Positions 1 to 47,934 of a stretch of DNA of 47,934 nt are shown here, in pieces; the first letter of the stretch is position 1, and the number at the start of each line of letters is the position of its first letter. This stretch comes from an uncultured bacterium (GTDB lineage: Bacteria > Bacillota > Clostridia > Oscillospirales > Oscillospiraceae). The stretch spans positions 1 to 47,934 of the forward strand of contig CANRXB010000019.1 of the NCBI GenBank assembly GCA_947643715.1, given 5' to 3'. A model generated the notes under the pieces. It saw nothing but the letters and a program-made list of their open reading frames with translations. It was not told the origin of the DNA and did not search any database. Position numbers and translations under genes: made by a program.

Positions 1-252
1 GTGGAGACCGCCCCCGTCCAAACAGCCGCTCCGGCGGTGGAGACCGCCCCCGTCCAAACAGCCGCTCCGGCGGTGGAAGCCGCCCCCGTCCAGGCAGCCG
101 CTCCGGCGGTGGAAGCCGCCCCCGTCCAAACAGCCGCCCCGGCGGTAGAGACTGCCCCCGTCCAAGCAGCCGCTCCGGCGGTGGAGACCGCACCCGTCCA
201 AACAGCCGCTCCGGCGGTAGAAACTGCACCTGTCCAAGCAGCCCCTCCGGTG
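1..252 (+). repeat. 36-bp in-frame tandem repeat, 7 copies
   Basis: Units start at 1, 37, 73, 109, 145, 181 and 217. The first two are identical; the others differ at a few positions, many synonymous (gtg/gta, gag/gaa). The length of 36 keeps the reading frame, so copy-number change would only lengthen the linker. The array touches the window edge and may continue to the left. Confidence 0.95.
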
Positions 253-591
253 GAGGAGACCGCCCCTCCCTCCCCTGTGCTGGAGGGTCCCGCTATATGG
301 AAGCAGCCGATCAAGCCTATCGATCCCGGCTATATCAACGTGATGCAGGTCCTCGTGGAAGAGAAGGCCCCGAAATATATCAAGATGTTCGGGCTATGCC
401 AGTGTGCCCGCTGTCTTGAGGACGTGAAGGCCCTTACCTTGAACCACCTCCCTTCCAAGTACGTGGTACTGGAGCAAGGGGATCTGATCCCCCGTCTGAC
501 GGTGTACGAGGGACAATTCAGCAGCGACGTCACGGCGCAGCTCCTCCAGGCTTGCAAGCTGGTCATGGAACGGCCCCATCACGGCCGCTGA
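1..591 (+). CDS. ComFB-domain protein with Ala/Pro/Val-rich repeat linker (5' end probably outside window)
   Basis: The frame is open at the left edge, so the GTG at base 1 may be an internal valine codon. Residues 1-84 are seven 12-residue repeats (TAPVQTAAPAVE type), a flexible linker. Residues 100-196 match the ComFB family: a helical start, then a CQCARC cysteine pair followed by LEDVKALTLNHLPSKYVV, the family signature. ComFB proteins were named for a Bacillus late-competence operon. Members have recently been reported to bind cyclic dinucleotides and influence motility; that is family knowledge, not shown here. The gene converges on the flagellar operon and shares its terminator. What lies N-terminal of the repeats is unseen. 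Confidence 0.8.
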   Translation: METAPVQTAAPAVETAPVQTAAPAVEAAPVQAAAPAVEAAPVQTAAPAVETAPVQAAAPAVETAPVQTAAPAVETAPVQAAPPVEETAPPSPVLEGPAIWKQPIKPIDPGYINVMQVLVEEKAPKYIKMFGLCQCARCLEDVKALTLNHLPSKYVVLEQGDLIPRLTVYEGQFSSDVTAQLLQACKLVMERPHHGR

Positions 592-612
592 TCGAGCACC
601 GGTACAGATATC

Positions 613-654
613 AAAGATCTCTGGCGGATGGATCGTCCGCCAGAGATCTTTTTT
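613..654. terminator. Bidirectional intrinsic terminator between ComFB gene and flagellar operon
   Basis: A perfect 16-bp inverted repeat (613-628 with 636-651) has a 7-nt loop, and the right arm runs into six T residues. It ends the plus-strand ComFB transcript. Read on the minus strand the stem ends in a shorter TTT, so it probably also ends the long flagellar operon, whose last stop codon is at 675. Confidence 0.9.
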
Positions 655-674
655 CGCATCCAAAAATCCAAAGG

Positions 675-1973
675 TCAGCCCTCCGGCACCTCTTGGGCCA
701 TCTCTTCGGGGCTCTCGGGACGCTGCTGATATGGATTGGTGAGCTGTTCCCAAAGGGTGTTCACGTTCTCCATACAAATGAAGTAGATGCTGGTCATCAT
801 GTTGTCGGGGATGCGCAGCTCCTCCGCCAAAACGGTGATGCGCTCCCAGTCCGCAGATTCATAGCTGAGCACCAGGTCGTACAGCTTGCCGCAACGGCCC
901 TCGTGGGTGAGCAGGGCCGCCTTGATCTCATCGGCCACCGGAACCTCGGACAGGATCTCCTCCATGGGCGCATCGATGAGGTAGTTCAACGTGGAGAACA
1001 TCCCCATGAGGTAGGCTTCCGCCTTGGATATGGGCATATCATGGGCGTAGTTCATCAGCTCGCTACAGAAGTTGGCCCGCATGAACGAACGCTTCAAGAA
1101 CTCCTCCGAGCCGGGATCCGTCTCGTTCTCCGCGTTGCTGGCGCTGAGCAGATAGATCCACTGTTTGAGCTGCCCCAGGCCCAAAGTCATGATGGCCTGG
1201 GTGATGGTGGTCGCCCGGTGGCGCAGGGCGAAGTAAGCGGAGTTGACCATCTTCAGCAGACCATAGGACAGGCTGGCGTCCGCCGCGATCATCTGCTCGA
1301 CCTCTTCCACATTGGGCTCATCCCGGGTGACGGCCACCATGAGCTGGAAGAAATTGCTCTGGATGTAGGCGCTGCTGTGGGCCTGGGTGGTGAGCTTGTC
1401 GGCCACATAAGGGCCTTCCAGCCCGTCCGCCCCCAGCGCGACGGCCCGGTCGTAGACGCTCGCCGACTCGATATTCGTGACGATACACTTGATGTTCATG
1501 CTGTGGGCGATCTCCACCGTGTTGCGGATGGTGACGTCGGAGGCGGTCTTGGCGTTGATCTTGATGAACTGGATATCGTCCAGCAGAGCCAGGTATCGGG
1601 GCGTGAACTGGAAATCGTTCACCGCGATGCGATAGCCCTCCCTGCCGTACTGATGCACCAGGTGCATGGACAGGGGGTGGATGATCACCGCATCGTCGAT
1701 CTGGATGACCAGGTCGCTCTTGTCGAAGAGCCGGGGCGTCTTTTTCATCAGCAGCATGGTGGTGAACGTCATGAAATTCAGCGTTCCCTTCAACACCTTG
1801 GGGCTGTTCTGCGTCAAGAAGCTATAGATGGTATTGGCGGCGGCAAATTCCGCGCTGGAGGTGGAGCTGTCGCTGCTGAACGCCTGATTGGCCCCGTGGT
1901 ATAGGATCTCATGTCCGATGGTATTCCCCGCAGCGTCTCGAATGGGCTGCCGCACGATATATTTGCCGCTCAT
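675..1973 (-). CDS. Degenerate EAL + HDOD signalling protein (YuxH-like)
   Basis: The protein has 432 aa. Residues 1-190 follow the EAL phosphodiesterase fold, but catalytic signatures are lost: EAL reads EIL, the DDFG loop reads NDFQ, and the KID motif reads KIN. Residues 195-400 are an HDOD domain (KMVNSAYFALRHRATTI, then LGLGQLKQW). EAL-HDOD proteins of this type usually sense or scaffold rather than degrade c-di-GMP. The start follows AGGAGG by 5 nt. It is the last gene of the operon, 20 bp after cheV, which suggests a link between second-messenger state and chemotaxis. Inactivity is inferred from residues only. Confidence 0.85.
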   Translation of the reverse strand: MSGKYIVRQPIRDAAGNTIGHEILYHGANQAFSSDSSTSSAEFAAANTIYSFLTQNSPKVLKGTLNFMTFTTMLLMKKTPRLFDKSDLVIQIDDAVIIHPLSMHLVHQYGREGYRIAVNDFQFTPRYLALLDDIQFIKINAKTASDVTIRNTVEIAHSMNIKCIVTNIESASVYDRAVALGADGLEGPYVADKLTTQAHSSAYIQSNFFQLMVAVTRDEPNVEEVEQMIAADASLSYGLLKMVNSAYFALRHRATTITQAIMTLGLGQLKQWIYLLSASNAENETDPGSEEFLKRSFMRANFCSELMNYAHDMPISKAEAYLMGMFSTLNYLIDAPMEEILSEVPVADEIKAALLTHEGRCGKLYDLVLSYESADWERITVLAEELRIPDNMMTSIYFICMENVNTLWEQLTNPYQQRPESPEEMAQEVPEG

Positions 1974-1993
1974 AACTGCCTCCTATTTCGCTC

Positions 1994-2929
1994 TCAGGCC
2001 TTCTTGGCCTTCTTTTCCTGACGCATGAGGAGATGATCCATCACGTCCACGAGATGGCCGATCTCCGGCTTGGTCAGTTGCTCGTCCGCCCCCAATTCCC
2101 GGCCCTTGCGGCGCATCTCCTCACTGATGAGGGAAGAGAAGATGATCAGGGGGATGTGTTTGAACTTGGCGTTGTCCTTGACCAGCTTGGTCAGGCGGTG
2201 GCCGTCCATCTGGGGCATCTCGATGTCCGTGATGATCAAGGCCACGTTCTTCGTCAGTTCATCGTCCTGGGGCAGTTCCGACAGGGCCTCCCACAGCTCC
2301 AGCCCGTTGGAGAACATATGCAGGTTCATGTAGTTGGCGCGGCGCAGGGACTCTTCGATCATCTTGCTGAGCAGGACGGAGTCCTCCGCCACCCAGATGG
2401 GCTTGTCGTTGCGCTCCCGCGGGCCGAGCTGATCCACCTCGGACATCTGGATGGACGTCTCCGGGGCGATCTCGGCCACGATGCGCTCGAAGTCCAGGAT
2501 GGTGACCAACTCTCCGTCGCACTGCGCGATGCCGGTGGCCACGCTCTCCGCACCGCCGGAGACCGCTTTGTCCGGCTTCTGGATATCGATCCAGGAGATA
2601 CGGCTGATGCGGTCCACCGTGTGCACCCGGAAGGCGATGAACATCTTATTGAAGTTGGTGATGATGAAGATGTCCTTGGGGTCCTTCGGGCTCTCCACGC
2701 CCAGATACCTGGGCAGATCCACCACCGTGAGCACCGTGTCCCGGGGCTTGAAGATGCCCTCCACCGCCTCGTGGGCCATGGGCATGGGCTTCACCGGAGC
2801 GGAGATCATGATCTCCCGCACCTTGGCCACGTTGATGCCGAACAGGTTGCCGCCGATGGTGAATTTCATGATCTCGATCTCATTGGTGCCGGACTCCAGC
2901 AAGATGCCCTGCTTGTTGTCTTCCATCAT
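1994..2929 (-). CDS. cheV: CheV, CheW-like coupling protein with receiver domain
   Basis: The protein has 311 aa. Residues 15-155 are a CheW-like domain that docks to chemoreceptors and the kinase CheA. Residues 177-305 are a receiver domain with AEDS at the acidic pocket, the phospho-acceptor Asp235 in TDIEMPQMDG, and the conserved Lys in TKPE. CheV couples receptors to CheA and adapts when phosphorylated. The start has AAGGAG 8 nt upstream; a second Met follows directly. It lies 30 bp after cheD. CheA and CheW themselves are not in this window. Confidence 0.93.
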   Translation of the reverse strand: MMEDNKQGILLESGTNEIEIMKFTIGGNLFGINVAKVREIMISAPVKPMPMAHEAVEGIFKPRDTVLTVVDLPRYLGVESPKDPKDIFIITNFNKMFIAFRVHTVDRISRISWIDIQKPDKAVSGGAESVATGIAQCDGELVTILDFERIVAEIAPETSIQMSEVDQLGPRERNDKPIWVAEDSVLLSKMIEESLRRANYMNLHMFSNGLELWEALSELPQDDELTKNVALIITDIEMPQMDGHRLTKLVKDNAKFKHIPLIIFSSLISEEMRRKGRELGADEQLTKPEIGHLVDVMDHLLMRQEKKAKKA

Positions 2930-2959
2930 ATGAACAACTCCTTTTCGTCTTGTGCGGTG

Positions 2960-3442
2960 TCAAATGATCAGCTCTTGTCGACCGTAGCAGCGCACGCAGC
3001 CCAGACCGCTGTTCACGTCGAAAAGCAGGGTGCGGGCCACGGCCCCGCCCACATCCTCCTTCATCAAGCGGATGCCTTCCTTCCTCAGGTTCAGATGCAC
3101 GCTCTCGATGTTGCGTTGGCCGATGTTGCCCAGCGAGCCGCTCCCGCCGTCTTTGAACATCATGGCCCCGCCGGCGATCTTCGCGATGATCCTGGTGCGG
3201 CTGCCGCCCATGGCTTCTAACTGCTTCAAGGTCTCTCTGATCCCGGTATCTGCATATTTCATCGGGTGTTTGCGTCCCGTCTCCATATTCAGCGGCAGCA
3301 TGATATGCACCAGGGCCCCCAGCTTGAGGGCCGGATCGTGCAGGCAGATGCCGATGCACGAACCCAGCGCATAAGTGACCAACATGCCCTCCCCTTTGGC
3401 CAGCTTCATGTCCGCGATGCCGATGATCAGCTTCTCACTCAT
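2960..3442 (-). CDS. cheD: CheD, chemoreceptor glutamine deamidase
   Basis: The protein has 160 aa, normal for the family. The catalytic cysteine (Cys29 in GSCIGICLHD) and histidine (His46 in VHIMLP) of CheD are present. CheD deamidates receptor glutamines and is controlled by binding CheC. The gene overlaps the end of cheC by 8 bp, so the two are translationally coupled, fitting the known CheC-CheD complex. Confidence 0.95.
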   Translation of the reverse strand: MSEKLIIGIADMKLAKGEGMLVTYALGSCIGICLHDPALKLGALVHIMLPLNMETGRKHPMKYADTGIRETLKQLEAMGGSRTRIIAKIAGGAMMFKDGGSGSLGNIGQRNIESVHLNLRKEGIRLMKEDVGGAVARTLLFDVNSGLGCVRCYGRQELII

Positions 3443-4061
3443 CCCTCACGCCCAGCTTCCGTAACAAAGCGTTCAGAGACCGGAGGTCAGGCGACATCAG
3501 CAGGCGGCAGGGGACCTGCTTGTTCTCGCTCACGAAGTTGCCCCCGATGGTCATGATATAGTCGGATTGGCCGCCGTATTCCGCCATGGGCACGGCCAAG
3601 ATGGCCCCTTGCATGTCTACCGTGAACGCGGGCACCGTCAGCTTCACGTCCATGCCGGCAAGGCCGCTCAGGGCGTTGATGAACGTGGAGATCATGATGT
3701 TGCCCACCTCTACCAGAGCGGAATTCTCCAGCTCGGTCAGTTGGCTGTAGTCCGTGACCCGCTGGGACAGCATGCTCTCCAGCACGATGTTGACGAACTC
3801 CAACGGCTGCACCGACAGCATGATGCCGTTGACTTGGCCGCTGAGCTTCACCAGCACGCCGGCCGTGATCTCTTCCGGGCCACCGATCCACTCGATGGCC
3901 TCATTATAGCCCATGATCCGCACCTCGGGCAGCGTGATCCGCACCTGCCTGCCCAGCATCTGCGACAGGGCGGTGGCGGCGTTGCCGGTGCCGACGCTAC
4001 CGATCTCCCGGAGCGTGTCCAACTCCAGGGAGTTCAGCTCGTCGTAGTTTTTGATGGCCAT
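3435..4061 (-). CDS. cheC: CheC, CheY-P phosphatase
   Basis: The protein has 208 aa with two copies of the CheC phosphatase signature: REIGSVGTGNAATALS near residues 18-33, and ENSALVEVGNIMIS later. CheC hydrolyses CheY-P and, when bound to CheD, sequesters it. AGGAGG precedes the ATG by about 9 nt. A 181-bp gap separates it from flgG upstream, the largest gap in the operon. Confidence 0.94.
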   Translation of the reverse strand: MAIKNYDELNSLELDTLREIGSVGTGNAATALSQMLGRQVRITLPEVRIMGYNEAIEWIGGPEEITAGVLVKLSGQVNGIMLSVQPLEFVNIVLESMLSQRVTDYSQLTELENSALVEVGNIMISTFINALSGLAGMDVKLTVPAFTVDMQGAILAVPMAEYGGQSDYIMTIGGNFVSENKQVPCRLLMSPDLRSLNALLRKLGVRDE

Positions 4062-4242
4062 TCAATCAACCTCCTATAATCTATCCCTTGAGAAGAGGCG
4101 ATGTGCCCCTCCCAAGTCCGCAGCTCAGCCGCGGCAGGCCGTTCCGGACGGCCTTTGGTTTGGATCTTATCGCCGAATGCTACCGATCGGGCACATCATC
4201 GGTCCCGCCTATCCCTCCCGGACCTCAAAGGCCCTGCGCGCA
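4062..4242. other. 181-bp spacer between flgG and cheC
   Basis: No gene is seen. It holds a 7-bp hairpin (4136-4142 with 4148-4154) and, on the minus strand at 4167-4174, GGCGATAA, a 7/8 match to a sigma-28 -10 box. No TAAA lies at the right distance upstream, so an internal sigma-28 promoter for cheC-cheD-cheV is possible but weak. Confidence 0.35.
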
Positions 4243-4986
4243 TCAGGTACGCAGGTTGTTGATGGTGCTCTCGATCTCGTCGGATGTGATCACCATCTTC
4301 AACGCCATGCCGTAGGCCCGCTGGGATTCGATCACCTTGGAGTACTCCTCCGCGAGATCGGCGTTGGAGCCCTCCAGCAGTCCTTGCCGCAGGGTGCCGG
4401 TGCCGTACCACAGGTTCCCGTTCTTGTCGACGGGCAGATACCGGGTGTCGTCCAACTGGGTCATGCCGTCGTAGTTGGGATAATCGTAGATGCCGATCGG
4501 GAGCTTCTCCTTGGGATCGTCCACCTGGATGAGCCCGCCGGTGTCGCTGAGCACGAAACGCCCCGTGCCGTCCCCCAGGCAGAACACTTTCTCCATGACG
4601 GGCTGGCCCGCCTCATCCATCTCGCCGGTGGCCCGCTCCAGCTCCGACATGGAGAACGCGCCGTTGCGGGTATAGGTCACCTGGCCCGTAGCCAGATCCA
4701 CCAGGGCGAAGAACCCCTGGCCGTCGATCATATAATCCAGGCTCCTGCCGTTGTCCACCACAGGACCCTGAGAGAAATCGGTAGAGGTCTTCAGCAGCCG
4801 GGCGCCCACGCCCATGGGCAGCTCTTCGTCGATGCCCCTGTGGTCCTGATACATCAGCGCGGTGAAATAGGAGCGGTCCGCCTTGAAGCCGAAGGTGTTC
4901 AGATTGGCGATGTTGTCGCTGTGGACGTTCAGCCGCCGGAGCTGCTGCTGGGCGCCTACCGCGCCGATATAGAAAGATTGGTTCAT
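4243..4986 (-). CDS. flgG: Flagellar rod/hook-basal body protein FlgG-like (FlhP)
   Basis: The protein has 247 aa. The N-terminus has the rod-protein signature, with residues NSDNIANLNTFGFK-like in register (seen as VHSDNIANLNTFGFKADR). The C-terminus has the matching amphipathic helix (LLEGSNADLAEEYSKVIESQ). These two helices pack in the axial rod. It is paired with the similar gene at 5001-5750, as flhO/flhP are in Bacillus. Assignment to G rather than F rests on order and is less certain than membership in the family. Confidence 0.85.
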   Translation of the reverse strand: MNQSFYIGAVGAQQQLRRLNVHSDNIANLNTFGFKADRSYFTALMYQDHRGIDEELPMGVGARLLKTSTDFSQGPVVDNGRSLDYMIDGQGFFALVDLATGQVTYTRNGAFSMSELERATGEMDEAGQPVMEKVFCLGDGTGRFVLSDTGGLIQVDDPKEKLPIGIYDYPNYDGMTQLDDTRYLPVDKNGNLWYGTGTLRQGLLEGSNADLAEEYSKVIESQRAYGMALKMVITSDEIESTINNLRT

Positions 4987-5000
4987 ATCTCCTCACCCCA

Positions 5001-5750
5001 TCACATCCGGCCGATATCGCTGGCGGAATGGCCCATCAGCTCATCGTACATCTTGCTCACCGAGGCCGCGCTCTGGAAGGCCCGCTGGCTGGTGAGCATC
5101 TCGGTCATCTGACGGATCATGTCCACGTTGGAGCGCTCCACGTACTTCCACAGGACGGTGGGACGATCTATGGCTTCCGCCCCCTCCCCGGTGAAGAAGC
5201 CCTGATCGTCGTGCTCCAGCTGCTCCAGGTCCTCGAAGCCGTACACCCCAAGCTGGCCCAGCAGTCCGCCGTTCTCAGCGTAGATGTTCCCCTGGTCGTC
5301 CACGTCCAGCTTGTCGGTGGACAGCAGGATGGTCTCGCCCTCGCTGTCCAGCACGCGGCCCACGCCCGGGAAGCAGAGATAACCCTCTTCATCCAGAGAG
5401 AAGCTGCCCGACCGCGTGTAGACGGTGTCGCCCCCCTCCTGCTGGATGGCGAAGAAGCCGTCGCCGATGATGGCGAAGTCCAGCGGGATATTGGTGGGCT
5501 CGGGGATGCCCTGGTCAAAGGTGACATGGATCTCACTGTTGGCCCGGATATAGCTCTGCCGGCCGATGTCGGTGTATTCCTTCTCCTTGTTGCCCACCCG
5601 TGTGTACATCACATCGTCGAAGGTGCTGGCGATATACCGGCTCTCTTTGAAACCAGCGGTGGAGATATTCACCATGTTGTTGCCCACCACGTTCAGGTTG
5701 CGCTGGTGTGTCACCATACTGGAGGTGAGGTTGTAGAAGCCTTTGAACAT
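5001..5750 (-). CDS. flgF: Flagellar rod/hook-basal body protein FlgF-like (FlhO)
   Basis: The protein has 249 aa with the flagellar rod N-terminal motif (NLNVVGNNMVNISTAGFKES) and the C-terminal motif (VERSNVDMIRQMTEMLTSQR). The middle resembles the FlgE/F/G shared domain (DFAIIGDGFFAIQ, YTRSGSFSLDEEGYL). It is exported by the flagellar type III system and builds the rod. It sits 6 bp after the sigma-28 gene and 14 bp before its paralogue. The F/G labels could be exchanged. Confidence 0.85.
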   Translation of the reverse strand: MFKGFYNLTSSMVTHQRNLNVVGNNMVNISTAGFKESRYIASTFDDVMYTRVGNKEKEYTDIGRQSYIRANSEIHVTFDQGIPEPTNIPLDFAIIGDGFFAIQQEGGDTVYTRSGSFSLDEEGYLCFPGVGRVLDSEGETILLSTDKLDVDDQGNIYAENGGLLGQLGVYGFEDLEQLEHDDQGFFTGEGAEAIDRPTVLWKYVERSNVDMIRQMTEMLTSQRAFQSAASVSKMYDELMGHSASDIGRM

Positions 5751-5756
5751 CTTGCA

Positions 5757-6599
5757 TCATGCCTTCTTCCGCTTTTTAGAGGTTTTTTGAGGTGTCTCGC
5801 TGTTCATATAGGAACCCATGAATTCCCGCAGCTTCTGGATGGCCCGGGAGTGGATCTGGGAGATGCGCGGCTCGCTCACTCCCATCACCTGGGCGATCTC
5901 TTTCATATGCAGGTTCTTCTCGTAATAGAGCGACAGCACGATCTGCTCGTTCTTCTGGAGGGAAGCGATGCCCTGCGCCAAGGTCTGCTGGAGCTCCTGA
6001 TCCTCCAGCACCGTCTCGGGCTGGATCTTCGGGTCCTCGGAGGACACTTCGAAGCGGTATCCCTCCATGTCCCGGGCGTCCATCAGCGCGTCCAGGGACA
6101 GGGTGTTGCTCAAGGCCACCCGGGCGGCCTCCTTCTGATATTTGTCGGTGGGGATCCCCAGATGGCTGGCCACCTCGTGGTCGGTGGGGAAACGCCCCAG
6201 CTCGTTGGCCAGGCTGGACACTGCGGCGTCGATCTCCTTGGCCCGCTGCCGGATGTTCCTGGGCAGCCAGTCCTGCTTGCGGGCCAGGTCGATGACCATC
6301 CCCCGGATGCGTTTGGACACGTAGGTCTCGAACTTGATCCCCTTGTCCGGGTCGAACTTGTCGATGGCGCTGAGCAGAGTGAGGATGCCTTCGCTCACGA
6401 TGTCGTCCACCTGAGCGAAGCTGCTGTACACACCCCGGATCTGGAGGGCCGCGCTCTTGATCAGCCCTTCGTACCGCAGCACCAGCGGCCACTTCAGCTC
6501 CTCGTCCCCCGTACGCTTATATGCCGCCAGCAGGTCGGCGGTGCTCATGGCTTCGATCTCCTCCGGCGTGTATCGCTGTTGGACGGCGCCGGCGCTCAT
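5757..6599 (-). CDS. fliA: RNA polymerase sigma-28 factor (FliA/SigD)
   Basis: The protein has 280 aa. Region 2 is clear (DDIVSEGILTLLSAIDKFDP, then FETYVSKRIRGMVIDLAR), followed by the FliA/WhiG-type DWLPRNIRQRAKEI. Region 4 ends with a helix-turn-helix (MKEIAQVMGVSEPRISQIHS). It directs late flagellar and chemotaxis promoters. It overlaps flhA in an ATGA junction. Encoding sigma-28 inside the hook-basal body operon matches Bacillus sigD. FlgM, its anti-sigma factor, is not in the window. Confidence 0.95.
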   Translation of the reverse strand: MSAGAVQQRYTPEEIEAMSTADLLAAYKRTGDEELKWPLVLRYEGLIKSAALQIRGVYSSFAQVDDIVSEGILTLLSAIDKFDPDKGIKFETYVSKRIRGMVIDLARKQDWLPRNIRQRAKEIDAAVSSLANELGRFPTDHEVASHLGIPTDKYQKEAARVALSNTLSLDALMDARDMEGYRFEVSSEDPKIQPETVLEDQELQQTLAQGIASLQKNEQIVLSLYYEKNLHMKEIAQVMGVSEPRISQIHSRAIQKLREFMGSYMNSETPQKTSKKRKKA

Positions 6600-8704
6600 G
6601 TGCCCACCGCCCTTCGCTCGGCCCGGACCGGCATGTCGGCCGTGATGTTGCCCAGGGCCTGGATCTGCACGGTGTTGGTGATCTCATTGAAGGAGAGCAC
6701 GTAGACGTTGGGGTAGAACTGGGTGATCATCCGGCTGAAATAGCCCCGGATCACCTGGCTGACCAGGATGACCGGCGTCTGGGACAGGTCGCCGAACTTC
6801 TTCAGATGCTCCGCGAGCTGGGAGATGATGGTCTGCATCAGGTCGGGGCCCATGGCCAGATACACGCCCTGCTCGTTGCGGGTGAGGGAGGAGATGATCT
6901 TCTTCTCCACCTCAGCGTCCAGGGTGATGACCCGGAGCTGCCCGTCCTCGCAGAAGCGGCGGGTGATGGTGCGGGCCAATGCGCCGCGCACCTGTTCGGT
7001 GGTCATCTCCAGGTCCCGGCCCTGGGCCATGGCGTCGGCGGCGGTCTCCACGATGGTGCTCAGGTCCTTGATGGGCACGCCTTCCTGGAGGAGATTGCGC
7101 AGCAGCTTCTCCAGCTTGGCATAGGGGATGATGCCGGGCACCGCCTCCTCCACCAGCTCGGGGGAGGTCTGCTTCAGGTTCTCCACCAGACGGATGGTCT
7201 CCGCCCGGTTCAGCAACTCGTAGGCGTGCTTCTTCACCGTCTCCGCCAAGTGGGTGAGCATGACGGACAGCGGATCGATGACGTTGTAGCCGTAGATCTC
7301 CGCCATCTCCTTGTTCTCCGGCAGGATCCACCGGGAAGGGATGCCGTAGGCTGGTTCGATGGTCTCGATGCCGTCGATCTCCCCCAACGGATTGGGGGGC
7401 TCCAGGGCCAGGTAGTAGTCCACCAGGATCTCGCCCTGGGCCACCACCTCGCCCTTGATGCGGATGGCGTATTGGTTCGTGCCCAGCGCGGAGGAATCGT
7501 GGAGGCGGATGGATGGGATGACGAAGCCCATGTCCTGGGCATACTGCCGCCGGAAGATGGTGATGCGGCTGATGAGCTTGCCGCCGTGGCTCTCGTCCAC
7601 CATGGGGATGAGGCTGTAGCCGAACTCCATCTCCACCGGCTCCACCGACAGCAGGGTGTATACGTTGTTGATATCTCGGTAATAATCGCTCTCAGTGGGC
7701 GCCGTTGCCTCGGGGGGCTCAGCGGCGGCGGCCTGGGCCTCCGCTGCCTCCGCCTGGCGCTGGGCGCTGAGCTGACGGGTGATGAAGAACCCTCCGCCCA
7801 CCAGCGCCGCGCCGCCAAAGAACAGCGGGATCGTGGGCGTGCCCGGGATGACGGCCAGGAACAGCAGGATCACGCCGGTGGTCATGATGGCCCTGGGCTG
7901 GGACTTGAACTGGGACACCACGTCCATGTTCAGGCTGCCGTCGGACACGGAACGGGTGACGATCATGCCCGTAGCGGTGGAGATCATCAGGGATGGGATC
8001 TGAGACACCAGACCGTCGCCGATGGTGAGGATGCAGTACTGGCTCATCACGTCGCCGATGCTGCCGCCCTTGACCACCATGCCGATGATGATGCCGCCCA
8101 CCAGGTTGATGATGGTGATGATGATGGACATGGTGGAGTCGCCTTTGACGATCTTGGTGGCGCCGTCCATAGCGCCATAGAAATCGGCCTCTTTCTGGAT
8201 CTTCTCACGGCGGGTCCTGGCCTGCTGCTCGTCGATGAGGCCGGAGGACAGGTCCGCGTCGATGGCCATCTGCTTACCGGGCATCGCGTCCAGGGTGAAG
8301 CGGGCAGCCACCTCGGACACACGCTCCGCGCCCTTGGTGATGACGATGAGCTGCACCAGCACGATGATGAAGAAGATCACGAAGCCCACCACGATGTCAC
8401 CCTGGGTGATGAGCTGTCCGAAGTTCCGGATGACCACGCCGGGGTCGCCGGTGGTGAGGATCATCCGGGTACTGGACACGTTCATGCCCAACCGGAACAA
8501 GGTCGTGATGAGCAGCAGGGAGGGGAAGATAGAGAAGTCCAACGCCTCCGAGATGTTCATGGTGATCATCAGGATCATGATGGACAATCCGATGTTCACC
8601 ACCAGGAGGACGTCCAGGATCGCAGGGTCCAGTGGGATGAACAGGAACATGACCACGACCACCACGAACAGCGCTATGGCATTGTCCAAAATGCGTTTGA
8701 GCAT
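6596..8704 (-). CDS. flhA: FlhA, flagellar export gate protein
   Basis: The protein has 702 aa. The N-terminal ~320 residues hold multiple membrane segments and the FHIPEP signature (ERVSEVAARFTLDAMPGKQ). The C-terminal cytoplasmic part is the ring that receives export chaperones. AGGAGGT lies 8 nt before the ATG. In many Clostridia and Bacillus flhF and flhG follow flhA; here fliA follows directly with an overlap. Confidence 0.97.
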   Translation of the reverse strand: MLKRILDNAIALFVVVVVMFLFIPLDPAILDVLLVVNIGLSIMILMITMNISEALDFSIFPSLLLITTLFRLGMNVSSTRMILTTGDPGVVIRNFGQLITQGDIVVGFVIFFIIVLVQLIVITKGAERVSEVAARFTLDAMPGKQMAIDADLSSGLIDEQQARTRREKIQKEADFYGAMDGATKIVKGDSTMSIIITIINLVGGIIIGMVVKGGSIGDVMSQYCILTIGDGLVSQIPSLMISTATGMIVTRSVSDGSLNMDVVSQFKSQPRAIMTTGVILLFLAVIPGTPTIPLFFGGAALVGGGFFITRQLSAQRQAEAAEAQAAAAEPPEATAPTESDYYRDINNVYTLLSVEPVEMEFGYSLIPMVDESHGGKLISRITIFRRQYAQDMGFVIPSIRLHDSSALGTNQYAIRIKGEVVAQGEILVDYYLALEPPNPLGEIDGIETIEPAYGIPSRWILPENKEMAEIYGYNVIDPLSVMLTHLAETVKKHAYELLNRAETIRLVENLKQTSPELVEEAVPGIIPYAKLEKLLRNLLQEGVPIKDLSTIVETAADAMAQGRDLEMTTEQVRGALARTITRRFCEDGQLRVITLDAEVEKKIISSLTRNEQGVYLAMGPDLMQTIISQLAEHLKKFGDLSQTPVILVSQVIRGYFSRMITQFYPNVYVLSFNEITNTVQIQALGNITADMPVRAERRAVGT

Positions 8705-8736
8705 GGGTGGTCACCTCCTGGTGGTCTACGGGGCCG

Positions 8737-9807
8737 CTATTTTACGACCTGTTTCTTCTCGTTCAGCTTGAAGATGTACACCAGCACCTTGGCCACCGGG
8801 TCGTACAGCTCCGGCGGGATGAACTGGTCCAACTCCGCCTGAGCGTACAGCGCCCGGGCCAGAGGAACGTTCTCGACCACTGCGATCTTGTGTTCCTCGG
8901 CGATCTGGACGATGCGCTGGGCGATATGATCCTGGCCCTTGGCCAGCACGATGGGGGCGTCGTCTTGGTCCGGCTTATAGCGCAGGGCCACGGCGAAGTG
9001 GGTGGGGTTACGGATGACCACGTCCGCCCCAGGCACCTGCTGCATCATACGCTGCTGGGCCCGGCGGCGTTGGATCTCCTTGATCTTCCCCTTCACCTGG
9101 GGGTCGCCTTCCATCTGTTTGTACTCTTCCTTGACTTCCTGCTTGCTCATCTTCATCTGCCGCTCGTAGTCCCACCACTGATAGAAGAAGTCCATGGCGG
9201 CCACCGCCACGAAGGCGATGCAGATGCGCAGCACCATCCCGCCGGCCATCTCCACCAGGTGGGCCACAGCGACGGTCAGGTCCGTATACAGGTATCGGGA
9301 GCTCTCCAGGAACATGTCCCGGATGCTCAGGAAGATGATGACCATCAAGATCACGATCTTGATGAGGTTCTTCAAAGTCTCGATGATGCTCTTCAAGGAG
9401 AACAGCCGCTTGATGCCCTGGAGCGGGCTGAGACGGCTGAACTTCGGCTTGATGGACTCCCCGCTGACCAAGAACTGGGTCTGGGCGAAGGTGGCGGCCA
9501 CGGCGCACAGGATGGCGGTGCCCACCACAGGCCCTACGGTCTTGGCCAACAGAACTATGCCTTGGATCGTCAGCTCGCCGGACAGGCTCACCACGTCCCT
9601 GGCTTCCTCTCCCACCGTGGTCAGGCACAAGATCATGAACCCGCCCAGCTCCTGGACGAAGGCCCCGGTGAGCAGCCACAGCACGGCGAACGTGCCCAGC
9701 AGACTGGCCACCGCCACCGCGTCCCGGCTCATGAACACGTTGCCTTTTTTTCGTTCGTCCCGTCGCTTTTTCGGTGTTGCTTTTTCTGTCTTGTTGCCCT
9801 CGGCCAA
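8737..9807 (-). CDS. flhB: FlhB, flagellar export switch protein
   Basis: The protein has 356 aa, with four membrane segments in residues 30-210 and a cytoplasmic domain with the autocleavage motif NPTH at residues 267-270. It switches export from rod/hook to filament substrates together with FliK. The start is a TTG at 9807 with GGGGGG 7 nt upstream; an ATG 7 bp upstream is in another frame. The lysine/arginine-rich N-terminus is typical. Confidence 0.95.
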   Translation of the reverse strand: MAEGNKTEKATPKKRRDERKKGNVFMSRDAVAVASLLGTFAVLWLLTGAFVQELGGFMILCLTTVGEEARDVVSLSGELTIQGIVLLAKTVGPVVGTAILCAVAATFAQTQFLVSGESIKPKFSRLSPLQGIKRLFSLKSIIETLKNLIKIVILMVIIFLSIRDMFLESSRYLYTDLTVAVAHLVEMAGGMVLRICIAFVAVAAMDFFYQWWDYERQMKMSKQEVKEEYKQMEGDPQVKGKIKEIQRRRAQQRMMQQVPGADVVIRNPTHFAVALRYKPDQDDAPIVLAKGQDHIAQRIVQIAEEHKIAVVENVPLARALYAQAELDQFIPPELYDPVAKVLVYIFKLNEKKQVVK

Positions 9808-9890
9808 CGTCCATCCCCCCCTGGCCTCTCATGCGTATGTTCTCCTTCCGCGAGAAGGGCGGGGGAAAGCATCCTAGGAACGTTTTGTTG

Positions 9891-9916
9891 TTTTTTGGAA
9901 AGCGCTCTCCAAAAAA
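9891..9916. other. Palindrome in fliR-flhB spacer
   Basis: TTTTTTGGA (9891-9899) pairs with TCCAAAAAA (9908-9916) around an AAGCGCTC core. The T and A runs are inside the stem, so it is not a standard intrinsic terminator in the operon direction. It sits 3 bp beyond the fliR stop, in an 111-bp spacer that holds no gene. It could be an RNA-processing hairpin or a dispersed palindromic repeat. Confidence 0.6.
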
Positions 9917-9918
9917 GA

Positions 9919-10698
9919 TCACCCAGTCAAGGTCAGGATATCGTGGAGGCTCTCCAGCATGGCCAGCTCCGTCTGGAGCAGGAACTCGCTGAATGGGACC
10001 GTCAGCACCAGGAGCAGCGCCAATCCCACGATGACTTTCAACTCGATGTTGATCGCGAACACGTTGATCTGCGGGATCACCTTCATCAGCACCCCCATGC
10101 CCACCTGGGCGATGAGCTCCGCCACCAGCACGGGCATACACAGCTTCACTGCCAGCAAGGTACATTCTATGAAGAGCTCCAACATCAGATGATAGGCCGG
10201 CAGACCGATGGACACCTGTCCGAAGGGCACGATCTCTTCGGAGGTGAGGAACAGCCGCAGCAACGTGAAGTGTCCTCCCCCGGCGAAGAAGAGCAGGGTC
10301 ATCAGGATGTTCAGGAGCTGCCCCGTCACGGACAGGTTGGCCTGAGCTCCCGCGTCATACATCTGGTTCATGGTCATGCCCATCTGGGTATCGACCATAG
10401 ATCCGGCCAATTGCGGGATATAGAAGAAGAAATTCACCGCCATGCCCAGCAGGAAACCGATGGCCATCTCCAGCAGCATCAGGATCGCGAACTCGATCAC
10501 GCTCGCCGGGTCAGGTGGCTGCTGTTCGGACACCGCCGTGACGAACACGGAAAACACCATCACCATGCCGGAGCGGAAGGATGCCGGGATATTGGCGCGC
10601 CCCAGGATGGGATTGAAGAGGATGAACCCGCTCATACGGGCCATGACGAACAGGAACAGGGTCAGTTCCGCCCAATCGATCATGGATAGGTCCCTCAT
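9919..10698 (-). CDS. fliR: FliR, flagellar export gate protein
   Basis: The protein is 259 aa from this start, or 254 aa from ATG 10683, which begins MIDWAELTLFLF and fits the family better. It has about six membrane segments and the FliR pattern MARMSGFILFNPILGRANIP, later VGMGVLMKVIPQINVFAINI. Together with FliP and FliQ it forms the export channel. It lies 4 bp after fliQ. Confidence 0.94.
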   Translation of the reverse strand: MRDLSMIDWAELTLFLFVMARMSGFILFNPILGRANIPASFRSGMVMVFSVFVTAVSEQQPPDPASVIEFAILMLLEMAIGFLLGMAVNFFFYIPQLAGSMVDTQMGMTMNQMYDAGAQANLSVTGQLLNILMTLLFFAGGGHFTLLRLFLTSEEIVPFGQVSIGLPAYHLMLELFIECTLLAVKLCMPVLVAELIAQVGMGVLMKVIPQINVFAINIELKVIVGLALLLVLTVPFSEFLLQTELAMLESLHDILTLTG

Positions 10699-10702
10699 TC
10701 AC

Positions 10703-10963
10703 TCAGCTCGCGATGAGCGAGAAGATCTCACGGGTATAGTCCTGCAGCGTGTCCATCATCCAGCCTCCCGCGATGAGCAGCACGCTGACCACCACGATGA
10801 GCTTCAGGACGAAGGAGATGGTCTGCTCGTGGATCTGGGTGACGGCCTGGAAGATGGCCACCACCACGCCCACCAGCATACTCAGCAGCAGCATGGGGCT
10901 GGCCAGCCGGAGGGCGACGCTCACTGCGTCCCGGAGCAGATCCGTCACCTGTGCGGTATCCAT
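10703..10963 (-). CDS. fliQ: FliQ, flagellar export gate protein
   Basis: The protein has 86 aa, the usual length. It has two hydrophobic helices (LASPMLLLSMLVGVVVAIFQ and KLIVVVSVLLIAGGW) around the conserved TQIHEQT turn. The ribosome site GGAG lies 8 nt before the ATG. It is one of the three subunits of the FliPQR gate. Confidence 0.95.
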   Translation of the reverse strand: MDTAQVTDLLRDAVSVALRLASPMLLLSMLVGVVVAIFQAVTQIHEQTISFVLKLIVVVSVLLIAGGWMMDTLQDYTREIFSLIAS

Positions 10964-10991
10964 AGTGTACTCCTTCCTTGGGGGACGACGG

Positions 10992-11657
10992 TCAGTTCAC
11001 GCTCTGCACGATGGAGGAGAACAGCAGGTTCCAGCCGTTGACAGAGACGAACAGAAGCAGCTTGAAGGGGGTGGAGATCATGGCCGGCGGCAGCATGATC
11101 ATGCCCATGGACATCAGCGTGGAGGACACCACGATATCGATGAGCAGGAACGGGATGTACAGCAACAGACCGTGATAGAACGCCCGCTGGAGCTCCTGGG
11201 TCATGAACGCGGGCACGATGATCCGCAAGGGCAGCTCCAGGGCCTCCGCCCGGTCCTGCGGCCTGCCCATATGGGCCAGATCGCAGAACATCTCCAGCGT
11301 GTCCCACCGGATGTTGTCCATCATGAATTCCTTCAGCGGGACGCTCGCCCGGTCGATGAACTCCTCCTGGCCGATCTCCTCCTGGGTATACGGCTCCCAC
11401 GCTTCCGACTGGATGCGGAGGATCACTGGGTTCATGGTGATCAGCGTCAGGAAGATGGCGATGCCCACCAGCACCACGTTGGGCGGGGTCTGCTGGGTGC
11501 CGATGGCGGTGCGCAGGAAGGACAGGGAGATGATGTACCTCGTGAAAGAGGTCATCATCACCAGCATGGATGGCAGCAGGGCGATGATAGTGGTGAGGAA
11601 CAAGATCTCCAGCGTCTGCACACTCTCGCCGTTGATATTGACCAAACTGTCCGTCAT
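10992..11657 (-). CDS. fliP: FliP, flagellar export gate protein
   Basis: The protein has 221 aa. It shows the FliP signatures: a helix LEILFLTTIIALLPSMLVMM followed by TSFTRYIISLSFLR, then NVVLVGIAIFLTLITM, and a C-terminal IPFLLIDIVVSSTLMSMGM. The N-terminus lacks the cleavable signal peptide of proteobacterial FliP. It begins 7 bp after fliO. Confidence 0.96.
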   Translation of the reverse strand: MTDSLVNINGESVQTLEILFLTTIIALLPSMLVMMTSFTRYIISLSFLRTAIGTQQTPPNVVLVGIAIFLTLITMNPVILRIQSEAWEPYTQEEIGQEEFIDRASVPLKEFMMDNIRWDTLEMFCDLAHMGRPQDRAEALELPLRIIVPAFMTQELQRAFYHGLLLYIPFLLIDIVVSSTLMSMGMIMLPPAMISTPFKLLLFVSVNGWNLLFSSIVQSVN

Positions 11658-11664
11658 CCCATCC

Positions 11665-12063
11665 TCACCTCGGTTTCTTTTGCTTGAGTACGGTGCGCAA
11701 TGCCTCTGCGAAGCTGGGAGGCACCGGCTGGTCAGAAGGAGGCGCAGATAGGGCCTGGGCTTCCTCCTGGGTCAGCTCCGCGATCAGGGACACCCCCGAA
11801 GGAGCCACGCCCAGCAGGAGATGACGTTCCCCCGCCTGGACCAGGACGACGCTCTGCTCCCGTCCCAGGGACAGGCGGGCGATCACTTTGAAACGGTCCG
11901 TCCCACCGGCCACGCCCAGAAAGCTCCCGCCCCGGCCCACAGCATACTTGGTGAACAGATAGGCCAACACGATGATGACCACCACGCACACCAGCAGCCA
12001 CATCAGGGACAGGATACCATCCAGGCCAGATGCCAAGGAAAGGGAAAAGCTGCGCAAGGGCAT
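11665..12063 (-). CDS. fliO: FliO/FliZ-like flagellar assembly membrane protein
   Basis: The protein has 132 aa with one membrane helix at about residues 17-38, then a small soluble domain (FKVIARLSLGREQSVVLVQAGERHLLLGVA) that is characteristic of FliO, and a basic tail. FliO helps assemble the FliPQR gate. Its place between cheY and fliP supports the call, since sequence conservation in the family is low. Confidence 0.85.
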   Translation of the reverse strand: MPLRSFSLSLASGLDGILSLMWLLVCVVVIIVLAYLFTKYAVGRGGSFLGVAGGTDRFKVIARLSLGREQSVVLVQAGERHLLLGVAPSGVSLIAELTQEEAQALSAPPSDQPVPPSFAEALRTVLKQKKPR

Positions 12064-12068
12064 CCCGA

Positions 12069-12437
12069 TCAGGGCGCGCCCAGGATGGAGGTGACGGTCT
12101 TGAGCACCCGGTCAGGCTTGAAGGGCTTGACGATGAAGTCCTTGGCGCCGGAACGCACCGCGTCCATGACCATGCTCTCCTGGCCCATGGCGGAGCACAT
12201 GACCACGTTGGCGCTGCCGTCCTTGGCGCGGATGGCCTTCAGGGCCTCCAGGCCGTCCATGTTGGGCATGGTGATGTCCATCACCACCAGGTCGGGGCCG
12301 ATCTCGCTGAACTTCTCCACCGCGTCCGCGCCGTCTACGGCCTCGAACACCTCGGTGTAGCCGTTCTTGGTCAAGGTGTCTTTGATCATCTTGCGCATGA
12401 ATGCTGCGTCGTCCACTAACAAAATCTTTTTAGCCAT
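12069..12437 (-). CDS. cheY: CheY, chemotaxis response regulator
   Basis: The protein is a single receiver domain of 122 aa. Asp9/Asp10 form the acidic pocket, Asp54 (VVMDITMPNMDG) is the phosphorylation site, and KPFK carries the conserved lysine. The start is the ATG at 12437 with AAAGGATGG upstream; an in-frame ATG 48 bp earlier lacks support. It follows fliY by 82 bp. CheY-P binds the switch complex encoded just upstream. Confidence 0.95.
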   Translation of the reverse strand: MAKKILLVDDAAFMRKMIKDTLTKNGYTEVFEAVDGADAVEKFSEIGPDLVVMDITMPNMDGLEALKAIRAKDGSANVVMCSAMGQESMVMDAVRSGAKDFIVKPFKPDRVLKTVTSILGAP

Positions 12438-12519
12438 GGTTATGATCCATCCTTTTCCATTTATGTTGCTGCCCCGACAGGTCAAGATTTGCCGGAGCCA
12501 TTTGACAGCCGGACTGGCC

Positions 12520-14010
12520 TCACTTGTTGGCCAGCATTTCGATGCCGGGGGTCTGCACGATCTCCGTGATCCTCACGCCGAAATTGTCCTCGATGACCAC
12601 GACCTCGCCCCGGGCGATACACTTGCCGTTGACGAACAGATCCACCTGATCGCCAGCCAGCTTATCCAACACCACCAGCGACCCTTTGGCGAACTCCAGG
12701 ATGTCCTGCACCTTCCGCCGGGCCCGGCCGATCTCCACCGTCACCTGGAGCGGCACCTCCATGATGAGATCCAGGTTCTGGGCCTGCTCCTTGCCCAGCC
12801 GGTCTGCGGCGTCGAGCTGCTCCATAGGCGCCGGCCTGGTGCTGATGACCTTGGGCTCCGGCCCGGTCTTTTGGGGCTGCTCGGGCTGGGGCGGATACGG
12901 ATAGGGATAGGGTGGATAATACATGGGAGGATACCCCATGTAGCCTCCTTGGAACATCCCGTCGGGACCGGGCATGGCGGGATATTGGGGCATCTGTCCG
13001 GGTTGGCCGGAAGGCATCCCCTGCGGGAACGCCTGGGCCGCAGGCGCCTGCGGAGCGGCGGGAGGCGGGGCCGGCTGGGCCGCAGGCGCCGGAGGAGGCG
13101 TGGGCGCTGCGGGGACCGGATCGCTGTTCATCCCGGAGAGCATCTTCTCGATGTCCTCCTGGCTCATCTTCCGATCCGAGGCGGGAGGCTCCGGCTCGGC
13201 CTGGGCCGCGCCGCCGGCCAGCATCCGCTCGATGTCCTCCTGGCTCATCTTCCGGTCGCCGCCCGTGGGCTCGGGAGCGGGAGCGCTGGGCGCCGCTCCG
13301 GCGCCACCGGAGAGCATCTGCTCGATCTCCGCCTGGCTCATCATCCGGTTGCTGGGCTCCGGCTCGGGCTGCGCCGCAGGCGCGGAGGACGCGCCGGACG
13401 CGCCCGTCACCTCGCTCTCCAGTCCCAGGCTCTTGAGCAGCTCCTGGGCCAAGGCCACGGACATCACGTTCATGAACTCGCTCTCCAGCGCGTTCTCGAT
13501 CCGCAGGAAGAACCGGACCACCACCACCTGATCGGCTCCGGCAGGCATATGCTCCTGCTTGAACTGCTCCAAGTCGTCCAGCTCGAAAGACTCCGGCGTG
13601 GAGATGTCCACCCGGAACCCGAGGAAGTCGGACATGGCGGTGGCCGCCGAACCCATCATCTGGTTCATGACCTCGCACACGCAGCTGATGGTCAGTTCGT
13701 TGAGCTCGAAGTCCTCGTCGGCGGTCTCCATGCCCATGAGGATGTCCACGATGACCTTGATGTCGCTGCGCTTGAGCAGCATGATGTTGCTGCCCTCCAG
13801 GCCCTCGACGTACCGGATCTCCACGCCGATGGCCGGTTCCAGGTTGCCCAGGGAGAAATCCTTCACGTCCACCACCGAGACCGTTGGCGTGGTGATGTCC
13901 ACCCGATGGTCCAGCATATTCGACACCGCAGTGGCCGAGGAGCCCAGGCTGATATTCATCATTTCGCCCAAGGCGTCGATCGCCATTGGGCTGAAGACTT
14001 GCTTCTCCAT
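12520..14010 (-). CDS. fliY: FliY, switch protein with CheC-like and FliN domains and an unusual linker
   Basis: The protein has 496 aa, longer than the roughly 380 aa of Bacillus FliY. Residues 5-200 are a CheC-like phosphatase domain with two E/N signatures (GEMMNISLGSSATAVSN; CEVMNQMMGSAATAMSD). Residues 414-490 are the FliN C-ring domain. The 200-residue linker between them is Pro/Ala-rich, holds three MSQ(A/E)(E/D)IExML(S/A)G repeats (at 224, 255 and 282) and a Tyr/Pro stretch near 357-375. It forms the C-ring with FliM and removes phosphate from CheY. The N-terminus lacks the usual EIDALL CheY-docking peptide. Confidence 0.94.
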   Translation of the reverse strand: MEKQVFSPMAIDALGEMMNISLGSSATAVSNMLDHRVDITTPTVSVVDVKDFSLGNLEPAIGVEIRYVEGLEGSNIMLLKRSDIKVIVDILMGMETADEDFELNELTISCVCEVMNQMMGSAATAMSDFLGFRVDISTPESFELDDLEQFKQEHMPAGADQVVVVRFFLRIENALESEFMNVMSVALAQELLKSLGLESEVTGASGASSAPAAQPEPEPSNRMMSQAEIEQMLSGGAGAAPSAPAPEPTGGDRKMSQEDIERMLAGGAAQAEPEPPASDRKMSQEDIEKMLSGMNSDPVPAAPTPPPAPAAQPAPPPAAPQAPAAQAFPQGMPSGQPGQMPQYPAMPGPDGMFQGGYMGYPPMYYPPYPYPYPPQPEQPQKTGPEPKVISTRPAPMEQLDAADRLGKEQAQNLDLIMEVPLQVTVEIGRARRKVQDILEFAKGSLVVLDKLAGDQVDLFVNGKCIARGEVVVIEDNFGVRITEIVQTPGIEMLANK

Positions 14011-14013
14011 CGC

Positions 14014-15039
14014 TTACTCGCTCCTTTGTTCGGCCGAATAGCACACCTCGTCTATCTTGATGGCCATGTTTTTCTTGTGGATCCCCATACGCCCTGTGAA
14101 CCATTGATAGCCGCCGATCTCCAGGAAGATCGGTGCATCCTTGGACCGGCCCAGATCCACCACGTCGCCTACGCTGAGATGATAGATATCGCTGAGGGAG
14201 AGCTGCGTCTGGCCCAGTTCGGCCACGATCTCCAGGGTGGAATCACGCAGCTTGTCGAAGATCTCCTTGGAGTTGTCCTCGCTGGCCACCTTGCGGCCCA
14301 TGCTCTCCCGGTTCACCTCGCCAAAGACACTCATGAGCACGCTGCCCGGCAGCACGATGCTCATGCGTCCTTCGCTGCCGGAAAAGTCCATCTTCATGTC
14401 CACCAGCACCACTGTCTCGTCCAGGTTCAGGAGCTGGACCAGGGTCGGATTGACCTCGGTGCGGTTGTACTCAAAGGCGATCGGTACATAGTTCTCCCAG
14501 CTATGGGCCATGGGAGCGATGATGTCCTTGAGCAGCAGCTCGTATAGCTGCAGCTCGAGGTCGGTATACGTGTAATCGCTCGGGACCTCGCGATCGATAT
14601 CGCCCTCACTGCCCATCATACGGTCCATCATCCCGAGCCCCGTAGAGGTGGACAGGAACACCATCACCGGATCTTGGGCCAGGATCGGGGTCCCCCCACC
14701 CTCCCGTGACTGGATGGTGACGTCCACCATGGCCAACACGTCCCCTTCGGTGAGCGCGTTGTTGAACTCGTAGAACTTCTGCTCCTCGATGCTCTCCACC
14801 GTGATCTCGCACGTGGTGCGGAGCTGGGCGTTGAGCCGGGAGCCGATGACCCGCGTGTAGTTCTCAAAGATACCGTTGAGCATCTTGAGGCGATCCTTGG
14901 TGAACTTACGAGGGGTGGTGAAGTCATACTTCCTATATTTTTTCTCCGGCTGTTTCTCTTCCGCCTGATCCACATCGCCGCCGCTGCGCATAGAGTTCAA
15001 AAGCGCATCGATCTGACTCTGTGACAATACCTCAGCCAT
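14014..15039 (-). CDS. fliM: FliM, flagellar motor switch protein
   Basis: The protein has 341 aa. The N-terminal LSQSQIDALL (residues 5-14) is the CheY-P docking peptide. The CheC-like middle domain follows, with the GGGTPILAQ-type motif typical of FliM, and a C-terminal FliN-like domain ends it. It lies 3 bp before fliY and 35 bp after motB, leaving no room for fliL, which usually sits between motB and fliM. Confidence 0.96.
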   Translation of the reverse strand: MAEVLSQSQIDALLNSMRSGGDVDQAEEKQPEKKYRKYDFTTPRKFTKDRLKMLNGIFENYTRVIGSRLNAQLRTTCEITVESIEEQKFYEFNNALTEGDVLAMVDVTIQSREGGGTPILAQDPVMVFLSTSTGLGMMDRMMGSEGDIDREVPSDYTYTDLELQLYELLLKDIIAPMAHSWENYVPIAFEYNRTEVNPTLVQLLNLDETVVLVDMKMDFSGSEGRMSIVLPGSVLMSVFGEVNRESMGRKVASEDNSKEIFDKLRDSTLEIVAELGQTQLSLSDIYHLSVGDVVDLGRSKDAPIFLEIGGYQWFTGRMGIHKKNMAIKIDEVCYSAEQRSE

Positions 15040-15074
15040 CGAATCACCTCACCTGATCTGCATTCGCGTCATTT

Positions 15075-15893
15075 TCATTGGTCCTGAACGTTCATGTCCT
15101 CGTCGGACTGCGTGATATACTGGGACAGCGCGTCGTTGAGGGCCTCCGCGTCCAGCTTCCGCCCGGTGATGATCATCTCGACCCGGCGGTTGGGCGCACG
15201 GCTCTCTGCCGTAGCATTGCTGGAGATCGGCCTCCACTGTCCATATCCCTCGCTGATGATCCGGGCGGGGTGGATGGAGCTGTGTTCCTGGAGGAACAAC
15301 GTCACGATGGTGGCGCGGTTGCTGGCCAAGAACCGATCGCCCTCGGCAGGGTTGCGCCGGTTCGCCACAGCCTGGGCCGTGTGCCCCTGGATACGGATCT
15401 CATCGATGGCGTCCGCGGCGTTGTCCAGGATGGCGCACACCTTGGCCAGCACGTCTCGGGCCCTGGCCTTGAGGACGTAACTGTCCCCATCGAAGAACAC
15501 GGTGTCGCTGAACCGGACGTACACCTTGCCTCCCTCCATCGTCACCTGGATGGAACTGGACATCCCCTCGTCGCTCACCATCTGCTGGATGGCCTGGAAG
15601 AGCTCTTCGATTGTGATGTCGATCTCCTGCTGCTTGGCCACCAGTTCACTGTCCGGGATGATGGTCTGGCCGCCCTGCTCGTCTGCGTCGGCGTCGGGGC
15701 CGTCCCCACCGGGGGTGACCGTGATCGTCTGGTCCGCCAAGGGGTTGAAGCTCATGACCAAGGCCTTCCAGCTCTCTTCGCTGATGCTGGACATCGAGTA
15801 GAGCAGCACGAAAAAGCACAGCAGCAGGGTGACCATATCACCGTATGTATCCATCCAGTTCGCGCCGCCGCCACTGCTTTTCTTCTTTTTCAT
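15075..15893 (-). CDS. motB: MotB, stator subunit
   Basis: The protein has 272 aa. A basic N-terminus precedes the single membrane helix; Asp19 (TYGDMVTLLLCFFVLLYSMS) is the proton- or ion-binding residue. An OmpA-like peptidoglycan-binding domain fills residues 150-255 (IRIQGHTAQ, NRRVEMIITG). With MotA it forms the torque-generating stator. AGGAG lies about 11 nt before the ATG. Whether protons or sodium are used cannot be read here. Confidence 0.95.
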   Translation of the reverse strand: MKKKKSSGGGANWMDTYGDMVTLLLCFFVLLYSMSSISEESWKALVMSFNPLADQTITVTPGGDGPDADADEQGGQTIIPDSELVAKQQEIDITIEELFQAIQQMVSDEGMSSSIQVTMEGGKVYVRFSDTVFFDGDSYVLKARARDVLAKVCAILDNAADAIDEIRIQGHTAQAVANRRNPAEGDRFLASNRATIVTLFLQEHSSIHPARIISEGYGQWRPISSNATAESRAPNRRVEMIITGRKLDAEALNDALSQYITQSDEDMNVQDQ

Positions 15894-15929
15894 GACGTTA
15901 TCAACTCCTTACACCACACAACTGGGAGC

Positions 15930-16790
15930 TCATTCCTCGCCGCCGGACTTGCCGCCGGATTTGCCGCCGCCCTCCCGCTGGTTCTGGGGGACATAGGTGA
16001 GCAGCTTCTCTCGCAGCGCCTTGGGGTTCTCGCCGGACTGGATGGACATGATGCCCTCCACGATGATCTGCTTACACAGCACTTCCTCACTGTCACGGAT
16101 GCGCAGGTTGTTGGCGATGGGACCGAAGATGACGTGGGCCAGGATACAGCCGTACAGGGTGGTGATCAAGGCGGTGCCCATGTCCTGGCCGATGGAGGAC
16201 GATCCGCCTCCGTCCAAGCTCATGTTCGCCAGCATGTTGATCAGACCCACCAGCGTTCCCACCATGCCGAAGGCAGGTGCGATGGACGAAGCTTTGTCGT
16301 ACATGGACGCGGCGTCCTCATGCCGGGCGGACATACAATCGATGTCGTTCTCCAGGATGGCCCGCACCTTGTCGGGATCGTTGGCGTCCACGATGAGCAT
16401 GATGGCCTGCTTGAAGAAGGGATCCTCCTGCTCGTTGGCCTTGCCTTCCAACGCGAGCAGGCCGTTCTTACGGGCGGTCTGCGCCAGATCCACGAGTTGG
16501 TCGATGAACTTCATGGGGTCGAACTTGTTGGCATTCAGCATGATGCCGAAATGCTTGGGCACGGACCCAAGGGTACTGCCTGGGAAGCTCGCCACCACGA
16601 TGGCCACGGTACAGCCGATGACGATGAAGATACTGGCGGCATCGAAAAAGTTCCAGAGGTTCTCCATGTTGATCGTGATGAGCTCCAGACCCTTCGCCTC
16701 AGCCTTGGGACCGATGTTGATGCCCATGATGATGCCCATGAAGAACACCACCAAAGCCAGGACGATGCCGATGATATAGGTTATATTCAT
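15930..16790 (-). CDS. motA: MotA, stator subunit
   Basis: The protein has 286 aa with four membrane segments: near residues 3-25, 50-72, and a late pair (APAFGMVGTLVGLINML; TALITTLYGCILAHVIFGPI), in the order typical of MotA. The cytoplasmic loop between helices 2 and 3 contacts FliG. The C-terminus ends in a Gly/Ser/Lys tail (GGGKSGGKSGGEE), which is unusual. It lies 36 bp before motB. Confidence 0.95.
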   Translation of the reverse strand: MNITYIIGIVLALVVFFMGIIMGINIGPKAEAKGLELITINMENLWNFFDAASIFIVIGCTVAIVVASFPGSTLGSVPKHFGIMLNANKFDPMKFIDQLVDLAQTARKNGLLALEGKANEQEDPFFKQAIMLIVDANDPDKVRAILENDIDCMSARHEDAASMYDKASSIAPAFGMVGTLVGLINMLANMSLDGGGSSSIGQDMGTALITTLYGCILAHVIFGPIANNLRIRDSEEVLCKQIIVEGIMSIQSGENPKALREKLLTYVPQNQREGGGKSGGKSGGEE

Positions 16791-16932
16791 TACGCAGCTC
16801 TACCTCCAAACATCTCAGGCAACCTGATGGATGACCCAGGAAGGATCCCAGGCTCTTTCTGTTTCGCCTGATCTTTCGGCCCCATCCCGCCGGAGACGCT
16901 GAGCATGGCGCCTGGCCCCGGGCCCGAAGTCT
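16791..16932. other. 142-bp spacer between flbD and motA
   Basis: No gene is seen. It contains a GGGCCC-centred palindrome near flbD and short CAGGC/GCCTG pairings, so the RNA could fold, but there is no U-run terminator. The motA ribosome site GGAGG is at its low end. Confidence 0.4.
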
Positions 16933-17148
16933 TTACCGTTTGTCAACGATCGTGATCTCACGCTGGATGTCCATGACCTTAGCGTTGTATCTGGCGATCT
17001 TATCGATGATCTCATCCGTGCTCTCACGGACGAGGTAGAAGTCGTGGTTCATCATGACGATCTTGGATTCCGGGATGGTCTCGATATATTCGATCTGGAG
17101 ATGGTTCACGAGGAACTTCTCATGGTTGCGCTTTGTCAGGACGATCAT
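16933..17148 (-). CDS. flbD: FlbD/SwrD family flagellar protein
   Basis: The protein has 71 aa from the ATG at 17148, chosen because AAGGAGGT lies 8 nt upstream; the longer reading frame has no ribosome site. The sequence (MIVLTKRNHEKFLVNHLQIEY-like start, then ETIPESKIVMMNHDFYLVRES) is the FlbD family, called SwrD in Bacillus, where it raises flagellar torque. It sits between flgE and motA, the conserved position. Confidence 0.93.
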   Translation of the reverse strand: MIVLTKRNHEKFLVNHLQIEYIETIPESKIVMMNHDFYLVRESTDEIIDKIARYNAKVMDIQREITIVDKR

Positions 17149-17241
17149 GGTGCGGACCTCCTTTTTCCTATTGACAGGACCACAGGGGGCTGGCCCGGAG
17201 AGGATCACCCTCCCCGGGCCGGGCCGTTGTCAAAGCTTGTA

Positions 17242-18564
17242 TCAGCGTTTCATGTTGACCAGTTCCTCCAACATGGAGTCGGTCACGGTCACGATACGGG
17301 TGTTGGCCTGATAGCCGCGCTGGGTGAGGATCATGCTGGAGATCTCCTGGGCCAGATCGGTCTTGGACATCTCCAGGCCGTTGGACAGGCACTTGGTCTC
17401 GCTGGTCCGGGCACGCAGGGCGTCCACGTCGTCGGTGGCGCCTTCGTTCAGGGACTTGTTGATATATTGGATGTTCATGGCCTCGGCGTTGCCGCCCAGG
17501 ATGGACACGGTGAGCTCGCCGGAGCCTTCGCCGGCCTTATAATAGTTGTCGCCCAGATTGGTCACGCCGTTGGGGTTGGTCACCATGCCCACGGCTATGC
17601 AGCCGATGGTCACGACTTCCTTGGTGTCGCGGCTGGTGCCGGTGATCACGCCGGTGTTCTGGTCGAAGGTGATGCCCTCGAACTGCGCTTGGGAGAGGGT
17701 CTGCTCGCCGTTGACCACTCCGGCGTCCGTCAGGGGCTTATGGGGGCCCAGGGTGACCGCTCCGGTGGCGGGGTCGGTGGTGATGGTCCGGTCCTCCGGA
17801 TACCTGATCACGGTCTCGGAGCGCTTCTCGATGCCCTGCGCCTCCATCTCCGCTTCGGTGGGAGGTGTAGTGGGCTGAGGGTCCAGCTTCACGCCAGTCT
17901 TGGCGTCATAGTACATGTCCACCTTTTCCGCCCGGGGGAAGCGGATGGGCACGAGCTGGTCGCTGAACACGGGGTCGCCCTCCTTGGCGGTCTTGGGCAT
18001 CTCCGGGTTGGGGATCTTACTGTCCGCGCCGGGCGTGACGGTGGAGCCGGCAGGCGGCGTCACCCTCAGTGGGTGGTTCGCATCGCCCCACACGCCGGTG
18101 CACAGGAAACCATACACCACGTTACCGTCTTCCTTGCCCAGATAGCCGTCGGCCCGGAACTCGAAGTTGCCCACTCGGGTGAGGTTCAGGGCGGTGAGGG
18201 TGCTCGCGTCCCGGATGGTGCCGTTGAAGTTCTCCGCGATGTCCTTGCCGCCCACCATGAAGAAGCCGTCGCCGTCCAGCATCAGGTCGGTGGTCTTGCC
18301 GGTAACGGCGTAGTTGCCCGTGCTCATGTCCACGTCCACGGTGGACACGCTGGAACCGTAGCCGATCTGGGAGGGGTTGGTGCCGCCCAGGACGGCGGTG
18401 CCGTTGGAGCCGCCGTTCAAAGTGGTGTACAGGGAGGTCTTGAACACCGCACGGCTGGACTTGTAGCCGTTGGTGTTCACGTTCGCCACGTTATTGCCGA
18501 TGACGTTCAGGTTCTGCATATGGGTCCGCAGACCCGCGATAGCCGCATACATTGCACCAGTCAT
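17242..18564 (-). CDS. flgE: FlgE, flagellar hook protein
   Basis: The protein has 440 aa. The N-terminal signature (MQNLNVIGNNVANVNTNGYK) and the C-terminal helix (DLAQEISSMILTQRGYQANT) frame a variable middle rich in Pro, Thr and Gly, as in hook subunits. It is polymerised under the FlgD cap. AAAGGAG lies about 15 nt before the ATG, a little far. It follows the TIGR02530 gene after a 99-bp spacer that holds a CCCGCCC/GGGCGGG hairpin near 18600. Confidence 0.95.
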   Translation of the reverse strand: MTGAMYAAIAGLRTHMQNLNVIGNNVANVNTNGYKSSRAVFKTSLYTTLNGGSNGTAVLGGTNPSQIGYGSSVSTVDVDMSTGNYAVTGKTTDLMLDGDGFFMVGGKDIAENFNGTIRDASTLTALNLTRVGNFEFRADGYLGKEDGNVVYGFLCTGVWGDANHPLRVTPPAGSTVTPGADSKIPNPEMPKTAKEGDPVFSDQLVPIRFPRAEKVDMYYDAKTGVKLDPQPTTPPTEAEMEAQGIEKRSETVIRYPEDRTITTDPATGAVTLGPHKPLTDAGVVNGEQTLSQAQFEGITFDQNTGVITGTSRDTKEVVTIGCIAVGMVTNPNGVTNLGDNYYKAGEGSGELTVSILGGNAEAMNIQYINKSLNEGATDDVDALRARTSETKCLSNGLEMSKTDLAQEISSMILTQRGYQANTRIVTVTDSMLEELVNMKR

Positions 18565-18663
18565 AGTTGAAAAAATTACTCCTTTCGGTTTGGCGCCGCC
18601 CGCCCCCCGTCGATCGGGCGGGGAGCGAAGGCATCCGAAAACGGTCCTGCCCTTTACATGATA

Positions 18664-19044
18664 TTACAGGAAAACGGCGCCGTCAATGTTTGTGAAGACA
18701 TTTTCTTTCATCTCGGCCTGGGTGATGGCAGTGATGACCTTGGCGCTGGGCACATTGATGATGAACGCCTTCTCGGTGTCCATGGCCAGGATGTTGGTCG
18801 CTCCCTTGGCCTGGGCTCGGAGGACGCTGCCCGCCAACTGATCCATCAGATCCGGCGTGACCTCGATGCCCCGCTCCTGCGCCCGGGTGATGGCGTGCTT
18901 GGAAAAGGCCACGCCCTGGGCCGGCTGTTCGCTCCTGACCAGCTCCTGCTGGAGCATGGCGCCGAATGCGCCTGCCTGCCCCCGCTGCTGTACCTGGGCC
19001 CGTGGCGCGTCCGTGCGCGGCAGTCCTGATACACGCTGGATCAT
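18664..19044 (-). CDS. TIGR02530-type flagellar operon protein
   Basis: The protein has 126 aa. The core (FSKHAITRAQERGIEVTPDLMDQLAGSVLRA, shown in parts; then VPSAKVITAITQAEMKENVFTNIDGAVFL in parts) matches the conserved but uncharacterised protein found between flgD and flgE in Firmicutes. A role in hook assembly is inferred from position only. GAGGTG lies 7 nt before the ATG. It follows flgD by 6 bp. Confidence 0.85.
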   Translation of the reverse strand: MIQRVSGLPRTDAPRAQVQQRGQAGAFGAMLQQELVRSEQPAQGVAFSKHAITRAQERGIEVTPDLMDQLAGSVLRAQAKGATNILAMDTEKAFIINVPSAKVITAITQAEMKENVFTNIDGAVFL

Positions 19045-19050
19045 CTCATG

Positions 19051-19686
19051 TCACCTCGACTTTTCTTCCGCCCCTCCGGCTTCCGGGGCCTTGTCTCCCG
19101 TGCCGCCCTGAGCAGTATCGCCGCTGCCTTCGGTCTTGTCCGTGTCGTCTACGTTGGGCTTGTCGGTGCTGCCGTCGGGTTTATCCACGCCGTCTGTGGA
19201 GCCGTCCCCGTCCCCGTCCTCGCCGGGTTTCTCCTCGCCCTCGCCGGGCTCTTCGATATCGGGCAGACGTCCCACCGCCATGATCTGGTTCAGGCCGTAG
19301 GTCTCGCCGTCGCTGCCGAAGATGACCTGCTGTCCGTTGAGCATACCTGTGCCCATGACCAGGATCTCGCGTTCCTCCAGGCTGTTGCCGTCGGTGATGC
19401 CGATGGTGACCACCTTGCCCACCAGAGAGCTGGCATAGGTCATGATGTTGGTCTCAGTCATGTTGGTGATGGCGGTGATCATCTGCATCTGCACCATCTG
19501 GTTCATCATCTCGCTGGTGTCCATGGCGTCGTCGATGGTCTGACTCTGGAGCTGCACGACCATCAGCTTGAGGAAATCCTCCATGTTCAGCTCGGTGTTG
19601 CCCTTGCGGCTGGTGCTGTTCGTGGCTACGGGCGCGTTGGCTCCCAACAGGCCGGAGATATCAGCCATCGTGTTTCCATTGCCCAT
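19051..19686 (-). CDS. flgD: FlgD, hook-cap scaffolding protein with acidic tail
   Basis: The protein has 211 aa. Residues 30-75 are the FlgD N-terminal signature (LNMEDFLKLMVVQLQSQ, then MDTSEMMNQMVQMQMI), and residues 85-145 are a short beta domain. The last ~65 residues are low-complexity and acidic (Gly/Asp/Glu/Lys, including DGDGDGS) in place of a normal end. FlgD caps the growing hook. ATG 19668 (MADISGLL) is an alternative start. Confidence 0.9.
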   Translation of the reverse strand: MGNGNTMADISGLLGANAPVATNSTSRKGNTELNMEDFLKLMVVQLQSQTIDDAMDTSEMMNQMVQMQMITAITNMTETNIMTYASSLVGKVVTIGITDGNSLEEREILVMGTGMLNGQQVIFGSDGETYGLNQIMAVGRLPDIEEPGEGEEKPGEDGDGDGSTDGVDKPDGSTDKPNVDDTDKTEGSGDTAQGGTGDKAPEAGGAEEKSR

Positions 19687-19708
19687 GTTCCTTCATGCTC
19701 CTTTCTTT

Positions 19709-20923
19709 TCAGAGTCCTGTGTCCATGGGGATGAGCCCCAGGCGAAGCTGCTGCATGAAGTCCTGGCTGCTCGCCCCGTCCCTGCGGGACCTGCGCTGCT
19801 CCTGAGCGTCCTGGCCGTGGCCGTTTTGGCCGTCGTAGCCGCGCTGCTGGTTCTGACCTTGGTTCTGGTCCTGGCTCTGCTGGCTCTCCTGCTGGCGCTG
19901 GACGTCCACCTGGACCTCCTGCTGCCCGCGCACGCTGAGCATCCCCTGCAAGTCACCTGCATGGCGTTCCAGGATACTGCGGGTCTCGCTGCTGCTGGCG
20001 GTGAGGGCCACCCGCAAGATCCCGTCGGCGCTCTTGCTGATCTCCACGGTGACATCGCCCAAAGACTCGGGCGTGAGCTGCACACGCACGATGGACTCGC
20101 CCTGTTCCAGCGCCTGGCTGAGCTTGGCGTCGATCTGGGCCGCGACGTCGGTCCCCTCGGACGGCTGAGCGTCGTACACCTCGCCCACCTTCACCGGAGC
20201 CGCCTCCACGTCCCGGAAGATGGGCTGCGGGGCCTGTTCCACGTCCAGGATCTCCACCTGGGCATCGCTGTCCCCCTCTTCCTGCTGGGGCTGGAGCTCC
20301 TGCGCGGTGGCCTGCGGCTGCGGGGCATCGAGCTGCACCTCGAGGTCCTGCTCCACGGGGACGGTCTGCACCGTCTGGCCTTCCAGCGCCGTCTGCTCTG
20401 CGTCAGGCTGGACCAGGGGCTGCTGCGCCTGGGGCGCGGTCTCCTCCAGGAGCCGGTCCACCACAGGGTCGTTGAGAACGATCGTCTGCCCGTTGTCGTC
20501 CAGCAGTTGCTGGAGCTGGAGCTGTTCCCAGGGTTCCAGGCCGGTGATCGGGATGGTCTCTGCACCATCTTCCGTCCAGACCACGACGTACTCGCCGGGC
20601 TGGAGGACATTGCCGTCCAGGTCGACACACGGGAAGTCGAGCTGGGTCACGACGTAGCCCTGTTCCAACATCTGCTTGATCCGTGTCAGCGCGTCCTCTT
20701 TCTTTTGGGCGGGGACCTTCTCCGGCTTTTTCGTGGTGGCCGCAGTCTCTGTCTTGGGGCGGTCCTCCAGCAAGGGGTCCTTGGCCTGGGCCGCGTCGTC
20801 CAACAGCTTCTGGAAATCGCTGGGATCGTCGTTCCCGGTCTTGCCGGGCTTGGGCTGGCCGGACTGGCCCACGACGGTCTGTAGCATCGCCGAAACGATG
20901 CCGTTCGTCTGTTCCATGTTCAT
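19709..20923 (-). CDS. fliK: FliK, hook-length control protein
   Basis: The protein has 404 aa. It is Gln/Glu/Pro-rich and disordered until the C-terminal Flg_hook domain (VRVQLTPESLGDVTVEISKS, then ILRVALTASSSETRSIL) near residues 275-340, after which a Gln/Arg-rich tail follows. FliK measures the hook and triggers the FlhB switch. GGAGG lies 5 nt before ATG 20923 and about 10 nt before ATG 20917, so either could be used. Confidence 0.92.
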   Translation of the reverse strand: MNMEQTNGIVSAMLQTVVGQSGQPKPGKTGNDDPSDFQKLLDDAAQAKDPLLEDRPKTETAATTKKPEKVPAQKKEDALTRIKQMLEQGYVVTQLDFPCVDLDGNVLQPGEYVVVWTEDGAETIPITGLEPWEQLQLQQLLDDNGQTIVLNDPVVDRLLEETAPQAQQPLVQPDAEQTALEGQTVQTVPVEQDLEVQLDAPQPQATAQELQPQQEEGDSDAQVEILDVEQAPQPIFRDVEAAPVKVGEVYDAQPSEGTDVAAQIDAKLSQALEQGESIVRVQLTPESLGDVTVEISKSADGILRVALTASSSETRSILERHAGDLQGMLSVRGQQEVQVDVQRQQESQQSQDQNQGQNQQRGYDGQNGHGQDAQEQRRSRRDGASSQDFMQQLRLGLIPMDTGL

Positions 20924-20989
20924 AACACCTCCTCATACTAACATGATATATCTCCAAAACGGCAGGGATGCCCGCCGGATCGGACGAGA

Positions 20990-21442
20990 TCAAGCGCCCA
21001 TTTGGGCCCTGGCTCTGGCAGAACTGACGAATTCGTCGATGAGCACCTCTTCGCTCTTCTGCACCGCCTTGTTATAGAGGTCCAACTTCTTCTCCTTCAG
21101 CTTTTCGATGGAGGAGGTGTCGATCTTGGCGTCCACCACCTCCTGCCGCTTGGCTTCTTCCTTGCGCCGCAGCTCCTCCAGCTTGTCGCTCTCCCGCTGG
21201 ATATCGGCCTCCAGCACCCGGAGCCCGTTCTGATAGAACATGGCGTCCATGATGGCGATGCCCTCGGCCTTGCGCTGCCGGTACTCCTCGTTGCAGTCCC
21301 GGTATTCCTGCCGGACGGCCTCCAGCCGCTCCTCCTGCTCTCGGACTTCGGCCAGGATGGCGGCATGTTCGCCTTTGAGCGCGTCCAGCACCTGCTGCTT
21401 ATAGGACAGCACTGAGTCCAGGGAAAATTTGAATCTCTTCAT
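20990..21442 (-). CDS. fliJ: FliJ, flagellar export chaperone/ATPase stalk
   Basis: The protein has 150 aa and is almost entirely charged coiled coil. The start (MKRFKFSLDSVLSYKQQ) is typical of FliJ. It binds the FliI hexamer and FlhA. AGGAG lies about 10 nt before the ATG. It is placed directly after fliI, as usual. Confidence 0.93.
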   Translation of the reverse strand: MKRFKFSLDSVLSYKQQVLDALKGEHAAILAEVREQEERLEAVRQEYRDCNEEYRQRKAEGIAIMDAMFYQNGLRVLEADIQRESDKLEELRRKEEAKRQEVVDAKIDTSSIEKLKEKKLDLYNKAVQKSEEVLIDEFVSSARARAQMGA

Positions 21443-21464
21443 CTTTCTCTAGCTCCTCACGAGG

Positions 21465-22775
21465 TCATTTCAAGATCTTGGCCATCTCCTCCACGCACTG
21501 CTCATAGGAGAAAGCCTCGTTCACGTCCTGGGTCAAGAAATCGTTCACCGCGTCGATCTTGGACATGGCGAAGTCCAGCTTCCGGTTGGTGCCCGGCTTA
21601 TAGGCGCCGATGGCCACCAGGTCTGCGTTCTTCTCATATACGCTCATGATGTCACGGATCCGTGACGCGAGCTGCCGGTGTTCCGGAGAGACGATCTCAG
21701 CCATCAGACGGGAGATGCTGGCGCTCACGTCGATGGCAGGATAGTGGTTGCTGTTGGCGAGCTGTCTGGACAGGACGATGTGTCCGTCCAAGATGCCGCG
21801 CACCGTGTCGGCGATCGGCTCGTTGGTGTCGTCGCCCTCCACCAGCACGGTATACACGCCGGTGATGGAGCCGCGGTTGAAATTGCCGCTGCGCTCCAGC
21901 AGCTTGGGCATCTCCGCGTACATGGACGGGGTATAGCCCCGGGACACGGGCGGTTCTCCGATGGCCAGTCCGATCTCTCGCTGTGCCATGGCGAAACGGG
22001 TGAGGGAGTCCATCATCAACAGCACGTCATAGCCCTGGTCGCGGAAGTACTCCGCGATGCCTGTGGCCACGCTGGGGCAGCGCATCCGCAGCATGGCCGG
22101 CTGGTCGGAGGTGGCCACCACCAGGATGGATCGCTTCATCCCTTCCGGGCCCAGATCCTTCTCCACGAACTCCAGCACCTCACGGCCTCGCTCGCCCACC
22201 AGGGCGATGACGTTGATGTCCGCGGTGACGTTCTTCGCGATCATGCCCATCAACGTGGACTTGCCCACGCCGGACCCGGCGAATATGCCGATACGCTGGC
22301 CTTTCCCGATGGTGATCATGCCGTCGATGGCTTTCACGCCGAACTGGATGCGCTCTCGGATCGGGGGACGCTGCAAAGGGTTGATATATCCGCCGCCCAC
22401 GCAATAGGAGGTACCTCCGTCGAAGGGGCCCTTCCCGTCTATGGGCTGGCCCAGGGCGTTGATGATCCGGCCCCGGAGGAACTCCCCAACGTGCAAAGTG
22501 AGCTGGCGTCCGGTGTTTCGCACGAAATTGCCTGCCGAGATGCCGCTCATGTCCGAATACGGCATGAGCAGGATGCGGTCGTTCTTGAAGCCCACCACCT
22601 CAGCGGTCACCTGCCCGCCGGAGTCCCCATTGTAGATGCGGCAGATATCGCCGACGGCCGCGTGCCCGCCGGACGCCTCGATGGACATGCCCACGATGTT
22701 CTCGATCTTCCCCGTCAGGCTATAGGGCTCTGCATTATAGACCTGACGGGTCATTTGTTGGAATACGGAAGGCAT
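21465..22775 (-). CDS. fliI: FliI, flagellum-specific ATPase
   Basis: The protein has 436 aa. Walker A is AGSGVGKS near residues 166-173. The F1-type ATPase signature PSMYAEMPKLLERSG follows, and DSLTRFAMAQREIGLAIGEP is the Walker B region. It powers loading of export substrates. It lies 22 bp before fliJ and 78 bp after fliH. Confidence 0.97.
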   Translation of the reverse strand: MPSVFQQMTRQVYNAEPYSLTGKIENIVGMSIEASGGHAAVGDICRIYNGDSGGQVTAEVVGFKNDRILLMPYSDMSGISAGNFVRNTGRQLTLHVGEFLRGRIINALGQPIDGKGPFDGGTSYCVGGGYINPLQRPPIRERIQFGVKAIDGMITIGKGQRIGIFAGSGVGKSTLMGMIAKNVTADINVIALVGERGREVLEFVEKDLGPEGMKRSILVVATSDQPAMLRMRCPSVATGIAEYFRDQGYDVLLMMDSLTRFAMAQREIGLAIGEPPVSRGYTPSMYAEMPKLLERSGNFNRGSITGVYTVLVEGDDTNEPIADTVRGILDGHIVLSRQLANSNHYPAIDVSASISRLMAEIVSPEHRQLASRIRDIMSVYEKNADLVAIGAYKPGTNRKLDFAMSKIDAVNDFLTQDVNEAFSYEQCVEEMAKILK

Positions 22776-22853
22776 ACTCTACTCCATCGGCCTTATGCTT
22801 CGAGGCCCCATTCCCGGCCTGGGGGGACCAGGGCCCTTTCCCAAAAGATGATG

Positions 22854-23744
22854 TCAGAACAGGCTCATCCCTGACGCGCTGTTGGCGGTGTCCATCAGGA
22901 TGGTCCGCAGGTTGTTCAGTTGCGTGGCCGCGCTGGCATCCACGATCTCGTCGGGCATCTCGATGATGCAGGTGCCCGACTCATCGTCCGCCATCGGGAT
23001 GATCCGCACCCGGTCGGACAGGGCGCTGAGCGCTCCGGACAAAGAGGCCGGTATCTGAGTCAGCCGCTTCGCGTCGCACTCCGATATATAGATATGCACC
23101 CATTCCTTCCGCTTGCGCTTGTCGATCGCGGTCTGGATCATGCGGCTGATCACGTCGGCGCTGCTCCTCAGGCTGACGCAGACCACCTTTTCCGCCACCG
23201 CCAGCGCCAGGTCCCGCAGGTCGGTCACGCTCTGGTCCATCTGCCGGTCCAGGGCCACGCCGGCCTGCTCCATGAAACGGTGCACTTCTTCTTCCATGCG
23301 GGCCGCCTGCTCTTCCCGCTGCTGTGCGGCCTCCTGGGAAGCCTGGGCCATGCCCTGGACGTAGCCCTCCTGGTATCCGCTCTCCCGTGCCTTGGCGAAC
23401 ACCTCCCGAGCTTCCCGGTCCGCGTCGTCCCTGGCTCGGTCCAGGATGCGCTCCGCTTCCCGCCGGGCGTCGGCCAGGATCTCGTCGGCTTGGATCTGGG
23501 CGAAGGTGATCGGGCTCTGCTTCGGCTCCGGCTCCGGCTCAGGTTCAGGCTCCGGCTCAGGGGGCGGTCCCAGCTCGTCGGTCAGCAAGACGTCGAAGCC
23601 TTCCTCGCTCTCCTCCGGGGGGGGCGGAGCCTCCGGGGCGGGAGGCTCTTCCACCGGCTCCGGCTCCACCACCAGCTCCTCCGCAGTGGGGAAGCGGTAC
23701 GGCTCGGCCTTGGCCCGGGAGAACGCCTTGAATATGTTAGGCAA
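22854..23744 (-). CDS. fliH: FliH, export ATPase regulator
   Basis: The protein has 296 aa. The first 90 residues are acidic and Pro-rich, with a run of about six EP dipeptides. Residues 95-180 are a charged coiled coil (ILADARREAERILDRARDDA), and the C-terminal 100 residues are the FliH domain that binds FliI. The start is TTG at 23744, overlapping the fliG stop by 8 bp, with AAAGGA upstream; no better start exists. Confidence 0.92.
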   Translation of the reverse strand: MPNIFKAFSRAKAEPYRFPTAEELVVEPEPVEEPPAPEAPPPPEESEEGFDVLLTDELGPPPEPEPEPEPEPEPKQSPITFAQIQADEILADARREAERILDRARDDADREAREVFAKARESGYQEGYVQGMAQASQEAAQQREEQAARMEEEVHRFMEQAGVALDRQMDQSVTDLRDLALAVAEKVVCVSLRSSADVISRMIQTAIDKRKRKEWVHIYISECDAKRLTQIPASLSGALSALSDRVRIIPMADDESGTCIIEMPDEIVDASAATQLNNLRTILMDTANSASGMSLF

Positions 23745-24831
23745 TGATATCGTCCTTTCCGCCCTTCGCTATGATGATCTCGTTCTTCTCCTCCAGGTCG
23801 CGGATGATGTCCACGATACGCTGTTGGGCGTCCTCCACGTCCTTCATGCGGACATTGGTGGTGATCTCCAGGTCGTCGCGGATGTTCTGGGCCATACGGG
23901 TGGACATGTTGCTGAGCAGCTTCTTGGACACGTCCTCGTTCGCCGCCTTGAGGGCCAGCACCAGGTCCCTGGGGTCGCAGTCGCGGACGAAACGCTGGAC
24001 GGAGCGGTCGTCCATGGTCATGATGTCCTCGAACACGAACATGCGCTTGCGGATCTCGTCGGCCAGCTCCTGGTCGTAAGCGGACAGGCCGTCGAAGATG
24101 TTCTTCTCGCTGGTGCGGTCCAGGTTGTTCATCACGTCGGCCACATAGTCGATACCGCCCACCTTCACGTTGGCATTGGTGACAATGCTGGAGAACTTCT
24201 TGCGCATCTCCGCCTCGATGATCTTGACGGCCACGGGAGAGACGCTCTCGATCTTGGCCATGCTCTCCACCACCTGGACCTGACGCTTCTCGTCCAACCG
24301 GGCGATGACGCCGGCGGCCTTGTCCGCGTCCACATAGGACAGCACCAGGGAGATGGTCTGGGGACGCTCGTTCTGCAGCGCGGAGAACAAAGAAGTCTCG
24401 TCTGCCTTCTCCATGAAGGAGAAGCTGCGGTTCTGCAGGGACTTGGTCACCTTGCCCAGCAACTCGTCGGCGGTCTGCGCGCCGTATGCCTTCTCCAGCA
24501 CGGTGCGGGCATACTCCAGCCCGCCTTCGGTGACCGCCCGGTTGGTGCGGCAGAGCTGATAGAATTCGTATAAGATCTCTTCGGTCTGCTCTGAGTCCAG
24601 GAAGCCCAGCTTCGCCACCTCTAGGGTGAGCTGCTCCACGTCCTCTGGGTCCATATGCTTGTATAGCGCGGAGGCACGCTCCACTCCCAGAGCGATGATG
24701 ACGGTAGCGGCACGCTGGGCGCCGGTGAGGTCGCTCTCGATCTCCAGGCCGCCTGAGCGCCTGGCCCTGGGGGCACTGCTGGCTCCGGCGGCGGGCGCCG
24801 CTTTCTGCTCAGCCACAGGAGCGTCAGCCAT
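23737..24831 (-). CDS. fliG: FliG, flagellar motor switch protein
   Basis: The protein has 364 aa from ATG 24831, preferred because AAGGAGG lies 9 nt upstream; it directly abuts the earlier ATG at 24840. After an Ala-rich start, it has the FliG N, middle (VLSYVDADKAAGVIARLDEK) and C domains. The C domain bears the charged torque helix (DDRSVQRFVRDCDPRDLVLA). It links the MS ring to the C ring and contacts MotA. It overlaps fliF by 8 bp. Confidence 0.96.
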   Translation of the reverse strand: MADAPVAEQKAAPAAGASSAPRARRSGGLEIESDLTGAQRAATVIIALGVERASALYKHMDPEDVEQLTLEVAKLGFLDSEQTEEILYEFYQLCRTNRAVTEGGLEYARTVLEKAYGAQTADELLGKVTKSLQNRSFSFMEKADETSLFSALQNERPQTISLVLSYVDADKAAGVIARLDEKRQVQVVESMAKIESVSPVAVKIIEAEMRKKFSSIVTNANVKVGGIDYVADVMNNLDRTSEKNIFDGLSAYDQELADEIRKRMFVFEDIMTMDDRSVQRFVRDCDPRDLVLALKAANEDVSKKLLSNMSTRMAQNIRDDLEITTNVRMKDVEDAQQRIVDIIRDLEEKNEIIIAKGGKDDIIA

Positions 24832-26524
24832 TGTCTCCATCCTCCTTCAGCCAGCTCTTGATCAGCAGGGCCGCGACCTCCATGTTCTCGTCCACGAAGT
24901 CCCGGATGCTCTGGCGCAGCTCCATGCTGCGCTCGGTATGCAGGTCCATCACGTCCGCACCGGACACGGGATCGCCGTTCTCGTCCAGCTCCACGGGCTG
25001 CTCCACAGGTTGACCGTCCGACCCGAGCTGGACCTGGTCGGGCATCGCCGTAGCCAGCAGCTCCTCCACGGCCTTCTGCTCCTCCTCCTGCTTCCTGCGC
25101 TTGTTCCGGCGCACCAGCAGCACGATGGTGAGTATGATAGCGAACAGCAGCAGCCCGGCGCCTGCGGCGATGACCACCCACAGGGGGATGCCCAGCGCCT
25201 CCCAGCCGGACGGCGGGGTGGGCTCGACGGGCCTGACATAGAACGGGGTGTTCAGCACGGAGATCTTCCGGCTCAGATAATCCGCCTCGGTGACGCCCTC
25301 CTCCAGCAGCAGGGGGGCCTGGATCCCGGCAGCGGTGGCCGCATGGTGGATCATGTCGTCCACGTTCACCATGCCGGCGGTGGTAGAATTGATACTCACC
25401 GCCACAGTGACGTCCGTCAAAGTCGCGGCGGTGATGGTCATCTGGGTCTGGGTCTTGGGGTTGTCGTACTCGATGCTCCCCTCGCCCAGCAGGCGGCCCA
25501 GAGCGTCGATGAGGTTCTCGCCCTCCTCCACATAGGTGGGCAGATCGGCGTTGGAAGGAGTGCCCACCACGCCGCCGGCGACCACCTCATCGTCCACCAC
25601 CACCTGGTAGTTGTAGAAGCGCTTGCCGATGATGCCCGCACCGTTGGTGGAGCCATTCTGAGCGAACTCCGGCAGGCGCACATCGTATTCGTTGATGGTC
25701 TTCTCGCCCAGCTCTACCGAGCAGGTGGCGGTGACGGCCACGTTCTCCTCGCCGTATACGGGGATCAGCACCTGCTCCACATGGCTGCGGATCAGGTTGC
25801 TCCAATACTGCTCGGTCTGAAGCTTCAGGTTCGTGCTGTCCGCAGCGCTGGCCCCGCCTCCGACGTTGTCATAGATGTTGCCCTTGGTATCGGTGATCGA
25901 TATGTTGTCCACGCTCAGGCTCGCCACGCTGTGAGAGATGAAGTAGCGCATGGCATTGGCCTGTTCTGGGGAGAGCGTTTTGCCGTTCTCCATCGTAAGT
26001 AAGACGCCCACGCTGGCCTCTACCAAGTTGTTGGTGTCCAGCACGTAGCCCCGGTCCTCGCCCAAATTGATGTTCACGCTCGCGCTGCGCACGCCGTCGA
26101 ACTTGCGGATGGTCTCCTGCATGCTTTCCGTCAGGGTGACGAGCCAGGCGTTGTCCCGATCCTTCACGGTGGACAGGGCGTTCACTCGTTCGAAATATCC
26201 GCTATAGGGGGAGTCGGAGCTCGTATACTGCTCCTGGAGCAGCCGGGCCTTGAGCGAGGTGGCCATACTTTCCGGCACCAGGATCGTGCCTTGGCCTTCC
26301 ATGCGATAGTCCGTCACGCCTTGGCCCTCCAGCCAGGTGAGCACGGTGGCGGTCTCTTCGCTGGTGGCCCCGGCGATCAGGGTGGAGTAGGGCCTGGAAT
26401 TGATGAATATGATCACGGCGGCAGCGATGAGCACCACTCCGACCGCGATCAGGATCCATATTTTTTTGGAAACTTTACCCAGGGCTTCCTTGACTTTTTC
26501 CAAGTAGCCCTTCAGTTTTTCCAT
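24824..26524 (-). CDS. fliF: FliF, MS-ring protein
   Basis: The protein has 566 aa from ATG 26524; the frame could also begin at a TTG two codons earlier. Membrane helix 1 is near residues 22-44 and helix 2 near 445-470. Between them lie the ring-building motifs (STLIAGATSEETATVLTWLE). The acidic C-terminus binds FliG, whose gene overlaps. It is the base on which the export gate assembles. The ribosome site is weak. Confidence 0.95.
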   Translation of the reverse strand: MEKLKGYLEKVKEALGKVSKKIWILIAVGVVLIAAAVIIFINSRPYSTLIAGATSEETATVLTWLEGQGVTDYRMEGQGTILVPESMATSLKARLLQEQYTSSDSPYSGYFERVNALSTVKDRDNAWLVTLTESMQETIRKFDGVRSASVNINLGEDRGYVLDTNNLVEASVGVLLTMENGKTLSPEQANAMRYFISHSVASLSVDNISITDTKGNIYDNVGGGASAADSTNLKLQTEQYWSNLIRSHVEQVLIPVYGEENVAVTATCSVELGEKTINEYDVRLPEFAQNGSTNGAGIIGKRFYNYQVVVDDEVVAGGVVGTPSNADLPTYVEEGENLIDALGRLLGEGSIEYDNPKTQTQMTITAATLTDVTVAVSINSTTAGMVNVDDMIHHAATAAGIQAPLLLEEGVTEADYLSRKISVLNTPFYVRPVEPTPPSGWEALGIPLWVVIAAGAGLLLFAIILTIVLLVRRNKRRKQEEEQKAVEELLATAMPDQVQLGSDGQPVEQPVELDENGDPVSGADVMDLHTERSMELRQSIRDFVDENMEVAALLIKSWLKEDGDNG

Positions 26525-26570
26525 GTTCAACTACCATCGACCCCGCTCTCCGCGTTCTTTCCTGCGCCGA

Positions 26571-26930
26571 TCAGACGCCCATGTTCTTCAATTCATTGTA
26601 CGCCTCCAGCGCCCGGTTGCGCATCTGGATCAACAGATCCGCCGCGAGCTCGGCCTTGTAGCCGGCGATGCCGACCTGGACCGGATTGTCCAATTGGCCG
26701 GTGGCCAGGAGATACTGCGCCTGTGTGAATTCTGCGTCGGTGTCCCTCACGTTCTGGATCAGGGAGCCGAACAGAGAACCGAAAGAACTGTCTTTGATGC
26801 TGTCCAGTGCGACGGCGCTCTCCTCTTCCTGACCGAGCTGGACCGGAGGCGCGATCTTCTGGATGGTGTCGGTGATCCCGGTGATGCCGGCGTTGGCGGC
26901 GATCCCGGTGATGCCCTGTACGGTGCTCAT
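26571..26930 (-). CDS. fliE: FliE, MS-ring/rod junction protein
   Basis: The protein has 119 aa. The C-terminal half carries the FliE signature (FGSLFGSLIQNVRDTDAEFTQ, in parts, then GIAGYKAELAADLLIQMRNRALEAYNEL). It joins the rod to the MS ring and is an early export substrate. It lies between flgC and fliF, the conserved order. GGAGAGG is the ribosome site. Confidence 0.94.
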   Translation of the reverse strand: MSTVQGITGIAANAGITGITDTIQKIAPPVQLGQEEESAVALDSIKDSSFGSLFGSLIQNVRDTDAEFTQAQYLLATGQLDNPVQVGIAGYKAELAADLLIQMRNRALEAYNELKNMGV

Positions 26931-26964
26931 AGCCTATCCTCTCCTTATGCAGTCTTGCGGCCCG

Positions 26965-27432
26965 TCACCTGCCGATCTCCAGCCCGCTGGAGATGACGGA
27001 TTTCAGTGTGTTGAACGCGGTGACGTTGGATGCGAACGCCCGGGTGGCGGCCATGGCGTCGGCGATCTCCTTCACCATGTCCACGTTGGGCATCTCGAGA
27101 TAGCCGTCCTCGTCCGCGTCCGGATGGGTGGGATCGTAGGCGATCTTCATGGGGGATTCGTCCTCCACGATCTGGGTGACGCGCACGCCGCCGCCGGTGG
27201 GGCTCGTCACGGTGTTGGGGATGAGGCCGTTGGCCGCCTTGGCCAGAGCGGCGCGGAAGGAGTCCCGGCCGCTCACCGCCTCGAACACCACCATCTTGCG
27301 GCGGTAAGCGCCCTCGCCGTTCTCTACGCGGGTGGTCTGGGAGTTGGTCACGTTCTCCGACACGATGTCCAGACGGAGCTGCTGAGCGGTGAGGCCCGAG
27401 CCGATGATGTTGATGGAATTCATGAAGCTCAT
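26965..27432 (-). CDS. flgC: FlgC, proximal rod protein
   Basis: The protein has 155 aa. It has the rod N-terminal motif (LTAQQLRLDIVSENVTNSQT) and the C-terminal helix (EMPNVDMVKEIADAMAATRA). It forms the proximal rod with FlgB and FlgF. GGAGG lies 10 nt before the ATG. It starts 18 bp after flgB. Confidence 0.96.
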   Translation of the reverse strand: MSFMNSINIIGSGLTAQQLRLDIVSENVTNSQTTRVENGEGAYRRKMVVFEAVSGRDSFRAALAKAANGLIPNTVTSPTGGGVRVTQIVEDESPMKIAYDPTHPDADEDGYLEMPNVDMVKEIADAMAATRAFASNVTAFNTLKSVISSGLEIGR

Positions 27433-27450
27433 GATCTATGTACCTCCGTC

Positions 27451-27840
27451 TTATTGTCCCTTGATGGCCATCCGAAGGATGGAGAAATGCTTGTTGACGG
27501 CGCTGTAGACGTATTGCTGCTGGTAGGCGTTGCGGATCATCTCCACCATCTGGTCGGTGACGTTCACGCCGTTGTCGTCCATGCGGGTCTGCTCCTGGGC
27601 CTCGAACACGGTGAGCTCGGAGCCATCGAGCACTTCACGCACGGCCTTCCCCGCGCCCTCGGGCCGGCTGGCGGCCTGCTCGAGCTGCGTGCGGATGCTG
27701 TCCTCGAACGTGACGACCTTGGCCTTGTACTCCGGGGTCTCGGCGTTGGCGATGTTGTCCAGGATGGCCGCCTGCTTGGTCCACAGGAACCCCATAGACT
27801 TTTCCATCAAGAGCATGGAATTGCTGGTCAAGAAATCCAC
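27451..27840 (-). CDS. flgB: FlgB, proximal rod protein; first gene of the flagellar operon
   Basis: The protein has 129 aa. The motif MLLMEKSMGFLWTKQAAILDNIANAETPEYK (in parts) is typical of FlgB, as is the late NGVNVTDQMVEMIRNAYQQQ. The start is the GTG at 27840, because GGAGGG lies 6 nt upstream; the TTG at 27846 touches the ribosome site. A promoter and leader hairpin lie just upstream, making this the head of the operon. Confidence 0.95.
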   Translation of the reverse strand: MDFLTSNSMLLMEKSMGFLWTKQAAILDNIANAETPEYKAKVVTFEDSIRTQLEQAASRPEGAGKAVREVLDGSELTVFEAQEQTRMDDNGVNVTDQMVEMIRNAYQQQYVYSAVNKHFSILRMAIKGQ

Positions 27841-27865
27841 ATCCAACCCTCCTAAGGATCTGCTG

Positions 27866-27888
27866 GCCGCAGAGCGTACTCCTGCGGC
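27866..27888 (-). other. Hairpin at the 5' end of the flagellar mRNA
   Basis: GCCGCAG (27866-27872) pairs with CTGCGGC (27882-27888) around a 9-nt loop. If transcription starts 7 nt after the proximal -10 box, the RNA begins almost exactly at this stem, 26 nt before the flgB ribosome region. A 5'-terminal hairpin could protect the 27-kb message from decay. Confidence 0.55.
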
Positions 27889-27895
27889 GACATAT

Positions 27896-27924
27896 ATTAT
27901 GAATCGATCTTACAAAAAATGCAA
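27896..27924 (-). promoter_or_regulatory. Proximal flgB promoter (vegetative type)
   Basis: On the minus strand there is TTGCAT (27919-27924), a 17-bp spacer, then CATAAT (27896-27901). The -10 matches 5 of 6 positions of the sigma-70/A consensus, the -35 only 3. Confidence 0.55.
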
Positions 27925-28080
27925 CCCCCGCAACTTGTCCAAAAACAGGAAATCATCGATCTGGCATGATATTGCAAAAGTCACGATCCTTTCGCCGGGA
28001 AAACAGGGACGATAGATCCATCTTCGCCGTTCTCCGGCCCCTTGGCCAACGCATGGCAAAGGGCATAGTTCAACTTCCTC

Positions 28081-28129
28081 AGTATACCACACTGCCCAGA
28101 AAAGCACAAGTACTTTCTTTGATGAAAGT
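28081..28129 (-). promoter_or_regulatory. Distal promoter for the flagellar operon with inverted repeat
   Basis: On the minus strand there is TTGTGC (28104-28109), a 17-bp spacer and TATACT (28081-28086), with an extended -10 (TGG). Directly upstream of the -35 is an inverted repeat ACTTTC-N6-GAAAGT (28112-28129), a possible activator or repressor site. The message would carry a leader of about 230 nt before flgB, in which I see no known riboswitch. Confidence 0.55.
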
Positions 28130-28264
28130 TTTGCCCGGATGTCGGCATGAAAGTGGGAAAGATCTGAAAAAACGCGGGATCTCCTTCCTTTTTCGTTCCG
28201 TTTTCTTCAGCGCCTCCAGAACTTCCAGCATATGGCATCACAAATAGGGATCGGATCGCACGTC

Positions 28265-28295
28265 ACAGGTCCCCAGCCAACGGCTGGGGACCTGT
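28265..28295. other. Perfect hairpin after the histidine kinase gene
   Basis: A 14-bp perfect stem (28265-28278 with 28282-28295) with a 3-nt loop lies 4 bp beyond the kinase stop codon. No T-run follows on either strand, so it is at best an atypical terminator. It separates the phosphorelay from the flagellar promoters. Confidence 0.6.
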
Positions 28296-28299
28296 CCAC

Positions 28300-30855
28300 T
28301 CACTCGATATATTTCGCCAGCAGCCGCATGACCTCCCGCACGTCGATCGGCTTGGCGATATGGGCGTTCATGCCACAATCCAGGCTGCGCCTGACGTCCT
28401 CGGCGAACGCGTCGGCGGTCATGGCGATGATGGGCAGGCCGTTGTCCTCCCGCTCCATGGCACGGATGACCTGCGTGGCCTCGTACCCCCCCATCACGGG
28501 CATCCTGATGTCCATGAGCACGGCGTCATAATATCCCACCGGGGAGTCCTGGAACATCTCGGCGCAGATCTGCCCGTTCTCCGCCCAGTCCAGCTCCAGC
28601 CCCTCCTCGCCCAGCAGCTCGGCGGCGATCTCCCAGTTGAGCTCGTTGTCCTCAGCCAGCAGGATGCGCCGGCCTGTGAGATCCCGGCCCTTCTCCATCA
28701 CCACCGGGGCCTCCTTCAGCTCCGGCGCCCCAGCGAACTGCCGCAGGGAGTTGAACAGGGTCGATTTGAACAGAGGCTTGGCGATGAAGCCGGTGATGCC
28801 CGCGTCCCGGGCGTCATGCTCGATCTCCGCCCAGTCGTAAGCAGAGATGAGCAGGATGGGGACGTCGCCCCCCATCTCCTGCCGGATGTGCCGGGCGGTG
28901 GCGATGCCGTCCATGTCGGGCAGCTTCCAGTCCAGCAGGATGATCTGGTAATCGTCCCCCCGCTTGTGCCTCTGGGCCACCATCGACACGGCGTGCGCGC
29001 CGTCCAGGGCCCACTCAGCGGTGATGCCGATGGAGGCCAGCGCCCTGACCGTGGTCTCGCAGAGCTGGCGGTCGTCGTCCACCACCAGCATGTTCCAGTT
29101 GGGCAGCACCATGTCCTCTTCCATCACCTGGGCCTTTTCCAGATCCAGCGTGATATTGAACTCCGCTCCCTTGCCCGGATGGCTCACCACGTCGATGGAG
29201 CCGCCCATGGCGTCCACGATGAACTTGGTGATGGCCATGCCCAGGCCGGTGCCCTCGGTGCGGTGGACCCGTGCGCTGTCCTCCCGGGCGAAGGAGTCGA
29301 AGATGTGCTTCTGGAACTCCGTAGACATACCGATGCCGTTGTCCTTCACCTGGACATGGATGCGCACATAGTCCTCCCCTTTAGGGGACTCCTCCTCATA
29401 CAGCGCCATGTGGATCTCCCCGCCCTCGGGGGTGAACTTGATGGCGTTGGACAGCAAGTTGAGCAGCACTTGGTTGAGCCGCACACTGTCGCACACTACG
29501 TTCTCGGTAGAGATGTCGTGGATGAACACGTCGAACTGCTGCCCCTTGGCTTTCACCTGGGGCTGGCAGATGCTGACGATGCCCTCCACCACCTCCTGCA
29601 AGGACACCTGATCCATGCTCAGGGTCATCTTGCCGCTCTCGATCTTGGACATGTCCAGCACGTCGTTGATGAGCCCCAGCAGGTGCTTGCTGGACATGGC
29701 GATCTTCTTCAGGCAGTTCTGCACCTGCCGGGTATCCTCGATGTTGGCGGTGGCGATGGCGGTCATACCCACGATGGCGTTCATCGGGGTGCGGATGTCG
29801 TGGCTCATGTTGGACAGGAACTCGCTCTTGGCCCGGTTGGCGTGCTCAGCCTCCCTGCGTGCCTCGTCCAGCTCCCGGAACTGCTTGCGGGTGATCTCGA
29901 AGTACTTCGCGAACACCAGCAGCAGCGCGGAGAGGACCATGACCACGCTGAGCACCGTCAGCCCGCCCCACTCCCGGATGAAATCGGTTATGGTCGTGTC
30001 GATGGAGCCATAGGGCATGAAGGTGAGCAGATACCACTCGGTATAGGGCAGATGGGTGCAGTACAGATGATACCGCTCGCCCCCCATGGTGAACTCATTG
30101 GAATAATCCTCGTCCTTCGCCATCGCGGCGGCGAGGTCTTGGAGGTACTGCTCCGGCGTCATGCCGTTCACGTCCTCATAGATGGCCCTGACCCGCTCGA
30201 AATAGCTGTGGCGGTAGGCGTCGGCGTTGCGGATGACGAAGGTCCCGTCCTGCCGGATGATGAAGGAATAGGCCCGCTCATTGTTCTCTTCCAGAGAGAG
30301 GTTGTCCTTGATATAAGAAACAGGCAGGCCGGCCACCAGCGCCACACAGGACCGCTCGCCGTCTGCGGGATGGGCGGTGGGCATCCCCAGCAGGATCACC
30401 TTCTCCCCCGCCGGATCGTCTGCCCTCGTCGCCACGGCCACCTTCTTGTCCCCCCCGCGCAGGGAGGCGAGGAAAGGGCCTGGATCGACCACCGTCAGCT
30501 CGTCGCCATAGATCACATCGAAGTCGCCGTCCGCGTCGTAGAACGCCAGATATCCAAAGTCCCGGGCCTCGGCGCTGTCCACGATCCCTCTCATGAGCTG
30601 CGCGTCGTCATGGATCCGTCCCGTCTCGATGGTGTCGGCCAGCGCCTCCAACTGGTCCAGGCGTAGGCCGATGACGGACTCGAAATGAGAAGATGTCTGC
30701 TGGCTCATCCTGGACATGTAGAGCGTCCCCACCTCGTTGATGGCCTCGGCGCTCCGGGTGCTCATATGGACCGCGAAAAAGGAGAATACGCATACGCAAA
30801 GCAGGGCCACCCCGATCAAGCTCGCGATCAGGAACTGGGTGGTCTTGTTCTTCAT
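28300..30855 (-). CDS. CACHE-type hybrid sensor histidine kinase with two receiver domains
   Basis: The protein has 851 aa from ATG 30855, chosen because AGGAAGG lies upstream and because it makes an ATGA overlap with the HPt gene. Membrane helices at 7-29 and 298-316 enclose a ~265-residue extracellular double-CACHE-like sensor. HisKA follows with His352 ([13 protein letters not shown]), then HATPase_c ([15 protein letters not shown]), receiver 1 (Asp642 in [11 protein letters not shown]) and receiver 2 (Asp782 in [11 protein letters not shown]). The ligand is unknown. The stand-alone HPt next door suggests a multistep relay. Confidence 0.94.
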
Positions 30856-31220
30856 CCTGCAGCACCTTCCTGGAACGCCTGGATGGCCTGGATGACGCGC
30901 CGGTAATCCTCCTCCACCTGCCCGATCAGCTCTTCCTCGCCCGGCTGGGGGGGGGCGCCGTCCCGCAGCGCCTCGGTGAGCCGCTCGCTGGACGCCAGCA
31001 GCGGCCCGAAAGCCAGGTTCGCACACACGCCCTTGATGGTATGGGCCGCACGGAACGCCTCCCCCCGGTCCCCCGACTCCAGTGAGCGGCGCAGCAGGTC
31101 GAAGCTGCCGTCGCCGGGGAACTTCAGCACGAACTTCTGCACCAGCCGCTCGCTGCGCAGCCGGCCCATCACCTCGTCATAATCGCCGCCCATGGCGGCG
31201 TAGCATTCTTTCAGCGTCAT
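30852..31220 (-). CDS. HPt phosphotransfer protein
   Basis: The protein has 122 aa. His60 in [14 protein letters not shown] is the phospho-acceptor of an HPt domain; the rest is helical. It overlaps the hybrid kinase by 4 bp and follows the HD-GYP/GGDEF gene by 14 bp. The likely role is to carry phosphate from the kinase's receiver domain to the receiver of the HD-GYP/GGDEF protein. That route is inferred from gene order. Confidence 0.92.
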
Positions 31221-31234
31221 GTCCGCTCCTCCTC

Positions 31235-33442
31235 TTACCGTGTCTGGCTGGCAGCGCTCTCCCCGTCGATGGGAGACACCGCCGAGATGACCTCGTCCAT
31301 GGGGACGGCCTCTTTTCGATAATAGCTGTAATGGCCCTTACCGTTGTTCTTCACCACATAGAGCGCCTGGTCCGCACAGCGGAACAGCGCGTCATAATCG
31401 AGCCCCACCGATGCAGCCGCAGCCACGCCCATGCTCACGGAGATGGCGAATTCCTCGTAACTGCCGCCGGCCAGCCGGCCGTAGATCCCGTCGATGATGG
31501 GCTCCAGATCCCCCTTGTACTCCAGGAAGATGAGGAACTCGTCCCCGCCCACCCGGGCGGCGATGTCCCCGCCCCGGATGCTGCGCCGCATCCGCTCGGC
31601 GATGAACTTCAGCACCTGATCGCCGAACATATGGCCATATGTATCGTTGGCGGACTTGAAATAGTCCAGGTCCAGGATGGCCAGGGCATAATCGCTCTCG
31701 GGCCGGTCCTCCAGCCGCTCTATGATCCGTTTCTTGGCATAAGCGTGGTTGAGCAGCCCCGTGAGGGCGTCGTGGGACGCCTGGCGCTCCAAGTTCTCCA
31801 GTTGGAGGCGGGAGCAGTGGATATCCAGCGCCTTACCGATACAGCCGGTGTAGCGGGGCGGCTCCTCGGAGGACCACGAGGCCCGGGCGATGATCTGGTG
31901 CCACCGCTCCTCCCCGTTCACCCGCAGCTTGCACTCGTACTGCACCACCGGGTTGCCCGGGGTGGTGCTGTGCAGGGCGTCGGCCAGCTCGGCCTGTTCG
32001 GTGGCGCCGATGATGGCCTGGGCCTGAACGTCCTGATAAGGGTCCATGAGGGTCTCGGGCAGGCCCAGCTTCTCCGACCCCCAGGTGCTCAGCACCAGCG
32101 AGGGCGGAGTGACGGTGTATTCGAATTGGATCTCCTCGGTGAGCGAGGCGAAGAAGCTGTACTTCATGCGCTCGTGCTCCAGAAGCTCCAGGGTGCGCTC
32201 GGAAGCGGTGAGCTCCTCGTGCTTGTGCAGCTCCCTGGCGATGTTCTGCATCTCCCGATGGCTCTGGCGCAGCCCGTCGTCGTGGCTGAGCTCCTCGGGG
32301 ATGGCCGGGGCGCTGTCCCGCAGGCACTCCAGCACCAGGGGATTGAACTCGCCGCACTCCCCCCGGAGGATCATATCCACCGCCTGCTCATGGGTGAAGG
32401 CGGGCTTGTATACCCGCTCGCTGGTGAGCGCGTCGTACACGTCGGCCAGCGCCACCATCTGGGCCGAGATGGGGATCTCGTCGCCCTTGAGCCCGTCCGG
32501 ATAGCCCCGGCCGTCCCACCGCTCATGGTGCCAGCGGCAGATCTCATAGGCGGCCTTCATCAGCGGCTCGTCCTGATAGGCGGGCAGGTCCTTGAGCATC
32601 TCCGCCCCGATCTTGGAGTGGTCCTTCATGATGGCGAACTCTTCCTCGGTGAAACGCCCCGGCTTGTTGAGGATCTCCTCGGGGATCGCGATCTTCCCCA
32701 CGTCGTGCAGGGCGGAGGCGGTGCTGATGACGGAGATGTCCGTCTGGCTCAGGTGGTAGCGGTCCGTCTTCTGGACGAGGGTCTTGAGCAGCAGCTCCGT
32801 CAGGGTGTGTACATGGCGCACATGGAGGCCGCTCTCGCCGTTGCGGAACTCCACGATATGGCTGAGTATGTCGATCATCAGGCTGCTGCGCCGTTCCTTC
32901 TCGTAGATCTGCTCGGCCACCAGCGCGGTGAGCTTCTTCTGCTTGGCATACAGCAGGATCGTGTTCACCACCCGGCGGTGGACGATGAGCGCGTCGAAAG
33001 GCCGGCTGATGAAATCGGTGATGCCCATCTCGAAGGCCCGCTCGATGTGGGTGGAGCCCCGCTCCGCCGAGATCATGATGACAGGGATATCGTCGATCCA
33101 GTGATACCGGTTCATCATGGTGAGCACGCCGAACCCGTCCATCTCCGGCATGACGATGTCCAACAGCACCAGCGAGATGTCCGTACTGTGCTTTTGCAGC
33201 ATGGACACGGCCTCATTGCCGTTCTCCGCCTCGAGGATGTCGTATTCGTTCCCCAACATATCTGCAAGGATGGCCCGGTTCATCTCCGAGTCGTCCACGA
33301 TCAGGACCCTTTGTTTGTCAGCGATCCTCTCCAAAGCATCCATCTCCTTCTCGTTCTTTTTGAACGCCGCCCCCAGCGCCGGATCGATCCCGATGCCGGA
33401 CGGGGCCGGGCCGCGGCTCGGCCCATATGCTTCGATATCCAT
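31235..33442 (-). CDS. REC-HD-GYP-PAS-like-GGDEF response regulator (c-di-GMP enzyme)
   Basis: The protein has 735 aa. Residues 45-160 are a receiver (Asp95 in LLDIVMPEMDG). Residues 185-370 are an HD-GYP phosphodiesterase with HD at 246-247, HHE at 305-307 and GYP at 313-315. About 430-560 looks PAS-like. The C-terminal GGDEF cyclase has an intact GGDEF at 632-636 and an RGGD inhibitory site five residues before it. Both making and breaking c-di-GMP is therefore possible. A -10 box lies only 9 nt before this ATG, so a later start such as ATG 33343 is possible. Confidence 0.92.
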   Translation of the reverse strand: MDIEAYGPSRGPAPSGIGIDPALGAAFKKNEKEMDALERIADKQRVLIVDDSEMNRAILADMLGNEYDILEAENGNEAVSMLQKHSTDISLVLLDIVMPEMDGFGVLTMMNRYHWIDDIPVIMISAERGSTHIERAFEMGITDFISRPFDALIVHRRVVNTILLYAKQKKLTALVAEQIYEKERRSSLMIDILSHIVEFRNGESGLHVRHVHTLTELLLKTLVQKTDRYHLSQTDISVISTASALHDVGKIAIPEEILNKPGRFTEEEFAIMKDHSKIGAEMLKDLPAYQDEPLMKAAYEICRWHHERWDGRGYPDGLKGDEIPISAQMVALADVYDALTSERVYKPAFTHEQAVDMILRGECGEFNPLVLECLRDSAPAIPEELSHDDGLRQSHREMQNIARELHKHEELTASERTLELLEHERMKYSFFASLTEEIQFEYTVTPPSLVLSTWGSEKLGLPETLMDPYQDVQAQAIIGATEQAELADALHSTTPGNPVVQYECKLRVNGEERWHQIIARASWSSEEPPRYTGCIGKALDIHCSRLQLENLERQASHDALTGLLNHAYAKKRIIERLEDRPESDYALAILDLDYFKSANDTYGHMFGDQVLKFIAERMRRSIRGGDIAARVGGDEFLIFLEYKGDLEPIIDGIYGRLAGGSYEEFAISVSMGVAAAASVGLDYDALFRCADQALYVVKNNGKGHYSYYRKEAVPMDEVISAVSPIDGESAASQTR

Positions 33443-33451
33443 ACGTTTTCT

Positions 33452-33481
33452 AGTATACCACAAACACCGGGAGAAAAACAA
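33452..33481 (-). promoter_or_regulatory. Promoter of the phosphorelay operon
   Basis: On the minus strand there is TTGTTT (33476-33481), an 18-bp spacer and TATACT (33452-33457) with an extended -10 TGG. The 11-mer TGTGGTATACT is identical to that in the distal flagellar promoter at 28081. The predicted RNA would be nearly leaderless at ATG 33442. Confidence 0.55.
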
Positions 33482-33623
33482 GCAGGAATTCCAAGATCCC
33501 GCGCGCTTGCGTAAGTTTCGTATCATTTTGCGAATATCCTGTCAAGCGGCCGCCTCCAGATACCACATATGGCCTGGCCACCGGCCGCCTGGTCCCCCGG
33601 CCCGCGCCCCCTTCTTTTGGGAC

Positions 33624-33652
33624 TGTTCGATCGGGCGCGGATCTGGTATAAT
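33624..33652 (+). promoter_or_regulatory. Extended -10 promoter for the MoxR operon
   Basis: A perfect TATAAT at 33647-33652 is preceded by TGG (extended -10). The -35 region is poor, which extended -10 promoters tolerate. It lies 61 bp before the MoxR start. Confidence 0.6.
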
Positions 33653-33713
33653 GCTCCCATACTGTCATCGTGGCCCCGCCGCCAGAGAGACATATCTAAG
33701 GAAGTGACGCGCG

Positions 33714-34652
33714 ATGTGCGACAACCAGTTGGCCGCCCAGGTGGTACGCGAAGTGAAGAAGGCCGTGGTCGGCAAGGACGACGTGGTGGTCAAGACCCTG
33801 CTGGCGGTGCTGGCCCGCGGCCATGTCTTGCTGGAGGACATCCCCGGCGTAGGCAAGACCACCATGGCCATCGCCTTTTCCAAGGCCCTCGGCCTGAGCT
33901 ATAACCGGGTGCAGTTCACCCCCGACGTGATGCCCTCCGACCTGACGGGCTTCTCCCTCTACGACAAGTCCACCGGGCAGATGGAGTACCAGAGCGGGGC
34001 GCTGCTGTGCAACCTGTTCCTGGCCGACGAGCTCAACCGGGCCTCCAGCCGCACCCAGTCCGCCCTGCTGGAAGCCATGGAGGAGGGCCGCGTGACGGTG
34101 GACGGGGTCTCCCGTCCCGTCCCCGACCCCTTCCTGGTCATCGCCACGCAGAACCCCGCCGGGGCCTCCGGCACCCAGCTCCTCCCCGACTCCCAGCTCG
34201 ACCGGTTCGCCCTGCGCCTGACCATGGGCTACCCCTCCCCCGCCGACGAGCTGGAGCTGCTCCAGCGCAAGCTCCGGGGCGGCTCCATGGACCCGGTGGC
34301 CCAGGCCGTCGATCGGGACGAGCTCGCCCGGCTACGGGAGCTGGTGGACCGGGTGTTCGTGGACGACGCGGTGCTGGACTATATCCTCCGCCTGGTGCGC
34401 GCCACCCGCAGCCACCCCCAGTCGGCCCAGGGGGCCAGCCCCCGGGCGGCCATCTCGGTGGCCGGTCTGGCAAGGGCCTGCGCTTTCCTGCGCGGGCGGG
34501 ACTATGTAGTGCCGGAGGACGTGGAGTACGTCTGGGTGGACGCCATCGCCCACCGGCTGGTCCCCGCCGCCGGGTCGCCGCCGGGCGCGCAGCGGTCCAT
34601 GGACATCGCCGCGCAGGCGCTCTCCAGCGTGCGCCCGCCCCGCCTGCGGTGA
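33714..34652 (+). CDS. MoxR family AAA+ ATPase
   Basis: The protein has 312 aa. Walker A is GVGKTT (45-50) and Walker B is LFLADELNRA (101-110). The MoxR hallmark PSDLTGFSLYD follows Walker A, and NPAGASGTQLLPDSQLDRF is the sensor/arginine region. MoxR ATPases act as chaperones for VWA or DUF58 partners. AAGGAAG is the ribosome site. It heads a three-gene operon with DUF58 and transglutaminase genes, a common set of unsettled envelope role. Confidence 0.95.
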   Translation: MCDNQLAAQVVREVKKAVVGKDDVVVKTLLAVLARGHVLLEDIPGVGKTTMAIAFSKALGLSYNRVQFTPDVMPSDLTGFSLYDKSTGQMEYQSGALLCNLFLADELNRASSRTQSALLEAMEEGRVTVDGVSRPVPDPFLVIATQNPAGASGTQLLPDSQLDRFALRLTMGYPSPADELELLQRKLRGGSMDPVAQAVDRDELARLRELVDRVFVDDAVLDYILRLVRATRSHPQSAQGASPRAAISVAGLARACAFLRGRDYVVPEDVEYVWVDAIAHRLVPAAGSPPGAQRSMDIAAQALSSVRPPRLR

Positions 34653-34657
34653 CCGCC

Positions 34658-35656
34658 ATGGCACACCGCCGCCTCGCGTACCTCCTCGCGCTCGCCGGAG
34701 CGCTGCTGTTCCAGATCTTCAACGAGAACTACCTGGCCCATTTCCTGCTGGCTTTGTGCGCCGCGCTGCCCATCCTGTCCCTGGCGCTGTCCCTGCCGGG
34801 GATGCTGGGCTGCCGCTTGGCGCTGTCCGCCGACCCTGCCGCTCTGGACCGGGGCTCCAAGGGCCGCTGGCTGGTGTGCGTAGAGCCGCCCAACGCCCTG
34901 CCCCTGTCCCAGCTCACCATCCGTCTCGTCGGGGAGGACCTGCTCACCGGGCAGCGGGAGCACCGCCGCCTCGTCTTGTCCGGCGTCGCCCGCCGCCGGC
35001 CGGTGGGGCTGGAAGCGTCCACCCTCCACTGCGGCCTGTTGGAGCTGCGGGTGCGCAGGGCCAAGGTCTGCGACTACCTGGGGCTTTTCTCCCTCCCCGT
35101 CCCCCGCCCCCGGCCCGCCCATATGCTGTGCCTGCCCATCCCCGCCGAGGTGGAGCTGCCCGTCCTTCCAGAGGAGGGCACCTCTCTCCCCGGCTCCACC
35201 GGCGCGGCCCGGCTGGGACCTGGGGACGACTACGACCTGCGGGCCTACCGCCCCGGCGACCCCATGCGGTCGGTACACTGGAAGCTCTCCTCCAAGTGGG
35301 ACGAGCTCATCGTTCGGGAACAGGTCCGGGCCGCTGCCCCCATGCCCCTGCTGGCCCTGGACCGCTTCGGCCCGCCGGAGGCCCTGGACCGGCTGCTGGA
35401 CCGGCTGTTGGGGTTGAGCCGGGCCCTTTTGGACCGCCGTCGGCCCCACGCCGTCCTGTGGCTGGACAGGACCGGGATGCCCCAGCTCCGCACCGTGTCC
35501 GACGAGCGGCAGCTCACGGACTGCCTGTGGGCGTTGATGGACGCCCCCGCCCCCCTGCGCGGCCCCTCCCTGGAGGACCGTCCGGAGCTGCTGCGCGGCC
35601 CGGACGGCCCGGTGTTCCCCATCTATGTCGCCCTGGAAGGAGGCGCCCATGACTGA
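34658..35656 (+). CDS. DUF58 domain protein
   Basis: The protein has 332 aa from ATG 34658; a GTG at 34649 overlapping the MoxR stop (GTGA) is an alternative. Two N-terminal membrane helices (residues 5-45) precede a soluble part with the DUF58 signature (LRAYRPGDPMRSVHWKLSSK) near residues 195-215. The C-terminus is VWA-like. It lies between MoxR and the transglutaminase, overlapping the latter by 8 bp. Confidence 0.92.
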   Translation: MAHRRLAYLLALAGALLFQIFNENYLAHFLLALCAALPILSLALSLPGMLGCRLALSADPAALDRGSKGRWLVCVEPPNALPLSQLTIRLVGEDLLTGQREHRRLVLSGVARRRPVGLEASTLHCGLLELRVRRAKVCDYLGLFSLPVPRPRPAHMLCLPIPAEVELPVLPEEGTSLPGSTGAARLGPGDDYDLRAYRPGDPMRSVHWKLSSKWDELIVREQVRAAAPMPLLALDRFGPPEALDRLLDRLLGLSRALLDRRRPHAVLWLDRTGMPQLRTVSDERQLTDCLWALMDAPAPLRGPSLEDRPELLRGPDGPVFPIYVALEGGAHD

Positions 35657-37988
35657 CCAGGACCCCCGCGTCTCCCCCCTGTCCGTGGCGGCCGACGGCC
35701 TGCTGCTGGTGTGCGCCATGGCGGGCGTCACCGCCTGCTTCCTGTCGCTGTACGGCGATGCGCGCTTGGGTGCGCTGATGACCGCCCAGGCCACGCCCCT
35801 GGACCAATGCGCCGCCTGGTCGCCCAGCTTCCTTTTGCTGTCCGTGGTGTTCGCCCTGCTCTCGCTGTGCCTGTGGTCGCTGCCCCGAGGCCGCGGCAGG
35901 GCCGCCTGCGGGGCCTTCCTCCTGTGGGCGGCAGCGGCGTTCTACGCCCGGGAGCGCGCGTCCCACGGGGCCACGCTCTGCCTGCGCACCATCACCGACC
36001 TGTTCTCCAAGCGGGTGGCCTGGGGCCGGACGTTCCAGTATGACCCGGGGCTCGCCCAGGCGGAGCAGGGCGCCGCCGCCCGGCTGTCCCTCATCCTGGC
36101 CCTGTACCTCCTGGCCCTGGCCTTGGGCTGGGCGGTGGTGCGTTCCCGGCGGTGGTGGATGGTGGTGCTGCTCACCCTGCCTCCTCTGCTCCCCGGCCTG
36201 CTGGCCGACCTCTACCCGAGCTGGCCCGCCTTCATGGCCCTGAGCGCCTGCTGGTGCGCCATGCTGCTCACCAGCCTGTGCCGGTGGTCCGCCCCTTCTG
36301 GACGGGGCAGGCTCACCCTGGCGGCGCTGGCGGGGTCCGCGGCCGTGCTGGCGACCATCACCCTGGCCTTCCCCATGGAGGGCTACGCCCGCCCCGGCTG
36401 GGCCCTCCGGCTGGAGGGCGATCTGAGCTCCGCTACGGACCGGCTGTCCGACCTCCTCTCCCGATTTGACGGGCCCTTCGGCGCTCCCGTCACCTTCGTG
36501 GGGACCACCGGCGAAGCCGACCTTGCCGGCGCCGGGCCGCTGCACTATACGGGCCGGACCGTGCTCCGGGTCTCCACCGACCGCAGCGGACGGCTGTATC
36601 TCCGGGGGGCGTCCCTGGCGGTATACCGCGACGGGCGCTGGACCGCCCCGCCCCAGGGGAGCTACCAGGGCTATCTGGACGGCGCCGGCCAGGAGGCCCC
36701 CGTCTCCCCGCTGCTGTTCCCCTCTCTGTTGGGGACGCGAGGGGACGTCTACACGGCCACCGTGGTCGATCTGGGCGCGATGGGCAACTGCGGCTACGCC
36801 CCCTATCACCTCGTGGATCAGGACTGGGCAGAGACGGGCGTGCTGCCCATGGAGGACGCCTTCCTGGCCCGGCGGGAGGGCGGGCAGATCCACACCGTCT
36901 CCTTCACCGACGCCGCCCCGCGCCCCGATCCTCCTGCCCCCTCGGGAGAGGGTCCGGAGCGGGAAGCGGACCTTTATGCAGACTATGTACGCTCCCTCTA
37001 TCTGCAAGTGCCGGACGAGCTCGTGCCCGTCCTGACCCGTGTGCTGGAGGAGGACAGCGATCTGCTCACCGGCGGCTACGCCGGCGCGGACCGGCGGGAC
37101 ATCGCCGCGGAGGTGGCCGCGCTGCTGGAGCGCCGCTGCCGGTACGACCTGGCGACCCCTGCCGCCCCGGAGGGGACGGACCCGGTGGCGCACTTCCTCA
37201 CCGAAAGCCGACAGGGCTATTGTATGCACTATGCCTCCTCCGCTGTGCTGATGCTCCGCCTGCTCGGCGTGCCCGCCCGGTATGTCAGCGGCTTCACAGC
37301 GGATTGCCATCCGGGCCGGTGGACGCACGTCCCGGACCGCGCGGCCCACGCCTGGGCGGAGATCTGGCTGGACGGCTTCGGCTGGTATCCGGCAGAGGTC
37401 ACCCCCGCCGCCGCGTCCGCATGGCACGAACAGGAGGAGCCGATCGGCCCATCCTCCGACCCCTTGCCCGAGAGCGAGGAGCCCCAGCCCACGCCCACGC
37501 CGTCTACGGCCCCGGCCCCCTCCGCCCGCCCCACTCCAGACCCTCAGGGGGACGGACAGGACGAGCAGGACGGCCCGGGAGAGGACGCGGCCCCGGCCTC
37601 TTCCGGCCTGCCGGTCCAGGCCGCCGCCGTGGTGAGCGGCGTCCTCCTGCTGCTCTGGCTGGGACAGCGTCTGCCCAAACGATACCGGGACAGGCGGCTG
37701 TCCTCCCCCGACCGTGACCGCGCCGCCCTGGACGCCTACGGCTACCTCCGGCGGATGGAGCGCTGGGGCGGGCGGATGGATCCCCGGGCGCTGGAGCTCG
37801 CCCAGAAGGCCCGGTTCAGCCAGCATCCCCTGACTCAAGAGGAGCTGGGGGAGATGCGCGCCCTCGTGGACCGGGAGCGGGAACGCCTGTGCGTCGTCCT
37901 GGGCCCCGCAGCGCGGCTGGCGTTCCGCTACCTGTGGGGGATGCCCCGCCCGGCAAGACCGGGAACGCCCCCGAAAGATGGGGGATAA
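35649..37988 (+). CDS. Membrane-anchored transglutaminase-like protein
   Basis: The protein has 779 aa from ATG 35649, with GGAGG 7 nt upstream. About six N-terminal membrane helices (residues 10-230) precede an extracellular region. The transglutaminase core has Cys525 (GYCMHYAS) and His567 (AHAWAEIWLDGFGW). A Pro/Ser-rich segment, a helix near 660-675 and a cytoplasmic DUF4129-like end follow. This architecture (TgpA/YebA type) regularly pairs with MoxR and DUF58. Its substrate is unknown. Confidence 0.92.
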   Translation: MTDQDPRVSPLSVAADGLLLVCAMAGVTACFLSLYGDARLGALMTAQATPLDQCAAWSPSFLLLSVVFALLSLCLWSLPRGRGRAACGAFLLWAAAAFYARERASHGATLCLRTITDLFSKRVAWGRTFQYDPGLAQAEQGAAARLSLILALYLLALALGWAVVRSRRWWMVVLLTLPPLLPGLLADLYPSWPAFMALSACWCAMLLTSLCRWSAPSGRGRLTLAALAGSAAVLATITLAFPMEGYARPGWALRLEGDLSSATDRLSDLLSRFDGPFGAPVTFVGTTGEADLAGAGPLHYTGRTVLRVSTDRSGRLYLRGASLAVYRDGRWTAPPQGSYQGYLDGAGQEAPVSPLLFPSLLGTRGDVYTATVVDLGAMGNCGYAPYHLVDQDWAETGVLPMEDAFLARREGGQIHTVSFTDAAPRPDPPAPSGEGPEREADLYADYVRSLYLQVPDELVPVLTRVLEEDSDLLTGGYAGADRRDIAAEVAALLERRCRYDLATPAAPEGTDPVAHFLTESRQGYCMHYASSAVLMLRLLGVPARYVSGFTADCHPGRWTHVPDRAAHAWAEIWLDGFGWYPAEVTPAAASAWHEQEEPIGPSSDPLPESEEPQPTPTPSTAPAPSARPTPDPQGDGQDEQDGPGEDAAPASSGLPVQAAAVVSGVLLLLWLGQRLPKRYRDRRLSSPDRDRAALDAYGYLRRMERWGGRMDPRALELAQKARFSQHPLTQEELGEMRALVDRERERLCVVLGPAARLAFRYLWGMPRPARPGTPPKDGG

Positions 37989-38022
37989 AGGGAAATATCC
38001 CCACGAAACTCCGCCTGGGGCC

Positions 38023-38051
38023 TTGACATCCGGCGTTTTGTCATGTATCAT
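38023..38051 (+). promoter_or_regulatory. Promoter of rpsF-ssb-rpsR
   Basis: A perfect TTGACA (38023-38028), a 17-bp spacer and TATCAT (38046-38051) lie about 94 bp before rpsF. It is one of the strongest promoter matches in the window. Confidence 0.8.
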
Positions 38052-38060
38052 ATCTTAGTC

Positions 38061-38116
38061 TGCCGCTTCGTGCGACGTCGCGGCAAACCATCCTTGCCTC
38101 CGGCTGGACCGGAGGC
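38061..38116 (+). promoter_or_regulatory. Structured leader of rpsF, possible S6:S18 autoregulatory site
   Basis: Two hairpins follow the promoter: TGCCGC/GCGGCA (38061-38066 with 38080-38085) and an 8-bp stem GCCTCCGG/CCGGAGGC (38096-38116). S6:S18 complexes are known to bind rpsF leader hairpins carrying a CCG element in many bacteria. Whether this leader matches that model needs a covariance search. Confidence 0.45.
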
Positions 38117-38144
38117 CACAAGACCATAAGGAGGTGCAAACGAA

Positions 38145-38441
38145 ATGGCAAAAGTGAGTGGCAATTACGAGGTGCTCTACATCCTCGCTCCCACCATGGG
38201 AGAGGAGGACACCGCCGCCCTGGTGGCCCGCTTCAAGGAGCTGGCCGAGGGCCGGGGCACCGTGTCCGAGGTGGAAGAGTGGGGCAAGCGCCGTCTGGCC
38301 TACCCCATCAACGACCTGGAGGAAGGCTACTATGTCCTGATGACCTTCTCTTCCGATCCTGCGTTCCCCGCTGAGCTGGACCGCCTGATGCGCATCAACG
38401 CCAGCGTCATGCGTTCCATCATCGTGGCCAAGGACGCCTGA
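38145..38441 (+). CDS. rpsF: 30S ribosomal protein S6
   Basis: The protein has 98 aa, the normal length. YEVLYILAPTMGEEDTAALV, then WGKRRLAYPINDLEEGYYVL and a C-terminal LMRINASVMRSIIV are the S6 hallmarks. AAGGAGGT lies about 9 nt before the ATG. It is first in the rpsF-ssb-rpsR operon, found across Firmicutes. Confidence 0.98.
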   Translation: MAKVSGNYEVLYILAPTMGEEDTAALVARFKELAEGRGTVSEVEEWGKRRLAYPINDLEEGYYVLMTFSSDPAFPAELDRLMRINASVMRSIIVAKDA

Positions 38442-38454
38442 GAAGGAGATCAGC

Positions 38455-38943
38455 ATGCTCAATCACATCGTTATCATGGGCCGCCTGGCCCGTGACCCGG
38501 AGCTGCGCCACACCCAGACCGGCACCCCCGTGGCCAGCTTCCGCCTCGCGGTGGACCGGGACTTCAAGGACAAGAACACCGGCGAGCGCGCCACCGACTG
38601 GATCGACGTGGTGGCCTGGCGCGGCACCGGCGAGTTCGTCAGCCGTTATTTCACCAAGGGCCGCATGGCCGTGGTGGAAGGCCGGCTGCAGATGCGGGAC
38701 TGGACGGACAAAGACGGCAACCGCCGCACCTCTGCCGAGGTAGTGGCGGACAACGTGTACTTCGGCGATTCCCGCCGGGACGGCGACGAGCGCGGCAGCT
38801 ATGGCGAGCGCAGCAGCGCGGGCTATGGCGACCGCGGCGGCTACGGCAGTCCCCGTGCGCCCGCCCCCACCGACTACGGCATCCCGTCCGGCAGCGACCA
38901 ATTCTCCGAGCTGGCCGACGACGAGGCCACCCTGCCCTTCTGA
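38455..38943 (+). CDS. ssb: Single-stranded DNA-binding protein
   Basis: The protein has 162 aa. The OB fold begins MLNHIVIMGRLARDPELRHT and contains ERATDWIDVVAWRGTGEFV. A Gly/Arg/Tyr/Ser-rich linker follows from residue 105, and the C-terminal acidic tip ADDEATLPF binds partner proteins. GAAGGAG lies about 8 nt before the ATG, 13 bp after rpsF. Confidence 0.98.
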   Translation: MLNHIVIMGRLARDPELRHTQTGTPVASFRLAVDRDFKDKNTGERATDWIDVVAWRGTGEFVSRYFTKGRMAVVEGRLQMRDWTDKDGNRRTSAEVVADNVYFGDSRRDGDERGSYGERSSAGYGDRGGYGSPRAPAPTDYGIPSGSDQFSELADDEATLPF

Positions 38944-38978
38944 AACGAGGGCCATTCTGATAAAGGAGGTCTGCCAAT

Positions 38979-39221
38979 ATGGCTATGGATAATGCGAAGC
39001 CCCGCGGCAACCGCAAGCGCCGCAAGGTGTGCGCGTTCTGCGTGGACAAGGTGGAACAGATCGACTACAAGGACGCCCAGAAGCTCAAGCGCTACCTGTC
39101 CGAGCGGTCCAAGATCCTGCCCCGCCGCACCACCGGCACCTGCGCCATGCACCAGCGCCAGCTGACCGACGCCATCAAGCGCGCCCGTCATGTGGCCCTG
39201 CTGCCCTATGTGACCGACTGA
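38979..39221 (+). CDS. rpsR: 30S ribosomal protein S18
   Basis: The protein has 80 aa. [20 protein letters not shown], then [20 protein letters not shown] and the end [13 protein letters not shown] are the S18 signature. The two cysteines of the C+ type are present (CAFC). AAAGGAGGT lies 8 nt before the ATG. Confidence 0.98.
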
Positions 39222-39234
39222 AGATCGTCTCAAA

Positions 39235-39263
39235 AGCCCTCGGAGCATCGCTCCGGGGGCTTT
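39235..39263 (+). terminator. Intrinsic terminator after rpsR
   Basis: A 12-bp stem (39235-39246 with 39250-39261, one T-G pair) with a 3-nt loop is followed by a short T-rich tail. It lies 14 bp after the rpsR stop. Confidence 0.8.
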
Positions 39264-39438
39264 CTCGATCGTATGCCTCATCCCTCATCCCTCGTCCCCG
39301 GACATCGGCCGCCCCCAGGTCATCTCCGGCATCCCCGAGGATATACCCTTCGTTTTGAAAGCCATGTGTATATACGGAACGTATCCATCCCATCCGTATC
39401 CCGAGCCGCTTTGCGGACGAGCAGGAGGGACATAGATC

Positions 39439-39476
39439 GGGCCCGTACCGGTTCGCGGTACGGGCCCTCTTCTTTT
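39439..39476 (+). terminator. Second plus-strand terminator-like hairpin in the rpsR-blaR spacer
   Basis: A perfect 12-bp stem (39439-39450 with 39456-39467), a 5-nt loop and a T-rich tail (TCTTCTTTT) are oriented for plus-strand transcripts. No plus-strand gene lies between it and the rpsR terminator. It either backs up the rpsR terminator or ends a small RNA starting in 39265-39430. The minus-strand blaR-like gene stops at 39508. Confidence 0.65.
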
Positions 39477-39507
39477 GCCGCCCCCCTTCGATCTGCCGTG
39501 CGGACGG

Positions 39508-42507
39508 TCAGACCACGGGGACTGCGAACTCTTCGTATGGGACGATCTCCAAATGGTCCGCCTGGAAACCGTCGCCGTCATAGCGCAGGAAATAGCTCAT
39601 CGAAGCCACATAAGGCCCCGCCTGATCGCCGTTGCCCAGCCTGATGAAGCCCAAGAAGCAAAACGGCGAAGCCAGCGGCCGCTCGGACGAGAGGCCCACA
39701 TAAGGGAACTCCTCGATCCGGCCACGCAGGCCGCCCTCCCTCAGCTCCTCATAGCCCGCGAACGCCTCCTCAGACAGCACGACGCTGTCCCCCTCGCCCA
39801 AAGCGGACCGGCAGGTCAGCGTCACGCTGCCGTCCCCGCTTCGCATGACAGCGGTGTTTTGGTCGAGATCGTCCAACAGCGCAGCGCTCTCGATGGCATG
39901 GCGGACCAGCCCGTGATCGGAGCGCTCATACACCACGACCCGCGGCTCGTTCAGCGCGCCGGGGCTGTAGATCAGCACGAATTCGGTCTGTCCGTCCGCG
40001 TCCACATCGGAGGCGTACGCCCGCTGGAAGTTTCGGACGTCCACTTCCTCGTCCAGCGGATAGACGGATCCCTGCCAGTCCAGCAGCACCTGCGTCCCCG
40101 CCCGCCGCAGGACGGCTTCGTCCATGACGCCGTTGACAGCGGCCCAAGGCTCGGTCTGCCACAGGACGTGTCCCTCAGTATGCTCCAGGCCGTCCGTCCA
40201 GAAGCTGTGGAACTCGCTGAACCGCCAGCCGTCCTGGGTCTCGACCATGCGCACGGGATATTCCACCATATAGTCATAGCTCTCCACCGACCGGACGGAC
40301 CACTGCTGTTCATCCTCTCCGGCCCGCGGCGTGTTGTAGCGGCCCGTCAGGGTGAACGCGATCGATCCGTCAGCCTGCTCCGCCGGCTCGGAATGGCTCA
40401 GGATCCCGCAGAAGCTGTCCCCGGCCAACCGGGAGACCGGGAGGAAATACGTGCTCCCCTCCACCTCGATGAACAGCCGCCGTCCCTCCCACTGGTTGCA
40501 GGCGTCCCAGAACGCTTCGGTGAACAGGGACAGGACCGTCGCCTCCAGGTCCGCCCACCGGGCGAACCTGCCTGTGGCCCGGACATATGTCGAGCCGTCC
40601 ACTTCCACACTGTCCTGCCAGTCGATCCTGTCCAATCCGCCCCGCAGGGAGATCTGTGCCGTGCTCTCGCCGAACAGCATGGAGTACAAGGTGCTGGCCT
40701 GACGGTAAAGGAACCTCTGCCCCGCGCCCAGGGACTTGGGCACGTAGGCGGACTGATCCGCCCCCACCGTTATGGGCAGCAGGCCGGTATCCTCGAACCA
40801 CCGATACCAGGACGCTCCAGGCTTTCGCTGCTGACGGCGCAGGGCGTCCTCATACGCCTCTTTGCTGGACACATCGTCATCGACATGATAGTCCCACGCC
40901 GCCCTGTCCCCCGCCTCAGAGCGGAGCTCGCACCAGGTGACGGGCTGCGTCTCTATGCCCTGCGGCGTGATGCGGGCCCGGCCGACCTCTTCCCCGCCGC
41001 CGCCGGAACGGTAAAAGGTGCCGTCCGCCTTGAGCTCCCCAAGCGCATGGTAGCCTGGAGCGTGCCCATAGACCTGACCGCCGTCCTCCCAAAGGATCAG
41101 GGACCCTAAGTCATACAGATAGTCGATCTCCTCACCGTCCCCATAGCCTCCATAGGTGGGCGCTATGACCACCTCGTCCGCGCCGTCCCCGTCCAGGTCC
41201 AGCACCGCCAGCTTCGGCTCTATATCGTAGAAGCTGTCCGGGAACCCATAGGCGGCGTTCAGCGGGTCGATGTCTTTCCACGCTCCGGTGCTCACATCAT
41301 AAAACTGCCGCTGCCCGGACAGCACCTCCACCGCCCAATCCGCCAACACAGGCGGCTGCGCCGCTGGGACGGCAGGGACATCGTAAGCTTCCGGGACCGG
41401 AGGCTCGGACACCTCCGGGGCCTGCGGCTCTTGGGAAGCGGACGGCGCCGGGTCCTCCGGCGCTTTGGCGGCCACCGGGTCCGTGAGCAGGCATATCGCA
41501 GCCAATGCCGACGCCAGCACGCTCACCGCCACCACCCACACCGCCGGGCGGCGGTAGCCCAGCACGTTCCGGATACGCCCCCTGGCGTCCCCTTCGTCGA
41601 AGGCCAAGGAACACGGGACGGGCGTCCGCCCTTTGGTGGCCAGGGAGAGCAGCGTGGCGGAGTAGTCCGCTTTCACCTCGCTTCCCATCTCCCGCAGCAC
41701 CGCCTCATCGCAGGCGGCCTCCACGTCCCGGCTCATGAGCACGAACGAGAGCCACACCGCCGGGTTGAACCAGTGGATGGCCAGCGCCGCCCAGCACACG
41801 GGCTTGACGATATGATCCAACCGCCGCAGATGGGCCCGCTCGTGGCACAGGATGAACTGTCTGGGCAGGCCGCTCAGCCCCATGGGCAGGTAGATCTTGG
41901 GGCGCAGCATCCCGAAGATGAACGGCGAGGACACCGTGGGATGCTCCCATGCGCCGTCCTCGGCCCGGATGGCGTCGAACAGGCGGCGGCGCAGCCACAC
42001 GCAGGAGGCCAGGCCATAGCCTCCCATGATCAGCGCCCCGGCCAGCCACGCCCCGGCCAGCACAGCCTGCCAAGGGAACCCCCGACGGGCAGGGGCCCGC
42101 TCCGTATGCTCCGTGACCGGGACGGGCGGCGGGACCGCGCCCTGGACGCTGTCCCCGGCCGGGACGCCGCTCGTTCCTCCCGGCGCCTGGGTCCAGACAG
42201 GTTCCTCGGACAGCCCCTCCCCTTGAAGGGGCGGGCCCTGTGCGTCCAGGCCAGGCCCGTCGGAGAGCGTCTGGGCAGGCAGCTCCTGCTGGGCCCGGGG
42301 GAGCACGGACAGCGGGCTCTCAAATGAAACGGGCACCAGCAGCCGGGCGAACACCACCAGCCACAGCAGGCACAGCACTTGCCGGGGGGCCCGTTTCTTC
42401 AGGACCAGCCGCAGCAGCGCCACCACGGCGGCGGCATATGCGGCGGTGAGGCTCATCTCCCACAGGGGGGCCAGGGCGCGAAACAGCGCGCTCAGCAGCC
42501 CGACCAT
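39508..42507 (-). CDS. BlaR1-like M56 peptidase with a large extracellular-type C-terminal part
   Basis: The protein has 999 aa. Residues 1-342 are the BlaR1/MecR1 membrane protease: helices near 15-35, 43-60, 148-170 and 325-342, and the zinc motif HERAH (222-226) with a downstream acidic ligand in ACDEAV. Residues 350-999 are soluble with no visible penicillin-binding motif. They include two acidic DxDxDG-like stretches (LDLDGDGADEV; DVDADGQTEF) like integrin-type or EF-hand-like calcium loops. It lies 2 bp after its BlaI-type partner. The sensed signal is unknown and beta-lactam sensing is not supported. Confidence 0.9.
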   Translation of the reverse strand: MVGLLSALFRALAPLWEMSLTAAYAAAVVALLRLVLKKRAPRQVLCLLWLVVFARLLVPVSFESPLSVLPRAQQELPAQTLSDGPGLDAQGPPLQGEGLSEEPVWTQAPGGTSGVPAGDSVQGAVPPPVPVTEHTERAPARRGFPWQAVLAGAWLAGALIMGGYGLASCVWLRRRLFDAIRAEDGAWEHPTVSSPFIFGMLRPKIYLPMGLSGLPRQFILCHERAHLRRLDHIVKPVCWAALAIHWFNPAVWLSFVLMSRDVEAACDEAVLREMGSEVKADYSATLLSLATKGRTPVPCSLAFDEGDARGRIRNVLGYRRPAVWVVAVSVLASALAAICLLTDPVAAKAPEDPAPSASQEPQAPEVSEPPVPEAYDVPAVPAAQPPVLADWAVEVLSGQRQFYDVSTGAWKDIDPLNAAYGFPDSFYDIEPKLAVLDLDGDGADEVVIAPTYGGYGDGEEIDYLYDLGSLILWEDGGQVYGHAPGYHALGELKADGTFYRSGGGGEEVGRARITPQGIETQPVTWCELRSEAGDRAAWDYHVDDDVSSKEAYEDALRRQQRKPGASWYRWFEDTGLLPITVGADQSAYVPKSLGAGQRFLYRQASTLYSMLFGESTAQISLRGGLDRIDWQDSVEVDGSTYVRATGRFARWADLEATVLSLFTEAFWDACNQWEGRRLFIEVEGSTYFLPVSRLAGDSFCGILSHSEPAEQADGSIAFTLTGRYNTPRAGEDEQQWSVRSVESYDYMVEYPVRMVETQDGWRFSEFHSFWTDGLEHTEGHVLWQTEPWAAVNGVMDEAVLRRAGTQVLLDWQGSVYPLDEEVDVRNFQRAYASDVDADGQTEFVLIYSPGALNEPRVVVYERSDHGLVRHAIESAALLDDLDQNTAVMRSGDGSVTLTCRSALGEGDSVVLSEEAFAGYEELREGGLRGRIEEFPYVGLSSERPLASPFCFLGFIRLGNGDQAGPYVASMSYFLRYDGDGFQADHLEIVPYEEFAVPVV

Positions 42508-42509
42508 GG

Positions 42510-42875
42510 TCAGCCCCCCTCTCTGAACCGGTCGATGACGGCTTTCAGCTCGTCGGCCTCCGCGTCGGAGATGGTCTTGCCCCCCATGAAGTGGGCCAGG
42601 AACGAGGGCAGGGACCCGCCGAAGGTCCGGTCCACCACCGCCCGGCTCTCCTCCCGGAGCACGGCCTCTTTGGGGACGGCGGCAGTGACCACCGCTCCCT
42701 CATTGCGCAGCACGCCCCGATCCACCAGCTTTTTCAGCACAGTGTAGGTCGTGGACTTCTTCCAGCCCAGCCGTTCCAGGGAGAGCTCCGCCAGCTTCCC
42801 GGAGGGCAGCGGCTCGTTCTCCCAGACGATGCAGGCGAAACGGTATTCGCCTTCCGCCAGTCTCAGGCCGTCCAT
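42510..42875 (-). CDS. BlaI/MecI/CopY family repressor
   Basis: The protein has 121 aa from ATG 42875, with GGAGGT 7 nt upstream; the longer frame lacks a ribosome site. It is a winged helix (LAELSLERLGWKKSTTYTVLKKLVDRGVLR, in parts) with a C-terminal dimer/cleavage region. BlaI repressors are cut when their BlaR partner is activated. The partner follows by 2 bp. Confidence 0.93.
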   Translation of the reverse strand: MDGLRLAEGEYRFACIVWENEPLPSGKLAELSLERLGWKKSTTYTVLKKLVDRGVLRNEGAVVTAAVPKEAVLREESRAVVDRTFGGSLPSFLAHFMGGKTISDAEADELKAVIDRFREGG

Positions 42876-42918
42876 CAGGCATACCTCCTTTGGTCTATCG
42901 ATATCGACTCTCTCTTCG

Positions 42919-42947
42919 AGTCTACCAAAACAGACTTTACCTGTCAA
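42919..42947 (-). promoter_or_regulatory. Promoter of the blaI-blaR-like operon, with dyads
   Basis: On the minus strand there is a perfect TTGACA (42942-42947), a 17-bp spacer and TAGACT (42919-42924) with extended -10 TGG. Short dyads overlap it (AGTCT/AGACT around the spacer; GACTC/GAGTC just downstream), suitable for BlaI self-repression. The classic TACA/TGTA box is not clear. Confidence 0.7.
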
Positions 42948-42967
42948 CCGTTGGAACGAAATTTCAT
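42934..42967. repeat. 34-bp direct repeat, copy A
   Basis: It matches 43538-43571 at 29 of 34 positions and includes an identical 14-mer (GTTGGAACGAAATT). This copy carries the -35 box of the blaI promoter. Confidence 0.8.
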
Positions 42968-43005
42968 CAAGATCTCGATAAAGATCCACTGATATAGTTT
43001 GACGG

Positions 43006-43371
43006 TCATTCTCTATCAGACAGGCCAAAGGCTCTTTTATATCCATCCAAGGAACCAATGAACACCTCGACGGCATCAAGTTCCGGCTCAGACATTTTCT
43101 CGATCTCAGCGATCAGCCTCTTTTGGGTAGGAGACAGATCGGGAGCATCAGACTTTGATACATAACAGTCTCCCTCTCCAGTCAGCACCCATCGGGCAGA
43201 ATATCCATATGCTTGTTCGATCAATAAGGCAAGTGCTTCAGAAATGTTACAGCGCTTGCCTTTTACCATATTTGATACATAACCTTCGGTCACCTTGATC
43301 GCACTCGCCAGATCTTTCTGCTTGATATGACGTTCATCAAGAATGAGTTGGATCCTATCCTTCAACTCCAT
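43006..43371 (-). CDS. XRE-family HTH regulator (121 aa)
   Basis: The protein has 121 aa from ATG 43371, with GAGGTG 6 nt upstream. Residues 1-60 are a Cro/CI-type helix-turn-helix (QKDLASAIKVTEGYVSNMVKG), and the rest is a short tail. The gene is clearly AT-richer than its neighbours and lies alone between two 34-bp direct repeats, suggesting acquisition. Its targets are unknown, but repeated motifs lie in its own promoter. Confidence 0.88.
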   Translation of the reverse strand: MELKDRIQLILDERHIKQKDLASAIKVTEGYVSNMVKGKRCNISEALALLIEQAYGYSARWVLTGEGDCYVSKSDAPDLSPTQKRLIAEIEKMSEPELDAVEVFIGSLDGYKRAFGLSDRE

Positions 43372-43401
43372 ATCATCACCTCGTAGACAGCATAGCGCAA
43401 A

Positions 43402-43458
43402 ACTATTCTCAGGCAACAAAAATATGTTGACAACTATTCCGAAAAGCGTTATTCTATT
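43402..43458. promoter_or_regulatory. Divergent promoters and repeated (C/T)TATTC boxes upstream of the 121-aa XRE gene
   Basis: Minus strand: TTGTCA (43427-43432), 17 bp, GAGAAT (43404-43409). Plus strand: TTGACA (43426-43431), 17 bp, TATTCT (43449-43454). The two -35 boxes share the near-palindrome GTTGACAAC. Four CTATTC/TTATTC boxes lie at 43402, 43433, 43448 and 43453, and CAAC-N8-GTTG sits between. This looks like an autoregulated operator. No convincing plus-strand gene follows. Confidence 0.55.
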
Positions 43459-43537
43459 CTAAACAAAGGAACAGAGCCTCAACATCCAGGACGAGAAAAC
43501 CGTGAACATCATCCGGCGTTTCGGCACAAACGAAAAA

Positions 43538-43571
43538 ACTTTCCCTGTCGATTGTTGGAACGAAATTCCAT
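43538..43571. repeat. 34-bp direct repeat, copy B
   Basis: See copy A at 42934-42967; 29 of 34 bases match. Here the -35-like box reads TCGACA and no -10 follows, so it seems a decayed promoter or an inert copy. Confidence 0.8.
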
Positions 43572-43591
43572 ACTGGGACTGTCCGGCCCGA

Positions 43592-43801
43592 TCACTCGTC
43601 GGTCCGGCCCAGCAAATAGTCTGTGGTCACTTCAAGAAGATCCGCAAGCATGACCAAAGTCTCAAAATCAGGACGGCGGCGACCGCCCTCATAATATTGG
43701 TATGCGCGTGTGGTCATCCCGAGATGCGTTGCGACTTCTCTCAGTTTCATTCCCTTTTCCTTGCGTGTTTTTCGTAAACGCTCTGCAAATGGCACCATCA
43801 T
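43592..43801 (-). CDS. Small XRE-family HTH regulator (69 aa)
   Basis: The protein has 69 aa and is essentially a single Cro/CI helix-turn-helix (ERLRKTRKEKGMKLREVATH, TRAYQYYEGGRRRPDFETLV) ending YLLGRTDE, a common end of phage/ICE regulators. It overlaps the ribbon-helix-helix gene by an ATGA junction, so the two are coupled. A second Met follows the first. Confidence 0.88.
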   Translation of the reverse strand: MMVPFAERLRKTRKEKGMKLREVATHLGMTTRAYQYYEGGRRRPDFETLVMLADLLEVTTDYLLGRTDE

Positions 43802-43965
43802 TTTGATCCATCCCGTTCTTTTTCAAGATGTTCCAACCCTAAACGGATCAGTTCTAATGTCGCAGCAGAACGGCTTGGATAACGATTTTCAAAGCGGAAA
43901 TCATCGATGCGTTTCAACAACCCATCATCAACAATGATCGTATAGCGTGGTTTTTCGGTCGGCAT
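43798..43965 (-). CDS. Small ribbon-helix-helix-like DNA-binding protein
   Basis: The protein has 55 aa from ATG 43965, with AGGAGG 8 nt upstream. A beta strand (PRYTIIVDDG) followed by two helices (LLKRIDDFRF; SRSAATLELIRLGLEHLE) fits the Arc/CopG fold. It heads a two-gene unit with the 69-aa XRE protein and faces six GTTCA boxes in its promoter. It could be the repressor of the divergent gene at 44140. Confidence 0.75.
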   Translation of the reverse strand: MPTEKPRYTIIVDDGLLKRIDDFRFENRYPSRSAATLELIRLGLEHLEKERDGSK

Positions 43966-43983
43966 CACTGTCGCCTCCTGGCA

Positions 43984-44087
43984 GTTCATATTATGCGCAA
44001 GTTCAGACCCAATGAACTATAATGCAAAGGGGGGTTCAGAGGTTCATATAAGGTGTCCCGGTGAGAAGGTACGTATATGATATGAAC
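43984..44087. promoter_or_regulatory. Divergent promoter region with six GTTCA/TGAAC boxes
   Basis: GTTCA occurs at 43984, 44001, 44034 and 44042, and TGAAC at 44013 and 44083. A perfect plus-strand TATAAT is at 44018-44023 and a minus-strand CATAAT at 43990-43995. One pair forms GTTCA-N7-TGAAC (44001-44017). Repeated short boxes over divergent promoters suit a ribbon-helix-helix operator. The -35 boxes are poor. Confidence 0.6.
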
Positions 44088-44139
44088 GAATCGACTGAAT
44101 TCTATTTTGGAACACAACACGAGAGAGGAGCATCCCACT

Positions 44140-44394
44140 ATGACCGACCCGATCGACGCGCTGTATGCGTATGCCCAGGAGCATGTGATGCCGGGCCTGT
44201 TGGCACAGGAAAACGAATATGAGAACGCACTGCGGTGCGTGGAGCGTCGAAAGCGAGCCGTCCGGGCGCTGTTGGACGAGAAGAACGCGCAGCAGTTGGA
44301 GGATCTGCTGGGAGAGAACGACTTGCTGGCCTTTTTCCAGGGCAAGGCGTCGTTCCGGGCGGGCGTCCAGGTCGGGGCGGCGCTGCTGCGCTGA
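44140..44394 (+). CDS. Small helical protein, possibly DUF6809-like
   Basis: The protein has 84 aa from ATG 44140, with GAGAGGAG upstream. It is predicted all-helical and charged (ENALRCVERRKRAVRALLDE, then GKASFRAGVQVGAALL). The pattern of an EYxxA segment, a charged helix pair and a C-terminal FxxGxxxGA(R/L) helix resembles DUF6809, a family of unknown function in Firmicutes; this is a by-eye match. It is divergent from the two small regulators. Confidence 0.65.
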   Translation: MTDPIDALYAYAQEHVMPGLLAQENEYENALRCVERRKRAVRALLDEKNAQQLEDLLGENDLLAFFQGKASFRAGVQVGAALLR

Positions 44395-44703
44395 CTGCGC
44401 CGGAGGAACGTCCCGACGCTCAGGCGCAGGGCGTGGACCGCAGGAACGGACCGCAGCGCAACAGCGGGAGCGGCTGAGCGGGAACAGGGGGACAAGCGTG
44501 CCGGGCCGCTCGCGCCGGGAGGTCGAACGTCCACGCACCGTATCGGGCTCTCTCGTAAGCCGGGGGTCCTCAGGGGGGAGCCCGGCCTGTGAGCGAGGGC
44601 CGCGCAGCGGCCCGAAGCCGAACCGGCGGGCGCCCCCCTGAGCATTCTCTTTGGGTACTTTCTCTCATGGGAGAGAAAGTACCTCCCCGAAGGGCGAGGC
44701 CCT
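44395..44703. other. 309-bp intergenic with strongly structured element
   Basis: No gene is seen. CTCAGGGGGG (44569-44578) pairs with CCCCCCTGAG (44633-44642), enclosing a GCCCG/CGGGC pairing and an inner hairpin GGGCCGC-GCA-GCGGCCC. A separate perfect 13-bp hairpin follows (44654-44666 with 44671-44683, loop ATGG). No T-run follows either. It lies between the convergent 84-aa gene and thiI. It could be a dispersed palindromic repeat, a structured RNA or an unusual terminator. Confidence 0.65.
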
Positions 44704-45882
44704 TTACAGGTCCAGCACGATCCGCTCGATGCCCTCCACAGCTTCCGCCGTCATGGCCTCCACATCGAGGACAGCTTCCGCAGCCTCCAGCTCCTCCAAC
44801 TTGGGCTTGGTGCGGGGATGCTTGGGGGTGAATACGGTGCAGCAGTCCTCATAGGGCAGGATAGAGGTGTCGAACGTGCCGATCTTCCGGGCGATGCGGA
44901 CGATCTCCTCCTTGTCCATCCCCACCACAGGGCGCAGGACGGGCACGGTGCATACCGCGTCCGTACAGGCCAGCGCGTCCAGGGTCTGGCTGGCCACCTG
45001 GCCCACCGACTCTCCTGTGACCAGGGCCTGGATGCCGTTCTTCTCCGCCACCCGGCAGGCGATGCGCATCATGAAGCGGCGCATGAGGATCGTGAACAGC
45101 TCCTCCGGGCAGGAGCGGCGCAGCTCCTCCTGGATCTTGGTGAAGGGCACCACATGGACGCACTGTTTGCCTGTATAGGGCACCAGCAGCCTGGCCAGTT
45201 GGAGCACCTTCTCTTTGGCCTCCAGGGAGGTGTACGGATAGGAGTGATAGTGGATCATGTCCACGATGACGCCCCGTTTGGCGATCATCCAGGAGGCCAC
45301 GGGGGAGTCGATGCCTCCGGACAGCAGGGACAGGGCCCGTCCGCCCATGCCTACGGGGAGGCCGCCCGCCCCCGGCTCCGGGTCGGCGTGGACATACGCG
45401 TCGAAGTCCCGCACCTCCACGTGGACGGTGAGCTCCGGGGCGTGCATGTCCGCCGTCAGGTGGGGGAAACGGTCGTGGAGCTCGCCTCCCACATACTGGG
45501 AGAGCTGGATGGAGGTCATGGGGAAGGTCTTGTCCGCCCGCTTGGACTCCACCTTGAAAGACCGGGCCGCGCGCAGCTTGTCCCCCAGATACTCCACAGC
45601 GCACGCCACGATGGCGTCCTTCTCCTTGGGGCAGGCCCGGGCGCGGCATACCCCCACCGCGCCGAAGAGCTTCGTTATGGCCTCCCACGCGCCCTCCAGG
45701 TCCGCGCCGCCGTCCTGGGGCTCCACGTAGGTGGTGGACTGGCGGGTATATACCTTGAACGCACCGTATCGTTTCAGCCGCCGTTTGGCGTTGCCCATGA
45801 GCTTCTCCTCGAACCCCCGGCGGTTGAGTCCCTTGAGCACCATCTCTCCCTGCTTGAGCAGGATGATCTCTTCCATAGCCAT
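44704..45882 (-). CDS. thiI: ThiI, tRNA 4-thiouridine synthase
   Basis: The protein has 392 aa. An N-terminal ferredoxin-like and THUMP region (residues 1-170) is followed by the PP-loop SGGIDS at 188-193 that adenylates tRNA U8. It has no C-terminal rhodanese domain, as is normal in Firmicutes. The start may be ATG 45882 or ATG 45876 (AAGGG 6 nt upstream). The best ribosome site, AGGAGG, instead serves an out-of-frame ATG at 45896. No cysteine desulfurase gene is adjacent. Confidence 0.95.
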   Translation of the reverse strand: MAMEEIILLKQGEMVLKGLNRRGFEEKLMGNAKRRLKRYGAFKVYTRQSTTYVEPQDGGADLEGAWEAITKLFGAVGVCRARACPKEKDAIVACAVEYLGDKLRAARSFKVESKRADKTFPMTSIQLSQYVGGELHDRFPHLTADMHAPELTVHVEVRDFDAYVHADPEPGAGGLPVGMGGRALSLLSGGIDSPVASWMIAKRGVIVDMIHYHSYPYTSLEAKEKVLQLARLLVPYTGKQCVHVVPFTKIQEELRRSCPEELFTILMRRFMMRIACRVAEKNGIQALVTGESVGQVASQTLDALACTDAVCTVPVLRPVVGMDKEEIVRIARKIGTFDTSILPYEDCCTVFTPKHPRTKPKLEELEAAEAVLDVEAMTAEAVEGIERIVLDL

Positions 45883-45911
45883 CCCTTGCTTTCCATATTG
45901 ATATCCTCCTA

Positions 45912-45940
45912 ATTTTACAAGGACGGACAGGCGCTGTCAA
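45912..45940 (-). promoter_or_regulatory. Promoter of thiI
   Basis: On the minus strand there is a perfect TTGACA (45935-45940), a 17-bp spacer and TAAAAT (45912-45917). Confidence 0.8.
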
Positions 45941-45958
45941 GGGCGGCATGGAGGGCGC

Positions 45959-45987
45959 TTGACTAGGCGGAGCTTTTTTGATAGAAT
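45959..45987 (+). promoter_or_regulatory. Promoter of the GT2 glycosyltransferase gene
   Basis: TTGACT (45959-45964), a 17-bp spacer and TAGAAT (45982-45987) lie 65 bp before the start. It is back to back with the thiI promoter, 18 bp away. Confidence 0.75.
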
Positions 45988-46052
45988 GGGAAAATACTGC
46001 CAACGGAAACCAACGCGACGGGAGAGCCGGAGGGCTCCAGGAGGTCGAAACC

Positions 46053-47024
46053 ATGCGCGGCAACACCCTTTATATCGTGGTCCCCTGCTATAACGAGGAG
46101 GAGGTCCTCCCAGAGACCGCGCGGCGGCTGGCGGACAAGCTCAGGACCCTCATGCGCGGAGGGAAGATCGGCCCGGGGAGCCGGGTGCTGTTCGTCAACG
46201 ACGGCTCCAAGGACCGGACGTGGGACGTCATCAGCCGGCTCCATCGGGAGGATCCCCTGCTGTGCGGAGCGGACCTGTCCCGCAACCGGGGCCACCAAAA
46301 CGCCCTGCTGGCGGGGCTGATGACCGCGAAGGACCGCTCGGACATGGCGATCTCCATGGACGCCGACCTCCAGGACGACGTGGACGCAGTGGACGCCATG
46401 GTGGACAAGTACCTGGCCGGGGCGGACATCGTGTATGGCGTGCGCTCCTCCCGCAAGACGGACACCTTCTTCAAGCGCACCACCGCCGAGGCATTCTACC
46501 GCATGATGGACCTGCTGGGAGCGGAGACGGTGTTCAACCATGCCGACTACCGGCTCATGTCCCGCCGGGCGCTGGAGGGGCTGGCCCAGTTCAAGGAGGT
46601 CAACCTGTTCCTCCGGGGCATCGTGCCCATGATCGGCTATCCCACCGACACAGTGGAGTATGAGCGGGGGGAGCGGTTCGCCGGGGAGAGCAAGTACCCG
46701 CTGAAAAAGATGCTGTCCTTCGCTTTGGAGGGGGTCACCTCCCTGTCCGTGAAGCCGCTGCGGATGATCACCGGGCTGGGCTTCCTGGTGTTCTTCGTCT
46801 CATTGGTCATGATCGGCTACAACGTCGTGCGCTGGGCCACAGGGAACACGGTCACCGGCTGGGCCAGCCTGGCCTGTTCTGTATGGCTGATTGGGGGACT
46901 GATCCTGCTGTCCCTGGGGGTCATCGGGGAATACGTGGGCAAGCTGTACTTGGAAAGCAAGGGCCGGCCCAGGTTCCTCATCCGGGAGGTATTGGACGGC
47001 CGCGAGGGGGCGGACGGGGACTGA
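46053..47024 (+). CDS. Family 2 glycosyltransferase with two membrane helices (GtrB/ArnC type)
   Basis: The protein has 323 aa from ATG 46053, with AGGAGGT 8 nt upstream. The GT-A domain has VVPCYNEEE (start), VNDGSKDRT, and the metal-binding SMDADLQDD. Two C-terminal membrane helices lie at about 240-262 and 275-300. Such enzymes usually move a sugar from a nucleotide to undecaprenyl phosphate for wall or membrane glycosylation. It is monocistronic; the sugar cannot be told. Confidence 0.93.
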   Translation: MRGNTLYIVVPCYNEEEVLPETARRLADKLRTLMRGGKIGPGSRVLFVNDGSKDRTWDVISRLHREDPLLCGADLSRNRGHQNALLAGLMTAKDRSDMAISMDADLQDDVDAVDAMVDKYLAGADIVYGVRSSRKTDTFFKRTTAEAFYRMMDLLGAETVFNHADYRLMSRRALEGLAQFKEVNLFLRGIVPMIGYPTDTVEYERGERFAGESKYPLKKMLSFALEGVTSLSVKPLRMITGLGFLVFFVSLVMIGYNVVRWATGNTVTGWASLACSVWLIGGLILLSLGVIGEYVGKLYLESKGRPRFLIREVLDGREGADGD

Positions 47025-47082
47025 GTGCGCCCCGCATTTTTTTACAAAGTATTAAACCTTTCTAAACAATGGATGAACCCTC

Positions 47083-47111
47083 TTGCAATTCTCCCCGCAG
47101 CGGAATAAAAT
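47083..47111 (+). promoter_or_regulatory. Promoter of the 163-aa protein gene
   Basis: TTGCAA (47083-47088), a 17-bp spacer and TAAAAT (47106-47111) lie about 75 bp before the start. Confidence 0.7.
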
Positions 47112-47186
47112 AGCCTCAGTGGAAATGAAGCGGCGGATCGGACGCCGTCGCTGGGCGGCCCACATCACGATCAGGAGGTAATCATC

Positions 47187-47678
47187 ATGAGCATCGATTT
47201 TGAAAGCTTGAAGGACAAAGCTGTGGTCCTCGCCCAGTCCGGCGTGACCAAAGCCAGAGAGCTCACCGAGACCGGGATCGCCAAGGCCCGCGAGCTGGCG
47301 GACACCAGCGCCGCTAAGGCCAAGGAGATCACTGAGATCGGCAAGCTGAAAGTGAACAACTCTACCGAGCAGGAGGCCATCCGCAAGGCATATTCTGAGC
47401 TGGGCAAGCTGTATTACGCTGAGCGGGGCTCCGCCCCCGAGGCGGCCTACGCCGACGCCTGCCAGCGCATCACCGACGCCCTGGCCCGCATCTCTTACAA
47501 CAACGAGCGCATCGCCGACATCAAGGCCGCGGGCCAGCTCAGCGATGCCGAGGTGGAGGCTGTCGAGGTAGAGCCCGTCCCAGAGGACGGCGAGGCCCAG
47601 GACACTTCCTGCTGCTGCGGCGAGGCCGGGGACGACGCGCCCTGCTGCTGCCAGGAAGAGGATGAGCCCAAGGACTGA
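47187..47678 (+). CDS. Small protein with 11-residue helical repeats and two triple-cysteine clusters
   Basis: The protein has 163 aa. Residues 22-53 are three 11-mers (AKARELTETGI, AKARELADTSA, AKAKEITEIGK; the first begins TKARELTETGI), an amphipathic helix pattern. A helical middle (RKAYSELGKLYYAERG) is similar to small coiled proteins often seen in gut Firmicutes. The acidic C-terminus has CCC at two places (SCCCGEAG; PCCCQEE), a possible metal-binding feature. AGGAGG lies about 8 nt before the ATG. It has its own promoter and terminator. Function is not known. Confidence 0.85.
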   Translation: MSIDFESLKDKAVVLAQSGVTKARELTETGIAKARELADTSAAKAKEITEIGKLKVNNSTEQEAIRKAYSELGKLYYAERGSAPEAAYADACQRITDALARISYNNERIADIKAAGQLSDAEVEAVEVEPVPEDGEAQDTSCCCGEAGDDAPCCCQEEDEPKD

Positions 47679-47740
47679 ACGCATTGCCGCGTGTGGGCCG
47701 GGAGCCATCCCGCCCCATGCGCCCGATCCAAGAACGACGA

Positions 47741-47771
47741 AACAGGAGGCCGACTCGGCCTCCTGTTTTTT
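47741..47771 (+). terminator. Intrinsic terminator after the 163-aa protein gene
   Basis: A 12-bp stem (47741-47752 with 47756-47767) with a 3-nt loop runs into TTTTTT. Its left side has only AA, so it is mainly for the plus strand. Confidence 0.88.
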
Positions 47772-47842
47772 CATGCTCTCCCAGCTCTATGACGCCCGGG
47801 ACATCGAAGGCAGGACCATCGTCCGTCCCGCCCGAGTCCCCG

Positions 47843-47934
47843 TCACCCCATCAGCCAGTCCAGTTCCAGAGGGAGGGCGGCCAGAGCGATGTCGGGCTTG
47901 ACCAGCTCTCCGTGGAAGTCGCTGCCGCCGGTGA
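47843..47934 (-). CDS. PHP-domain phosphoesterase, C-terminal end only
   Basis: The last 30 codons of a minus-strand gene are present and run off the right edge. The sequence TGGSDFHGELVKPDIAL followed by a short end is the C-terminal metal-binding motif (GSDFHG) of PHP phosphoesterases of the TrpH/YciV type, which act on nucleoside or nucleotide phosphates. The stop is TGA at 47843-47845. The rest of the protein lies outside the window. Confidence 0.75.
   Translation of the reverse strand, partial: TGGSDFHGELVKPDIALAALPLELDWLMG

Follow-up and report, generated by a model that had tools for sequence, protein, structure and literature searches.

The fla/che operon and its flanks

The window analysed here is an entire contig (C19; GCA_947643715.1, CANRXB010000019.1, 47,934 nt). 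Profile searches of its open reading frames place the genes from an EAL-HDOD gene to flgB in one flagellar and chemotaxis (fla/che) operon, with the 3' part of a comFB gene beyond one end and a phosphorelay beyond the other (Table 1). The domains named in the preliminary description and their order along the contig are real, judging from Pfam searches and from motifs inspected by eye. The gene at 27451..27846, without a Pfam match at 1e-5, is flgB by its place and by matches in relatives. Neither flhF nor flhG lies between flhA and the sigma-factor gene on this contig.

Table 1. Features of the window
Position	Strand	Feature	Basis or place
1..591	+	3' part of comFB, encoding the acidic Pro/Ala/Val/Gln-repeat linker and the ComFB domain	PF10719
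612..652	.	hairpin resembling a terminator, stem of 18 pairs flanked by an A run and a T run	between comFB and fla/che operon
675..1973	-	degenerate EAL-HDOD, last gene of fla/che operon	PF00563, PF08668
1994..2929	-	CheV-type CheW-REC	Pfam
2960..3442	-	CheD	Pfam
3435..4061	-	CheC	Pfam
4243..5750	-	two FlgF/FlgG-type (rod/hook-family) genes	profile matches
5757..6599	-	sigma-70-family factor, FliA-type judged from its place	profile match
6596..8704	-	flhA	translation and profile match
8737..12063	-	flhB, fliR, fliQ, fliP, fliO	profile matches
12069..16790	-	cheY, fliY, fliM, motB, motA	profile matches
17242..27846	-	flgE-type gene, TIGR02530 gene, flgD, fliK, fliJ, fliI, fliH, fliG, fliF, fliE, flgC, flgB	profile matches
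28300..30861	-	hybrid histidine kinase: HisKA, HATPase, two REC	Pfam
30852..31220	-	HPt protein	Pfam
31235..33526	-	REC-HD-GYP-GGDEF response regulator	Pfam

The EAL-HDOD protein matches both Pfam domains (EAL, 36.5 bits; HDOD, 71.6 bits), and its EAL domain was rightly called degenerate. In a profile alignment with the EAL domain of MorA (4rni), DDF is replaced by NEF, AEGVE by VTEID and QG by EG, and the first Asp of DDF is missing from 13 of 13 aligned EAL-HDOD sequences, so that the catalytic metal-binding acidic residues of an active EAL phosphodiesterase are lacking. The predicted structure of this protein was poor (mean pLDDT 63) and was left out of the analysis.

Of 24 relatives drawn from the 44 with a full-length comFB, 23 have a stem of at least 10 pairs in the gap that separates this gene from the fla/che operon; this is a raw count without a shuffle control, and some of the gaps are long.

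The parA-comFB operon

C19 begins within comFB, inside a repeat, and therefore the window lacks the preceding gene and the sequence for the N-terminal part of ComFB. The presumptive 5' part of comFB, encoding the N-terminal motif MAKDNKTSKTARVMNLLSKK, forms the end of another contig of the same genome, C17, where it follows a gene for a ParA-type ATPase (C17:49394-50203). Of the 50 related loci with a convergent comFB, four cut by contig ends (L115, L122, L131, L147) and two with ambiguous bases (L119, L133) were set aside. In all 44 remaining loci, an open reading frame ends at the start of comFB or within 94 bp of it, and in all 44 the product at that position matches ParA with 57-100% identity; a ParA match was also seen in L119 and L133. 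No sigma-28-type promoter was detected in the 180 bp before comFB in the 44 stretches, which are occupied by parA. Linker-type comFB follows parA in a two-gene operon located between fliD-fliS and the fla/che operon. Among the named carriers are Oscillibacter valericigenes An907, Pygmaiobacter massiliensis and Angelakisella massiliensis.

Five of these ParA proteins, including that of the present genome, match PF13614 (1e-49 to 1e-53), and the deviant Walker A ATPase signature is evident: among 71 sequences, one of which is the Soj of this genome, KGGVGKTT is found in 68, DxDPQG in 69 and IID[TC]PP in 60, the first two counts being partly by construction because the sequences were preselected on looser forms of these motifs. 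The ATPase is closer to ParA/Soj than to MinD. A second, distant ParA clade is paired with a ComFB that carries an N-terminal motif of its own. The ParA tree is rough, with unsettled bootstrap and two very long branches.

ParA lies upstream of comFB in 18 of 20 long-ComFB loci of the family, the other two being cut by the end of the fetched stretch or of the contig, and next to none of the 19 unextended ComFBs. Two proteins, G142 (a 235-residue frame) and G086 (144 residues), were scored as unextended because the upstream part lacks either N-terminal motif; were G142 taken as extended, the family ParA count would read 18 of 19. ParA adjoins 3/3 extended ComFBs of other families and 0/10 unextended ComFBs of the class sample, the latter ten hand-picked from a listing, with masked bases behind the ComFB part in one (G219). 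The family, class and 44-locus sets have some genomes in common. The spacing is widest in G058, where ParA lies about 320 bp upstream of comFB.

Domain layout of linker-type ComFB

In linker-type ComFBs, a basic and conserved N-terminal motif is followed by an acidic linker, and this in turn by the ComFB domain. In the window, the domain spans residues 113-192 of the open reading frame and matches PF10719 with 60.7 bits against a cut-off of 25 (55.7-62.2 bits in three relatives); it was the sole domain matched by Pfam in three linker-type ComFBs. In an alignment of 33 proteins, K9 and T10 of the N-terminal motif are invariant; this motif also guided the choice of start codon for the 59 long ComFBs. 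The motif resembles, by eye, a stretch of the Spo0J of this genome (MNPMAKAKGLGKGLDALMG). Median net charges are +4 for the first 22 residues of linker-type ComFBs, -18 for the linker and -3 for unextended ComFBs, with exceptions: the corresponding 22-residue stretch of G357, from another family, is neutral (net charge 0), and N-termini of class 2 reach just +1 to +2. AlphaFold2 modelled residues 9-18 as a helix with low confidence and the ComFB domain with confidence of about 90 or more. ParA partners have been described as acting through a charged, disordered N-terminus (PMC10241942), and by neighbourhood, charge and predicted structure, just such a basic, disordered N-terminus is found here beside ParA. 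The order of parts in linker-type ComFB is that of a ParA partner whose far end carries the fold of a cyclic-dinucleotide receptor. In the linker of one relative (G005), a FliM/FliY-like motif was noticed by eye.

In the same 33 sequences, C158, C160, C163 and H219 are invariant, and the protein of this genome likewise retains the CxCxxC and the final His, corresponding to the zinc ligands, CxCxxC plus C/H, given for ComFB (PMC4381287). Foldseek matched the domain to ComFB (4wai, 5.7e-5) and also to CdgR solved with c-di-GMP (8hja). Some residues common to ComFB and CdgR are retained, but many linker-type ComFBs do not retain a T-E-x-G stretch found in both CdgR and unextended ComFBs, and nucleotide binding may thus be altered or lost in these; the Bacillus subtilis ComFB, too, is without this stretch. 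Residues in contact with c-di-GMP were not found in the literature searched.

Association with flagella

We surveyed 150 genomes of the family (completeness 80 or more) and 243 genomes of the class, taking FliG as the mark of a flagellate. In the family sample, the 38 genomes with FliG include all 31 with ComFB, all 33 with EAL-HDOD and all 30 with PilZ, and this distribution ties ComFB and EAL-HDOD to flagella. ParA of the comFB-linked type (E up to 1e-65) was detected in 16 of the 150 genomes, all 16 of which encode a long ComFB and FliG. In the class sample, ComFB is confined to flagellates (80 of 80 ComFB genomes), six FliG matches with E above 1e-7 having been excluded as MgtE-like; no ComFB genome is among these six, and their inclusion would bring the FliG count to 106. 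ComFB is also encoded by Synechococcus elongatus, included as a control, in which FliG has no match; this counts against a flagellar reading.

Of 70 ParA loci, 62 have fliD on the opposite strand no more than 3 kb away and 3 have it at about 8 kb; in the other 5 it was not found. The expected co-location of comFB and the degenerate EAL-HDOD gene in relatives is borne out, the two being convergent in 50 of 80 related loci; of the 30 EAL-HDOD loci where ComFB is absent within 3 kb, 23 have sufficient contig and 7 end too soon, and these loci, too, weigh against the flagellar reading.

FlhF and parA-comFB do not co-occur in our sample. FlhF is encoded in 0 of 21 flagellates with parA-comFB and in 7 of the other 17 (p 0.0015), or, per genus, in 0/16 and 5/13, respectively (p 0.011); each genome or genus counts as one independent observation in these tests, and common descent may account for the exclusion. 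No FlhF match above the cut-off was obtained in this genome (the best reached 81 bits against 174) or in any of the 20 remaining sample genomes with parA-comFB. As 10 of the 38 flagellates lack both FlhF and parA-comFB, flagella require neither.

The phosphorelay is a separate cassette

The preliminary description joined both ends of the operon into one c-di-GMP control circuit bracketing it. In the phosphorelay itself, phospho-acceptor stretches and the HD, GYP and RxxD-x5-GGDEF motifs are intact in the translations by eye, and the kinase has a sub-threshold dCache_1 match (35.1 against 45). The response regulator is absent from the flgB flank in 17 of 17 relatives, and none of the 15 with at least 8 kb of flank (the other two have about 0.6 and 1.2 kb) carries the cassette beside flgB; only in G114 were weak, short kinase and HPt matches detected, 8.5-10 kb from flgB. 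In the 11 best-scoring relatives, the response regulator adjoins HPt, joined in 8 by the kinase, and it is encoded in 19 flagellates and 20 non-flagellates. The phosphorelay is a separate conserved cassette that is not tied to flagella, and because it sits elsewhere in relatives, the bracketing circuit was rejected; at the downstream end, the convergent ComFB-EAL-HDOD arrangement is conserved. A scan of the gap between flgB and the kinase gene, in which chance alone would give about 0.5 promoters and 0.5 terminators, found neither.

A putative ParA partner with a receptor domain

The link between comFB and flagella in the preliminary description holds, but parA, lying off C19, was missed, and its presence before comFB changes how ComFB is read: as a partner for the ParA ATPase in place of a c-di-GMP reader. 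Building on the operon and its place, the restriction to flagellates in our samples, the layout of ComFB with its conserved motif, and the matches to ParA and to the CdgR fold, we lean, by a small margin over even chances, towards linker-type ComFB being the partner of a dedicated ParA, in an operon that positions or counts flagellar or chemosensory machinery through an adaptor that reads c-di-GMP. Under this model, ATP-bound ParA dimers would occupy the nucleoid as a presumptive matrix; the basic motif at the N-terminus of ComFB, in this genome MAKDNKTSKTARVMNLLSKK, would dock on ParA and trigger ATP hydrolysis, by analogy with the N-termini of ParB-like partners; and the long acidic linker would reach from this motif to the ComFB domain. 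That domain, for which homology predicts a zinc-bound dimer and a site for c-di-NMP, might hold flagellar or chemotaxis cargo and release it, or alter its hold, upon binding c-di-GMP. This suggests that a cyclic-dinucleotide-type signal may control the site or number of flagella or sensor arrays in gut bacteria. A more tentative proposition, which we would put at roughly one chance in three, is a ParA machine gated by c-di-GMP in which the receptor domain is itself the cargo end of the ParA partner and the pair replaces FlhF/FlhG in controlling the place or number of flagella or chemoreceptor arrays in Oscillospiraceae and some other Clostridia; a second messenger would then set cell architecture beyond motor speed or gene expression.

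Alternatively, ComFB could be a c-di-GMP-reading brake or regulator of flagella, comparable to PilZ/YcgR or MotI, with ParA as an accessory that merely places it. Unextended ComFBs, too, are confined to flagellates in the class sample, and those examined have no ParA beside them; furthermore, a preprint reportedly found motility of B. subtilis to be suppressed when comFB is overexpressed and c-di-GMP is high. We nevertheless consider a brake unlikely, at about one chance in four, given that a ParA accompanies linker-type ComFB in all loci with readable DNA, that this ComFB has an additional conserved basic N-terminus, and that both types of ComFB coexist in nine genomes of the family (G005, G023, G027, G046, G061, G104, G105, G119, G148), as expected if they do different jobs. 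Far less probable is the single circuit in which the upstream phosphorelay sets the c-di-GMP that ComFB and EAL-HDOD read: a single contig carries every one of these domains, their motifs are intact, and the response regulator could synthesise or degrade c-di-GMP, yet the cassette is tied neither to flgB nor to flagellates, and any of five further GGDEF matches elsewhere in this genome could set c-di-GMP. We give the least credence to a BcsQ-like pair for polysaccharide or envelope export, with an incidental flagellar neighbourhood. The ParA of this genome does exceed the cut-off of Pfam CBP_BcsQ (59.6 bits against 21.3), and the L104 ParA scores nearly equally with the NCBIfam BcsQ (100.6 bits against 157.85) and ParA_partition (104.6 against 180) models, both under their cut-offs, but parA-comFB is found only in flagellates in the samples and lies between flagellar genes.

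Comparison with known systems

ParA/MinD ATPases position chromosomes, carboxysomes, flagella and chemotaxis arrays, and many are termed orphans, with partners unknown (PMC10241942). In parA-comFB, an ATPase and its likely partner, with a receptor fold, are found together amid flagellar genes. If the proposed ParA-partner role is correct, c-di-GMP would act directly on how the motility machine is organised in space, linker-type ComFB would acquire a concrete, testable role, and it might become clearer how some Oscillospiraceae flagellates manage without FlhF.

With the ParA/MinD cargo-positioning systems (ParAB, McdAB, PpfA-TlpT, ParC-ParP and FlhG), the pair shares a Soj/ParA-type ATPase with KGGVGKTT, a neighbouring gene for a partner that has a basic, disordered N-terminus and a separate C-terminal domain, and a site adjoining the supposed cargo genes. 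It differs from them in that the only domain matched in the partner is ComFB, a c-di-NMP-receptor fold, and in that the genomes lack FlhF over the cut-off. As in FlhF-FlhG, a ParA/MinD-class ATPase lies beside flagellar genes, but here FlhF, which never co-occurs with parA-comFB in the sample, is absent, the ATPase is nearer to ParA/Soj than to MinD, and ComFB is the partner. Compared with EAL-HDOD proteins of the YuxH or CdgJ type, the protein here has the same domain order, but its EAL catalytic residues are missing and its gene closes the fla/che operon. Finally, linker-type ComFB has the fold of the Synechocystis/Nostoc ComFB/CdgR and B. subtilis ComFB proteins, the zinc ligands of the latter, and a motility-related context in common with the ComFB/CdgR receptors (pili there, flagella here), from which it is set apart by the long acidic linker, the basic N-terminal motif and the pairing with ParA.

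The flagellar operon and its two flanks

The genome holding the window comprises 2.63 Mb in 93 contigs, and the window is one entire contig, C19; many of the related loci found bear Oscillospiraceae names, Oscillibacter, Lawsonibacter and Flavonifractor among them. The domains and gene order reported in the preliminary description (fla/che operon, convergent ComFB gene, upstream kinase, HPt protein and response regulator) are present, and since the hybrid kinase, HPt protein, response regulator, EAL-HDOD protein and ComFB are all located in the window, that observation holds. The linker of FliY carries three xMSQxxIExML motifs, like repeats of the CheY-binding motif at the FliM N-terminus.

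Features of the window (C19) and of contig C17 from the same genome
Feature	Contig	Position	Strand	Remark
ComFB gene	C19	1..591	plus	convergent on fla/che operon
Hairpin	C19	612-652		18 pairs, between ComFB and EAL-HDOD genes
fla/che operon, flgB to degenerate EAL-HDOD gene	C19	27846 down to 675	minus	
FliY gene	C19	12520-14010	minus	
Hybrid kinase, HPt protein, REC-HD-GYP-GGDEF response regulator	C19	~450 bp upstream of flgB	as flgB	motifs intact
MoxR-type AAA ATPase	C19	33714-34652	plus	directly past response regulator
BlaR1-type M56 peptidase and penicillinase-repressor-type gene pair	C19	39508-43079	minus	
parA	C17	49394-50203		330 bp short of contig end

Searches for FliG, ComFB, PilZ, EAL-HDOD, the response regulator and ParA/FlhF used the same family sample of 150 genomes (completeness 80 or more), with a FliG match as the marker of a flagellate. 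FliG was found in 38 of these, and the genomes with ComFB (31), PilZ (30) and EAL-HDOD (33) all fall within the 38. In the class sample, ComFB is present in 80 of 243 genomes, all inside the 100 flagellates; Synechococcus elongatus, a control genome outside both samples, has ComFB and lacks a FliG match. Two further species in the same genus as the window have none of FliG, ComFB, PilZ, EAL-HDOD and the parA-comFB type of ParA.

The preliminary description had joined both ends of the operon into one c-di-GMP circuit, with conserved co-location expected in relatives; such co-location was found for the ComFB/EAL-HDOD end and not for the phosphorelay. An EAL-HDOD profile search gave 150 loci, of which the 80 best were read: ComFB converges on EAL-HDOD at up to 3 kb in 50 of them and at 3.2-3.9 kb in three. 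In the remaining 27 no ComFB was found; these include some from Flavonifractor and seven with less than 330 bp of contig remaining. With matches accepted to E 1e-80, the response regulator is present in 19 family genomes with FliG and 20 without, and in none of the 17 flgB flanks fetched from relatives, 15 of which extend at least 8 kb upstream. In these relatives the phosphorelay has no conserved position at the fla operon. A single flank, that of G114, has kinase and HPt matches, which are weak and lie 8.5-10 kb off. In the 11 best-scoring relatives besides the window's own genome, the HPt gene adjoins the response regulator in all 11 and the kinase in 8; two of these relatives (G060, G125) have no FliG match. 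A PilZ match lies less than 1 kb upstream of flgB, the phosphorelay's place in the window, in three loci (L072 of G028, L073 of G058, L088 of G049), and several kb from flgB or elsewhere in other relatives.

A parA-comFB operon between flagellar genes

In relatives, the open reading frame upstream of comFB ends at most 94 bp from the comFB start or overlaps it by one base, and encodes an ATPase of the Soj/ParA type. The protein of locus L104 matches PF13614 at E 1.4e-53, and the closest solved relatives of the ATPase from locus L127 are ParA and Soj chains. ParA is upstream in all 44 loci with full-length comFB. Of 39 family ComFB loci read for ParA, 20 encode a ComFB with a long N-terminal extension, and ParA is upstream of 18. 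The remaining pair are truncated, by the limit of the fetched DNA or of the contig, and in one of them, G105, search-match coordinates place ParA directly upstream. ParA was beside none of the 19 family ComFBs counted as unextended, among which we placed the longer frames of G142 and G086, lacking the N-terminal motifs. In the class sample, three long frames (G357, G288, G251) have both N-terminal motif and ParA; in a fourth, G219, ComFB is followed by masked bases and ParA is absent. ParA was beside none of 10 selected unextended class ComFBs, G219 included. The unextended ComFBs (~85-130 aa) likewise occur in flagellates only in both samples, with no ParA adjoining those read.

The window's own genome encodes a ParA on C17, 88% identical to the L104 protein. 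It is followed by a comFB start (MAKDNKTSKTARVMNLLSKK...) ending in the repeat that opens the window; this repeat probably broke the assembly. Gene order in relatives supports the view that parA would adjoin comFB across the C17/C19 gap.

Divergent from this parA are a FliD-like and then a FliS-like gene, both named by eye. With these proteins as queries, fliD was found on the opposite strand in 65 of 70 ParA loci, within 3 kb of ParA in 62 and at ~8 kb in three loci of class-2, a second, distant ParA clade whose ComFBs have their own N-terminal motif. The gene order of the unit is thus fliS-fliD / parA-comFB / EAL-HDOD-cheV-cheD-cheC-fla.

The other ComFB N-terminal motif, of the KKELDKDLMFSKIMPAL type, occurs in five family genomes (G003, G148, G104, G023 and, in looser form, G040), whose ParAs are 34-42% identical to the common type; the own-genome Soj is 31-40% identical to either type. 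ParA clade and ComFB N-terminus switch together, as would be expected of a matched pair, in a single split with no replicate. Within one genus, the species G040 and G114 differ in ParA-ComFB class, which suggests that one class was replaced by the other.

Linker-type ComFBs

Linker-type ComFBs combine a basic N-terminal motif, an acidic linker and the ComFB domain. M1, K9, T10 and the zinc ligands (assigned after PMC4381287) are invariant in 33 aligned sequences. A loose N-terminal motif matches 59 of 59 long ComFBs, a set in which some entries are one genome fetched twice and starts were picked with the motif in view; a second motif, predicted to be helical, was found in 41 of the 59 by the pattern used. 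The median net charge of long ComFBs is +4 in the first 22 residues and -18 in the linker, and that of 17 unextended ComFBs is -3. AlphaFold2 predicts helices at 9-18 (low confidence) and 47-65, and models the ComFB domain with confidence. In Foldseek this domain matches two solved structures, 4wai (ComFB of B. subtilis) and 8hja (CdgR of Synechocystis together with c-di-GMP). The ComFB linker of locus L065 (G005) contains GKLSQDEIERMLRAM, resembling the FliM/FliY motif xMSQxxIExML.

Several ComFBs reportedly bind c-di-GMP, with motility suppressed in Bacillus, according to a preprint. Linker-type ComFBs, putative nucleotide binders, have the N, D-A-L and Y positions in common with CdgR; the T-E-x-G stretch is missing from many of them. 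PMC12313861 gives Synechocystis ComFB a KD of 2.6 uM for c-di-AMP and 1.7 uM for c-di-GMP, and in Anabaena, c-di-GMP is described as titrating CdgR, which acts thereby (PMC13075795).

Comparison with FlhF and with ParA systems

FlhF exceeded the cut-off in seven of the 150 family genomes, all flagellates. None of these seven is one of the 21 genomes that have parA-comFB (Fisher p 0.0015); when genera are counted, FlhF was found in 0 of 16 with parA-comFB versus 5 of 13 without (p 0.011). Ten flagellates have neither, including G030, with a weaker FlhF-like match (98.7 bits). Because FlhF and parA-comFB never coincide in the sample, these data suggest, short of proof, that parA-comFB stands in for FlhF/FlhG.

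Among ParA partners, a charged, disordered N-terminus touches the ATPase and the remainder binds cargo, as stated in PMC10241942; for ParB, PMC9178275 describes an N-terminal arginine finger. The N-terminus of the own-genome Spo0J, MNPMAKAKGLGKGLDALMG, shows by eye a pattern like that of linker-type ComFBs.
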